Below, one piece after another: positions 1-44,970 of a stretch of 44,970 bases of DNA. Numbering within the stretch: the first letter of the stretch is position 1; each line of letters opens with the position of its first letter. The DNA lies in assembly GCF_002251835.1 (NCBI RefSeq), contig NZ_NOXV01000301.1, positions 1 through 44,970 of the forward strand, read 5' to 3'. Position numbers and translations under genes: made by a program. Source of the stretch: Flavobacterium cyanobacteriorum (GTDB taxonomy: Bacteria > Bacteroidota > Bacteroidia > Flavobacteriales > Flavobacteriaceae). The notes below the pieces were generated by a model. The model made no database searches and was not told where the DNA came from. It worked only from the letters and a program-made list of their open reading frames with translations.

Positions 1-101
1 GTTAAGTTTGATAGTGTTAAATTTTATTTAGGACAGGATTGATTTTTTATTGAATATTTTATATTGGCTGATTTTTATTAGCAAATTATTGATTAATTTG
101 T

Positions 102-125
102 GCTGATAATAATCAGCCTTTTTTT
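102..125 (+). terminator. Short hairpin plus T-tract at window start
   Basis: A 6-bp stem GCTGAT (102-107) / ATCAGC (112-117) with a 4-nt loop is followed by seven T (119-125). It looks like a small intrinsic terminator for a gene upstream of the window. It covers the GTG at 100, the first possible start of the next gene, which argues for a later start. The stem is short and AT-rich, so this is tentative. Confidence 0.35.
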
Positions 126-519
126 GAAACAGCAGCTCCTACACCGTACAAAAAAAATTGCACACGATTGTGTAAAATTATCTTTGCAGCTACCTAACAA
201 TTATTTAAGTAACCACACCAAAGGGCAACTAATACGATGCAGTACCTCCGTAGCTGCAAATTACAGGGCAAGCTGCATTGCGCAAACCAAAAAAAGTTTT
301 GTATCTAAACTTAGCATTGTTATTGAAGAAATTGATGAAGCTGCTTTCTGGCTCGAATTTCTGATAGATGAAAATATCCTGCCTCGGGAATTATGCTTGC
401 CGTTTCATAAAGAAGCATCCGAATTAACCGCTATCTTTGTAAGCTCAAGAAAAACAGCTTCAAAAGCTTTAAACGCTGTTTCAGCAGAAAATAAAAATAA
501 AAGTATCAATAACGAATAG
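124..519 (+). CDS. Four-helix bundle protein (23S rRNA intervening-sequence protein family)
   Basis: A small all-helical protein of about 131 residues, close to the usual 115-130 of the family. The diagnostic pattern is present: RTKKIAHDCVKL near the N-terminus, then KGQLIRCSTSVAANYRASC, then KLSIVIEEIDEAAFWLEFL. Members fold as a four-helix bundle and form pentamers. They were first seen encoded in 23S rRNA intervening sequences but are mostly free-standing genes in Bacteroidota, with no proven function. I chose TTG at 124 because related proteins as I recall them begin close to the LKQQLL..RTKK segment, and because the GTG at 100 lies inside a terminator-like hairpin. No rRNA is near. It sits 31 bp before the NlpC/P60 gene and could share its transcript. 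Family assignment is firm; function and start are not. Confidence 0.75.
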   Translation: MKQQLLHRTKKIAHDCVKLSLQLPNNYLSNHTKGQLIRCSTSVAANYRASCIAQTKKSFVSKLSIVIEEIDEAAFWLEFLIDENILPRELCLPFHKEASELTAIFVSSRKTASKALNAVSAENKNKSINNE

Positions 520-550
520 TCAATAATCAATACAAAATAATAAATAATCA

Positions 551-1312
551 ATGTTTGGTATTTGTAATCTTGCTATTGTACCCTTACGCCTGGAGCCGAA
601 TGACAGGAGCGAAATGACATCGCAGGTATTATTCGGGGAGCATTTTAAAATTCTGGAACAAACCGCAAAATGGTCGTGCATAGAACTGGCTTATGACGGT
701 TACAACGGCTGGATTGACAACAAACAATTTGATTTTATTACTGAAGAGGCTTACAACAGGCTTTCCGGCAGTCCGCTGGTGCTTAACGGCGACCTTATAG
801 AATATATTACCACACCACAAAACAGCCTGCTCCCTGTGCCGCTGGGTGCTTCTCTTTCCTTTCTTGACCATGCCGATATTAACACACAGCAGTTCCTTTT
901 CGAGGGGCTTAAACTGAGTGGCAAAAACCCCAAACAAAGTGTGGTTGATACGGCTTTTATGTACCTCAACGCGCCCTACTTGTGGGGAGGGAAAACACCC
1001 TTTGGTATTGACTGCTCAGGCCTTACCCAGATGGTGTATAAGCTGAACGGCCATGCCATACTCCGCGATGCCTCGCAACAGGCCACACAGGGTGAAGCGT
1101 TAAGCTTTATTGAAGAAAGCGAACCCGGAGACCTGGCATTTTTTGATAATGAGGAAGGCCGCATCATCCACGTAGGTATCATTATGGAAGACAACTATAT
1201 CATCCATGCGCATGGTAAAGTGCGTATTGACAGGCTGGACCATCTGGGTATTTACAACACTGACACCCAGCGCCACACGCATAAACTACGCGTTATTAAA
1301 AAAATAATCTAA
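551..1312 (+). CDS. C40 (NlpC/P60) peptidase with N-terminal SH3-like domain, no signal peptide
   Basis: A cysteine peptidase expected to cut gamma-D-Glu-diamino-acid bonds in murein peptides. Residues 1-60 look like a bacterial SH3 domain (the stretch around [16 protein letters not shown] is typical). The catalytic domain spans about 125-253. The nucleophile is Cys155 in the [10 protein letters not shown] motif, with His207 (HVGIIMED) and His219 completing the triad. There is no signal peptide or lipobox, so the protein should act in the cytoplasm on recycled muropeptides, like Bacillus YkfC, rather than on the wall. The gene lies 19 bp upstream of the tripeptidase gene pepT, which fits a peptide-recycling unit. 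Family is certain; the recycling role is inferred from the missing export signal and the neighbour. Confidence 0.88.
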
Positions 1313-1331
1313 TTACCTAATATACTACAAA

Positions 1332-2573
1332 ATGCAGCATATTATAGACCGCTTTATCAGCTATGTAACAGTTGATACCGAATCGGATCCGAACTCTGAT
1401 ACTACTCCAAGTACTGCAAAACAGTGGGACCTTGCCCATAAGCTTGTGGAGGAGCTGAAAGCCATAGGCATGGAAGATGTAACTATTGATGAGCATGCTT
1501 ATATAATGGCAACACTCCCATCAAATGTTGACTATGAGGTGCCGGTGATAGGCTTCATCTCGCATTTTGACACTACGCCTGATTTTACCGGGGCAAATAT
1601 TAAACCGCAAATCATTAAAGATTATGACGGTGGCGACATTGTGCTGAACAAAGAACAGGATATTATACTTTCTCCTTCATACTTTAAAGACCTGCTGCAA
1701 TACAAAGGGCAGACAATCATTACTACCGATGGCACAACGCTGCTTGGCGCTGATGACAAGGCCGGTATTACCGAGATTATAACCGCTATGGAGTACCTAA
1801 TCCAGCACCCTGAGATAAAGCATGGTAAAATTCGTGTGGGGTTTACACCTGATGAAGAGATAGGCCGTGGCGCGCATAAGTTTGACGTGGCTAAGTTTGG
1901 TGCAGAGTGGGCTTATACTATGGACGGCAGCCAGATTGGCGAACTGGAGTATGAAAATTTTAATGCCGCCGGAGCTAAGATAACTTTTAAAGGCAAGAGC
2001 GTGCATCCCGGCTATGCAAGGGGTAAGATGATCAACTCAATGCTGATTGCCAATAAATTTATTTCAAGGCTTCCGAAAGAAGAAGTGCCTGAAAAGACTA
2101 CAGGTTACGAAGGTTTCTTCCATGTTACGGGCATCAGCGGAAGTATTGAGGAAACTACCGTGCAGCTTATCATCCGCGACCATGACAGTAAGAAGTTTGA
2201 GAAAAGGAAAAAGCTGGTAAAAAAAATAGCGGATGAACTGAACCGAAAATACCAAAAACAATATGGCGGTGATGTGGCTGTAGCAGAGGTAAAGGACCAG
2301 TACTTTAACATGAGGGAAAAAGTGGAGCCTGTAATGCATATTGTTGACATTGCCGAAAGGGCCATGAGAGATTTAGGCATTACACCTATCATTAAGCCGA
2401 TACGCGGCGGTACTGATGGCTCGCAATTATCCTACATGGGGTTGCCATGCCCAAACATCTTTGCCGGGGGGCATAACTTTCACGGTAAATATGAGTATGT
2501 ACCGGTAGAAAGCATGCAGAAGGCAGTTGAGGTAATTGTACGCATTGCAGAGCTTACTGCAGAAAAGAAATAA
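1332..2573 (+). CDS. pepT: Peptidase T (tripeptide aminopeptidase)
   Basis: A dizinc M20B aminopeptidase that removes the N-terminal residue from tripeptides in the cytoplasm. At 413 residues it matches the family length. Metal and catalytic residues are in place: His78 and Asp80 in SHFDTTP, the bridging Asp141 in LLGADDKAG, the Glu175-Glu176 pair in [10 protein letters not shown], Asp198 in YTMDGSQ, and the C-terminal His near 381 in [12 protein letters not shown]. The dimerisation-domain signature [15 protein letters not shown] is also present. It follows the NlpC/P60 gene by 19 bp and precedes the YdeI-like gene by 2 bp, so the three are probably co-transcribed. The assignment is very secure. 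Confidence 0.96.
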
Positions 2574-2575
2574 GC

Positions 2576-3151
2576 ATGGAGAAAGAGAATAAATGGGACA
2601 GCAGCCATTTATGGGCGGAAGAGCTTGATACCCTGAAAGCTGTCATAAACAAGACACCTTTGGTAGAAACCATAAAGTGGGGCGCGCCTGTTTATACCTT
2701 TAATGGCAAAAATGTGTTAGGTTTGCTGGGCTTTAAAAATTTTTTCACACTTTGGTTTTACAAAGGCTTTTTCCTCAAAGATGAGGCCGGCGTATTGGTA
2801 AATGCCAATGAGGGTAACACCAAATCCCTTCGGCAGTGGCGTTTTACCTCTAAAGAAGAAATAAACGAAAAGTTAATCCTTCAATATATTACCGAAGCCA
2901 TTGAGGTTGAAAAAGCAGGCTTAGAGATAAAGCCGGAGAAGAAAGTGGTTCCGGTTCCGCAAGCATTGCAGGCTGCACTGGATGCTGACCCTGCACTTGC
3001 CGAAGCTTTCGGCAAACTTACTCCCGGCAGGCAGAAAGATTATAATGAGTACATCGCTTCAGCAAAACAGGAAAAAACACAACTGGCCCGCCTTGAGAAA
3101 ATAAAGCCCATGATATTGGAAGGAAAAGGGCTGAATGATAAGTATAAGTGA
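2576..3151 (+). CDS. YdeI/OmpD-associated family protein (DUF1801 domain)
   Basis: A 191-residue cytoplasmic protein. The N-terminal ~115 residues form a DUF1801 fold (VETIKWGAPVYTFNGKNVLG, NFFTLWFYKGFFLKD). The C-terminal ~60 residues carry the YdeI/OmpD-associated motif LTPGRQKDYNEYIASAKQE followed by a basic helix. Family members have been linked loosely to bacteriocin protection and stress, but no activity is known. The gene starts 2 bp after pepT and ends 44 bp before the convergent rsmE. A second, single-domain DUF1801 protein is encoded at 24762-25220. Family call is good; function unknown. Confidence 0.82.
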   Translation: MEKENKWDSSHLWAEELDTLKAVINKTPLVETIKWGAPVYTFNGKNVLGLLGFKNFFTLWFYKGFFLKDEAGVLVNANEGNTKSLRQWRFTSKEEINEKLILQYITEAIEVEKAGLEIKPEKKVVPVPQALQAALDADPALAEAFGKLTPGRQKDYNEYIASAKQEKTQLARLEKIKPMILEGKGLNDKYK

Positions 3152-3156
3152 TTATA

Positions 3157-3171
3157 AACTTGCATCAAGTT
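3157..3171. terminator. Small hairpin between convergent genes
   Basis: A perfect 6-bp inverted repeat, AACTTG (3157-3162) and CAAGTT (3166-3171), with a 3-nt loop. It lies in the 44-bp gap between the YdeI-like gene (+) and rsmE (-). There is no clear T-tract on either side, so it is at best a weak bidirectional terminator. Confidence 0.25.
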
Positions 3172-3195
3172 GAAATCAATAAATTTGAGTAATTA

Positions 3196-3900
3196 CTATT
3201 CATTTATAAAAGCAATACTGTGTGCCGCTACAATTGCCGCTGTTTCGGTACGTAGCCTTGTATTGCCGAGTGATATGGGTACATAATCCTGTGCCAGGGC
3301 CATAGCTATCTCTTTTACAGAAAAGTCACCTTCAGGGCCTATCAGGACGGTTACCTTCTGTCCCGGCTTTATTGCTGCCTTTAGTAGTTTTTTCTCTGTT
3401 TCTTCGCAATGTGCAATAAACAGCTGGCCCTCACGTCCGGATTTTATAAAGTTACCGAAAGATACCGGCTCATTAAGTACAGGCATGTAATATTGCAGTG
3501 ATTGCTTCATGGCGCTCTGCACTATCTTTTCAAAGCGTTCTGCTTTAAAAACAGTACGCTCACTGTGCTCACATATCAGGGGTGTAATTTCATGTATACC
3601 AATTTCTGTAGCTTTTTCTAAGAACCATTCATAGCGGTCATTCATTTTTGTAGGAGCTACGGCAAGGTGCAGGTAGTAGGGTGCCGGCCCGAAAAACTGG
3701 CTACTTGTTATTGCAACCTCACATTTTTTTTCGGAAGCCGTGATAATTTCAGATATAAAGAGCATACCCTTGCCATTGGTAATCTGTATAGTATCGCCTT
3801 CCTTTTTACGAAGTACTTTAATAATGTGCCGGCTTTCCTCTTTATCAAAATGAAAGAACGTATCACTGTTCTGTAGGGTAGGGTTATAAAATAACTGCAT
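3196..3900 (-). CDS. rsmE: 16S rRNA (uracil-1498-N3)-methyltransferase RsmE
   Basis: Methylates N3 of U1498 in the 16S rRNA decoding region using S-adenosylmethionine. At 234 residues it has the family layout: an N-terminal PUA-like RNA-binding domain (DKEESRHIIKVLRKKEGDTI) and a C-terminal SPOUT domain. The SPOUT knot motifs are VLIGPEGDFSVKE near residues 184-196 and LGNTRLRTETAAIVA near the C-terminus, the hallmark of this enzyme. Its start is one base past the tsaD stop, so the two translation-related genes form a tight operon read leftward. It is convergent with the YdeI-like gene. The assignment is secure. Confidence 0.95.
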   Translation of the reverse strand: MQLFYNPTLQNSDTFFHFDKEESRHIIKVLRKKEGDTIQITNGKGMLFISEIITASEKKCEVAITSSQFFGPAPYYLHLAVAPTKMNDRYEWFLEKATEIGIHEITPLICEHSERTVFKAERFEKIVQSAMKQSLQYYMPVLNEPVSFGNFIKSGREGQLFIAHCEETEKKLLKAAIKPGQKVTVLIGPEGDFSVKEIAMALAQDYVPISLGNTRLRTETAAIVAAHSIAFINE

Positions 3901-3901
3901 G

Positions 3902-4924
3902 TTAAAACGTTATCCTCGCTTTTGATGTTACGGTGGCATCAGTAAATTGTTCTTCAAGGTATTTCCTGTAACCTACAATGCCTATCATGGCGGCATTATC
4001 GGTGGTATATTCAAATTTAGGGATAAACGTTTTCCAGCCATATTTTTTTTCGGCCTGTTTCAGTGTTTCCCTTATCCCGCTATTGGCCGATACCCCGCCG
4101 CCAATAGCCACCTGTTTTATTCCTGTTTCTTTTACAGCTTCTTTAAGCTTATCCATAAGGATAGTAATGATTGTATACTGTATTGATGCACAAATGTCTG
4201 CAATATGCTGCTGTACAAATTCAGGATTTTCGGCAGTATTCTTCCGGATAAAGTATAAAATCTGTGTTTTCAGGCCGCTGAAGCTGAAATCAAGCCCCGG
4301 GACTTTCGGTTTGGTAAAAGCAAATGCTTTTGGGTTGCCTTCCCGGGCATATTTATCTACCAGCGGGCCTCCCGGATAAGGGAGCCCAAGTATCTTGGCT
4401 GTTTTATCAAACGCTTCACCCACGGCGTCATCGGTTGTTTCGCCTATCACCTGCATGTCAAAATAATCATTAACACGTACAATCTGGGTATGGCCGCCGC
4501 TTATCGTCATAGCCAGGAAAGGAAACTCCGGCTTGTCATAGCCTTCCTCATCAATAAAATGGGCCAGTATGTGTGCCTGCATGTGGTTTACGGCAATTAA
4601 GGGGATATTGAGCGCCAGGGCCAGTGATTTGGCGAAGGAACTGCCTACAAGAAGCGAGCCCATTAATCCCGGGCCCTGCGTAAAGGCCACCGCGGCAAGC
4701 TGTTCCCGGCTGATGCCTGCTTTCGTAAGGGCTACATCAACCACAGGTACAATATTTTTCTGGTGGGCACGTGAGGCAAGTTCTGGCACAACACCACCAT
4801 ATTCTTCATGTACCGACTGCCTGGCCACAACATTTGATACTACTTTGTCGTTTTTAAGTACGGCTGCGGCAGTATCATCACAGGAACTTTCGATGGCTAA
4901 TATGTAAACAGGCTTTTCTGGCAT
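3902..4924 (-). CDS. tsaD: tRNA N6-adenosine threonylcarbamoyltransferase TsaD
   Basis: Transfers the threonylcarbamoyl group onto A37 of tRNAs reading ANN codons, together with TsaB and TsaE; essential in most bacteria. From the ATG at 4924 the protein has 340 residues, normal for the family. ILAIESSCDDTAAAV opens the ASKHA fold, the metal-binding motif NHMQAHILAH is intact, and FSFSGLKTQ and AIGGGVSANSGIRE follow in order. The reading frame is open to a GTG at 4957, but homologues begin near MPEKPVYILAIESS, so I took the ATG. rsmE follows after 1 bp. Divergent to tamB with about 75-95 bp between starts. Confidence 0.96.
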   Translation of the reverse strand: MPEKPVYILAIESSCDDTAAAVLKNDKVVSNVVARQSVHEEYGGVVPELASRAHQKNIVPVVDVALTKAGISREQLAAVAFTQGPGLMGSLLVGSSFAKSLALALNIPLIAVNHMQAHILAHFIDEEGYDKPEFPFLAMTISGGHTQIVRVNDYFDMQVIGETTDDAVGEAFDKTAKILGLPYPGGPLVDKYAREGNPKAFAFTKPKVPGLDFSFSGLKTQILYFIRKNTAENPEFVQQHIADICASIQYTIITILMDKLKEAVKETGIKQVAIGGGVSANSGIRETLKQAEKKYGWKTFIPKFEYTTDNAAMIGIVGYRKYLEEQFTDATVTSKARITF

Positions 4925-4990
4925 TTTCGGCACACTATTTGAAATTATAAAAATCACTTAAAGCCAAAGGGGCAAACAGTAAAAAATTCC

Positions 4991-4998
4991 TACTTTTG
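4991..4998 (+). promoter_or_regulatory. Bacteroidota -7 element before tamB
   Basis: TACTTTTG fits the TAnnTTTG -7 consensus of Bacteroidota exactly. I find no TTG at the usual 17-23 bp upstream, so the -33 part is missing or weak. Transcription from here would begin near 5004-5006, past the TTG at 5001, which favours the TTG at 5019 as the tamB start. Confidence 0.4.
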
Positions 4999-5018
4999 TT
5001 TTGGTTTTAGCCCCAAAG

Positions 5019-8000
5019 TTGACGCCCACAAATTTAAACAATTACCGTATCAAAAAGTTTAAAAAAATAGTTGTACGCACACTGATAGGATTACTCCTGT
5101 TTTTGCTACTGCTGGGCATTACGCTCTCATTGCCATTTGTGCAAACAAAAATTGCCCGCTACGCCACTGAAACCCTTAATAAAGATTTTGGCACAAATAT
5201 CAGTATAGAAAAGGTGGCTTTTTCCATATTTGGGGGAGTAAAACTCAAAGGTGTCCTGGTGCTTGACCATCATAAAGATACGCTTATATCAGCCACACGT
5301 ATTCATACGAATGTGTATAATGTACTTCAGATTGCAGACAGTAAACTGAAATTTGGGACACTGCGTGCAGAGAAGTTATACCTGCACATGAAGACCTACA
5401 AAGGCGAAAACACATCAAACCTGGACCTGTTTATAAAAGCTTTTGATAATGGTAAGCCCGGCTCAGGGAAGTTCAGGATGCGGGTAAAAGACCTTCGCGT
5501 GGCCAGTGGGCGTTTCAGGCTCACTAACCAAAATGCGGCAACACCCCGTGTGCTCGATTTCAAGAAACTGAATGGCAGGCTGAAGGATTTTTTTATAAAA
5601 GGTAGCGACATCTCGGCAGGTATTCAGCAGCTTTCTTTGCTGGATCACCGTGGCCTTTTTGTTGAGAACCTTAAAGCGGCCTTCACTTATACCAAAAAGA
5701 ACATTATACTTGATGCCCTTGAGCTTAAGACTAAAGAATCAGCGCTTGAAGGGGCCATTACACTTAGTTACACAAAAAAAGATTTTAAGGATTTTACAAA
5801 CAAGGTGAAATTTGACTTCAGGGTTGACAGGGCCAGCATCTCATCAAATGAACTGAATTATTTTTTTAATGAATTTGGCAGCAACCAGAAGTTTTACCTT
5901 TCCACGCACCTGAAAGGGCCTTTAAACAATTTTACCCTTCATAACCTTAAACTGCTTGACGATGAGCAGTCGGAAATAATCGGTTCGGTAAATTTTCGCC
6001 GCCTTTTTGATAAAAAAGGCCCCGGTTTTTATATGAATGGTAATTTTGACCGCGTTACATCCCACTATAATGACCTTCGCGGGATAATGCCCCGTATCCT
6101 TGGGAAAAGCCTCCCGCCGGTACTTGAAAAATTTGGCCGTATTGACCTTGTAGGTGATGTAGTACTTACAAAACGCGACCTGCATGCGGATGTTTACCTG
6201 ATGTCAGAACTTGGCGAGGCCGAAACAAACATCTCCATAAAAGATTATAACAAGCCTTCCGATGCCGCCTATACAGGTGCTGTAAACCTGGCCAACTTTA
6301 ATCTCGGCGGTCTTTTGGATAATAAATCACTGCGTACCGTGTCACTTAACCTTGAAGTGGAAGGGCAGGGGTTCAACAGGCAATCGGTAAATACATCACT
6401 CAAAGGAGAAATTTCAGAACTTTATTTTAACAGGTATAATTATACCGGCATTACTGTGGACGGGAGGCTGAAGTGGCCCTATTTTAAAGGCAGGGTAAAC
6501 AGTAACGACCCTAACCTGCTCATGAGCTTTGACGGCCTTGTGGACATGGGTAACAACAATAACAATTACGATTTCCATGCGCAGATAGATTATGCCGACC
6601 TGAAAGCGCTCCACATCGTTACCAAAGATACTATAGCAGTTTTCAAAGGCGATTTTGTACTGGATGCTTCTGGCAATAACCTCAATAACCTGGCTGGCAG
6701 GCTTGCCGTAACGCACCTTTCTTATCAGAAAAATCACAGGAATTATTACTTTGATGATTTTGAAGTAAACTCAGTATTTAATGCGGAAAAAGTCAGGGCC
6801 ATAACCATCAACTCTAAGGATATTGTAGAAGGGCACGTAAGAGGTATTTTTGATATAAATGAATTGCCAAAACTTGTAGAAAATGCTTTGGGTAGCCTGT
6901 ATACCAATTATTCAGCGCATAAAGTTAAAAAAGGACAGTTCCTGGATTTCGGCTTTGCAATTAATAATAAGATTGTTGAGGTGCTTATGCCCGAAATAAA
7001 AATAAGCGACAGCACCAGCCTTAAAGGGCGCATTAATGCGGATAAAGGAGAGTTTCAACTGGCGTTCGGTTCGCCCCATGTTGAGGCTTTTAAAAATTAT
7101 TTTGACAATATCCGCATCGATGTCAACAACAGGAATCCACTGTACAATGCCTATGTGCAGATGGATAGCGCAAGGGTGAAGGACTACAGTATATCAGGCT
7201 TTAGCCTGATAAATGTAACGCAGAATGACACACTCTACCTGCGCTCGGAATTTAAAGGCGGAAAACAGGCCAAAGATTTTTTTAACCTGAATCTTTACCA
7301 TACTATTGATAAGGACAATAAGTCAATAGTAGGGTTTAAGAAATCAGAGGTGAACTTTAAGAACTACCTTTGGTACCTCAATGAAGGCGATGCCCATGAC
7401 AATAAAATAATTTTTAATAAAAAGCTGACCGATTTTACTATTGATGGTATCAGCCTGTCACACAATGGGCAGGAAGTAGAGTTAAGCGGCATCCTGAAAG
7501 GTAAGGATTATAAAGACCTCAAGCTCACCTTTGATGATGTTGACCTCTACAAAGTTACCCCCACGCTGGACAGCCTCAACTTTGGAGGCAGGGTTAACGG
7601 CGTTGTAAGCCTCAGGCAAAACAAGTCAGTTTTTCAACCCACTGCAAGCATTTCGGTAGACAGCCTGTCTCTTAACCAGTATGATATAGGAAATTTGGAT
7701 GTGCAGATTGCCGGGGATGAGTCGCTGCGGCGCTTCAACGTGTATTCAACCATTTTCAGGAACAATAACGAAACGTTTTTTACTTACGGAAATATAGATA
7801 TTATTAATAAACAGACGGTACTCAACCTTGACGCCGGGTTTACTAATTTTGATATAAGCCCGCTTACTATTTTCCTGAAAACCATTTTCCCGGACATGCG
7901 CGGACTTGCCTCTGGCCGTGCTACAGTTGCGGGCAATGCACGTGACCCTGAAGTTAACGGCAGGCTCTACCTGAAAAATGCAGGACTAAAAATAGGGTAT

Positions 8001-9545
8001 CTTAATACCGATTATAACTTTGAACAGGATGCCGTTGTTGATTTTAACAAGGAAGAATTCTTTTTCAGGCGTATACATTTAACAGATACGAAGCTTGGCA
8101 CCACGGGCGTACTCGACGGGAGCGTCAAACACAGGTTCTTTAAGGACTGGGTACTCGGCCTAAATTTAAAATCCGATAAGCTCCTCGTCTTTGATAAAGA
8201 AGATTCCGATGATGCACAGTTTTACGGTACCGCCATTATTAAGGGCGAGGCTAATATCTATGGCCCTACAACCGCACTCACCATCAACGCAAGTGCAAAA
8301 TCCGTTAAAGGTACCGATATCAAGATACCAATGAACAATGCCGCGTCCGGCGGGGATACACCATACATCTACTTTCCGAGCCCGCAGGAAATTGCCAATA
8401 AAAAGAACGGCATTGTAAGTGAAGGGCGCACCTACAAAGGCCTTGAAATGAATTTTGACCTTGATATTACACCTGATGCCAATATTGAAATCATTATTGA
8501 TAAAAATACCGGCCATGGGTTCAAAGCAAGGGGAGACGGTACCCTCCTGCTTGACATTAATACCCTCGGAAAGTTTAATATGACGGGAGACTTTTCAGTA
8601 CGCGAAGGAATATATAACTTTAAATACGGCGGCATTTTTGACAAAGAGCTGGTCGTGAGGAGCGGGGGGTACATATCCTGGGAAGGCGACCCCAAAAGGG
8701 CAAGGTTAAATCTTGAAGCAGTTTACAAAACACAGGCTAATCCCGGAGTACTGCTCGAGTCTTCTTCATTTAACCGCAACATACCCGTTGAGGTTGTTAT
8801 CGCCCTCAGTGGAAACCTTACCACACCCGAACATGAGTTCCAGATTAACTTTCCCGGGGCAAGTTCCGTGCTGAAATCAGACCTTGAATACAGGCTTAAC
8901 GATTTTGATACCAGGCAGACTCAGGCACTTTCACTATTATATTCACGCACGTTCCTGAGTCCCACCAATGCCAGTAATGCCGTATATGCACCCATTTTTG
9001 AAAGGGCCAGCAGCCTTGTAGGCGACATTTTTTCAGATGAGGAAAGCAAGGTAAAAGTAAACCTTAATTACGTGCAGGCCGACAGGAACCCATTTGCAGA
9101 GACAGCTTCACAAATAGGAGTTACGCTCTCATCACAGATAAACGACAGGATCACGGTCAATGGCCAGCTGGGTGTCCCGGTCGGCGGCGTGGGCGTTAAT
9201 GAATCGGCAATTGTAGGCAATGTCGAGGCTCAGTTGCGCCTTAATAAGGATAATACATTAAAAGCACGTGTTTTTAACCGGGAAAATGATATCAATTTTT
9301 TAGGGGAAGGTATTGGTTATACCCAGGGTGTCGGCCTAACTTATGAAGTAGACTTTGATATTTTTTCAGAACTTGTAGCCAAGATCTTCCGTAAAATACA
9401 AATACAGAATCAGGATGGCACTCCCACCGATGAAATACCCGATTCCGAACCGGCCCCCAATTATATTGAGTTTGACAACAATAACCGGCGTAAGAAAAAC
9501 AACACAGAGGACAAGCAGCCCCAGCGCATACCCGAAGTAGATTAA
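5019..9545 (+). CDS. tamB: TamB-like translocation/assembly module protein (DUF490)
   Basis: A giant periplasm-spanning protein of about 1508 residues with one N-terminal membrane anchor (VVRTLIGLLLFLLLLGITLS), then an uninterrupted run of beta-rich repeats typical of the bridge-like AsmA/TamB lipid-transfer family. The C-terminal ~350 residues are the conserved TamB (DUF490) domain, with GDFSVREGIYNFKYGGIFDK and PEHEFQINFPGASS. It is expected to act between inner and outer membrane in phospholipid transport and beta-barrel assembly. The C-terminal tail after about residue 1470 is hydrophilic, Asn/Lys/Asp-rich, and probably disordered. Start codon is uncertain: TTG 5001 overlaps a probable promoter, and TTG 5019 is preferred. 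No tamA lies nearby; in Bacteroidota the partner is usually elsewhere. Confidence 0.88.
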   Translation: MTPTNLNNYRIKKFKKIVVRTLIGLLLFLLLLGITLSLPFVQTKIARYATETLNKDFGTNISIEKVAFSIFGGVKLKGVLVLDHHKDTLISATRIHTNVYNVLQIADSKLKFGTLRAEKLYLHMKTYKGENTSNLDLFIKAFDNGKPGSGKFRMRVKDLRVASGRFRLTNQNAATPRVLDFKKLNGRLKDFFIKGSDISAGIQQLSLLDHRGLFVENLKAAFTYTKKNIILDALELKTKESALEGAITLSYTKKDFKDFTNKVKFDFRVDRASISSNELNYFFNEFGSNQKFYLSTHLKGPLNNFTLHNLKLLDDEQSEIIGSVNFRRLFDKKGPGFYMNGNFDRVTSHYNDLRGIMPRILGKSLPPVLEKFGRIDLVGDVVLTKRDLHADVYLMSELGEAETNISIKDYNKPSDAAYTGAVNLANFNLGGLLDNKSLRTVSLNLEVEGQGFNRQSVNTSLKGEISELYFNRYNYTGITVDGRLKWPYFKGRVNSNDPNLLMSFDGLVDMGNNNNNYDFHAQIDYADLKALHIVTKDTIAVFKGDFVLDASGNNLNNLAGRLAVTHLSYQKNHRNYYFDDFEVNSVFNAEKVRAITINSKDIVEGHVRGIFDINELPKLVENALGSLYTNYSAHKVKKGQFLDFGFAINNKIVEVLMPEIKISDSTSLKGRINADKGEFQLAFGSPHVEAFKNYFDNIRIDVNNRNPLYNAYVQMDSARVKDYSISGFSLINVTQNDTLYLRSEFKGGKQAKDFFNLNLYHTIDKDNKSIVGFKKSEVNFKNYLWYLNEGDAHDNKIIFNKKLTDFTIDGISLSHNGQEVELSGILKGKDYKDLKLTFDDVDLYKVTPTLDSLNFGGRVNGVVSLRQNKSVFQPTASISVDSLSLNQYDIGNLDVQIAGDESLRRFNVYSTIFRNNNETFFTYGNIDIINKQTVLNLDAGFTNFDISPLTIFLKTIFPDMRGLASGRATVAGNARDPEVNGRLYLKNAGLKIGYLNTDYNFEQDAVVDFNKEEFFFRRIHLTDTKLGTTGVLDGSVKHRFFKDWVLGLNLKSDKLLVFDKEDSDDAQFYGTAIIKGEANIYGPTTALTINASAKSVKGTDIKIPMNNAASGGDTPYIYFPSPQEIANKKNGIVSEGRTYKGLEMNFDLDITPDANIEIIIDKNTGHGFKARGDGTLLLDINTLGKFNMTGDFSVREGIYNFKYGGIFDKELVVRSGGYISWEGDPKRARLNLEAVYKTQANPGVLLESSSFNRNIPVEVVIALSGNLTTPEHEFQINFPGASSVLKSDLEYRLNDFDTRQTQALSLLYSRTFLSPTNASNAVYAPIFERASSLVGDIFSDEESKVKVNLNYVQADRNPFAETASQIGVTLSSQINDRITVNGQLGVPVGGVGVNESAIVGNVEAQLRLNKDNTLKARVFNRENDINFLGEGIGYTQGVGLTYEVDFDIFSELVAKIFRKIQIQNQDGTPTDEIPDSEPAPNYIEFDNNNRRKKNNTEDKQPQRIPEVD

Positions 9546-9929
9546 TTTCATACGTCATCTTCTCCGGTACAAGCCATTTACATATTGAGCAGCAAGCTAA
9601 GCGCTTTTTTTGCCACCTTGTCCCGTTGTCCGCTATATCTCCCCGCCGCCATAAGCGCGGCGCCGGGGAGGATGCCGCTTCCACCGGGGCTAGGCCTCAG
9701 CGCCTTTGCATCCCTGCCTGCCCAGGAATAATAAGCTCCCTCCGATAGATACCAGATGATACCCCCCCCCTTTTTCTACAGAACAATAAGTTATAAGCGT
9801 ATCGCAATGTTGGATAATAAAAAACTTATTAACGAAAACGTTTGAAAAGTTGCTGATTTATTAATAGATTGTAAAATCAACTAAATATATTGTATAAAAT
9901 TTTTAATTTTACAATTAATTATAAAAAAA
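9546..9929. other. 384-bp intergenic region, tamB to pfkA
   Basis: It contains copy A of the dispersed structured element (9587-9692, minus), then a run of nine C followed by five T (9762-9775), then an AT-rich leader up to pfkA. An 8-bp palindrome AAACGTTT sits near 9836-9843. No TAnnTTTG promoter match is visible, although pfkA must be transcribed from here or by read-through. I see no credible open reading frame. Confidence 0.6.
9587..9692 (-). repeat. Dispersed ~107-nt structured element, copy A
   Basis: On the minus strand it runs from TAGCCCCG (9692) to GCTGCTC (9587). The central hairpin pairs CTCCCCGGCGCC with GGCGGCGGGGAG around the loop GCGCTTAT, with one mismatch. It is nearly identical to copy C (33371-33477) over the AAGCGGCATCC and AGATATAGCGGA segments and near the 3' end (GCGCTTAGC). 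It lies between tamB and pfkA, antisense to both. Confidence 0.85.
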
Positions 9930-10916
9930 ATGTCAGGAAATATAAAAAAAATCGGTGTGCTTACTTCAGGAGGGGATTCCCCCGGTATGAACGCCGCAAT
10001 CAGGGCTGTAGTTCGTACATGCGCTTTTCATAATATTGAGTGTACAGGCATTTACAGGGGCTACCAGGGCATGATTGAAGGCGATTTTAAAGAAATGGGG
10101 CCGCGCTCGGTGAACAACATCATTAATAAAGGGGGAACCATATTAAAATCGGCGCGTTCCAAAGAGTTTATGACTGCAGAAGGCCGAAAAAAAGCTCATG
10201 ATAACCTTATTAAGCACAGTATTGATGCCTTTGTGGTTATCGGTGGCAACGGCAGTTTTACAGGAGGGCTCATTTTTAATAAAGAATTTGGTTTCCCCGT
10301 TATAGGCATACCCGGCACTATTGATAATGATATATATGGCACCAGCCATACCCTGGGATATGACACCGCGCTAAATACAGTTGTAGAAGTAATAGATAAA
10401 ATCAGGGATACGGCCAGTTCGCACAACAGGCTGTTTTTTGTGGAAGTCATGGGGCGTGATGCCGGCCATATCGCCCTCAACGCAGGTATAGGGGCAGGTG
10501 CCGAGGAAATATTAATACCCGAAGAAGACATGGGGCTCGACAGGCTTCTTGACTCCCTGCGCAAAAGTAAAGCTTCAGGCAAATCATCAAGCATTGTAGT
10601 TATTGCCGAAGGGGATAAGATTGGCAAGAACGCTTTTGAGCTTAAAGATTATGTTGAAGAAAACATGCCGGAATATGATGTCCGCGTATCAATACTGGGA
10701 CACATGCAGCGTGGCGGTTCGCCATCATGCTTTGACAGGGTGCTTGCCAGCCGCCTCGGTGTTAAGGCAGTCGAAACACTGCTGGAAGGCAAGTCCAATT
10801 ATATGGTAGGCCTTATAAAAGATGAAATAGCGCTCACCCCGCTGGAACAGGCCGTAAAAGGAAAATCACAAATAGATCAGGAGCTTATCCGGGTATCGGA
10901 TATTGTTTCTATATAA
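9930..10916 (+). CDS. pfkA: ATP-dependent 6-phosphofructokinase
   Basis: Phosphorylates fructose 6-phosphate to fructose 1,6-bisphosphate, the committing step of glycolysis. At 328 residues it is a standard short bacterial PFK-A. The nucleotide loop is LTSGGDSPGMNAAIRAVVR (11-29). The catalytic signature is PGTIDNDI with Asp132 as the likely base. VEVMGRDAGH and GHMQRGGSPSCFDR complete the active site. The residue matching E. coli Asp103 in GGDGS is Asn107 here (GGNGS); the following Gly, the marker of ATP use, is kept. The leader is AT-rich with AAAAAAA before the ATG. gapA follows after 27 bp, so the two form a glycolytic operon. Confidence 0.95.
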   Translation: MSGNIKKIGVLTSGGDSPGMNAAIRAVVRTCAFHNIECTGIYRGYQGMIEGDFKEMGPRSVNNIINKGGTILKSARSKEFMTAEGRKKAHDNLIKHSIDAFVVIGGNGSFTGGLIFNKEFGFPVIGIPGTIDNDIYGTSHTLGYDTALNTVVEVIDKIRDTASSHNRLFFVEVMGRDAGHIALNAGIGAGAEEILIPEEDMGLDRLLDSLRKSKASGKSSSIVVIAEGDKIGKNAFELKDYVEENMPEYDVRVSILGHMQRGGSPSCFDRVLASRLGVKAVETLLEGKSNYMVGLIKDEIALTPLEQAVKGKSQIDQELIRVSDIVSI

Positions 10917-11945
<1,029 letters not shown>

Positions 11946-11961
11946 TTATTTTATATATTGT

Positions 11962-11995
11962 CCCGCTTTTTGTAACCAAAAGGCGGGGCTTTGTA
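11962..11995 (+). terminator. Intrinsic terminator after gapA
   Basis: CCCGCTTTTT (11962-11971) pairs with AAAAGGCGGG (11978-11987) around GTAACC, with one G-T pair, followed by GCTTTGTATTATTT. The stem is strong and the T-tract is interrupted. It sits 17 bp past the gapA stop. Confidence 0.75.
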
Positions 11996-12067
11996 TTATT
12001 TGAACAATCCCAAAACAAACTATGCGGCCTGCCGCCTGAAACTAACCAGACTAACGCAGATAACTTA

Positions 12068-12916
12068 ATGAAATTACTAGTTGACAGTGGTGCGACCAAA
12101 GCTGACTGGATTGCCCTTGATGAGCAGGGCAACAGGCTGTTCACCACACAAACACTTGGCCTCAGCCCCGAAGTAATAGGCAGGGAAGAGGCTATTGAAA
12201 GGCTTGAGGCCCGTTTTGATATTTATAACAACCGTAATGATGTTACCAGCCTTTATTTTTATGGCGCAGGGTGCGGCACTGACCGTATGAAAGTGTTCAT
12301 GAAAAACCTTTTCCAGGAGTTTTTCCCCAAGGCAGAAATAACGGTAAAAGAAGATACGTATGCCGCTGCTTACGCCACGAACCCTACAGAGGAAAAAGCC
12401 ATAATATGTATTTTAGGCACAGGCTCCAACTGTAGCTATTTTGATGGTGAAGAACTGCACCAGAAAGTACAGTCGCTGGGTTACATAGCCATGGATGATT
12501 GTAGTGGCAACCGCTTTGGCAGGGATCTTCTCAGGGCCTATTACTTTAATAAGATGCCGCAGCACCTGGTCAGGGAATTTGCCCAGGAATATGACCTGGA
12601 CCCGGACAGCATTAAGCATAATCTCTATAAAGAGCCTAACCCTAATGCCTACCTGGCTACTTTTGCTAAGTTTTTAATACAGCATAAAGATGAGCCATTT
12701 ATAAAAGATCTTATTGTTGATGCCATGCAGACATTTGTTGATAATTACATCACGCAATATGATAACGCTCATGAGGTGCCGGTACATTTTGTCGGCTCTA
12801 TAGCATTTTACCTTAAAGCCGAACTGGCAGAGGTTTTGGCAAAAAATAACCTGAAGCTGGGCAATGTACTAAGGCGTCCTATTGACGGCCTTATTGAATA
12901 CCACAGAATAAACTGA
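12068..12916 (+). CDS. N-acetylglucosamine kinase-like BadF/BadG ATPase-family protein
   Basis: A 282-residue ASKHA-fold sugar kinase, most like N-acetylglucosamine kinases. The phosphate-1 loop is LLVDSGATKADWIAL (3-17). KEDTYAAAYA holds the likely catalytic Asp96. ILGTGSNCSYF (115-125) is the phosphate-2 loop, and FVGSIAFYLK near residues 240-249 is the adenosine motif. It probably phosphorylates GlcNAc or a related amino sugar during wall-sugar recycling, though the substrate cannot be read from sequence. It follows the gapA terminator by about 70 bp and ends 1 bp before mgsA, so those two are co-translated or nearly so. Family is firm, substrate inferred. Confidence 0.82.
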   Translation: MKLLVDSGATKADWIALDEQGNRLFTTQTLGLSPEVIGREEAIERLEARFDIYNNRNDVTSLYFYGAGCGTDRMKVFMKNLFQEFFPKAEITVKEDTYAAAYATNPTEEKAIICILGTGSNCSYFDGEELHQKVQSLGYIAMDDCSGNRFGRDLLRAYYFNKMPQHLVREFAQEYDLDPDSIKHNLYKEPNPNAYLATFAKFLIQHKDEPFIKDLIVDAMQTFVDNYITQYDNAHEVPVHFVGSIAFYLKAELAEVLAKNNLKLGNVLRRPIDGLIEYHRIN

Positions 12917-12917
12917 T

Positions 12918-13292
12918 ATGGAAATTGCCGTAATTGCCCATGATGGCATGAAAGCCGAGATGGTACAGTTTTTAAACAAACACAAAGACATCCTGTTTAA
13001 GGAGGACGTAAAGCTGATTGCCACCGGCACAACCGGAAGCAAGGCCGAAAAGGCGGGTTTCAGAGTAAAGAAAATGCTCTCCGGGCCATTGGGTGGCGAT
13101 GCACAGATAGCCGCAAGGGTTGCAGAAGGTAAAACAAAAATGGTGTTTTTCTTTAAAGATCCATTAGCAAGCCATGCGCACGAAGCCGATATAAACATGC
13201 TTATAAGGGTTTGTGACGTGCATAATGTGCCGCTGGCCACAAACCCTGCTTCGGCTGAATTACTGTTATTGGCTATTTCGCAGCAATCATAG
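12918..13292 (+). CDS. mgsA: Methylglyoxal synthase
   Basis: Converts dihydroxyacetone phosphate to methylglyoxal and phosphate, a bypass that relieves sugar-phosphate build-up. It has 124 residues; the shortness is at the C-terminus, where E. coli MgsA extends further. Catalytic residues align with the E. coli enzyme: His8-Asp9 (IAVIAHDGMK), the phosphate loop IATGTTGSKAEKAG, Asp61 in SGPLGGDAQIA, and His88 and Asp91 in DPLASHAHEAD. It directly follows the GlcNAc-kinase-like gene and lies 1 kb from gapA. Its last 20 bases overlap the 3' end of the convergent ridA. Secure assignment. Confidence 0.94.
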   Translation: MEIAVIAHDGMKAEMVQFLNKHKDILFKEDVKLIATGTTGSKAEKAGFRVKKMLSGPLGGDAQIAARVAEGKTKMVFFFKDPLASHAHEADINMLIRVCDVHNVPLATNPASAELLLLAISQQS

Positions 13293-13653
13293 ATATTTCA
13301 ACATTCACACTTTTAGGCAGTCTTGCCACCTGGACCGTTTCTCTTGCAGGAGCGGTTTTTTCATTAAAGTAACTGCCGTAAATGCTGTTTATCCTGGCAA
13401 AGTCGTCCATGTTACTGATGAAGATAGTAGCTTTTATAACATTTTCAAAATCCATTCCGGCAGCTTCAAGCACGGCCTTCATGTTTTCCATAACCTGCTT
13501 TGTTTCAGTTTCAATGTCCGTAGTAATAAGTACTCCGGTTTCAGGGTGGAGGGCAATCTGCCCTGACGTGTATAAAGTGTTGCCTGATAATACTGCCTGG
13601 CTGTAAGGCCCTATAGGGGCAGGCGCTTTGTCTGTAAAGATTATTTTTTTCAT
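13273..13653 (-). CDS. RidA family reactive-intermediate deaminase
   Basis: Hydrolyses the reactive 2-aminoacrylate and related imines released by PLP enzymes such as threonine dehydratase. The 126-residue protein matches the trimeric YjgF/RidA family throughout: APAPIGPYSQAVLSGNTLYTSGQI at the N-terminus, then TIFISNMDDFARIN, then APARETVQVARLPKSVNVEI, which holds the conserved arginine and glutamate of the active site. It starts 9 bp after the lptD stop, so it is likely the second gene of an lptD-ridA transcript. It overlaps the 3' end of mgsA by 20 bases tail to tail. Family certain; the exact in vivo imine substrate is not. Confidence 0.92.
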   Translation of the reverse strand: MKKIIFTDKAPAPIGPYSQAVLSGNTLYTSGQIALHPETGVLITTDIETETKQVMENMKAVLEAAGMDFENVIKATIFISNMDDFARINSIYGSYFNEKTAPARETVQVARLPKSVNVEISMIAAK

Positions 13654-13662
13654 GTCTTATTT

Positions 13663-16335
13663 TTATCGTATTACCCTGTCCGGCACCTGGCGCTTATCCC
13701 ACTTAATATCGCTAAGTACCGAAGATTTTATCCCAATAAAAAAGCCCCATGATTTTTGTGTTCCCAGGGGTATCCAGTTAAAATCCATCCTCCAGCTCAG
13801 CAGGTCGCGCTCAAAACGAAGCTGCGTAAAAGTAACACCCTGCTGCACAAAATCATATCCTGTAGAAAATCCCATTTTCCACCGTGGAGTTATATCTATA
13901 TTGCCCGACACCATTATTGAATTACCGGTAATGGTGCGCTCACGGCGGGTGTTGTTATAAGTGAGCGAGTAAGCAAATCGTAAATCCCATGGTAATTTAG
14001 CATTATAGAATGTCCCACCACTTTTATCAGCAGCGCCTTTTTCCTCATCGTCCTTAAACATACTGTTTCGCTGGTCATTTAGGTCAACTGCTGTACCAAA
14101 AAGGTCATCCTCGCGTCCACCGTTCCGTGCCGTTTGGCTGTTTTCTTTCTTTTTTTCCCCCGAATCGCCCCTGCTGGAAACCGAGTAGTTTATATTAATA
14201 TTGGCACTGGTCATCCTGAAAAGGCTTCCCCCGTTGTCAATATTGTAAGTATCGATTCTGTTACCCGAATTATCAACCGCATAGGGGTCGAGTGTAGCGG
14301 CAAAGTTTATATTCATCTTGTCTTTCAGCAGGTTGGTTCCTGCCGAAACCCGCAATGGCGCCCAGGCAAGCGAGTCGGCAGTAAGGTCGTACGATGTGGT
14401 AAAGTTAAGGTTGTTTAGCAGCATAATTTTTTTAGGTTCGGTTTTAGTCTCGTCTTTGTCCCTGACCTTTGCTTCAAAAGTATTGTTCACCGCTATGCCT
14501 AAATTGTTGCTGAAACCCCTGCTCGGCACTCCAAACAAGCCTCCCTCAAACCTGGTATATTCCCGTAATGCACCGGATGCGTCATATTGGTAAGTATCAT
14601 AATACTGGTCAAAGCTTGGCGTATAGCTGTAAGAAACTGAGGGGCGGATTACGTGGCGTATGGCCTGTATTTTTTTATCATCGCCAAAGTTAAAAGTACC
14701 ATAAATTGTGGTACCGATGCTGGAGGAGAAGTTATAGGTCCTGAACGAGTCAAACCCTTTCACATCCCTTTCAGTAACTTCATCCCGGCTGGCGTTATAC
14801 TCTCTTTCTATTGTATTAAAAACCCACGTTTCCTGGTAGTTGGTACCCGCAGTAACACTAAAATAACGGAATATCTTGAAGTTGGTGCTTAGCGGGATGC
14901 TGTGCTGTAAACCGGTACGCATATCCCTGAACATTTCTGATGTAAAGAAAAGAGAGTCAGTCGTTTGTATCCTGTTTTCGCCCCTCAGGTTATACTGCAG
15001 GTTTAAATTTTTTATAAGCCCTTTTTTAGGTGCATCGGCAGCGGCAAAGGGAAATATCCGGTCTACACTTGCCTGGAGCGTTGGCAGTGTCATGTTGATG
15101 GACTCTGTATTGGTGTTTTGGGAGTGTGTTGCCGTAAGCGAAGCATTTATCTGTGGCACGGTATTGAATGTTTTAGAATACGATACCGATGAGTTTAGTG
15201 TATTGTTCAGGCTTGCGCCCACGTTGGCCAGGTTCAGCGACTGCCTGAAATACTGGCTGCTCCCCAGGTTCACATTGGCCGAAAAACGCGAATTGGGGTT
15301 TGCTTTAGCATCCTGGTTGTGCGACCACTGGATGTTATACTGCCGGGAACGGGCATAATCCGGAAAACCGCGTTCACTTTCAATAATATTTTCAAACCGG
15401 ATATTGACATTGCCATTAAACTTATACCGTTGCGCGTAAGAAGATTCAAACCGCAGGCCGTAACTGCCGTTTGTAAAGTAATCCCCCGTGACCGATAGGT
15501 CGTAGTAGTCGCTAAGGGCAAAATAATAGCCACCGTTCTGTAAAAAATAGCCCCTTGTATTGTTTTCACCAAAAGTAGGGACGATAAAGCCTGACTCGGC
15601 TTTTTCAGACATTGGGAAAAAGGCAAAAGGCAACCCTATAGGGGTAGGTACATCGGCAATCCACATATTGGTTACGCCTGTTACTACTTTTTTTCCCGGA
15701 ACAAGTTTTATCCTGTCGGTGTAAAAATAATATTCCGGGTCATTAATATTTTTAGAGGTAGTAAATCGTGCATTCTTGATAAATACTACCGAGTCATTCT
15801 CCCGTTTGCTTATCTCGCCTTTTACCCTGAATTCACCCTGGTCTGACCTGGAATTCCAAACCCTTGCTTTTTTTGTTTTATAATTAAAATGGATAGAATC
15901 CGCCTCCACCACATTGGTTCCCTGCTTAAAGTAGGGATATTGGGAGTATTTTCCCACCGAATCTTTTATTTTTCCCGCAAAAACTTCATCTTTTTCATAA
16001 TTCATCACAATAATACCGGCTTTAAGTTCGATATCCTTGTAATAGAGCTCTGCTTTGTTGTAAAGTGTAAGTTCTTTTTTTACCTGGTCTATCTTTTCAT
16101 AATCTTCAGCTGTCCGCTTCACAATAGCATCAAGCCCCGCCTTCTTTTTTTTAAGGGTGTCGCGGCGGATAGTGTCGGCCTCTGCAAGTTTCGCCGGATT
16201 TAAACGTACCGTATCTTTCTGGTTTGCAATAGGTATTGAAACAGGCCTGCGGGGTGTCTCCTGGGCAGAGGTTTTCAGGCAGCCTGTTGTTAGGAAAATT
16301 GCTGATAAAACGATATGAAATAAGTTTGGACGCAA
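13663..16335 (-). CDS. lptD: LPS-assembly protein LptD (Bacteroidota type)
   Basis: The outer-membrane beta-barrel that inserts lipopolysaccharide into the outer leaflet. From TTG 16335 it has 890 residues. It has a signal peptide (LFHIVLSAIFLTTGCLKTSAQ), then an OstA/LptA-like jelly-roll domain (about 80-230; ADSIHFNYKTKKARVW), then a C-terminal barrel of roughly 620 residues full of alternating aromatic strands (YDLSVTGDYFTNGSYGLRFE). The frame is open to another TTG at 16386, but that codon is part of a full-consensus promoter (16384-16413), so translation must begin later, and 16335 gives a clean export signal. ridA follows 9 bp downstream. The divergent neighbour is a wall amidase, suggesting coordinated envelope growth. 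Confidence 0.86.
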   Translation of the reverse strand: MRPNLFHIVLSAIFLTTGCLKTSAQETPRRPVSIPIANQKDTVRLNPAKLAEADTIRRDTLKKKKAGLDAIVKRTAEDYEKIDQVKKELTLYNKAELYYKDIELKAGIIVMNYEKDEVFAGKIKDSVGKYSQYPYFKQGTNVVEADSIHFNYKTKKARVWNSRSDQGEFRVKGEISKRENDSVVFIKNARFTTSKNINDPEYYFYTDRIKLVPGKKVVTGVTNMWIADVPTPIGLPFAFFPMSEKAESGFIVPTFGENNTRGYFLQNGGYYFALSDYYDLSVTGDYFTNGSYGLRFESSYAQRYKFNGNVNIRFENIIESERGFPDYARSRQYNIQWSHNQDAKANPNSRFSANVNLGSSQYFRQSLNLANVGASLNNTLNSSVSYSKTFNTVPQINASLTATHSQNTNTESINMTLPTLQASVDRIFPFAAADAPKKGLIKNLNLQYNLRGENRIQTTDSLFFTSEMFRDMRTGLQHSIPLSTNFKIFRYFSVTAGTNYQETWVFNTIEREYNASRDEVTERDVKGFDSFRTYNFSSSIGTTIYGTFNFGDDKKIQAIRHVIRPSVSYSYTPSFDQYYDTYQYDASGALREYTRFEGGLFGVPSRGFSNNLGIAVNNTFEAKVRDKDETKTEPKKIMLLNNLNFTTSYDLTADSLAWAPLRVSAGTNLLKDKMNINFAATLDPYAVDNSGNRIDTYNIDNGGSLFRMTSANININYSVSSRGDSGEKKKENSQTARNGGREDDLFGTAVDLNDQRNSMFKDDEEKGAADKSGGTFYNAKLPWDLRFAYSLTYNNTRRERTITGNSIMVSGNIDITPRWKMGFSTGYDFVQQGVTFTQLRFERDLLSWRMDFNWIPLGTQKSWGFFIGIKSSVLSDIKWDKRQVPDRVIR

Positions 16336-16355
16336 AGGTTTTAATACTATTTTTG
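16325..16355 (+). promoter_or_regulatory. Promoter for the amidase gene
   Basis: TTTG (16325-16328), 19 bp, then TATTTTTG (16348-16355): a full match to the Bacteroidota TTG/N17-23/TAnnTTTG consensus. The predicted transcript starts near 16361 and has a leader of about 100 nt before the amidase ATG. The -33 box lies inside the first codons of lptD. Confidence 0.6.
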
Positions 16356-16383
16356 TAGAAATCAGGGTTATTTTTAGAAGTGT

Positions 16384-16413
16384 CAAACTTACAATAATTT
16401 TGGCAAAAGCAAA
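16384..16413 (-). promoter_or_regulatory. Promoter for lptD-ridA
   Basis: Read leftward: TTTG (16413-16410), 18 bp, then TAAGTTTG (16391-16384), an exact consensus match. Transcription would begin near 16378. This excludes the TTG at 16386 as the lptD start and supports TTG 16335, about 43 nt downstream. Confidence 0.6.
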
Positions 16414-16459
16414 TACTAAATATAACTAACTAAGAATGATGATTTATAACCATATCATA

Positions 16460-17605
16460 ATGAAAGGTAACAGGAAAATTAAACTGGCATTGCTGTTTTT
16501 TATTGCATTTTCAGTATCAGGCTTTGCACAGATGGGCGGGAAATTTAAGGTTGTGCTCGATGCCGGGCATGGTGGCAAGGATTACGGCGCTATATACCAC
16601 GGCTTCATTGAAAAAAATATAGCCCTCAATGTTGCCCTTAAAGTAGGGAAAATACTCGAAAAAGATCCGGGCGTGCAGGTAATTTATACCCGAAAAACGG
16701 ATGTTTTCATTGAACTTATAGAACGGCCAAATATTGCTAACAAAGCAGACGCCCACGTGTTTGTTTCCATTCACTGTAACGGTGAAGCAAAGAAATCGGC
16801 CTTCGGTACAGAAACTTTCGTTATTGGTAATACAAAGAACGCATCGAACCTGGAAGTGGCAAAAAAGGAAAACTCAGTTATCATACTTGAAAAGGATTCA
16901 AAAACCAAATATGCGGGTTTTGACCCGAACTCCCCCGAAACGCTTATTGGCCTTGTGGCCCAGCAGGAAGCTTACATAAACCAGAGTATTGACCTGGCCA
17001 GCAAGGTGCAGGATAATTTTACCGAAGGGCTCAAAAGGAAAAGCAGGGGCGTTAAGCAGGCGCCATTTTGGGTGCTGCACAAAACGGCAATGCCAAGTAT
17101 CCTTATAGAACTTGGTTTCCTGTCATATAAGCAGGAAGGAGAGTATCTTAACTCTGAAGAAGGGCAGGAAGAGATTGCCGAAGCCATAGCCAGGGCCATA
17201 CTGGATTATAAAAAGGAATATCCGGCCAGCATCAATGTTGCAGATGATGAAACACCGCGACGGGATGATTTAGGACAGCCTGCGACTAATAAAACAAAGC
17301 CTGCCGAGACAAAATCTCCAGAACCGGATAAGGAGGATAAACCTCTAGCTAAAGGTACCGTGTTTAAAGTGCAAATATCAGCCAGCGGTAGGGACCTTGA
17401 GCTGAAACCATCAAATTTTAAAGGGCTTAACAATATAACCAAGGATGCGTCTACATCGGTCATAAAGTATTTCTATGGGGAAACCTCAAACTACAGTGAA
17501 GCCAAACAGTTGTTGGAAGAAGCAAAAGAAAAAGGGTTTACATCAGCATTTGTGGTAGCATTCAGGGATGGAAAAAAAGTCAGCGTTCAGGAGGCTTTAA
17601 AATAA
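16460..17605 (+). CDS. N-acetylmuramoyl-L-alanine amidase with C-terminal SPOR-like domain
   Basis: A zinc hydrolase that cleaves the amide bond between MurNAc and the stem peptide in the periplasm. From ATG 16460 it has 381 residues: a signal peptide (MKGNRKIKLALLFFIAFSVS), an Amidase_3 domain of about 230 residues, a Pro/Thr/Lys-rich linker, and a C-terminal ~80-residue SPOR-like domain (FKVQISASGRDLELKPSNF), which would bind denuded septal glycan. Zinc and catalytic residues are in VVLDAGHGGKDYGA, EKNIALNVA, FVSIHCNGE and ILIELGFLS. An in-frame ATG lies 24 bp upstream (16436), but it adds a non-canonical prefix. mlaD follows after 56 bp. Divergent to lptD. Confidence 0.92.
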   Translation: MKGNRKIKLALLFFIAFSVSGFAQMGGKFKVVLDAGHGGKDYGAIYHGFIEKNIALNVALKVGKILEKDPGVQVIYTRKTDVFIELIERPNIANKADAHVFVSIHCNGEAKKSAFGTETFVIGNTKNASNLEVAKKENSVIILEKDSKTKYAGFDPNSPETLIGLVAQQEAYINQSIDLASKVQDNFTEGLKRKSRGVKQAPFWVLHKTAMPSILIELGFLSYKQEGEYLNSEEGQEEIAEAIARAILDYKKEYPASINVADDETPRRDDLGQPATNKTKPAETKSPEPDKEDKPLAKGTVFKVQISASGRDLELKPSNFKGLNNITKDASTSVIKYFYGETSNYSEAKQLLEEAKEKGFTSAFVVAFRDGKKVSVQEALK

Positions 17606-17634
17606 TATTCACATATTAATCAATTTATTTGTCC

Positions 17635-17642
17635 TACATTTG
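17635..17642 (+). promoter_or_regulatory. -7 element before mlaD
   Basis: TACATTTG matches TAnnTTTG exactly and ends 19 bp before the mlaD TTG start. No TTG lies at 17-23 bp upstream, so the element is incomplete. mlaD may also be read from the amidase promoter. Confidence 0.4.
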
Positions 17643-17661
17643 TTAAAAAAATAACTCTATT

Positions 17662-18615
17662 TTGAAAGTAACAAGAGAAGTTAAAACCGCAGTATTAGTA
17701 ATATCAGCCATATTGTTATTTATATGGGGGTACAGTTTTTTAAAAGGCAGGGACCTGTTCAACTCCTACCGCACCTTTTATGTGGTATACAATGATGTTG
17801 AAGGCCTTTCGCCATCAGCTCCCGTAACACTTAACGGCCTCGTGGTAGGCAAGGTTACCGGCATAACCTTTACTGACCAGGTAGGAAGGCTTAAAATAGA
17901 AATGCAGGTTAAAACTGATTTCCCTATTTCAAAAACCAGCCATGCCACACTTTATGAGCCGGGGCTTTTGGGAGGCAAACAGATTGCTATTATTCCTGAC
18001 CTTAAAAACCAGGTGCTTGCTGAAGACGGCGATGAGCTAAGGAGCGGGCTTAAGCCCGGCATGCTATCCGTAGTGGGCGAAAAACTATCCCCGCTACAGG
18101 CAAAAGTAGAAGCTACAGTAGTAACAGCCGACAGCCTGCTGCATAACCTTAATAATGTTTTTGACAGGCGCACACAGGAAAACCTCCGCGTTGCTGTTGC
18201 CGAGCTGAGCCAGACCATGCAGCAGTTCAATCAGGTATCGCATTCGCTTAACGGCATTATTGCAGGGAACAGGGCCAAGATTGACGGTGCCATGAGCAAC
18301 CTTAATGTTACAACAGCAAACCTTGCCAGGATAACTGATTCTATAAATTCCGCCAACCTCGCACAAACTGTAAAAAAGCTGGAGAGCACACTGGCTAATG
18401 TAGATAACATTATGAGCGATGTGCAGGCCGGTAAAGGAACATTGGGCAAAATGCTTAAGGATGAGGCGGTATATAAAAACCTTGAAGGAGCCAGTAATGA
18501 GCTGAAAGAGCTTCTGGCTGATATTAAAAACAATCCCAAGCGTTACGTGCATTTTTCAGTTTTTGGAAGGAAAGCCACACCTTATGAGGAAACGGCTAAC
18601 ACTAATAAAAAATAG
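17662..18615 (+). CDS. MlaD family (MCE domain) lipid-transport protein
   Basis: Substrate-binding subunit of an Mla-type lipid transporter between the membranes. It has 317 residues and starts at TTG 17662, which yields the conserved opening KVTREVKTAVLVISAI. One N-terminal membrane helix (about 10-28) is followed by an MCE domain (about 35-115; YNDVEGLSPSAPVTLNGLVVGKV, LYEPGLLGGKQIAI) and a long helical, coiled-coil C-terminus (about 130-290) that would form a hexameric tunnel. No MlaE or MlaF genes are in the window; in Bacteroidota they are often elsewhere. It is head of a run of closely spaced genes and follows the amidase. Confidence 0.9.
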   Translation: MKVTREVKTAVLVISAILLFIWGYSFLKGRDLFNSYRTFYVVYNDVEGLSPSAPVTLNGLVVGKVTGITFTDQVGRLKIEMQVKTDFPISKTSHATLYEPGLLGGKQIAIIPDLKNQVLAEDGDELRSGLKPGMLSVVGEKLSPLQAKVEATVVTADSLLHNLNNVFDRRTQENLRVAVAELSQTMQQFNQVSHSLNGIIAGNRAKIDGAMSNLNVTTANLARITDSINSANLAQTVKKLESTLANVDNIMSDVQAGKGTLGKMLKDEAVYKNLEGASNELKELLADIKNNPKRYVHFSVFGRKATPYEETANTNKK

Positions 18616-18645
18616 GACGGCTAATAAAGAGCCCGCTTACTATAT

Positions 18646-19971
18646 ATGAGTTACATTGATAATATTTTGTTTGTTTTACTGCTTGCCGCAGGCTTTGGCT
18701 ATTTTGCTTTTAATGTAAAGAAGCTGGTACGCAACATAAAGCTCGGCAGGGATATTGACAGGAGCGATAATCCCGGTGAGCGCTGGGGTAATATGGCCCT
18801 GATTGCGCTCGGACAGTCAAAAATGGTAAAAAGGCCAATAGCGGGTATCCTGCACATTATTGTTTACCTCGGCTTTATCATAATCAATATTGAACTTCTG
18901 GAAATCATTATAGATGGTATTTTCGGCACCCACAGGCTGTTTGGCTTTATGGGTGGCTTTTATAATTTCCTTATAGGCTCTTTTGAAGTGCTTGCAGTAC
19001 TTGTGCTTGTTTCGGTTATTGCGTTCCTTGTACGCAGGAATATTATAAAGCTGTGGCGTTTTGTACACAGCGACCTTAATGGCTGGCCAAAGAGCGATGC
19101 CAACTATATTCTTTATTTTGAAATAGTGCTGATGACGCTGTTCCTCATTATGAATGCTGCTGATAATTCCCTTCAACTGCGCGGGTATGAAGGATACCAT
19201 ACGGCAGGTGCCTATCCTGTATCAGGGCTTATATCGCCAATATTTGAAAATATGCCCGGCGCTACTGTTGTGGCTGTTGAAAGAATGGCATGGTGGCTCC
19301 ACATTATAGGCATCCTCGTTTTTATGAACTACCTGTACTACTCAAAGCACCTGCATATTCTACTGGCATTTCCCAATACTTATTTCGCTTACCTGAAGCC
19401 GAAAGGAAAGTTCAGGAACAACGAAACCGTTACCAGGGAAGTGAAGCTGATGATGGATCCTAATGCCGACCCCTTTGCAGCACAGCCTGCGGATACTGGT
19501 GCTGCTCCCGAAAAGTTTGGCGCTAAAGACGTTCAGGACCTTCACTGGGTGCAGCTTATGAACGCCTACACCTGTACCGAATGCGGGCGATGTACATCTT
19601 CCTGTCCTGCTAATATCACAGGTAAAAAGCTTTCACCGCGAAAGATAATGATGGATACCCGCGACAGGCTTGAGGAAGTTGGCAAAAACATTGACAGGAA
19701 CAAAGGTACATTTGTTGATGATGGCAAAACTTTACTTTTTGATTATATTACCCCTGAAGAAATATGGGCCTGTACCACGTGCAACGGCTGTGTAGAAGCC
19801 TGCCCCGTTAATATTGATCCGCTTTCTATAATAATGGACCTCAGGCAGTACCTTGTCATGGAACAGAGTGCGGCGCCTATGGAACTTAACAACATGATGG
19901 CAAATGTAGAAAATAACGGTGCGCCGTGGCAGTACAACCAGATGGACAGGCTAAACTGGAAAGACGAATAG
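18646..19971 (+). CDS. Membrane-bound 4Fe-4S dicluster protein (HdrC-like Fe-S oxidoreductase)
   Basis: A 441-residue redox protein. The N-terminal ~235 residues hold five or six membrane helices resembling a NarI/cytochrome-b-like module (ILFVLLLAAGFGYFAFNV, AGILHIIVYLGFIIINI, with several helix histidines that could bind haem). Residues ~300-400 carry two 4Fe-4S motifs: Cys310-x2-Cys-x2-Cys-x3-Cys (CTECGRCTSSCP) and Cys376-x2-Cys-x2-Cys-x3-Cys (CTTCNGCVEACP). With the HdrB-like protein at 20425 it forms a likely complex passing electrons between quinones and a soluble thiol or dehydrogenase partner. No flavin or substrate subunit is present, so the reaction is unknown. Confidence 0.85.
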   Translation: MSYIDNILFVLLLAAGFGYFAFNVKKLVRNIKLGRDIDRSDNPGERWGNMALIALGQSKMVKRPIAGILHIIVYLGFIIINIELLEIIIDGIFGTHRLFGFMGGFYNFLIGSFEVLAVLVLVSVIAFLVRRNIIKLWRFVHSDLNGWPKSDANYILYFEIVLMTLFLIMNAADNSLQLRGYEGYHTAGAYPVSGLISPIFENMPGATVVAVERMAWWLHIIGILVFMNYLYYSKHLHILLAFPNTYFAYLKPKGKFRNNETVTREVKLMMDPNADPFAAQPADTGAAPEKFGAKDVQDLHWVQLMNAYTCTECGRCTSSCPANITGKKLSPRKIMMDTRDRLEEVGKNIDRNKGTFVDDGKTLLFDYITPEEIWACTTCNGCVEACPVNIDPLSIIMDLRQYLVMEQSAAPMELNNMMANVENNGAPWQYNQMDRLNWKDE

Positions 19972-19972
19972 C

Positions 19973-20422
19973 ATGAGGGCAGAAGATATAGAGAAGAAAT
20001 TGCAGCAGGTAACAGAAAATGGCGAACACATAAGCCCTGTATTGCCTGAAGGGATTAAAAATTACCTAATAGATATTGACGGCACTATTTGTGACGATAT
20101 TCCCAACGAAGAACCTGAAAGGATGGTTACGGCAGCCGTATACCCTGATGCGCTTGAAACACTTAACCGCTGGTATGATGAGGGGCATATCATCTACTTC
20201 TTTACCTCACGCACGGAAGCCCATCGTGAAATAACAGAAGAGTGGCTTAACAGGCACGGATTTAAATATCACGGTATGCTTATGGGCAAGCCACGCGGGG
20301 GTAACTACCACTGGATTGACAACCACCTTGTGAAAGCCACGCGCTACAGGGGAAAATTTACGGATTTAATCGAAAAAGAAGTTACCATACAGGTTTTTGA
20401 TGATGGTAAACACGACGAATAA
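19973..20422 (+). CDS. Small HAD-superfamily hydrolase
   Basis: A 149-residue HAD-fold phosphatase-like protein. Motif I is NYLIDIDGTICDD (Asp nucleophile and second Asp in DIDGT), motif II is YFFTSR, and the late motif is KPRGGNYHWIDNH with a conserved lysine; a C-terminal DDGKHDE supplies acidic residues. There is no cap domain. Close relatives in Bacteroidota are often labelled phosphoheptose isomerase; I see no SIS domain that would support that name. It sits 1 bp after the HdrC-like gene and 2 bp before the HdrB-like gene, so it is translated together with them, which is a curious place for a phosphatase. Fold is clear, substrate unknown. Confidence 0.75.
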   Translation: MRAEDIEKKLQQVTENGEHISPVLPEGIKNYLIDIDGTICDDIPNEEPERMVTAAVYPDALETLNRWYDEGHIIYFFTSRTEAHREITEEWLNRHGFKYHGMLMGKPRGGNYHWIDNHLVKATRYRGKFTDLIEKEVTIQVFDDGKHDE

Positions 20423-20424
20423 TT

Positions 20425-21213
20425 ATGGAAAATAGTAAAGTTCCTACAATGGCCGAAATGATGATGCAGGGGCAGCAGCCGGAAGTGCTATTCTGGGTGG
20501 GCTGTTCAGGCAGTTTTGATGACAGGGCCAAAAGAATTACAAAGGCATTTGTCCGCCTGCTCAATCAGGCCAATGTTTCTTTTGCGGTACTAGGCACGGA
20601 AGAAAGCTGCACGGGCGACCCAGCAAAAAGGGCCGGCAATGAGTTCCTTTTCCAGATGCAGGCCATGGCCAATATCGAGGTGATGAATGCTTATGAAGTG
20701 AAGAAGATAGTAACGGCCTGCCCGCACTGCTTCAACACTATAAAAAATGAATACCCAGAGTTGGGAGGAAACTATGAGGTAGTCCACCACACCGAGTTTT
20801 TAAAGTCTTTGCTTGATGAAGGCCGGCTTACCATTGAAGGCGGACAGTTTAAGGGAAAGAAGATAACTTTCCATGACCCATGTTACCTTGGCCGTGCCAA
20901 CAATATTTTTGAGGCGCCGCGTGATCTTATTGAGAAGCTTGATGCTGAACTGGTAGAGATGAAACGCAGCCGCAGAAACGGGCTTTGCTGCGGTGCCGGT
21001 GGTGCCCAGATGTTTAAAGAGCCTGAAAAAGGTAATAAAGATGTCAATGTGGAGAGGACAGAGGATGCCCTTGAAACCCAGCCTGAAATAATAGCAGCCG
21101 GATGCCCGTTTTGCAATACCATGCTGACCGACGGTGTAAAAGCAAAGAACAGGGAGCATGATGTTAAAGTGATGGATGTGGCGGAACTTATTGCTAATGC
21201 TAAGGATTTATAA
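20425..21213 (+). CDS. (Fe-S)-binding protein with CCG domains (HdrB-like)
   Basis: A 262-residue soluble protein built from two cysteine-rich CCG domains, as in heterodisulfide reductase HdrB, GlpC and LutA. Domain 1 has EVLFWVGCSGSFDDR, GTEESCTGDPA and VTACPHCFNT. Domain 2 has HDPCYLGRANN, GLCCGAGGAQMF and AAGCPFCNTM. These bind non-cubane or 4Fe-4S clusters and may carry out thiol/disulfide chemistry. It is encoded 2 bp past the HAD gene and pairs naturally with the membrane dicluster protein at 18646. The partner dehydrogenase is not evident. Family is secure; the reaction is not. Confidence 0.87.
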   Translation: MENSKVPTMAEMMMQGQQPEVLFWVGCSGSFDDRAKRITKAFVRLLNQANVSFAVLGTEESCTGDPAKRAGNEFLFQMQAMANIEVMNAYEVKKIVTACPHCFNTIKNEYPELGGNYEVVHHTEFLKSLLDEGRLTIEGGQFKGKKITFHDPCYLGRANNIFEAPRDLIEKLDAELVEMKRSRRNGLCCGAGGAQMFKEPEKGNKDVNVERTEDALETQPEIIAAGCPFCNTMLTDGVKAKNREHDVKVMDVAELIANAKDL

Positions 21214-21215
21214 TT

Positions 21216-21698
21216 ATGTATGTTCCTTTTGAAACACTGCCGGAAGATTCAAGGATATGGATTTATCAGGCCAACAGGAAATTCAGCGATACAGAAGTTG
21301 AAGAGATAAATAAATCTTTAAAAGATTTCGTGGACAGCTGGGCCGCACACGGCACGGGTCTTGAAGCCTCTTACCTTATCAAATATAACCGCTTTATTAT
21401 TATCGCTGTTAATCAGGCAACTCAGGCGGCAACAGGGTGTTCTATTGATGCTTCGGTACATTTTATACAGGAACTTGAGAAAAAATATAACGTGGAGCTG
21501 CTTGATAAAATGAACGTTACCTTTAAACTGGGCGAACATATTGCCTATAAACCGCTTATTGAGTTCAAAAAAATGGCAAAAGAAAAAGCGGTATCAGCAA
21601 ACACGGTGGTTTTTAATAATCTTGTCAACACAATAGGTGAGTGGCAGGATTATTGGGAAGTACCGGCAGGGGAAAGCTGGCACAGCCGTTTTTTTTAA
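21216..21698 (+). CDS. Conserved Bacteroidota protein of unknown function
   Basis: A 160-residue soluble protein, beginning MYVPFETLPEDSRIWIYQAN, with WAAHGTGLEASYLIKYNRF and a C-terminal WQDYWEVPAGESWHSRFF. It is widespread in Bacteroidota directly behind the Fe-S genes. Databases, as I recall, often call it an ABC transporter ATPase. That is wrong on its face: there is no Walker A, signature or Walker B motif, and it is too short. It is encoded 2 bp after the HdrB-like gene, so it is probably made with that complex. I assign no function. Confidence 0.7.
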   Translation: MYVPFETLPEDSRIWIYQANRKFSDTEVEEINKSLKDFVDSWAAHGTGLEASYLIKYNRFIIIAVNQATQAATGCSIDASVHFIQELEKKYNVELLDKMNVTFKLGEHIAYKPLIEFKKMAKEKAVSANTVVFNNLVNTIGEWQDYWEVPAGESWHSRFF

Positions 21699-21763
21699 CG
21701 TTCGTTCCACATAATAATTTTTAAGGATCATCATTATTAAAAGTAATGGTGATTTTGCTTTAA

Positions 21764-24682
21764 ATGCGATTAAGGTTAATGAAGTTAGCAGCAATTGTTT
21801 TTTTTATGTTCATACAGGCTGTCAGCGCACAGCAGGCAAGGCTGTTCCGGGATTACAAGTCGGAAGCAGAACACCGCTGGGTTGACAGTATTTATAATGG
21901 TTTTTCTTTTGATGAAAAAGTGGGGCAGCTATTTATGGTAGCGGCTTATTCTAATAAAGATTCCGCACATGTAAAAGGCATAGATAAGCTGATAACCGAT
22001 TACAAGATTGGGGGCGTAATATTCTTTCAGGGAGGGCCTGTACGGCAGGCCAGGCTTACTAATCGTTACCAGTCGAAATCAAAAGTGCCTTTATTTGTGG
22101 GTATTGATGCCGAGTGGGGCCTGAGCATGCGCCTCGATTCAACATACCGCTATCCCTGGAATATGACCCTTGGTGCCGTTCAGGACATGAAGCTCATTGA
22201 GCAGATGGGCAGGCAGATGGCGCAACAGGCAAAGCGTATGGGCATCCACTTTAATTTTGCCCCCGTACTTGATATTAATACCAACGCCGCAAACCCTATT
22301 ATAGGAAACCGCTCTTTCGGCGAAAATAAAGAGAACGTTACTAACCGGGCGCTGGCGCTGATGCGGGGCATACAGCGTGAGGGGGTTTATGCCACAGGAA
22401 AGCACTTCCCCGGGCACGGCGATACATCAACAGATTCGCACCATGCCCTGCCCTTTGTCAACTTCAGCAGGGGCAGGCTGGAAAATATTGAGTTCTATCC
22501 GTATAAGCGCCTTTTTGATAACGGCCTTGCCAGTATTATGGTGGCGCACCTTAATGTGCCCAGCGTAGAGCCAACAGAAAATTATCCTACTTCCTTATCT
22601 TATAATCTTGTTACAAATATAGTACAGGGAGAAATGGGGTTTGAAGGCTTGATCTTTACGGATGCCCTTAATATGAAGGGAGCAAGCAATTATATGCAGC
22701 CCGGTGATATAGACCTTGAAGCATTCCTTGCCGGCAATGATGTATTGCTATTTGCCGAAAATGTGCCTGTAGCCATCGAAAGGTTCCGGCAGGCTAAAGC
22801 TGTAGGCATACTGTCAGATGACAGGCTTGAGTATTCGGTAAAAAAGATATTGGCGCATAAATACAGGATTGGCCTTAACAGGTACAGGCCTGTAGACCTC
22901 ACAAACCTGTATAATGACCTTAATGCCTCTGAATATGATGACCTTAATTACCAACTTTATGAAAATGCGGTAACGGTAATAAAAAATGAGCAGCAGCTGC
23001 TTCCGGTAGAACATCTTGAAAAAGAAAATATAGCTTATGTAAAGCTTGGCGATGATGATGGCTCTGTATATCTTAATACATTAAAGAAGTATGCCGAAGT
23101 TACCGAAATTCAGGAAGATACCCTGGCAAACCTCATGGAGCGGCTTAAAGGCTATTCTGTTGTGGTGGTTGGCTTTCATAAAGCAGACGGCGCCTGGAAA
23201 AAACACAATTTTACAGATAAAGAGCTCGTATGGCTTGACACTATTGCCAAAGCCAAACGTACAATACTTACGGTTTTTGCCAAACCTTATACACTTAATT
23301 CAATTAAAGATTTTAAGAATATTGAAAGTGTTGTCCTGGCATACCAAAATAATAACATTGCACAAACTGTTGCTTCTGAAATAGTTTTTGGGGCGCTTGG
23401 TGCCAGGGGGAAACTTCCCGTATCAATTGGTGCCGCATTCAGGGTGAATGACGGCCTGCAGACAAGGATGCTCAACAGGCTTGGCTTTACTACTCCTGCC
23501 AATGCAGGTATGGACCCTGTAAAGCTAAAACAAATAGATGCTATAGCACAACGGGCTATTGATGGTAAAATGACACCCGGCCTGCAAATAGTAGTAGCCC
23601 GGAAAGGTAAAGTTTTTTACCAAAAATCATTTGGCCACCATACATATAATAAAGATAGTAAGGTAAAAGATACGGATTTATATGATGTGGCCTCGCTCAC
23701 CAAGATACTGGCAACCCTGCCGGGACTCATGCAGTTATACGATAAAGGAGAACTTAAACTGGATGACCCGCTGGGGAATCTTATACCGGCTTTTGCCCAT
23801 ACAGATAAAAAGGACATAACCGTCAGGGACATGCTCCTGCACCAGGCGCGTTTCCAGCCCTGGATGCCGTTCTACCAGGAAACCCTGGACAGTAGTAAAC
23901 ATCCGGATACACTTTATTACAGGAAGATGTACAGCCCCGAGTTTCCGCACCAGGTTGCTGAAAATCTTTTCCTCAGGGAAGATTATCCGGAAATTATAGT
24001 TAACAAAATAGCGGAAAGTAAACTTTTACCACGAAAAGAATATAAGTACAGCGACTTTTCGTTTATCCTTTTTAAGGAATATATTGAGCAGAAAACGGGT
24101 CGCTCGCTTGATAAGCTTAGTCATGATAACCTTTATAAGCCACTTGGGGCAGGCTTTACAACATATAACCCCCTGCGCAGGTTTGATATGGCGGCTATTC
24201 CGCCTACCGAAGTCGATAATTATTTCCGCTACCAGGTTATACAGGGGTATGTGCATGATATGGCTGCCGCCATGCAGGACGGCGTGGCGGGGCATGCGGG
24301 GCTTTTCAGTAACGCCATGGATGTAGCCAAAATTATGCAGATGTACCTGCAAAAAGGCAGCTATGGCAACAGGCAATACTTTTCGGCAGCTACATTTGAC
24401 ACCTTCAATACCTGTTATGCCTGCAAAGATGGTAACAGGCGTGGCCTCGGGTTTGATAAGCCACAGATAGAAAAGTCAGGGCCTACATGCGGATGTGTAT
24501 CCAAATCCAGTTTTGGGCATACCGGCTTTACGGGAACCATGGCCTGGGCCGACCCTGAAACTGAAATAGTTTATGTATTTTTGTCCAACAGGACCTATCC
24601 TGAAGCAGGGGAGAACCGCCTTTCCAAAGAAAATATCCGCGAAGATATACAAAGGGTAATACAGGAAGCGATAGTAGAATAA
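21764..24682 (+). CDS. GH3 beta-N-acetylglucosaminidase fused to a serine beta-lactamase-fold hydrolase
   Basis: A 972-residue exported two-enzyme protein. After a signal peptide (KLAAIVFFMFIQAVSAQ), residues ~30-390 form a GH3 domain of the NagZ type: GKHFPGHGDTSTDSHH (212-227), with the catalytic His in that loop, and Asp300 as nucleophile in LIFTDALNMKG. Residues ~400-570 are a GH3 C-terminal domain. Residues ~585-970 form a class C beta-lactamase/DD-peptidase fold with Ser644-x-x-Lys647 (ASLTK), Tyr762-Ser-Asp (YSD in place of YxN) and His919-Thr-Gly. It should trim GlcNAc-anhMurNAc or chitin-like sugars and act on murein peptides or esters. The ATG at 21779 is an equally good start. It ends a run of close genes but has a 65-bp leader. 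Confidence 0.9.
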   Translation: MRLRLMKLAAIVFFMFIQAVSAQQARLFRDYKSEAEHRWVDSIYNGFSFDEKVGQLFMVAAYSNKDSAHVKGIDKLITDYKIGGVIFFQGGPVRQARLTNRYQSKSKVPLFVGIDAEWGLSMRLDSTYRYPWNMTLGAVQDMKLIEQMGRQMAQQAKRMGIHFNFAPVLDINTNAANPIIGNRSFGENKENVTNRALALMRGIQREGVYATGKHFPGHGDTSTDSHHALPFVNFSRGRLENIEFYPYKRLFDNGLASIMVAHLNVPSVEPTENYPTSLSYNLVTNIVQGEMGFEGLIFTDALNMKGASNYMQPGDIDLEAFLAGNDVLLFAENVPVAIERFRQAKAVGILSDDRLEYSVKKILAHKYRIGLNRYRPVDLTNLYNDLNASEYDDLNYQLYENAVTVIKNEQQLLPVEHLEKENIAYVKLGDDDGSVYLNTLKKYAEVTEIQEDTLANLMERLKGYSVVVVGFHKADGAWKKHNFTDKELVWLDTIAKAKRTILTVFAKPYTLNSIKDFKNIESVVLAYQNNNIAQTVASEIVFGALGARGKLPVSIGAAFRVNDGLQTRMLNRLGFTTPANAGMDPVKLKQIDAIAQRAIDGKMTPGLQIVVARKGKVFYQKSFGHHTYNKDSKVKDTDLYDVASLTKILATLPGLMQLYDKGELKLDDPLGNLIPAFAHTDKKDITVRDMLLHQARFQPWMPFYQETLDSSKHPDTLYYRKMYSPEFPHQVAENLFLREDYPEIIVNKIAESKLLPRKEYKYSDFSFILFKEYIEQKTGRSLDKLSHDNLYKPLGAGFTTYNPLRRFDMAAIPPTEVDNYFRYQVIQGYVHDMAAAMQDGVAGHAGLFSNAMDVAKIMQMYLQKGSYGNRQYFSAATFDTFNTCYACKDGNRRGLGFDKPQIEKSGPTCGCVSKSSFGHTGFTGTMAWADPETEIVYVFLSNRTYPEAGENRLSKENIREDIQRVIQEAIVE

Positions 24683-24761
24683 AAACAAGGCATAAACATA
24701 AGCTAAAATCTTTCGTGATAGCAGCAAATAGTCAATGTTCAACATATAATTCCAAATACAG

Positions 24762-25220
24762 GTGCAATATTCAGACGCTAAAAACACACAGGAATATTTT
24801 GAGGCAATACCTGAAGAGCGCAGGGCTCCTATGGAAAAACTGCACGATGTTATTATAAAGAACCTGCCGGAAGGCTTCCAGGAAGGTATGGGTTACGGTA
24901 TGCTGGGCTGGTCAGTGCCTCACAGCACCTATCCTGCAGGCTACCACTGCGACCCGAAGCAGCCGCTGCCTTTCCTGGGTATTGCATCGCAAAAAAATTT
25001 TATAGCATTATACCATATGGGCATTTATGCTGATAAAGAACTGCACGACTGGTTTGTAGCAGAATATCCTAAGTATGTAAAAACAAAGCTCGATATGGGC
25101 AAGAGCTGTATCCGCTTCAAGAAGCCTGAAACTATTCCGTATGAATTGATAGGCCGGCTGGTCCAAAAAATGACTCCGCAGCAGTGGATAGAGTTGTATG
25201 AGGCGGGATTGAAACGATAA
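24762..25220 (+). CDS. DUF1801 domain-containing protein
   Basis: A 152-residue soluble protein with the DUF1801 pattern: EYFEAIPEERRAPMEKLHDV, EGMGYGMLGWSVP, LPFLGIASQKNFIALYHMG and the C-terminal MTPQQWIELYEAG. The structure family is an alpha/beta fold with no known activity. The start is GTG 24762; there is no ATG in frame close by, and the first residues (QYSDAKNTQEYF) match what is usual. It has its own terminator just downstream and lies 79 bp after the GH3 fusion gene. It is a distant relative of the N-terminal part of the protein at 2576. Confidence 0.8.
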   Translation: MQYSDAKNTQEYFEAIPEERRAPMEKLHDVIIKNLPEGFQEGMGYGMLGWSVPHSTYPAGYHCDPKQPLPFLGIASQKNFIALYHMGIYADKELHDWFVAEYPKYVKTKLDMGKSCIRFKKPETIPYELIGRLVQKMTPQQWIELYEAGLKR

Positions 25221-25245
25221 GGTAATTATTACTCTAATTATATTG

Positions 25246-25270
25246 AAAACAGGTTTTGCCTGTTTTTTTT
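25246..25270 (+). terminator. Intrinsic terminator after the DUF1801 gene
   Basis: AAAACAGG (25246-25253) and CCTGTTTT (25259-25266) form a perfect stem around a 5-nt loop, and the T-run continues to 25270. It is a clean rho-independent terminator 26 bp past the stop, and separates the upstream genes from bshA. Confidence 0.85.
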
Positions 25271-25301
25271 ATGTAATTTCGTTACTTTATTTACCGCTAT
25301 T

Positions 25302-26438
25302 ATGAAAATCGCAATAGTATGTTATCCAACCTTCGGCGGTAGCGGCGTTGTAGCTACCGAACTTGGATTGGAACTGGCTCGCCGCGGGCACGAGATACAC
25401 TTCATAACCTATAGCCAGCCGGTGCGCCTGGCACTTTTAAACCCTAACGTACATTTTCACGAAGTACACGTACCTGAATACCCCCTGTTCCATTACCAGC
25501 CCTATGAGCTTGCGCTGTCAAGTAAGCTGGTAGACATGGTGAAGCTGCATAATATAGAACTGCTGCACGTGCATTATGCCATACCCCATGCCTATGCAGG
25601 CTACATGGCAAAAAAGATGCTGAAAGAACAGGGCATACGCATCCCAATGGTCACCACACTTCACGGTACTGATATTACCCTTGTGGGCAACCACCCGTTT
25701 TATAAGCCGGCAGTAAGCTTCAGTATCAACCACTCTGATATGGTAACATCTGTTTCGCAGAACCTTAAAGAAGAGACCTACAGGCTTTTTGACATTAACA
25801 GGGATATTACCGTTATACCTAATTTTATCGAAGTCGAAAAAAATAAAAATGAAATTACCACACCATGCGAACGGTCAATGATGGCTACCGAAAGAGAGAA
25901 AATTATTACCCATATAAGTAATTTCAGGAAAGTAAAGCGAATCCCGGATGTGGTAAAAATATTCGATGAAATCCGGAAAACCGTACCCGCCAGGCTGATG
26001 ATGGTAGGGGATGGCCCCGAGCGTGAACCTGCCGAAAAGTTGTGTCGGGACCTTGGGATAAGCGATAAGGTAATCTTTTTTGGCAACAGTAATGAAATCA
26101 ACCAGATTTTATCCTATTCCGACCTTTTTCTCCTCCCTTCAGAAACGGAAAGCTTTGGGCTTGCGGCACTTGAGGCTATGGCATGCGGTGTGCCGGTTAT
26201 TTCCACAAATTCAGGGGGGCTTCCTGAAGTAAATGAAGACGGTATATCAGGATATATGGGCAATGTAGGCGATGTGCAGGATATGGCCGCCAAAGCGGTT
26301 TCTATCCTCTCAGACGATGATGTCCTGTGCCGCTTCAAGCGGGACGCGCTTAGCGTAGCACAGAAATTTGACATACAGAATATCTTGCCTCTGTATGAAA
26401 ACTTATACAGAAAAGCATTAAAACAGCAGCATGTATGA
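25302..26438 (+). CDS. bshA: N-acetyl-alpha-D-glucosaminyl L-malate synthase BshA
   Basis: A GT4 retaining glycosyltransferase that joins GlcNAc from UDP-GlcNAc to L-malate, the first step of bacillithiol synthesis. At 378 residues it matches BshA: the N-terminal loop CYPTFGGSGVVATELGLELA, then HVHYAIPHAYAGYMA, LHGTDITLVG and NPNV.., and the C-terminal donor site with PSETESFGLAALEAMACGVP and ISTNSGGLPEVN. These are specific BshA features. bshB and bshC are not in the window. It opens a two-gene unit: the lipoprotein gene overlaps its stop by 4 bases. Bacillithiol is the main low-molecular-weight thiol in many Flavobacteriaceae. Confidence 0.95.
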   Translation: MKIAIVCYPTFGGSGVVATELGLELARRGHEIHFITYSQPVRLALLNPNVHFHEVHVPEYPLFHYQPYELALSSKLVDMVKLHNIELLHVHYAIPHAYAGYMAKKMLKEQGIRIPMVTTLHGTDITLVGNHPFYKPAVSFSINHSDMVTSVSQNLKEETYRLFDINRDITVIPNFIEVEKNKNEITTPCERSMMATEREKIITHISNFRKVKRIPDVVKIFDEIRKTVPARLMMVGDGPEREPAEKLCRDLGISDKVIFFGNSNEINQILSYSDLFLLPSETESFGLAALEAMACGVPVISTNSGGLPEVNEDGISGYMGNVGDVQDMAAKAVSILSDDDVLCRFKRDALSVAQKFDIQNILPLYENLYRKALKQQHV

Positions 26439-26899
26439 GAGTGCTACTGGTACTTACAGCAGTAGCTGCCTTAGCAGGATGCGCAGTTAAAACAAATGCC
26501 GAAGCCGGCAAAGGCGGCAGCCCGGGCACGCCTATACAAATGGAAAATAATTTTACCATACTTAAACAGGAAAGCTATGGAGGCATGGAAACACCACAAA
26601 ATATCATTATAACCTCCCAAAGCGCGCTCGACTCAATGTACCAAAAACTAAATGCCGGGGAGGCACAAAAAACAGATTTTAACAAACACACCGTAGTGAT
26701 ACTCTTTATGGGCCAAAAAAGTACCGGGGGTTTCAGCATTGGTATAGAATCGGTACGGCAAAATGGCGATACAGCCGAAGTAGTTATAAAAGAAACCCGT
26801 CCCCGGGGCGCCGTCACCATGGCCCTTACACAGCCCTACTGCATCGCCCTGATCCCAAAAACACCAAAAGTTACATTCCTGCATCAGGACCAAAAGTAG
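26435..26899 (+). CDS. PrcB-domain lipoprotein
   Basis: A 154-residue probable lipoprotein. The signal peptide MRVLLVLTAVAALAGC ends in a lipobox (LAGC), making Cys16 the lipidated residue, followed by a Gly/Ala-rich linker to about residue 35. The rest is a PrcB C-terminal domain: FNKHTVVILFMGQKSTGGFS, then VVIKETRPRGAVTMALTQPY and IALIPKT, the usual family blocks. PrcB is an accessory of the treponemal dentilisin protease complex, but most family members stand alone with no known role. It overlaps bshA by 4 bases (ATGA), so translation is coupled. Copy B of the repeat element lies just downstream. Confidence 0.8.
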   Translation: MRVLLVLTAVAALAGCAVKTNAEAGKGGSPGTPIQMENNFTILKQESYGGMETPQNIIITSQSALDSMYQKLNAGEAQKTDFNKHTVVILFMGQKSTGGFSIGIESVRQNGDTAEVVIKETRPRGAVTMALTQPYCIALIPKTPKVTFLHQDQK

Positions 26900-26926
26900 T
26901 TCTGGCCCATTTATTTTTTTTAATCC

Positions 26927-27033
26927 GGAGCAGTGATCAGCCGCGCTCCTCTGGAGTTTTATTTCCCGCTCTCGTCTCTATCTCCCCGCCGCAAAAGCAG
27001 GCGGCGGGGAGGATGCCGCCTCCATCGGGGCTA
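26927..27033 (-). repeat. Dispersed ~107-nt structured element, copy B
   Basis: On the minus strand from GTAGCCCCGATGG (27034-27022) to CTGCTCC (26933-26927). The 11-bp central stem pairs CTCCCCGCCGC with GCGGCGGGGAG around CTGCTTTT. The core is almost identical to copy D, with a C-G pair where D has T-A. Near the 3' end GGAGC and GCTCC form a second hairpin. It lies between the PrcB lipoprotein gene and the convergent small gene at 27168. Confidence 0.87.
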
Positions 27034-27167
27034 CCTCCAGCGCTGGTGATTACTTGCCATGTCCCTCAAGTAAAGCACCACGCAAAACCCTCAATCAATA
27101 CGTATACCTGGCTCTGTAAAAAAACTTTTAGGGCGGGGGGGTGCAGTACGCTTTATTGGCCTCTGCA

Positions 27168-27482
27168 TTATCGGTTATTCCGATGTACCAGTAGTTTATC
27201 AATAATAGCGCCTGACATCGGGTCAAGGTCGGCTTCATCACCGGTAACCAGTACACCTTTATGGCCTGATGCCGATAAAATGCCATAAACTGTCGCCTCG
27301 TCTCCGGGGTCGGTTTCCCCTTCATAAAAATATATATCCGTGATTACAAACTCTTCATGGCCAAACCGGCCCGAGTGGCATACAAGGTAATTATTATCAA
27401 GGTTAAAATCCTCATTATATCCCTTCTGCCTCAATTCTTCAATAGCTTTTGAAACGGTTGCGTAGTGGTATTGTATTTCCAT
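27168..27482 (-). CDS. Small conserved Bacteroidota protein of unknown function
   Basis: A 104-residue acidic soluble protein: YATVSKAIEELRQKGYNEDFNLDNN at the start, EEFVITDIYFYEGETDPGDE in the middle, and YGILSASGHKGVLVTGDEAD near the end. This family is often labelled phosphoribosylpyrophosphate synthetase in Bacteroidota genomes; it is far too short and lacks the PRPP loop, so that name is unsupported. The ATG at 27482 is preferred over the TTG at 27509, because a consensus promoter places transcription start near 27500. It is a single-gene unit. An all-beta small regulator is possible, but I assign nothing. Confidence 0.72.
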   Translation of the reverse strand: MEIQYHYATVSKAIEELRQKGYNEDFNLDNNYLVCHSGRFGHEEFVITDIYFYEGETDPGDEATVYGILSASGHKGVLVTGDEADLDPMSGAIIDKLLVHRNNR

Positions 27483-27506
27483 GATGGTAACAATTACGTT
27501 ATATTT

Positions 27507-27539
27507 CAAAAGTAAGCATTAAATCAAAATAAAAATCAA
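27507..27539 (-). promoter_or_regulatory. Promoter of the small gene at 27168
   Basis: Read leftward: TTG (27539-27537), 22 bp, TACTTTTG (27514-27507), matching TTG/N17-23/TAnnTTTG. The predicted start of transcription near 27500 leaves an ~18-nt leader to the ATG at 27482. Confidence 0.6.
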
Positions 27540-27616
27540 TATTATATACTGCCATTAGAAATGATAATATTTTTTAACCCATATTACCGCAAAGAAAAAC
27601 ATAAAGTGGAAGCTTA

Positions 27617-28840
27617 TTATGAATGCAGGCTGTTGATTTCTTCCTCTATCTCCTTTTTGTACTTGATGGGTAGTAAAATTATAAATGATGTTCCCTTCTC
27701 TTTGCCTTCACTTATCGCTTCTATAGTACCTTTATGGAGTTCAACCAGCGATTTAGTTATGGAAAGCCCCAGGCCATTTGATGTTTCTTTGCCGGTTGGT
27801 TTTGAACTTAGTTTGGCAAATTTTGTAAACAGCCTGCCCACGTCTTCCCGGTTAAGCCCCTGCCCTTCGTCTTTAACCTCAATCCTCATGTAATCCTCAT
27901 GGTGCGTTGCCATAAGCTTTATGGTAGAACCATGGTAGGAATATTTTATGGCATTGCTTAGCAGGTTGTGCAGTATGTCTGAAAGTTTTGTACGGTCAGC
28001 TTCCACAGCAGGAAGATTATCTTCGCAGTGTACTTCTATGACCTGGTTTTTGCGGTAAGCCAGCAGGTCAAAACTGTTGAGCAGCCTTTTGAACATGTCG
28101 TTTATGTCAACCTCCTCAATAAGCATTACCATTTCCTTATCTTCCATTTCCGATTGTTTCAGCAGCTCGTCAAGTTTGTTCTGTATACGTATCACAGAAG
28201 ATTTAATCATTTCAGTCATCCTGCCTGCCGCCGAAGGGTCCTTCTGGATGATTTCATTGGCCAGTTTTATCGAAGCCAGCGGGTTTTTTATTTCGTGGAG
28301 CGCGATGTTCATAAGGTTTACCTGTGCTTCAACGTTTTTGCGGTAGCGCAACTTATTTTCCAGCTTATCCACAATTATTTTGGCAATGATGCGCAGCATT
28401 TCAATCTGTGTTGCTGTTGCCGAGCCAGGCTCATCAGAACATACGCATACGGCGCCTACATTATATCCTTCGGGTGATTTAAGCGGTGCTCCTGCAAAAA
28501 AACGGACGCCTCCATCGAGGGCTACAAGAGGGCTATTCTTTAAAAAAGGTATTTCGTTGGTGTCGTTAATTACAGTAACTTCATCATCCAGTATGGCTAT
28601 AGACGATATGCTCGCCCTGCGGTCCACTTCATTGTGGGGCAGCTGGCTTAGGTTTGATTTTATAAAAACCCTGTCTTCGTCAACAAATGTAATAAAAGCA
28701 CTTTGCGCTTCAAAAACCTGTAGTGCCATGAGTGCCATTTTATCAAAGGTATCTTCAGTATGCGTATCAAGTATATTATACTCACGCAATTTTTCAAGCC
28801 GCCTTGCCTCGTTTTCTTTCAGTGCCTCACTGGTCGTCAT
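27617..28840 (-). CDS. Soluble GAF-domain sensor histidine kinase
   Basis: A 407-residue cytoplasmic two-component kinase with no membrane helix. Residues ~10-160 are a GAF domain (FDKMALMALQVFEAQSAFIT, FFAGAPLKSPEGYNVGAVCV). The dimerisation helix has the phospho-accepting His182 in NIALHEIKNPLAS. The ATPase domain (~285-400) has the N box LSDILHNLLSNAIKYS, the G1 box DEGQGLN and the G2 box GLGLSITKSLVELHKG. The GAF domain resembles those sensing redox or small ligands, but no ligand residues can be named. No response regulator lies nearby, so it is an orphan. It stands alone between two leftward genes. Confidence 0.9.
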   Translation of the reverse strand: MTTSEALKENEARRLEKLREYNILDTHTEDTFDKMALMALQVFEAQSAFITFVDEDRVFIKSNLSQLPHNEVDRRASISSIAILDDEVTVINDTNEIPFLKNSPLVALDGGVRFFAGAPLKSPEGYNVGAVCVCSDEPGSATATQIEMLRIIAKIIVDKLENKLRYRKNVEAQVNLMNIALHEIKNPLASIKLANEIIQKDPSAAGRMTEMIKSSVIRIQNKLDELLKQSEMEDKEMVMLIEEVDINDMFKRLLNSFDLLAYRKNQVIEVHCEDNLPAVEADRTKLSDILHNLLSNAIKYSYHGSTIKLMATHHEDYMRIEVKDEGQGLNREDVGRLFTKFAKLSSKPTGKETSNGLGLSITKSLVELHKGTIEAISEGKEKGTSFIILLPIKYKKEIEEEINSLHS

Positions 28841-29033
28841 GTATCAGGGTTGTTTAGTAGACTCCGAAATTAAGTATAATAATTAAGGATTATGCAATGG
28901 TTGTATAATGTTGTAACAAAATCAGTAGAATTGTATAAACAGCAGGTCTGTTTAAAAAAGGCAACAGTGCGCCTACAGGACTGGCTACACGTTATTCAGG
29001 GTTTCTGCTCTATTGCAATCCCATGTTTTTAAA

Positions 29034-29062
29034 TGAAAACCCCGCCTTTTCAGGGGCGGGGC
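29034..29062 (-). terminator. Intrinsic terminator after the T9SS protein gene
   Basis: CCCCGCC (29040-29046) and GGCGGGG (29055-29061) form a perfect 7-bp GC stem with an 8-nt loop; on the minus strand it is followed by TTTTC. It sits 30 bp beyond the stop of the gene ending at 29091. Confidence 0.75.
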
Positions 29063-29090
29063 TTACAAAAAAATAAAAAACAAAATGAAA

Positions 29091-32000
29091 CTACTCAACA
29101 ATGAGTTTCTTCGTGATTCCTTCGGAAGTCTTTATAAAATAAATACCCGAAGCGAAAGATGATGTGTTTAAAGTAAGCGCGTTTTTGGCAGCATGTACCA
29201 GTTTGCCGCTTATATCATATACTTCAATGTCAGCAACACGGTTGAAGTAGGCTATGCCGCTAACCGACGGGTTAGGGAACACTACAAAAGTTTTCGGTTC
29301 TTCAGTAAAGTTGCCGGTTGAAAGGTTGGTAATATCAAGCTCAAAAACCGTTATGGTGCCGCTAATTTCGTTCGCGACTACTATATAAGGTTTGCCGTTG
29401 GCGCTTTCAGTACTGCTTATGTAGGTAATCCCTTCCGGGCCGTGGTCACCTGTATAGGCTGATACGCTCCTGCTGTTCTTATAATCTACAAACGAAACAT
29501 CGTTAGGGTTGGTTACATCATAAACCATAACGCCACCAATCCTTTCAAGCGCTACAAAGGCAAATGTCCTGCCCTGTATCTGGGCTATGGCAACACCTTC
29601 AGGCTCCGGCCCTTTAGCACGGCTGCGGCCTTTAAAACTGTTGCTTTCGCTGTCAGAGTTAAATAAAGTGTTTATCGAAGGCGCTGATGCTGTGTACATT
29701 TCAAAATCGTCACCGCTGTCATACACCAGTTGTTTTGTATCAGCATTGAAAATGGAGAAAGAACGGGTACCTACGGCATATATCTGTTCAAACTGCGCGT
29801 CAGCATCGGTATTACCATTCAGGTTGGTAACCCTGAGGCGCCCTGCATTATAGCTTTTCTTAAGCATGGCACCCTGCGGATAGGCTACGGCATCAAGCGG
29901 ATAGTTGTTGTTACCGATAGTAGTACGTTCAGAAAGGCCTGTAAGTTCTTTTTCATCACCTTCGTTGGCAGTAATGATATAGTTAGTGCCCCCTACATTG
30001 TACGTAGCTGCCGCATCGGGTATATAATAAGTTTTAATAGGCCAGTTGGCTATAAGTACCTGATTGTTGTTGTCCGATATATCGAAGCCGTTGCCTAATA
30101 CGCTCATGTCTTTTGTGCCTAAAGCCCAAACGCTTGCAATAGTACCTGTAGCCAGGTTTATTTCTGCAATGGCGTTATTTTCCTGCAGGGTAACCCAGGC
30201 CTTTTGCGAATCAGCGCTCGTAGTGATATACTCCGGCTCAAAATCCTGGGACATGGTGCTGGTTAGTTTCAGCTTGCGGACGCCTGAATTTATAAGTGCG
30301 GCTTCAGTTGTAGTGTCGTTATAGGCAGTAAACAGGAGCGTGGTAACGTTAGCCTGTGTAAGCGACGGGATACCCCCCGAAATATCTATTATACTTATTG
30401 AGCCTTCAGGGTCAACCGTATAGCTTTCATTCGGCTGTCCTTCATTGGCAGTAAGTACTTTGGTACCATCCGGAGTGAAAGAGATGTTATCAGGCAGCGC
30501 GCCTACAGTAACCTGTTTCTGGAAAACACCGTCAGTGTTAAAGAACACTACCGATCCTTCAAGCTGCTCATTGGCATTTGGCGAAGCTACGGCCACAATA
30601 CCGTTTTTAACGGCAACGCTGGTAACACCGCCATAAGGGTTCATGTTAATGCTGTTAACCACAGTAGGAGCCTCAGGGTTAGAAAAATTAATAATATCAA
30701 GGAAACCTGCCACAGCGCTTGTGGTGAAAAGCCTTTGGCTTCCGGCGTCATACACTACAATTTCGCAGGTGCTGCTGTTTGTTCCTGAAGGGTCGAAGCT
30801 GGTAACATATGTCAGTTCTAATGACTGGCTCGGCACTGGTGCCTGCCTGTCGTTATCCCTGATGTAAACTGTAGCCATGGTTTCACCTGTAATAGTAATT
30901 CCGTTAGCATTTTCAAGGCTTAGCACAAAGTATTCTGAGTGCTGCTCTTCCGTAGTATCGTCAATGATAGGTATGTTTATTGTTTGTGTAAGCGCACTTG
31001 TACCCGTAAAGCTGAGTGTTTGTGTAGTATAAGTAAAATCACCGGAATCAGCAGTGCTGAAAGGCGCAGCTTTAAGTACTACATCAACAGAGCCTGTTGC
31101 AGGGCTGGCAAGTGTAAGGTTAAATGTAAGTGTGCCCTGGTTTTCTTCTACCACAATGAAATCTGATGCCAGTGATACAGTTGGGTTGTAGCTGAAGTTA
31201 AATACATAGGCACAAGCCATTAGCAGCCCGTTTTCATCTTCAATATTGTTAATGGTAAGGGCATATGGCGTAGCAGTTGCAAAAGGCGTGCTGTAGGTAA
31301 GGGTAACCGTAGCCCCTGATACCGCAGCATTGGCAATACCTGCAATACCTGTATAATTTGCCGTATTTGATGCTGAAGCGGCATCAAGCTCATTATTAAA
31401 TGTAAGCTGGATGGTGGTATTATTTATAACTACAGCATTTTGTACTGAAGGAGAGCTTGGGAAATTCCACGCTGGCCAGGTTTGCGGGGCCGTACTGCCT
31501 GCAACAGCAATCCAGTTAGCAGGATTAAGTATTGAGGCTTTAAGCGCTGCGGGGTCTCCTGTTTGTGTCCCGTTATAATAAGCGTTAACAGAGTTGCCTG
31601 ATGTATTACCCGGCGCTGTGCTCAGGTTAACAGCGCTTACTCCGTCAGTAAGCGTAGCAGGTATCATGGAGCTGCTTCCGCTACAGCTTGTGGCAGCAGC
31701 TACCCATGCGTTTGATGAAAGTGCCGTAATATAGTTTGGCGCTGCAGCTGTACCTGCATAAACTATAACCTGGTCTCCGTTCGAGCTAAGCCCAAAACCG
31801 TTGCCTGTTACGGTACCCGTGCTGGCAACCAGCCCTTCGGTCTGTATAGTAATTACAGTACCGGCAGGTACGCATTGTGTAGCGGCCCACACAATTCCGT
31901 TAGGGCATTGCGGCTGCGCGTTGGTTGTATATTTTGCATCGGTAAGGTTTATAAAGGTGCCAGGGGCAATATCTATAAGGGTAAGCAGTGCTACGGTATC

Positions 32001-33029
32001 TTCTGTGCCTGTAGCATTCATCCTGTAAGTTACCGGAACCATATCGCCGGCCATAAATGCTGTTTGTACGGCAATTGTTGTAAATGTTGCCGAAGGTGTT
32101 CCTGCTACGGCATTGTTGCTCATGTCCTCCAGTGTCCCGGGGGCAATGGCTATATAATATTGCTGGTTATTTAGCAGTGCGGTGGCTGGTGTTACTGTAA
32201 TAGTATTGCCTGCATAAACAGCAGTAAAAGGTACATCTGCGCCTGTTGCATTATTCAGCTTAAGCTGTACAATTGTGTTCAGTCCGCTATCAGTTACCGG
32301 GCTGTCGTCAGCCAGCCTCACAGCTTCATTAAATGAAATCTGTAGTGTTGAGGAAACAGCAACATTAGTTGCGTTATTAGCTGGTAGAAAAGTTACTGAT
32401 GGGGGAGTTGTATCTGTTGTGCCGCCCATAGCGAAAGCCTGCAGGGTAAAGTTATCAAAACGGTTATTCCCGCCTGTGCCACCGGCTCCCTGTGCAAATT
32501 CAACTTTTAATTTAAAGTTGGGGTTATTGTCTGTGGCATCAATACCTGAAAAGTCAAGCGTGGTAAGTCCGGGGTCACTATTATTTGGGTTAATCGTTGT
32601 AAATAGCGTATAATTAGTGCCGTCTGTGGTGTAATACCACAGCTGGTTGCCGGCACCCTGTCCTGAGCGGCGGGTAGCAAATTTTATTACCGCATTTTCA
32701 TATCCTGTAGTAGGCAGGCTGAATACCAGCGCCCCGCCTATAGGATTATTAAAGCGCAGGTGTGTGCCCGCAGCATCCCCATTTTGTGCATTAAGGTTCT
32801 GCACCTCAAAATTCTGGCCTGTGCCCTCGGAAAAAGCAATTACACTGGTGCCGCCAGCCAGGTGGGCTAGTGCAGCGCCTGGTACCAGTGACAATGATGG
32901 CGTGGTAATGGCAGCTTCCGAGCTACTGTCATTAAAATTCCAGTAGTGGAGTAATTGCTGCGCTCCTGCAAATTGTGCTATTGTGCAGAGCATCAATAAC
33001 ATAATAATTTTTTTGTAGTTGTTTAGCAT
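29091..33029 (-). CDS. Large choice-of-anchor I protein with type IX secretion C-terminal domain
   Basis: A mosaic secreted protein of 1312 residues from ATG 33029 (the frame opens at 33077). A signal peptide (KKIIMLLMLCTIAQFAGAQ) is followed by a ~190-residue jelly-roll-like domain, a Big_5 Ig-like domain (TPPSVTFLPANNATNVAVS), a ~200-residue lamin-tail-like region, another Ig-like domain, a Calx-beta domain (FIVVEENQGTLTFNLTLA), and a ~490-residue choice-of-anchor I beta-propeller-like domain (PDNISFTPDGTKVLTANEGQ, HGPEGITYI). The last ~65 residues form a type A T9SS sorting domain (FPNPSVSGIAYFN ending in KKLIVE), so it is exported and anchored at the surface. Choice-of-anchor I domains resemble phytase/esterase-like propellers, but enzymatic activity is unproven. 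Single-gene unit with a strong terminator. Confidence 0.88.
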   Translation of the reverse strand: MLNNYKKIIMLLMLCTIAQFAGAQQLLHYWNFNDSSSEAAITTPSLSLVPGAALAHLAGGTSVIAFSEGTGQNFEVQNLNAQNGDAAGTHLRFNNPIGGALVFSLPTTGYENAVIKFATRRSGQGAGNQLWYYTTDGTNYTLFTTINPNNSDPGLTTLDFSGIDATDNNPNFKLKVEFAQGAGGTGGNNRFDNFTLQAFAMGGTTDTTPPSVTFLPANNATNVAVSSTLQISFNEAVRLADDSPVTDSGLNTIVQLKLNNATGADVPFTAVYAGNTITVTPATALLNNQQYYIAIAPGTLEDMSNNAVAGTPSATFTTIAVQTAFMAGDMVPVTYRMNATGTEDTVALLTLIDIAPGTFINLTDAKYTTNAQPQCPNGIVWAATQCVPAGTVITIQTEGLVASTGTVTGNGFGLSSNGDQVIVYAGTAAAPNYITALSSNAWVAAATSCSGSSSMIPATLTDGVSAVNLSTAPGNTSGNSVNAYYNGTQTGDPAALKASILNPANWIAVAGSTAPQTWPAWNFPSSPSVQNAVVINNTTIQLTFNNELDAASASNTANYTGIAGIANAAVSGATVTLTYSTPFATATPYALTINNIEDENGLLMACAYVFNFSYNPTVSLASDFIVVEENQGTLTFNLTLASPATGSVDVVLKAAPFSTADSGDFTYTTQTLSFTGTSALTQTINIPIIDDTTEEQHSEYFVLSLENANGITITGETMATVYIRDNDRQAPVPSQSLELTYVTSFDPSGTNSSTCEIVVYDAGSQRLFTTSAVAGFLDIINFSNPEAPTVVNSINMNPYGGVTSVAVKNGIVAVASPNANEQLEGSVVFFNTDGVFQKQVTVGALPDNISFTPDGTKVLTANEGQPNESYTVDPEGSISIIDISGGIPSLTQANVTTLLFTAYNDTTTEAALINSGVRKLKLTSTMSQDFEPEYITTSADSQKAWVTLQENNAIAEINLATGTIASVWALGTKDMSVLGNGFDISDNNNQVLIANWPIKTYYIPDAAATYNVGGTNYIITANEGDEKELTGLSERTTIGNNNYPLDAVAYPQGAMLKKSYNAGRLRVTNLNGNTDADAQFEQIYAVGTRSFSIFNADTKQLVYDSGDDFEMYTASAPSINTLFNSDSESNSFKGRSRAKGPEPEGVAIAQIQGRTFAFVALERIGGVMVYDVTNPNDVSFVDYKNSRSVSAYTGDHGPEGITYISSTESANGKPYIVVANEISGTITVFELDITNLSTGNFTEEPKTFVVFPNPSVSGIAYFNRVADIEVYDISGKLVHAAKNALTLNTSSFASGIYFIKTSEGITKKLIVE

Positions 33030-33280
33030 GTGTTGATGTTGTTTACTAATAATAGCACAAAAGTCCGCCCCATCCATTAGCTAAACATTAAACCAACGAT
33101 AACGATGTATTAACTTACAGAATGGTAATGTTTGGAAAATGTAAAGCGGGGCATTGCCGCTTAACATTGCATTAATAAAAAAATGGCTGTTAAGGAAATT
33201 TGACAACCAGCCTGTTATCAAAGTGCCTGGCATAAAATTGTATATATATTATAAGAAGAGTACAGCCACCCTCCGTAGCG

Positions 33281-33381
33281 GGCCGGTATATACTGGTGTG
33301 TAGTGTAGCCCCGATGAGAAAAAATCTATACATTTTGGGATTACTGGCCGGTATATACTGGTGTGTAGATGTAGCCCCGAT
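33281..33381 (+). repeat. Direct repeat carrying a truncated element copy
   Basis: The 23-bp sequence at 33281-33303 recurs exactly at 33346-33368 (65-bp period). Both copies run into TGTAGCCCCGAT, the 5' end of the dispersed element (33304-33315; 33370-33381 after one extra A). The first copy then diverges into AT-rich sequence, while the second continues as full copy C. Confidence 0.85.
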
Positions 33382-33477
33382 AGAAGCGGCATCCTCCCGC
33401 TGCCGCGCTTATGGCAGCGGGAGATATAGCGGAGAGCGGGATGTGCGATTGCAAAAGTGCGCTTAGCCGGCTGCTCC
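33371..33477 (+). repeat. Dispersed ~107-nt structured element, copy C
   Basis: From GTAGCCCCGATAG to GGCTGCTCC. The central 11-bp stem pairs CTCCCGCTGCC with GGCAGCGGGAG around GCGCTTAT. Downstream, GGAGAGC can pair with GCTGCTCC with one bulged G. Closest to copy A. It lies between the T9SS gene (its 5' side) and tpiA (its 3' side). Confidence 0.87.
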
Positions 33478-33561
33478 ATAAAAAATTCAATGATTAAATA
33501 AATAGATAGATGAAAATCAAAGGATTAAATCTTTTCTGTAGTTTTTATTAATGTACGGGGC

Positions 33562-33592
33562 AAAAAAAAGAAAGCGGCTAAAAGCCGCTTCC
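33562..33592 (-). terminator. Intrinsic terminator after tpiA
   Basis: AAGCGGCT (33572-33579) and AGCCGCTT (33583-33590) form a perfect 8-bp stem with a 3-nt loop. On the minus strand it is followed by eight T within C/T. It ends the leftward DUF1599-to-tpiA run. Confidence 0.9.
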
Positions 33593-33612
33593 ATTGTTGA
33601 TAATGCTTGTAG

Positions 33613-34374
33613 TTACAGGTTTTCCATTGCATTTACAATGGCAAGAAAATCATCTGCTTTTAAGGATGCACCGCCTATAAGGCCACCGTCAACATCCGGC
33701 TTTCCGAAGATCTCGCGGGCATTGTCAGCCTTAACACTTCCGCCATAAAGGATAGAAGTTTGCCCGGCAATAGTTTCACCAACATTGTTGCGTAGCAGGG
33801 CCCTTACGAACGCGTGCATTTCCTGTGCCTGCTCCGGTGTAGCAGTTTCGCCTGTGCCTATAGCCCATACGGGTTCGTAAGCCAGTACAATATTGCTCCA
33901 GTCACTTTCACTCAAATGGAAAAGGGCTTCCCTTAGCTGCGTTTCCACCACATCAAAATGTTTTGCCGACTGCCTTTCGGCTAATTCTTCTCCAAAGCAG
34001 AAAATCACGGTTAGGTTATGTTTAAGCGCGGTATTTACTTTTTCGGCCAGTATGCTGTTGGTTTCGCCAAAATACTGCCTCCTTTCAGAGTGCCCTAATA
34101 TTACTGTGTTAACATTAATGCCCTTAAGCATCCCTACTGATACTTCGCCGGTAAAAGCACCGCTCTCGGCCTGGTGCATGTTTTGTGCCGCTACGATAAT
34201 ACCGGTGTCACGGGTTTGTTCCACAGCGGCCTGCAGGTTCACAAAACCAGGCGCAATAACAATTTTGGTAGCGGTGGTTTCCGGCTTTTTGGAAAGTATG
34301 CCCTCTATCAGCGCTTTCGACTGCACAATATCGTTGTTCATCTTCCAGTTGCCGGCTACAATCTTTTTTCTCAT
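33613..34374 (-). CDS. tpiA: Triose-phosphate isomerase
   Basis: Interconverts dihydroxyacetone phosphate and glyceraldehyde 3-phosphate. Full-length TIM barrel of 253 residues. Lys11 in GNWKMN, His95 in ILGHSERRQYF and the catalytic base Glu167 in AYEPVWAIGTG are all present, as is the phosphate-binding LYGGSVKADNA near the end. Its ATG overlaps the last base of the upstream TlpA gene stop, so the two are translationally coupled. It is the last gene of a leftward run and has a strong terminator. Together with PfkA, GapA and MgsA in this window it covers the triose node of glycolysis. Certain. Confidence 0.97.
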   Translation of the reverse strand: MRKKIVAGNWKMNNDIVQSKALIEGILSKKPETTATKIVIAPGFVNLQAAVEQTRDTGIIVAAQNMHQAESGAFTGEVSVGMLKGINVNTVILGHSERRQYFGETNSILAEKVNTALKHNLTVIFCFGEELAERQSAKHFDVVETQLREALFHLSESDWSNIVLAYEPVWAIGTGETATPEQAQEMHAFVRALLRNNVGETIAGQTSILYGGSVKADNAREIFGKPDVDGGLIGGASLKADDFLAIVNAMENL

Positions 34375-34874
34375 TATTTAAGGTTTTTTAGTATCGCTAT
34401 AAGTTTTTCATCATCGGCTTCAATTGCCCTCCATAAAGCTATTTTACCATTCTTATCCACCACCATGTAACGCGGAATCCAGTCAAGCTTTATGCCTTCA
34501 CTAAAAGCGCCTTTTTTCATATTGGTACCCACGTGGTAGTTTTCACCTTTCACCTTATTCTTTTCGATGCCTTTCTTCCATGCTTCATCTGTTTTATCAT
34601 ACGAAAGGAAAAGGTACACCACGTTAGGGAACTGCTTTTGCAGCGCGTGTACTTTAGGCATACCCTTAACGCAGTCAGGGCACCATGACGCCCATACATC
34701 AATTACTACTGTTTTGCCTTTGTACCTCGCAAGAATGTCTTTAAAAGCTATTTCTTTGCCGTCAAGGGTTGTCATAGTGGAGTTTAGCGTTTCAGTGGTA
34801 AAAGCTGTTTCCTGGGCCTGTGTACAGGATATTATAGCCAGCATAAGCACTGGCAGCAAAAGTATTTTTTTCAT
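34374..34874 (-). CDS. TlpA-family thioredoxin-like disulfide reductase (probable lipoprotein)
   Basis: A 166-residue exported redox protein. The signal sequence MKKILLLPVLMLAIISC fits a lipobox ending at Cys17, though cleavage after AQA is also possible. The thioredoxin fold has the active site WASWCPDC with Cys65 and Cys68, then KVHALQKQFPNVVYLFLSYD and the cis-Pro region around LDWIPRYMVVDKNG. It should reduce or rearrange disulfides, or support cytochrome c assembly, in the periplasm. tpiA follows with a 1-base overlap. A second thioredoxin-like domain is encoded upstream in the DoxX fusion at 36122. Confidence 0.88.
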   Translation of the reverse strand: MKKILLLPVLMLAIISCTQAQETAFTTETLNSTMTTLDGKEIAFKDILARYKGKTVVIDVWASWCPDCVKGMPKVHALQKQFPNVVYLFLSYDKTDEAWKKGIEKNKVKGENYHVGTNMKKGAFSEGIKLDWIPRYMVVDKNGKIALWRAIEADDEKLIAILKNLK

Positions 34875-34897
34875 TGTAGTTATTATTTAAAGAGTAA

Positions 34898-34905
34898 CAA
34901 ATTTA
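34898..34905 (-). promoter_or_regulatory. -7 element before the TlpA gene
   Basis: On the minus strand TAAATTTG (34905-34898) matches TAnnTTTG and lies 23 bp upstream of the TlpA ATG. No TTG occurs at the right distance, so support is partial. It would give TlpA-tpiA a promoter separate from the permease. Confidence 0.35.
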
Positions 34906-34990
34906 TGGATAACTCATTAACATATACCCATTAAAAATAAAATATTTAAGGCTAAAGAAGATGGAATTATGATTATAACGTTTTCGTGAT

Positions 34991-36067
34991 TTACTCCAGC
35001 CTTATCCTAGGGTCAAGGTACGCATATATAATATCTACAATAATGTTGATGATAACAAATGTAGTAGCAATAACCAGTACTGAACCCATAATTACGGGCA
35101 GGTCGAGAGTATTAAGGGCTTCTACAACCTCCTTACCCAGGCCGTTCCACCCGAAGATGTATTCCACAAAAACGGCGCCTGCCAGCATAGAGGCAAACCA
35201 ACCTGAAATGGCAGTAACAACCGGGTTGAGCGCATTCTTCAGTGCGTGCCTGCGGATGATGCGTGCCTCACTGAGCCCCTTGGCACGTGCAGTGCGTATG
35301 TAATCCTGCCCCATAACTTCCAGCAGCGAATTGCGCATAAGCTGTATCACCACGCCAAGGGGGCGTATACCAAGCACTATTGATGGTAATATGATATTCT
35401 TCCACCTGATGTAGGAACCTTCGCCAAAATCATCTACCTCATATAGGCTGCCCGTCATGTCAAGGCCTGTATAGCGGTGGAGCAGGAACCCAAATACCCA
35501 GGCAAATAATATGGCAGCAAAAAAGGAGGGAAGGCTCATGCCCAGCGTACTCACAAGCGCAATTACCCTGTCAATCCAGGTGTCTTTATACAAAGCAGAA
35601 ACAATACCCAGGAATATACCGATAACGATAGCGATAATAATGGCAAAGAATGCCAAAACAATAGTATTGGGCAGCGTATCAACGATGACCTGCGTTACTT
35701 TTTTTCCGCTTTTCTGGAAACTTTCGCGCAGGTAAGGTGCTTTAACTACTGTTGTGGTTGAGCCGATGGTGAAAAGCTTTATTGCCGAATATTTCCCTTC
35801 GGCCAGATAGGTATAATCACCGGCAACGGTACTGTGGAAAGACAGCGGGGATAAGTCGTTGAGGTAATAAAGGTACTGCGTGCCAACAGGCTGGTCGAAC
35901 CCGTACTTTTTTTTAATGATAGCAAGCTGCTCGCTGTTCTCGTTCTGGTCCAGCATCATCCGCGCAGGGTCGCCCGGCAGCACGGTAAATAAAAAGAATA
36001 TTACCGTTACCACCCCAAAGAGTGTTAACAGTGCATATCCTGTTTTATATAAGAGGTACCTGAGCAA
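34991..36067 (-). CDS. ABC transporter permease, DppB/OppB type, without partners
   Basis: A 358-residue inner-membrane permease of the peptide/nickel importer family. It has the N-terminal helix LLYKTGYALLTLFGVVTVIFF, the LPGDPARMML segment, a ~90-residue periplasmic insert, five more helices and the EAA loop (QDYIRTARAKGLSEARIIRRHALKNAL). The last motif, DIIYAYLDPRIRL, is typical. Start is TTG 36067 with no nearby ATG; the upstream frame is open but lacks a start. In this window there is no second permease, no ATPase and no binding protein, which such importers need; partners would have to be elsewhere. It sits between the DoxX fusion and TlpA genes on the same strand. Confidence 0.88.
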   Translation of the reverse strand: MLRYLLYKTGYALLTLFGVVTVIFFLFTVLPGDPARMMLDQNENSEQLAIIKKKYGFDQPVGTQYLYYLNDLSPLSFHSTVAGDYTYLAEGKYSAIKLFTIGSTTTVVKAPYLRESFQKSGKKVTQVIVDTLPNTIVLAFFAIIIAIVIGIFLGIVSALYKDTWIDRVIALVSTLGMSLPSFFAAILFAWVFGFLLHRYTGLDMTGSLYEVDDFGEGSYIRWKNIILPSIVLGIRPLGVVIQLMRNSLLEVMGQDYIRTARAKGLSEARIIRRHALKNALNPVVTAISGWFASMLAGAVFVEYIFGWNGLGKEVVEALNTLDLPVIMGSVLVIATTFVIINIIVDIIYAYLDPRIRLE

Positions 36068-36121
36068 CTGGTTTTTGATTATTTTGTGATTACTGCGACT
36101 GTAACTGATCAGTGATTAGAA

Positions 36122-37222
36122 CTATTTCAGCTCTACATGTTCAATGTCATTCCAGTGTGCCTTTTGCTTTATAGTGCCTTTTTCCAGTATCACTATACTC
36201 GGGTTGGCTCTCTCAATAGTTTTTAGTGTAGTGGCATCGCAAAAATAGTAGTTGAATGACAGCCCGTGCTGCTTTTTCTTTTGCGCTATAATATCAGCAG
36301 GCGAAGCTGTAGCCCCAATCACTTTATAACCTTTAAGCTGTGCTTCGCGGGCAAAGGCTTCAAGCTTTCCAAGTCCCTTATCACTGGCTTTCTCCAGGTC
36401 ATATGAAATGAACATTACAAGTTTAGGTTCATTCAGCAGTTCTTCAGTGTAATTGGCACCATCCAGTTCCAGCGTAAAATCATGTATAGGCGGCACATAT
36501 CCTTCTTTTACCAGCTTATCTTTACGGTCCACATATTCAGCGTCGGCCGGGATTTTATCTAATTCTTTATCTGTAAATTCTTTTTCTGCACCATTTACCT
36601 TGTAGATAAAAACAATTTCATAAACTGATTTGGGCGCACCGGGCGGCACTTCCATCCCTTTCCGGATGTTTGTACCTATCTTGTAAGCACGGAAATCTAT
36701 AATTGGCAGGTGCATCAGTACATAATAGGCCAAAAGCCCGCACAAGGCAAGCCCTGAATAAACTGTTAACCCTGCTGCGAATTTGCTGAAAACGCGTTTC
36801 ACATACTTTTGGTTGAAGAATATTACCAAAATAAGTACCAGTAATACAACATCTTTGGTAAATGATTCCCAGGGAGTCAGCTTAAGCGCATCACCAAAAC
36901 AGCCACAGTCAGTCACTTTATTGAAGTACGCTGAATAGAAAGTAAGGAACGTGAAGAACACGATCATGAGTAGCAGGCTCCACAGCGTAAATTTCTTTTT
37001 ATACCCCACCAGCAGCATTATGCCCAGTACTACCTCAAAAATTACTACAAAAACAGCAAACGCCAGTGCATAGGGTATAAGGAACTCCAGGTTTAGTACC
37101 TCGGCGTTGAAGTACTCCTGCAGTTTAAAGGAGAAACCTACAGGGTCGTTGAGCTTTATAAGGCCTGATATAATGAACAGGACCCCCACAAGAACCCTGC
37201 AAATATTAGTAATTATCTTCAT
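36122..37222 (-). CDS. BT_3928-type protein: DoxX/MauE membrane domain plus thioredoxin-like domain
   Basis: A 366-residue inner-membrane protein. Residues 1-~195 hold five helices of a DoxX/MauE-like domain (ICRVLVGVLFIISGLIKLND, the family opening; CGCFGDALKLTPWESF with a Cys-Gly-Cys). The periplasmic C-terminus (~240-366) has a thioredoxin-like fold (EPKLVMFISYDLEKASDKGL, IERANPSIVILEKGTI), but no CxxC. The arrangement suggests electron transfer from quinol to a periplasmic acceptor, as in MauE/VKOR-like systems; that is inference. DUF1599 lies 18 bp upstream, and a TlpA reductase is encoded further down the same run. Known Bacteroidota family with no assigned function. Confidence 0.82.
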   Translation of the reverse strand: MKIITNICRVLVGVLFIISGLIKLNDPVGFSFKLQEYFNAEVLNLEFLIPYALAFAVFVVIFEVVLGIMLLVGYKKKFTLWSLLLMIVFFTFLTFYSAYFNKVTDCGCFGDALKLTPWESFTKDVVLLVLILVIFFNQKYVKRVFSKFAAGLTVYSGLALCGLLAYYVLMHLPIIDFRAYKIGTNIRKGMEVPPGAPKSVYEIVFIYKVNGAEKEFTDKELDKIPADAEYVDRKDKLVKEGYVPPIHDFTLELDGANYTEELLNEPKLVMFISYDLEKASDKGLGKLEAFAREAQLKGYKVIGATASPADIIAQKKKQHGLSFNYYFCDATTLKTIERANPSIVILEKGTIKQKAHWNDIEHVELK

Positions 37223-37240
37223 AGTTTATGTTGTAGATGG

Positions 37241-37780
37241 TTATATTTTTTTCATGAGTATCAATGCAAAAACCGCATAGTTTATCATATCCTGGTAATT
37301 GGCATCAATACCTTCACTTACAAGGGTTTTGCCTTTATTATCTTCTATCTGCTTTACCCGGAGCAGCTTCTGCAAAATCAGGTCAGTGAGCGAACTCACC
37401 CTCATATCGCGCCACGCCTCGCCATAGTCGTGGTTCTTGGCTTCCATGAGGGTTTTGGTAAGGGCTACTTTTTCATCATATAGTGCGATGGCTTCGTCAA
37501 CATTTAAGTCCGGCTGGTCGGCAACACCTTTGTCCAGCTGTATCAGCGCCATGATGGAGTAGTTGATGATACCAATAAATTCGCCTGTTTCATCTTCATC
37601 AACCTTGCGTACCTCATTTTCCTGGAGGCTGCGTATACGCTGGGCTTTTATAAAAATCTGGTCAGTCAGTGACGGCAGCCTTAAAATGCGCCAGGCACTG
37701 CCGTAATCTTTCATTTTATTGATATATAGCTGCCTGCATACAGCAATTACACTGTCATATTCGGCGGAAGTATTGCTCAT
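37241..37780 (-). CDS. DUF1599 domain protein
   Basis: A 179-residue all-helical cytoplasmic protein made of two similar halves: KMKDYGSAWRILRLPSLTDQ in the first and AKNHDYGEAWRDMRVSSLTD in the second, each followed by LxxxRxxxL, QRIRSLQENE and RVKQIEDNKG. The internal duplication is visible directly and typical of the family. Function is unknown; the helical repeats with conserved Lys/Asp/Trp recall nucleotide pyrophosphohydrolase folds, but that is speculative. It is first in the leftward run to tpiA and divergent to folP, an arrangement common in Bacteroidota. Confidence 0.85.
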   Translation of the reverse strand: MSNTSAEYDSVIAVCRQLYINKMKDYGSAWRILRLPSLTDQIFIKAQRIRSLQENEVRKVDEDETGEFIGIINYSIMALIQLDKGVADQPDLNVDEAIALYDEKVALTKTLMEAKNHDYGEAWRDMRVSSLTDLILQKLLRVKQIEDNKGKTLVSEGIDANYQDMINYAVFALILMKKI

Positions 37781-37787
37781 TAAATAG

Positions 37788-37795
37788 TATCTTTG
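37788..37795 (+). promoter_or_regulatory. -7 element before folP
   Basis: TATCTTTG matches TAnnTTTG. The nearest upstream TTG (37773-37775) is only 12 bp away, too close for the usual spacing. Transcription would start near 37801, giving a ~63-nt folP leader. Confidence 0.4.
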
Positions 37796-37808
37796 TGTGA
37801 AATTTTCC

Positions 37809-37816
37809 CAAATGTA
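37809..37816 (-). promoter_or_regulatory. -7 element before the DUF1599 gene
   Basis: On the minus strand TACATTTG (37816-37809) matches TAnnTTTG and lies 29 bp upstream of the DUF1599 ATG. No -33 TTG at 17-23 bp. With the folP element 13 bp away on the other strand, the two transcripts would start back to front, nearly overlapping. Confidence 0.4.
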
Positions 37817-37864
37817 CTAAAACGCGCCATAAAAAACTAAGGGGTCAATTTAAAAACTACCAAC

Positions 37865-38689
37865 ATGCTTATCAACTGCAAAGGCCGGCTAATTGATTTG
37901 TCTCAGCCCAAAGTAATGGGTATACTGAATTGCACACCCGACTCTTTTTATGATGGGGGTAAATATAAAAATGAACATGAGTTACTTAGCCAGGCCGAAC
38001 GAATGCTGGCAGAAGGAGCTGATTTTATTGATATAGGTGCCTATTCATCTAAACCCAACGCAGAATATGTAAGCGGGGAAGAGGAGCTTCGGCGCATTGT
38101 TCCTGTAGTGGAGCTGGTACTTAAAAATTTTCCTGGTACATTGGTTTCAGTTGATACTTTTCGTGCAAATGTGGCAAAAGAAACAATACTGGCCGGGGCT
38201 GCAATAGTAAATGATATTTCAGCGGGGCTGCTGGATGAGGCTATGCTCGAAACTGTAGGCAAACTAAATGTTCCGTACATTATGATGCACATGCGCGGCA
38301 CACCACAAACCATGGTTAAACTGACGGATTATGAGGACATTGTAAAAGAAATACTATTTTACTTTTCGCAGCGGATAGCAGCCGCAAGGAAGGCGGGCAT
38401 TAATGATATTGTAATAGACCCAGGGTTTGGATTTGCCAAAACGCTGGAACAGAATTATGAAGTGCTTCGAAAACTGGAGCTTTTTCATATAACAGAGCTG
38501 CCGGTTTTGGCAGGTGTTTCGCGCAAATCAATGATATATAGGTTACTGGGTATAACGCCCCAAGAATCACTAAACGGCACCACCGTGCTAAACACCCTTG
38601 CACTGGCTAAAGGTGCCCATATCCTTAGGGTTCATGATGTGAAGGAAGCGGTGGAAACGATTAAAATTATGATGAATTTTAAATTATAA
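37865..38689 (+). CDS. folP: Dihydropteroate synthase
   Basis: Condenses p-aminobenzoate with dihydropterin pyrophosphate to make dihydropteroate in folate synthesis; the target of sulfonamides. A TIM barrel of 274 residues with the pterin and PABA loops intact: MGILNCTPDSFYDGGKY (18-34), IDIGAYSSKPNAEYVS, SVDTFRANVAKE, NDISAG, IMMHMRGTPQTM and VIDPGFGFAKTLEQN, and a C-terminal LRVHDVKEAVE. Alone on the plus strand, divergent to the DUF1599 gene and convergent with rlmH across a long inverted repeat. Certain. Confidence 0.96.
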   Translation: MLINCKGRLIDLSQPKVMGILNCTPDSFYDGGKYKNEHELLSQAERMLAEGADFIDIGAYSSKPNAEYVSGEEELRRIVPVVELVLKNFPGTLVSVDTFRANVAKETILAGAAIVNDISAGLLDEAMLETVGKLNVPYIMMHMRGTPQTMVKLTDYEDIVKEILFYFSQRIAAARKAGINDIVIDPGFGFAKTLEQNYEVLRKLELFHITELPVLAGVSRKSMIYRLLGITPQESLNGTTVLNTLALAKGAHILRVHDVKEAVETIKIMMNFKL

Positions 38690-38740
38690 ATTTTGAATTT
38701 ATCTGGTTTGAAGACATTTAAAATTCAGAATTTAAAATTT
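38681..38740. terminator. Imperfect inverted repeat between convergent folP and rlmH
   Basis: The 20-bp arms 38681-38700 and 38721-38740 are complementary at 18 of 20 positions, with a 20-nt loop. The left arm includes the folP stop. The AT-rich hairpin with T-runs on both strands fits a bidirectional terminator. Confidence 0.6.
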
Positions 38741-38747
38741 AAAATAA

Positions 38748-39221
38748 TTATTGATGATGATACGGTTCCCCTTTTAAAATGGTAAAAGCGCGGTACAGCT
38801 GCTCGATAAAGAACAGGCGTACCATCTGGTGCGAGAACGTCATAGCCGATAGCGACACCCTGCCCTGTGCCTTGCCGTAAACCGCATCAGAGAATCCATA
38901 AGGGCCGCCGATTACGAAAACAAGGGTTTTTATGCCTGAATTCATTTTCTTCTGTAGCTCGGCGGAAAAAGCAACGCTGCTGAAGCTTTTGCCGTTCTCG
39001 TCAAGCAGGATAAGCTTGTCGGTGGGGGAAAGCTTGGCCAGGATCATTTCGCCTTCCTTTTCTTTCTGCTGCGCCTCGCTCAGGTTCTTCACGTTCTTGA
39101 TGTCCGGTATTACTTCCAGCTCAAACTTAATGTAGAACGAGAGCCGTTTCATGTAATCGTCCATGAGCTGCTGCAGGTTTTTGTTGTCGGTCTTGCCTAT
39201 GGCGAGGAGCTTTATGTTCAT
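38748..39221 (-). CDS. rlmH: 23S rRNA (pseudouridine-1915-N3)-methyltransferase RlmH
   Basis: Methylates pseudouridine 1915 in helix 69 of 23S rRNA using S-adenosylmethionine. A 157-residue SPOUT protein, the standard length. MNIKLLAIGKTDNKNLQQLM opens it; LILLDENGKSFSS and VFVIGGPYGFSD form the knot region; and the C-terminal SLSAMTFSHQMVRLFFIEQ with RAFTILKGEPYHHQ is the family signature with the invariant His. Single-gene unit, convergent with folP. Certain. Confidence 0.96.
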   Translation of the reverse strand: MNIKLLAIGKTDNKNLQQLMDDYMKRLSFYIKFELEVIPDIKNVKNLSEAQQKEKEGEMILAKLSPTDKLILLDENGKSFSSVAFSAELQKKMNSGIKTLVFVIGGPYGFSDAVYGKAQGRVSLSAMTFSHQMVRLFFIEQLYRAFTILKGEPYHHQ

Positions 39222-39564
39222 GTTTCAGTTGAAAGTTGAAGGTTGCAAAGTTAGCAAGTTCTTCCATTTCGACGGCAGGAGAATTCTCAATTATGGAACG
39301 CGGATGACGCGGATTGGGCTGATGACCGCTGATTTAATGCAAGAGTGGAGCTCCCCTCTTGTGAGGGGTTAGGGGTGTGTTAAATAAACATATAAATTCT
39401 AAATTATTCAATTCTAAATATTTTGATATGGATAATTTTTACAAATTTAAACAGACAATCAAATAATCGGACTATAAAAAAAATCAACAGGTTTGACCAA
39501 TACATGAATATCATTAAATTTCTACAATAATTTTTTTCCCTATTTTAGCCCAAATAATCCGTAC
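39222..39564. other. 343-bp intergenic region, rlmH to nadC
   Basis: It holds a degenerate 9-bp tandem repeat (39300-39335), a short GC hairpin CCCCTC/GAGGGG (39353-39368) followed by GTTAGGGG, and an AT-rich leader to nadC. TATTTTAG at 39541-39548 is one base from the -7 consensus. The GC-rich block resembles scattered intergenic repeats I recall from Bacteroidota genomes. No gene is visible. Confidence 0.55.
39300..39335. repeat. Degenerate 9-bp tandem repeat
   Basis: Four consecutive 9-mers: GCGGATGAC, GCGGATTGG, GCTGATGAC, CGCTGATTT. They share a GCxGAT core in the first three and a shifted one in the fourth. Located 80 bp upstream of the rlmH start on its 5' side. Confidence 0.5.
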
Positions 39565-40422
39565 ATGATTTCAAAGGAACAATTTCAGAAAGAACTCGAT
39601 ATCATAATAGCCAACGCCATACGTGAAGACGTAGGCCCCGGCGACCATTCCTCACTGGCCTGTATACCCGCCACCGCCACCGGCCGCGCCAAGCTCCAGG
39701 TAAAAGATACCGGCATATTGGCAGGGGTTGATTTTGCACAGCAGGTTTTTAAGTACGTAGATCCTAACCTTACTGTTGAATTATTCCTGCACGACGGTAC
39801 GCCCGTGCAGCATGGCGATGTGGCTTTCCATGTTTCGGGCAGTTCGCAAAGTATATTAAAGGCCGAAAGGCTGGTGCTCAATGCCATGCAGCGCATGAGC
39901 GCCATTGCCACGAAGACAAAGAAGTATGTGGACCTGCTGGAAGGTACGGGTACTAAAATACTTGATACCCGCAAGACTACCCCGGGCATCCGCGCGCTGG
40001 AAAAATGGGCCGTAACCATAGGCGGCGGCGAAAACCACCGCTTTGCCCTTTACGACATGATAATGCTGAAGGACAACCACATAGATTTTGCCGGCGGCAT
40101 TACCCAGGCCATCACCAAAACACATGGCTACCTAAAGGCTAATAATTTAGACCTGAAAATTATAGTTGAGGCACGAAATTTGGATGAGGTACGTGAGATT
40201 ATTGCCAACCCGGGCGTGTACCGCATCCTGCTCGATAATTTTGACTATGCCCAAACGCGTGAAGCCGTTGCCCTGATAGGCAGCTATTGCCAGACGGAAT
40301 CTTCAGGTGGCATCAATGAGCAGACGATGCGCCACTATGCCGAGTGCGGTGTAAATTATATATCTTCGGGGGCGCTTACACATTCAATTTATAATTTAGA
40401 CCTAAGCTTAAAAGCCTTTTAA
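39565..40422 (+). CDS. nadC: Nicotinate-nucleotide pyrophosphorylase (carboxylating)
   Basis: Converts quinolinate and PRPP to nicotinate mononucleotide, CO2 and pyrophosphate in NAD synthesis. Full length at 285 residues. Family motifs: IREDVGPGDHSSLACIP at 19-35, ERLVLNAMQRMSAIATKTKKY, ILDTRKTTPGIRALEKWAV with the quinolinate-binding Arg/Lys, GGGENHRFALYDMIMLKDNH, and IIVEARNLDEV with the C-terminal YISSGALTHS. yihY starts within its stop codon (TAATG), so the two are translationally coupled. nadA and nadB are not in the window. Certain. Confidence 0.96.
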   Translation: MISKEQFQKELDIIIANAIREDVGPGDHSSLACIPATATGRAKLQVKDTGILAGVDFAQQVFKYVDPNLTVELFLHDGTPVQHGDVAFHVSGSSQSILKAERLVLNAMQRMSAIATKTKKYVDLLEGTGTKILDTRKTTPGIRALEKWAVTIGGGENHRFALYDMIMLKDNHIDFAGGITQAITKTHGYLKANNLDLKIIVEARNLDEVREIIANPGVYRILLDNFDYAQTREAVALIGSYCQTESSGGINEQTMRHYAECGVNYISSGALTHSIYNLDLSLKAF

Positions 40423-41348
40423 TGTCGGCGGAACTGGAACATAAACTTGAACGCATACCGGTAATAAAATACCTGGTGCATTTCAGCAAAAGCATAAAGC
40501 TGCCCTATTCAGAAGGGCTTACGCTCTACCACCTGCTGGAACTCTATATTACGGGCGTGGTTAAGGGCGATGTGTCTTACCGTGCCGGTTCCATAGCGTT
40601 CAGTTTCTTCATGTCGCTGTTCCCGTTCCTGCTTTTTTTGCTCAACCTCATACCTTACATACCCATTAAAGGTTTCCGTGAAGATTTCCTCATGTTCGTG
40701 GCTGACAATGTCCCGCCCAATACGTATGACGCTATAGAAAAGATACTGAAAGACATCATGAATACCAGTTATGGCAGCCTTCTTTCCATAGGTATCCTAC
40801 TGGCAGTTTTGCTCATGAGCAATGGCATGAATGCGCTTCTGAGCGGTTTCCAGAGCAGCATGCATATCACTATAAAGCGCACTTTTTTCCGCCAGTATGC
40901 CCTGGCTATAGGGATATCGTTGGTGTTTGTGTTCCTGCTTATCATCACGGTTGTAGCCATACTGGTACTGGAGGTTATCATACACAGCCTTAAGGACAGC
41001 GGCTTTCTTACAGATGATATTTACCTCCTGGAAACAGGCAGGTACATTTTTCTTGTCCTGATGATACTTACCGGGACTTCCGTGCTGTTTAAATATGCCG
41101 CAAAAGAAACGAGCCAGGCCGCTTTTTTTAGTTATGGTTCAGTGCTGAGTACTTTGCTTTTTGTAGTAACGTCTTACCTTTTCGGTATTTATGTGGTGCG
41201 GTTCAGTAAATATAATGAGTTGTATGGGTCTATAGGTACTTTGCTGGTACTAATGCTCTATATATGGATAAACTGCTTTATCCTCTTGCTTGGTTTCGAA
41301 TTAAATGCACTTATTCATAAATTAAAAAGAAAAAATTTATACATTTAA
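40422..41348 (+). CDS. YihY/BrkB-family inner-membrane protein
   Basis: A 308-residue inner-membrane protein of the YihY (UPF0761) family, with six hydrophobic segments: SIAFSFFMSLFPFLLFLLNL, YGSLLSIGILLAVLLMSNGM, ALAIGISLVFVFLLIITVVA, and three more in the C-terminal half ending in LYIWINCFILLLGFELNALI. The motif SYRAGSIAFSFFMSLFPF is family-typical. Once thought to be RNase BN; that was disproved for E. coli YihY, and the family now has no firm function, though BrkB was linked to serum resistance. Begins inside the nadC stop codon. Followed after 21 bp by the DUF2147 gene. Confidence 0.9.
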   Translation: MSAELEHKLERIPVIKYLVHFSKSIKLPYSEGLTLYHLLELYITGVVKGDVSYRAGSIAFSFFMSLFPFLLFLLNLIPYIPIKGFREDFLMFVADNVPPNTYDAIEKILKDIMNTSYGSLLSIGILLAVLLMSNGMNALLSGFQSSMHITIKRTFFRQYALAIGISLVFVFLLIITVVAILVLEVIIHSLKDSGFLTDDIYLLETGRYIFLVLMILTGTSVLFKYAAKETSQAAFFSYGSVLSTLLFVVTSYLFGIYVVRFSKYNELYGSIGTLLVLMLYIWINCFILLLGFELNALIHKLKRKNLYI

Positions 41349-41369
41349 CAAAATTAAAAAGTAATCATC

Positions 41370-41798
41370 ATGAAAAACTATTTATTAGCAATGCTCTTTA
41401 TGGCTGTAGCGGGGACTTTTTCAGCACAGGCACAGGTTACCGGCAGATGGAAAACCATTGACGATGAAACCGGACAGCCAAAGTCTATAGTTGAAATTTA
41501 CGAGCAAAACGGAAAAATTTACGGCAAGGTGGTAGAAATACTGAATCCTGACCGTAAAAATGCAAAATGCGACAAATGCAAAGGCGCGGACAAAGGCAAG
41601 CCGGTGCTTGGGCTTATTATTATAAAAGGCCTTACTAAAGATGGTGATGAATGGACTGATGGTGATATCCTGGATCCTGTAAAAGGAAAAACCTATAGCT
41701 GCACTATAACACTTGATAACAAAGACAAGCTTAATGTGCGCGGCTATATGGGTATATCACTTTTGGGCCGCAGCCAGACATGGTACAGGGTGAAATAA
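41370..41798 (+). CDS. DUF2147 exported protein, paralogue 1 (with CxxC)
   Basis: A 142-residue periplasmic or outer-membrane-associated protein with a signal peptide (NYLLAMLFMAVAGTFSAQA). The DUF2147 pattern is complete: VTGRWKTIDDETGQPKSIVE, IYGKVVEILNP, the Cys pair CDKCKGADKGKPVLG, WTDGDILDPVKGKTYSC and a C-terminal RGYMGISLLGRSQTWYRV. The structure family is a lipocalin-like beta-barrel; no function is established. It follows yihY by 21 bp and ends with a strong terminator. A paralogue lacking the Cys pair lies at 44292. Confidence 0.88.
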   Translation: MKNYLLAMLFMAVAGTFSAQAQVTGRWKTIDDETGQPKSIVEIYEQNGKIYGKVVEILNPDRKNAKCDKCKGADKGKPVLGLIIIKGLTKDGDEWTDGDILDPVKGKTYSCTITLDNKDKLNVRGYMGISLLGRSQTWYRVK

Positions 41799-41870
41799 GC
41801 AGGTAGCGAGCTGTCAGTAATTATTTGACTTTTGGCAGCCTTATTAGCTGAAATGCGTAATACAAAAAAG

Positions 41871-41896
41871 CGCTCCCATAAAGGGAGTGTTTTTTT
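41871..41896 (+). terminator. Intrinsic terminator after DUF2147 paralogue 1
   Basis: CGCTCCC (41871-41877) pairs with GGGAGTG (41883-41889) with one G-T pair around a 5-nt loop, then seven T (41890-41896). Strong rho-independent form. Confidence 0.9.
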
Positions 41897-41972
41897 ATTT
41901 TGATGCGTTGTACCCTGCCTGTAGGGGGGTAATTATCCGTTTAGCCGCGAGGGTTGCGCCGGCGTTTTGGCC

Positions 41973-42078
41973 TAGCCCCGATGGAGGCGGCATCCTCCCT
42001 GCCGCCTGCTTTTGCGGCAGGGAGATAGAGGCGACAGCGGGACCTGCATGGGCGGATATGCCTATGGACGGCTGCTCC
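41973..42078 (+). repeat. Dispersed ~107-nt structured element, copy D
   Basis: From TAGCCCCGATGG to GGCTGCTCC. The central 11-bp stem pairs CTCCCTGCCGC with GCGGCAGGGAG around CTGCTTTT. Its core differs from copy B mainly by a T-A pair in place of C-G, a matched change that keeps the stem. It lies between convergent DUF2147 and membrane-protein genes. Confidence 0.87.
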
Positions 42079-42140
42079 CATAAGGTATATGTATGATACG
42101 GGTTGTATCAGGTTTATTAATCCTATGGAGAAGGCCGGGG

Positions 42141-42899
42141 TTAGAAAAGCGGCTTTCCTGAAAGAGCCCTCAGGAATGTAGCCGTTACAATTATTAAATA
42201 AGCAAAGGCTATGGTTACTACGTCACGTTTTGTACGGGCAAGGGCGGCACTTGCCAGGGGTACTATTTGTATGGCGTGGATGCCGAGGAAGTGGGCTATC
42301 CGCAAGTCGCCGTTATGGCTGCTCCAGTTCACTATGGGTAGTCCTTTCCCTCCGTCCGGTGCGCCAACAGTATGCTTTAGCATGGCACCCATCGCAAATC
42401 CTTCAAAAGCAAAAATTATCAGGATAATGAGGGAGAGCTTGAAGGCAAACAGTACCAGTGGCTGACCCGTAGTGGAGGGGATCATAAAAAAACGTATGGC
42501 AATATAGCTGGTATGTACCATAAAAAGGGTTATGGCCAGCGCCATGAGGTTAAAAATGAGCTTATCTGCCGGGGTACTTATGTTAAAATGAGATGCTTTG
42601 CCACGCGCCGCCTGGAATACAATCAGCAGGAGTTCAAAACTTAGAAGCACTATCATGCTCCATGAATATAGGCTTCCCTGTTTTTTATCAGGAAGGAATT
42701 GTAAAAAATATCCTGCTGTTAATGATAAAAGGGCTACGGAAGTAAAAAACTTAAACGGTTTGAGCCAGGCATTGACGCCGGCTACCACTACGCTTGTAGT
42801 ATTTATAAGGGCTACGCATAAAAGTGCGCCACCCAAGCACAGCATACTGAACCAGAATAATTCCGGATGTTTAGCTTTTATGAAAGATAGTGTTTTCAT
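42141..42899 (-). CDS. Multi-pass membrane protein of unknown function
   Basis: A 252-residue inner-membrane protein with about seven hydrophobic helices, e.g. ELFWFSMLCLGGALLCVALI, LYSWSMIVLLSFELLLIVFQ and IVTIAFAYLI-like C-terminal segments. A polar stretch in the middle, VGAPDGGKGLPIVNWSSHNG with DLRIAHFLGIHAIQIVPL, contains His residues next to helices and looks functional, possibly for haem or ligand binding; this is a guess. I do not recognise a named family. Its first 4 bases overlap the stop of the upstream beta-barrel gene, so it is translationally coupled within a leftward four-gene cluster. Confidence 0.75.
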   Translation of the reverse strand: MKTLSFIKAKHPELFWFSMLCLGGALLCVALINTTSVVVAGVNAWLKPFKFFTSVALLSLTAGYFLQFLPDKKQGSLYSWSMIVLLSFELLLIVFQAARGKASHFNISTPADKLIFNLMALAITLFMVHTSYIAIRFFMIPSTTGQPLVLFAFKLSLIILIIFAFEGFAMGAMLKHTVGAPDGGKGLPIVNWSSHNGDLRIAHFLGIHAIQIVPLASAALARTKRDVVTIAFAYLIIVTATFLRALSGKPLF

Positions 42900-43507
42900 C
42901 TTTTTTTTAAATCTAAAATTCCACCTACGAGTAACTGTAGGTGAAATGAGTTATACCCTCCATTGAAATCTGCTTCCTGCCGGGTTATTTTATCTTTCCA
43001 GTCACTGCGGCAAAAGCCAAACTTGTATCCTGCCTTTATGCCGATAAACATATTGTTTTGCTGTTTTAGAATGAGGCGTATTGCGTGATTTAACTGTAGC
43101 TGCGCGTTTTGTAGATTGTAACTGTCATTTGTGCTGCTATAAATAGTTTGTATCTGTTGCCATGCAAGCCCAACTGATGGAATAACTTTCAGCCGTTTAC
43201 CGTTATGTAATAAATAGCCTCCGAAAATTGTATTGGAAAATGCTATTACCTGCCTGTTTGTGGCTTCTGCGTAGGTATCACCATTGGCATAGCTAAATTC
43301 GAGCCCTAATAGTTTATTGCCTAATTGATAAGAACTTGACGCACCTATTGAAAATAAATTTGCGGGATTGAATCCGGGAAGATTATGTGGGGTATTTAAT
43401 TGATAGCTTTCGATCCCCAGCTGCGCATTGAAGAAGGCGTATTTTTCCTGTGCCTCCACAGGAGAGTAAAGAAGAACTGCGATTATGATTAATACAAAAT
43501 TTTTCAT
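42896..43507 (-). CDS. Small outer-membrane beta-barrel protein of unknown function
   Basis: A 203-residue exported protein. The signal peptide is MKNFVLIIIAVLLYSPVEAQ. The rest is a series of alternating amphipathic strands with aromatic girdles (NKLLGLEFSYANGD, FGGYLLHNGKRLKVIPSVGL, NMFIGIKAGYKFGF) ending in FHLQLLVGGILDLKKR, consistent with an eight-stranded barrel. I do not recognise a specific family. Both ends overlap neighbours by 4 bases (ATGA), coupling it to the SDR gene before it and the membrane protein after it. Probably an outer-membrane partner of that membrane protein, by context only. Confidence 0.7.
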   Translation of the reverse strand: MKNFVLIIIAVLLYSPVEAQEKYAFFNAQLGIESYQLNTPHNLPGFNPANLFSIGASSSYQLGNKLLGLEFSYANGDTYAEATNRQVIAFSNTIFGGYLLHNGKRLKVIPSVGLAWQQIQTIYSSTNDSYNLQNAQLQLNHAIRLILKQQNNMFIGIKAGYKFGFCRSDWKDKITRQEADFNGGYNSFHLQLLVGGILDLKKR

Positions 43508-44286
43508 ACAAGATTTGGTTTTGCTAAATTTTTTTTGATTTTCATCATAATAAAATCAGGGGTTATGCGTGGCAGGTTTGAAATAAACCAGTTATTAAAG
43601 CCTACAATTTTTTTTCCTTTGCCTTTACGCAGCAGATTTACTCCGGCCTGTGCAACTTTTTGTGGATCAGCAGGTTTATTGATGCTGTAGGCTTTGGTAG
43701 CCAGCATTTCCGGGGATGAGAAATTAGTATCCACCGGCCCCGGACACAGCGATAATACAGCTACTCCGGTACCTTTAAGTTCTGCGGCAAGAGTTTCTGA
43801 AAATGAAAGTACAAAAGTTTTCGTTGCGGAGTAAACCGAGTAGTAAGGGAACGGCAGGAACGAAAGGAGGGAAGCCAGGTTGAGTATTTTTCCTTCTTTA
43901 CGTTCTTTCATATCTTTAATAAAAAGTTTTGTGAGGACAAGTACGGCATTGATATTTAGCGAAACCATCCTGATTTCGTCTTCCAGGGGCGTATCTGCAA
44001 ATTCTCCATAGAGGCCAAAGCCCGCATTATTGATCAGTACATTTACTATATATCCGCATTTGTTACATTCATCATAAACACTAAGAGTTTCTTCATATAC
44101 GGAAAGGTCTTTTGTGATTATTTTTACTTCGATGTTATGCCCGGGCTCAAGTTCTGACTTTAACTGTTCCAGTTTGTCCCTGCTCCGGGCTACCAGTATC
44201 AGGTTGTTTCCTTCTGCCGCTAAAATTTTTGCCATTTCAAGACCGATTCCTGAGGATGCGCCTGTAATCAGGGTGTACTTTTTCAT
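43504..44286 (-). CDS. Short-chain dehydrogenase/reductase (SDR)
   Basis: A 260-residue NAD(P)-dependent oxidoreductase. The Rossmann motif is LITGASSGIGLEMAK at the N-terminus; ARSRDKLEQL after strand two, with an Arg, favours NADP(H). NNAGFGLYGEFAD, the catalytic Ser in NLASLLSFLPFP and YSVYSATK with Tyr and Lys complete the site. The C-terminal part resembles the DltE/YqjQ-type lipid-acting SDRs. I chose ATG 44286, not the ATG at 44310, because the latter would overlap the DUF2147 stop and add a poor prefix. Part of the four-gene cluster; substrate unknown. Confidence 0.88.
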   Translation of the reverse strand: MKKYTLITGASSGIGLEMAKILAAEGNNLILVARSRDKLEQLKSELEPGHNIEVKIITKDLSVYEETLSVYDECNKCGYIVNVLINNAGFGLYGEFADTPLEDEIRMVSLNINAVLVLTKLFIKDMKERKEGKILNLASLLSFLPFPYYSVYSATKTFVLSFSETLAAELKGTGVAVLSLCPGPVDTNFSSPEMLATKAYSINKPADPQKVAQAGVNLLRKGKGKKIVGFNNWFISNLPRITPDFIMMKIKKNLAKPNLV

Positions 44287-44291
44287 ACATG

Positions 44292-44708
44292 TTATTTTAT
44301 GCGGGTCCATGTTTCTGTTCTTCCAAATAAAGAGATACCGACATATCCTCTAATCTTTAATCTATCAGCAGATTCAAGGTTCATTTTGCAGGAATAGGTT
44401 TTTCCTTCCCTGGGATCATAAATAGTACCGTTACTCCATGTGTTGCTGCTGCTGTACTCAAAATCATTTAATATGATGAGCCCTATAAGATCCCTGTTGC
44501 GCAGTTTTGGATTTGGGTTATGGATATCTTTCTGCTCATTTCCGGAGCCCCAAACAATTTTGCCATAAAACCGGGTGTTTTTCTTATAAATTAATATGTG
44601 CGCGTCTTTTTCAGGGGACATCCATTCGCCTAAAATGGCTTCCGCTGTTTTATCAGTAGTAACTAAGCTATTTGATAGCAACAATAAACAAATCATGAAT
44701 GTTTTCAT
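44292..44708 (-). CDS. DUF2147 exported protein, paralogue 2 (no CxxC)
   Basis: A 138-residue exported protein with a signal peptide (TFMICLLLLSNSLVTTDKT). It aligns end to end with the protein at 41370: ILGEWMSPEKDAHILIYKKN, FYGKIVWGSGNEQKDI, TIYDPREGKTYSC and RGYVGISLFGRTETWTRI. The Cys pair of paralogue 1 is replaced here by NPNPKLRNRDLIG. First gene of the leftward four-gene cluster (SDR starts 5 bp after its stop). Its upstream region has a perfect palindrome (44745-44757) and then an IS4-type transposase end. Family secure, function unknown. Confidence 0.88.
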   Translation of the reverse strand: MKTFMICLLLLSNSLVTTDKTAEAILGEWMSPEKDAHILIYKKNTRFYGKIVWGSGNEQKDIHNPNPKLRNRDLIGLIILNDFEYSSSNTWSNGTIYDPREGKTYSCKMNLESADRLKIRGYVGISLFGRTETWTRIK

Positions 44709-44744
44709 AATACTTAAATTTAAAATTATACACTGTTTAATTAT

Positions 44745-44757
44745 TGAACATTGTTCA
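44745..44757. promoter_or_regulatory. 13-bp palindrome, possible operator
   Basis: TGAACA-T-TGTTCA is perfectly symmetric and lies 37-49 bp upstream of the DUF2147 start, a normal operator position. The shape recalls TetR-family sites. It could instead belong to the terminal region of the adjacent IS element, as it lies only ~20 bp past the transposase stop. Confidence 0.45.
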
Positions 44758-44775
44758 TATTTGTAATAAAAAATT

Positions 44776-44970
44776 CTAAGTACACGACAAAAATTGTATT
44801 AAATTAATTTCCAGCTTATTGAATTTTGATAATAGGCAATTTGACAAATAATCTAATCCGAGTTTAAAAACAGATACTGCTCTTCGACCATGATTTTTTA
44901 TCTTGATCGGCTTTATCTGACTATCCATATAATCCCCAATTTTATAGCACCAAAGAAATGCAATCATTAC
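44776..44970 (-). mobile_element. IS4-family transposase, C-terminal part, cut by window end
   Basis: The last ~65 residues of a transposase, with the frame still open at the window edge. AFLWCYKIGDYMDSQ, PIKIKNHGRRAVSVFKLGLD and YLSNC follow the usual C-terminal layout of IS4 transposases, with the Lys-x-His-Gly-Arg-Arg segment and a ...FxxGLDYL helix. The DDE residues are outside the window. Terminal inverted repeats cannot be set from one end. Base composition here is more AT-rich than in the core genes. Confidence 0.75.

Follow-up and report, generated by a model that had tools for sequence, protein, structure and literature searches.

Integron attC sites are recognised as one folded strand and combine unpaired landmark bases with freely varying stems. 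REP elements, as described in excerpts of PMC6006769 and PMC2817692, are high-copy, mostly intergenic imperfect hairpins with conserved unpaired positions, in which one strand folds; ERIC/RU and other MITE-like sequences are dispersed imperfect palindromes of ~100-150 nt with no gene seen inside (PMC2229807, in part). In Bacteroidetes, CGTC-tagged palindromes have been reported (excerpt of PMC3733652). Rfam RF01705, the Flavo-1 RNA motif, was listed without a function and marked 'probably' RNA in the relevant part of Weinberg et al. 2010 (PMC2864571), and its Rfam type line reads 'Gene; sRNA'. Excerpts of the open-access literature naming Flavo-1 assigned it no function.

We analysed a window of 44,970 nucleotides from Flavobacterium cyanobacteriorum (contig NZ_NOXV01000301.1; "the window" is this whole stretch). 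Covariance-model scoring identified four repeats in it, A to D, as Flavo-1, all above the RF01705 gathering threshold of 42 bits and all matching across the full 76-position model with the same helices and loops. The core of copy A lies at 9621-9692 on the negative strand (53.0 bits) and, with a 3' extension, spans 9587..9692, reaching GCTGCTC (9587-9593); that of copy B, also on the negative strand, lies at 26964-27033 (44.1 bits) and extends over 26927..27033 to CTGCTCC (26927-26933). Copies C and D are on the positive strand: C at 33372-33441 (58.6 bits), extended over 33372..33477 to GGCTGCTCC (33469-33477), and D at 41973-42042 (49.5 bits), extended over 41973..42078 to GGCTGCTCC (42070-42078). 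B and D have 70 nt in common at 94% identity, exactly TAGCCCC...GCGGGA, and the motif CTCCCYGCCGC with up to one mismatch matched the window 8 times against a shuffle mean of 0.87. The genome of the window held at least 89 Flavo-1 matches at E<=0.001, 80 of them above the cut-off (150 of 728 candidates scored). Many Flavobacterium genomes and some relatives carry Flavo-1 in high copy number, as a repeat that is dispersed and lies mostly between genes; the presence of Flavo-1 is patchy (44 of 296 Bacteroidota genomes). A family of trans-acting sRNA genes, as the Rfam type line has it, is very improbable with at least 89 matches in one genome, across all gene contexts, and with many F. psychrophilum copies outside transcribed regions, as stated in an excerpt.

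One strand of Flavo-1 can fold into a long imperfect hairpin made up of short helices. Between the helices lie an A.G mismatch, a bulged C and two internal loops, each starting with G.A, and a variable stem caps the structure. The central hairpins of B (26982-27011, negative strand; CTCCCCGCCGC-CTGCTTTT-GCGGCGGGGAG on the Flavo-1 strand), C (33394-33423, positive strand; CTCCCGCTGCC-GCGCTTAT-GGCAGCGGGAG) and D (41995-42024, positive strand; CTCCCTGCCGC-CTGCTTTT-GCGGCAGGGAG) were found exactly as a sequence-only reading of this DNA had given them, and so were its two loop types, CTGCTTTT in B/D and GCGCTTAT in A/C. Several flaws were absent from that reading: one G.G mismatch in the central stem of A and, numbering from the T of TAG as 0 and the final A of GGGA as -1, breaks in the outer helices of B (10/-8 G.G and 14/-12 G.A, its central hairpin being intact), C (10/-8 A.G) and D (14/-12 G.G). 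At 8/-6, 67 of 75 own-genome copies had the mismatch A.G and the other 8 had G.A: it was swapped and never repaired, at a non-significant E=0.18.

The sequence-only reading had also proposed a 3' domain pairing GGAGAGC with GCTGCTCC in C and partly in D. When C was folded together with its flanks, the minimum-energy structure contained this pairing; that of D lacked it. Since the pairing uses a GGAGAGC tied to the 10/-8 A.G of C and competes with the outer helices, we left it out of the family features, and as a conserved pairing it was rejected, being present among the folds in C only. The 3' end with GCTCC, unlike this pairing, is a family feature: GCTCC began within 60 nt 3' of the core in 67 of 79 own-genome copies (6 of them after 1-4 nt); on the upstream side, a stretch of 80 nt contained it in 3 of 79. 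The Rfam model stops at 76 positions, whereas 61 of the 79 copies continue for 29-33 nt to GCTCC. Also beyond the model, there was weak conservation ~25-30 nt upstream, and a subtype 2 (GCGTT-AGGGAT..AGCCCGACCC..AACGCCC) showed, by eye, an additional closing helix with the variants GCGTT/AACGC, GCGTG/CACGC, GCGCG/CGCGC and GCATG/CATGC; exceptions include L236, L296 and L141. Intrinsic terminators would fit the GC-rich stem in the genome of the window and the excess of copies in its convergent gaps (see below), but the consensus after the stem is GATATAGCGG, with no T run, and several relatives have A/T-rich stems; we regard this possibility as extremely improbable.

Covariation in an alignment of copies, the check proposed by the sequence-only reading, was assessed with a tree-aware in-house script modelled on R-scape (not R-scape itself) against a tree-preserving null. 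Among 145 copies (65 from the own genome and 80 from relatives) the outer pairs (6,-4), (10,-8) and (15,-13) were significant, and when 79 distinct hairpins were tested separately, 7 of the 9 stem pairs reached E<0.05; neither test gave a significant covarying pair outside the fold. When only the own genome was used, with 72 of its 79 copies, just two outer pairs were significant, three in another alignment, and none in the central hairpin, so that hairpin covariation needs the copies of relatives. Seven significant pairs among loop columns 34-40 in the first run, whose alignments dropped 2 of 79 copies for the consensus and 2 of the remaining 77 for covariation, were set aside as a probable artefact of aligning two loop types. 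The selection of the 145 copies and 79 hairpins scored no pairs; some invariant paired positions are among its anchor letters, and the three significant outer pairs were left free. An earlier selection used Watson-Crick pairs and loop letters in part, so fractions from it are inflated, and most copies studied were stretches fetched around Rfam matches, whose score includes pairing.

At the lipoprotein-kdsA site, common to six species, paired bases differed on both sides together (10/-8 A-T vs G-C, 15/-13 C-G vs T-A), and the cap stems differed too. The pair-preserving evolution suggested earlier from the window copies therefore holds: all significant covarying pairs lie within the fold, with compensatory differences at one orthologous site.

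We compared orthologous copies of F. turcicum and F. erciyesense, whose non-coding DNA diverges by 8%. From 36 matches, 28 were mapped and 19 used; the nine excluded were seven chance matches lacking the motif, a subtype-2 pair in which a paired triplet had changed, and the site L265/L266, where two copies were too different to align. In the 19, changes affected 0 of 380 paired positions (Fisher p=2e-13), 8 of 361 in internal loops, 18 of 667 in the hairpin and 130 of 1553 in non-ORF flanks; this set is biased in that 14 sit where the search displayed matches, and the other five had 0 of 100 paired positions changed (p=0.0004). Eight matches were unmapped, of which five were Flavo-1-like, two with evident counterparts and three without a mapped one. 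In the two ortholog pairs thus missed, inspection by eye showed that one A-T at a paired site had become G.T and that one conserved G.A had been lost. Twenty stretches chosen blind to the element, too few copies for repeating the divergence test, contained one shared Flavo-1-like copy (changed at -8, in a pair already A.A), two chance matches and one more shared subtype-2 copy (L299/L306). Paired bases that change together and, in the copies compared, hardly change between two close species suggest that the folded single strand does a job in place.

The same comparison bears on a selfish REP- or MITE-like element whose fold would be needed only for copying by a putative transposase, with no host role. 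It is favoured by the many dispersed copies, the patchy presence and the kdsA and yihY-DUF2147 sites, where other species have short gaps in which no copy is recognisable; no alignable empty site emerged, the intergenic flanks being too diverged to judge target-site duplication. Against it, copies stayed unchanged in place while their flanks diverged, no empty site was found among the mapped copies of the close species pair (three further copies being unmappable), the exact 5'-half pattern was not found in viral contigs, element C had no match in plasmids, and the own genome gave no match to Y1_Tnp, the sole transposase family covered. We consider such an element quite unlikely.

For Y1_Tnp (tnpA-REP), 5 of 14 control genomes were positive and the genome of the window gave no match, although a transposase in an assembly gap could be missed because this genome is in 306 contigs. 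Among 25 genomes of the genus, Flavo-1 occurred with Y1_Tnp in 18 and without it in 5, and genomes lacking Flavo-1 were split one and one. Over all 40 genomes, 20 had both, 6 Flavo-1 only, 2 Y1_Tnp only and 12 neither, an excess of co-occurrence that we put down, putatively, to kinship and genome size. None of 20 Y1_Tnp loci had a Flavo-1-like element within 1.5 kb. These loci came one per genome from 20 of the 22 Y1_Tnp-positive genomes, and 18 of those 20 contain Flavo-1; loci L053, L056 and L057 carried other palindromes, by eye. With no genus-level association and no Flavo-1 next to these loci, a RAYT partner was rejected. Flavo-1 further differs from REP/RAYT systems in that most copies lack the GT[AG]G foot (the base preceding TAG/CAG was G in 5 of 79), and from ERIC/RU and MITE-like sequences, compared by description and not by sequence, in that its fold is held in place between species. 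With REP elements it shares the conserved unpaired positions and the folding of one strand, and with ERIC/RU the size of ~100-150 nt and the lack of any gene seen inside. By analogy it may resemble attC in being a one-strand folded site with landmark bases and variable stems, but its copies are dispersed sites and no cassette array was noticed.

The sequence-only reading left the folded form as RNA or DNA cruciform. That the fold matters is upheld by the covariation and compensatory differences; a symmetric cruciform is not. Hairpin mismatches were G.T in 23 cases and A.C in none and, with the selection scoring no pairs, 26 against 5: this greater tolerance of G.T indicates that one strand folds, and the G.A/A.G loop letters on one strand only likewise do not support a symmetric cruciform. 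The excess of G.T fits RNA as well as single-stranded DNA, and RNA is a serious rival to the latter. The fold could act within mRNA, in leaders, trailers or the gaps of operons, through stability, processing or protein binding, with the sense strand transcribed from neighbours or from its own promoter. Besides the G.U-like tolerance and the 'probably' RNA label, this would agree with 28 copies in convergent against 9 in divergent gaps, often near 3' ends, a difference that comes from the own genome, at 26 vs 6, and not from the relatives, at 2 vs 3. A sense preference was absent, however, with 30 sense and 32 antisense copies in tandem gaps, and antisense copies were equally intact (mean Watson-Crick outer pairs of 8: sense 7.80, antisense 7.70; p=0.77). 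Both findings speak against RNA made by read-through and against the 'sRNA' label of Rfam; we hold an RNA role to be unlikely.

A replication-strand bias, suggested by the top-scoring copies of one complete genome, was a post hoc impression, gone in all 59 matches of genome G010 (p=0.63) and in 26 of G045 (p=0.76). Contig 1 of G043 carried a run of like-directed Flavo-1 copies.

Our tentative preference, held at somewhat less than even confidence, is that Flavo-1 is a REP-like one-strand hairpin site bound by a putative host factor, without a RAYT partner. A host protein recognising the folded single strand would keep the sites; the recognised form would more probably be single-stranded DNA, exposed in replication, repair or supercoiling, than RNA, and Flavo-1 would work like REP elements but without their RAYT partner. 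Against this stands the decay of some copies: the outer-pair flaws of B, C and D, the lost hairpin of L156 and the eroded L155 at yihY-DUF2147, the broken 3' arm of L152 at kdsA, a subtype-2 ortholog from which paired G's were lost, and the two very different copies at L265/L266. In its widest form the proposal is possible, if rather doubtful: Flavo-1, instead of being an sRNA family, would be a network of chromosomal sites, numbering up to ~100 or more in many Flavobacterium genomes, at which selection maintains one-strand hairpins with G.A landmarks irrespective of how transcription runs; the network would be REP-like, RAYT-independent and read by a putative structure-specific Bacteroidota protein. 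The evidence that individual copies are retained where they lie, on one strand whichever way the genes run, gives a mere catalogue entry a question that can be tested: which factor reads the many folded sites of a Flavobacterium chromosome, and whether it reads them as DNA or as RNA.

All four copies of the repeat in the window belong to the Rfam family Flavo-1 (RF01705) and lie above its gathering score of 42 bits: A (9621-9692) and B (26964-27033) on the minus strand, C (33372-33441) and D (41973-42042) on the plus strand. The part common to B and D was exactly a 70-nt core, with 94% identity. The stems and loops drawn in the sequence-only reading were present as described when the sequences were checked, together with details absent from it: a G.G within the stem of A and flawed outer helices in B, C and D, so that single copies are imperfect. 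The predicted RNA fold of B had no outer helices at all. Just 5' of copy C (33281-33368) a 23-nt sequence occurs twice, 65 nt apart, with a truncated Flavo-1 5' end (TGTAGCCCCGATGAG) between the repeats. Elsewhere, between two converging ORFs, an AT-rich inverted repeat with 34-nt arms, 82% complementary (38665-38749), is possibly a two-way terminator.

The genome of F. cyanobacteriorum holds at least 89 Flavo-1 matches at E<=0.001 and at least 80 over the cut-off, lower bounds since 150 of 728 first-look candidates were scored. Contigs C110, C112, C186, C205, C212, C215 and others end within tens of bases of a Flavo-1 hairpin; the assembly thus breaks at the element, which also makes copy counts lower bounds. 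Named relatives reached through the neighbouring triosephosphate isomerase were mostly Flavobacterium (the closest with 78% and 75% protein identity), which places the window in that genus or next to it. Across an even Bacteroidota sample, Flavo-1 matches turned up in 44 of 296 genomes, 36 over the cut-off; this genome and 17 others of the genus were listed with at least 15 scored matches each. In a nearer sample matches were found in 26 of 40 genomes (a per-genome count of 89 meaning at least 89), with four in G002, one in G024 and none in the same-genus G018 and G020.

Positions in the fold are counted from the T of TAG (0) and from the final A of GGGA (-1). From outside inward it consists of TAGCC, a helix of 4, an A.G mismatch, a helix of 2, a 3x3 internal loop, a helix of 2, a second internal loop, a helix, a bulged C, and a variable stem and loop. 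The first internal loop has G.A at 11/-9 (63/63 own and 77/80 relative copies) and A.G at 13/-11 (45/63 and 76/80), hence G-N-A over G-N-A, and the second opens with G.A (63/63 and 79/80) and closes with A.G in 40/80 relatives and C.A in 62/63 own copies, all these fractions being upper bounds because some of the letters were used in selecting copies. Beyond the Rfam model, 67 of the 79 own copies have GCTCC starting less than 60 nt 3' of the core, 61 of them at 29-33 nt and 6 at 1-4 nt, and only 3 of 79 have it within 80 nt upstream; some weak conservation is present about 25-30 nt upstream. RNAalifold with ribosum scoring predicted that AGC of TAGC pairs with GCT of GCTCC, closing the element; with letters this nearly invariant, covariation is unable to probe that pairing.

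The sequence-only reading had claimed matched stem substitutions in B, C and D, meaning that the fold matters as RNA or as DNA cruciform. The covariation check it proposed was run with our own tree-aware script modelled on R-scape, which applies average-product correction to a G statistic and compares it with a null in which the substitutions of each branch are re-dealt among columns. The input, 65 copies from the own genome and 80 from relatives, was chosen and registered by letters with pairs unscored, and the result supported pair-preserving change and a fold that matters. The outer pairs (6,-4), (10,-8) and (15,-13), at positions left free by the selection, were significant, as were 7 of 9 central-stem pairs (79 distinct hairpins); under two nulls every significant pair fell within the fold and none outside, with the irremovable bias that most tested copies came from stretches around Rfam matches, whose score rewards pairing. 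All four Watson-Crick types occurred at (6,-4) and at (10,-8), the only pairs significant in the own genome alone. Another own-genome alignment added (5,-3) at E=0.015, along with loop-column pairs that we take for artefacts. Of 75 own copies, 67 had A.G and 8 had G.A at 8/-6 (E=0.18, not significant), a mismatch swapped between arms and not repaired to a pair; copying from arm to arm would be expected to give perfect pairs instead.

Hairpin stems had 23 G.T against 0 A.C, with 32 other mismatches, in a first count, and 26 against 5 in a second with selection unscored for pairs (711 cells, 641 Watson-Crick, 39 other mismatches); outer helices had 8 against 3. Since G.T here is A.C on the complement, the fold is kept on the Flavo-1 strand, and the G.A letters of the loops point the same way. 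The RNA fold of this strand was predicted to be 1.6 to 4.6 kcal/mol better than the complement for A, C and D, not for B; computed z-scores were modest for either strand, whether folded as RNA or as DNA, and such energies alone do not decide the strand.

A second subtype, GCGTT-AGGGAT..AGCCCGACCC..AACGCCC, has an inverted outer helix (AGGGAT..AGCCC) and occurs in stretches L033, L083, L088, L103, L104, L107 (own genome), L195, L242, L290 and L299. Four copies scored 34.7 to 66.8 bits, two of them under the cut-off. By eye, the closing helix varied as GCGTT/AACGC, GCGTG/CACGC, GCGCG/CGCGC and GCATG/CATGC, with exceptions in L236, L296 and L141.

Compared copies were stable between F. turcicum (G040) and F. 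erciyesense (G041), which show 94% identity in the region of the isomerase gene. In 19 copies located in the former and placed in the latter by flanks alone, paired positions had changed in 0/380 cases, internal loops in 8/361 (five at middle positions 12 or 17, one at -16, two at base 0), the hairpin in 18/667 and non-ORF flanks in 130/1553. This set is biased, 14 of the 19 lying at positions from the listing that guided window choice; the five outside it had 0/100 paired changes (p=0.0004). Contrary cases were two ortholog pairs missed by mapping (one A-T to G.T change, one conserved G.A lost), a subtype 2 pair with loss of paired bases, and the grossly different copies of L265 and L266; element-blind windows gave one Flavo-1-like copy, changed at -8 where the pair was already broken. 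In L266 (near 6891-6943, minus) the 3' arm of a copy is interrupted by a short repeat distinct from Flavo-1 (ACTTCA...GTGAATTTCATTT). By eye, a small CCCGAAACTTCGGG palindrome sits inside the hairpin loop of a copy in L242 (18589-18669) and is missing from its likely ortholog in L235 (14141-14209).

Six species (L132, L165, L174, L181, L155, L156) share a copy, alike in position and orientation, between what we take, from reading the ORFs, to be a lipoprotein gene and kdsA. Its sequence takes five distinct forms. At 10/-8 three of them have A-T and two have G-C, and at 15/-13 two have C-G and three have T-A; cap stems vary and are identical only in L155 and L156. The same copy has a broken 3' arm in L152 and is interrupted in both arms by the ACTTCA...GTGAATTTCATTT repeat in L137, and seven other species have no recognisable copy in gaps of 68-180 bp. 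At the yihY-DUF2147 site the copy is intact in L152, lacks the hairpin in L156 and is eroded in L155, with gaps of 11-54 bp in six others. Both sites indicate that copies are gained and lost in the long run and can be kept over shorter periods. Upstream of kdsA in four species (L126, L131, L136, L198), a Flavo-1 5' half is followed by other sequence in place of the hairpin.

Y1_Tnp, the transposase of REP elements (RAYT), had no match in the own genome. Within the genus 18 genomes had both Flavo-1 and Y1_Tnp, five Flavo-1 only, one Y1_Tnp only and one neither, so its presence does not track Flavo-1, and none of 20 Y1_Tnp loci carried a copy. The accessible part of PMC6006769 describes 'atypical secondary structures' adjoining Bacteroidetes subclass 2.6 genes; our comparison with Flavo-1 covers those 20 loci. 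By eye, other palindromes lie close to RAYT-like genes in L053, L056 and L057; several GATAGCGCGGATTTGCAATCCGTGCCC-like palindromes flank the gene in L053 and L056 and are perhaps the REP family of those genes.

The element is indifferent to gene direction. Among 115 copies (79 own, 36 relative; neighbours being ORFs of at least 110 codons), 30 were tandem sense, 32 antisense, 28 convergent and 9 divergent, 8 lacked a flank and 8 lay inside an ORF (not all real genes); the convergent excess is due to the own genome, with 26 convergent against 6 divergent copies (relatives 2 against 3). Antisense and sense copies kept 7.70 and 7.80 of 8 pairs (47 and 41 copies; p=0.77), and the accessible part of a F. 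psychrophilum transcriptome study agrees (PMC9723704). A replication-strand bias was tested and rejected. In the open-access literature, the accessible parts of PMC2864571, PMC9723704 and PMC9029176 give no function for Flavo-1; PMC3765529 and PMC7682815 also match 'Flavo-1' or 'RF01705'. That the fold acts as RNA is a serious rival, as transcripts could arise from a promoter within the element or from antisense read-through. A putative host factor would read the folded Flavo-1 strand, more likely as single-stranded DNA than as RNA, since it makes no difference which way transcription runs.
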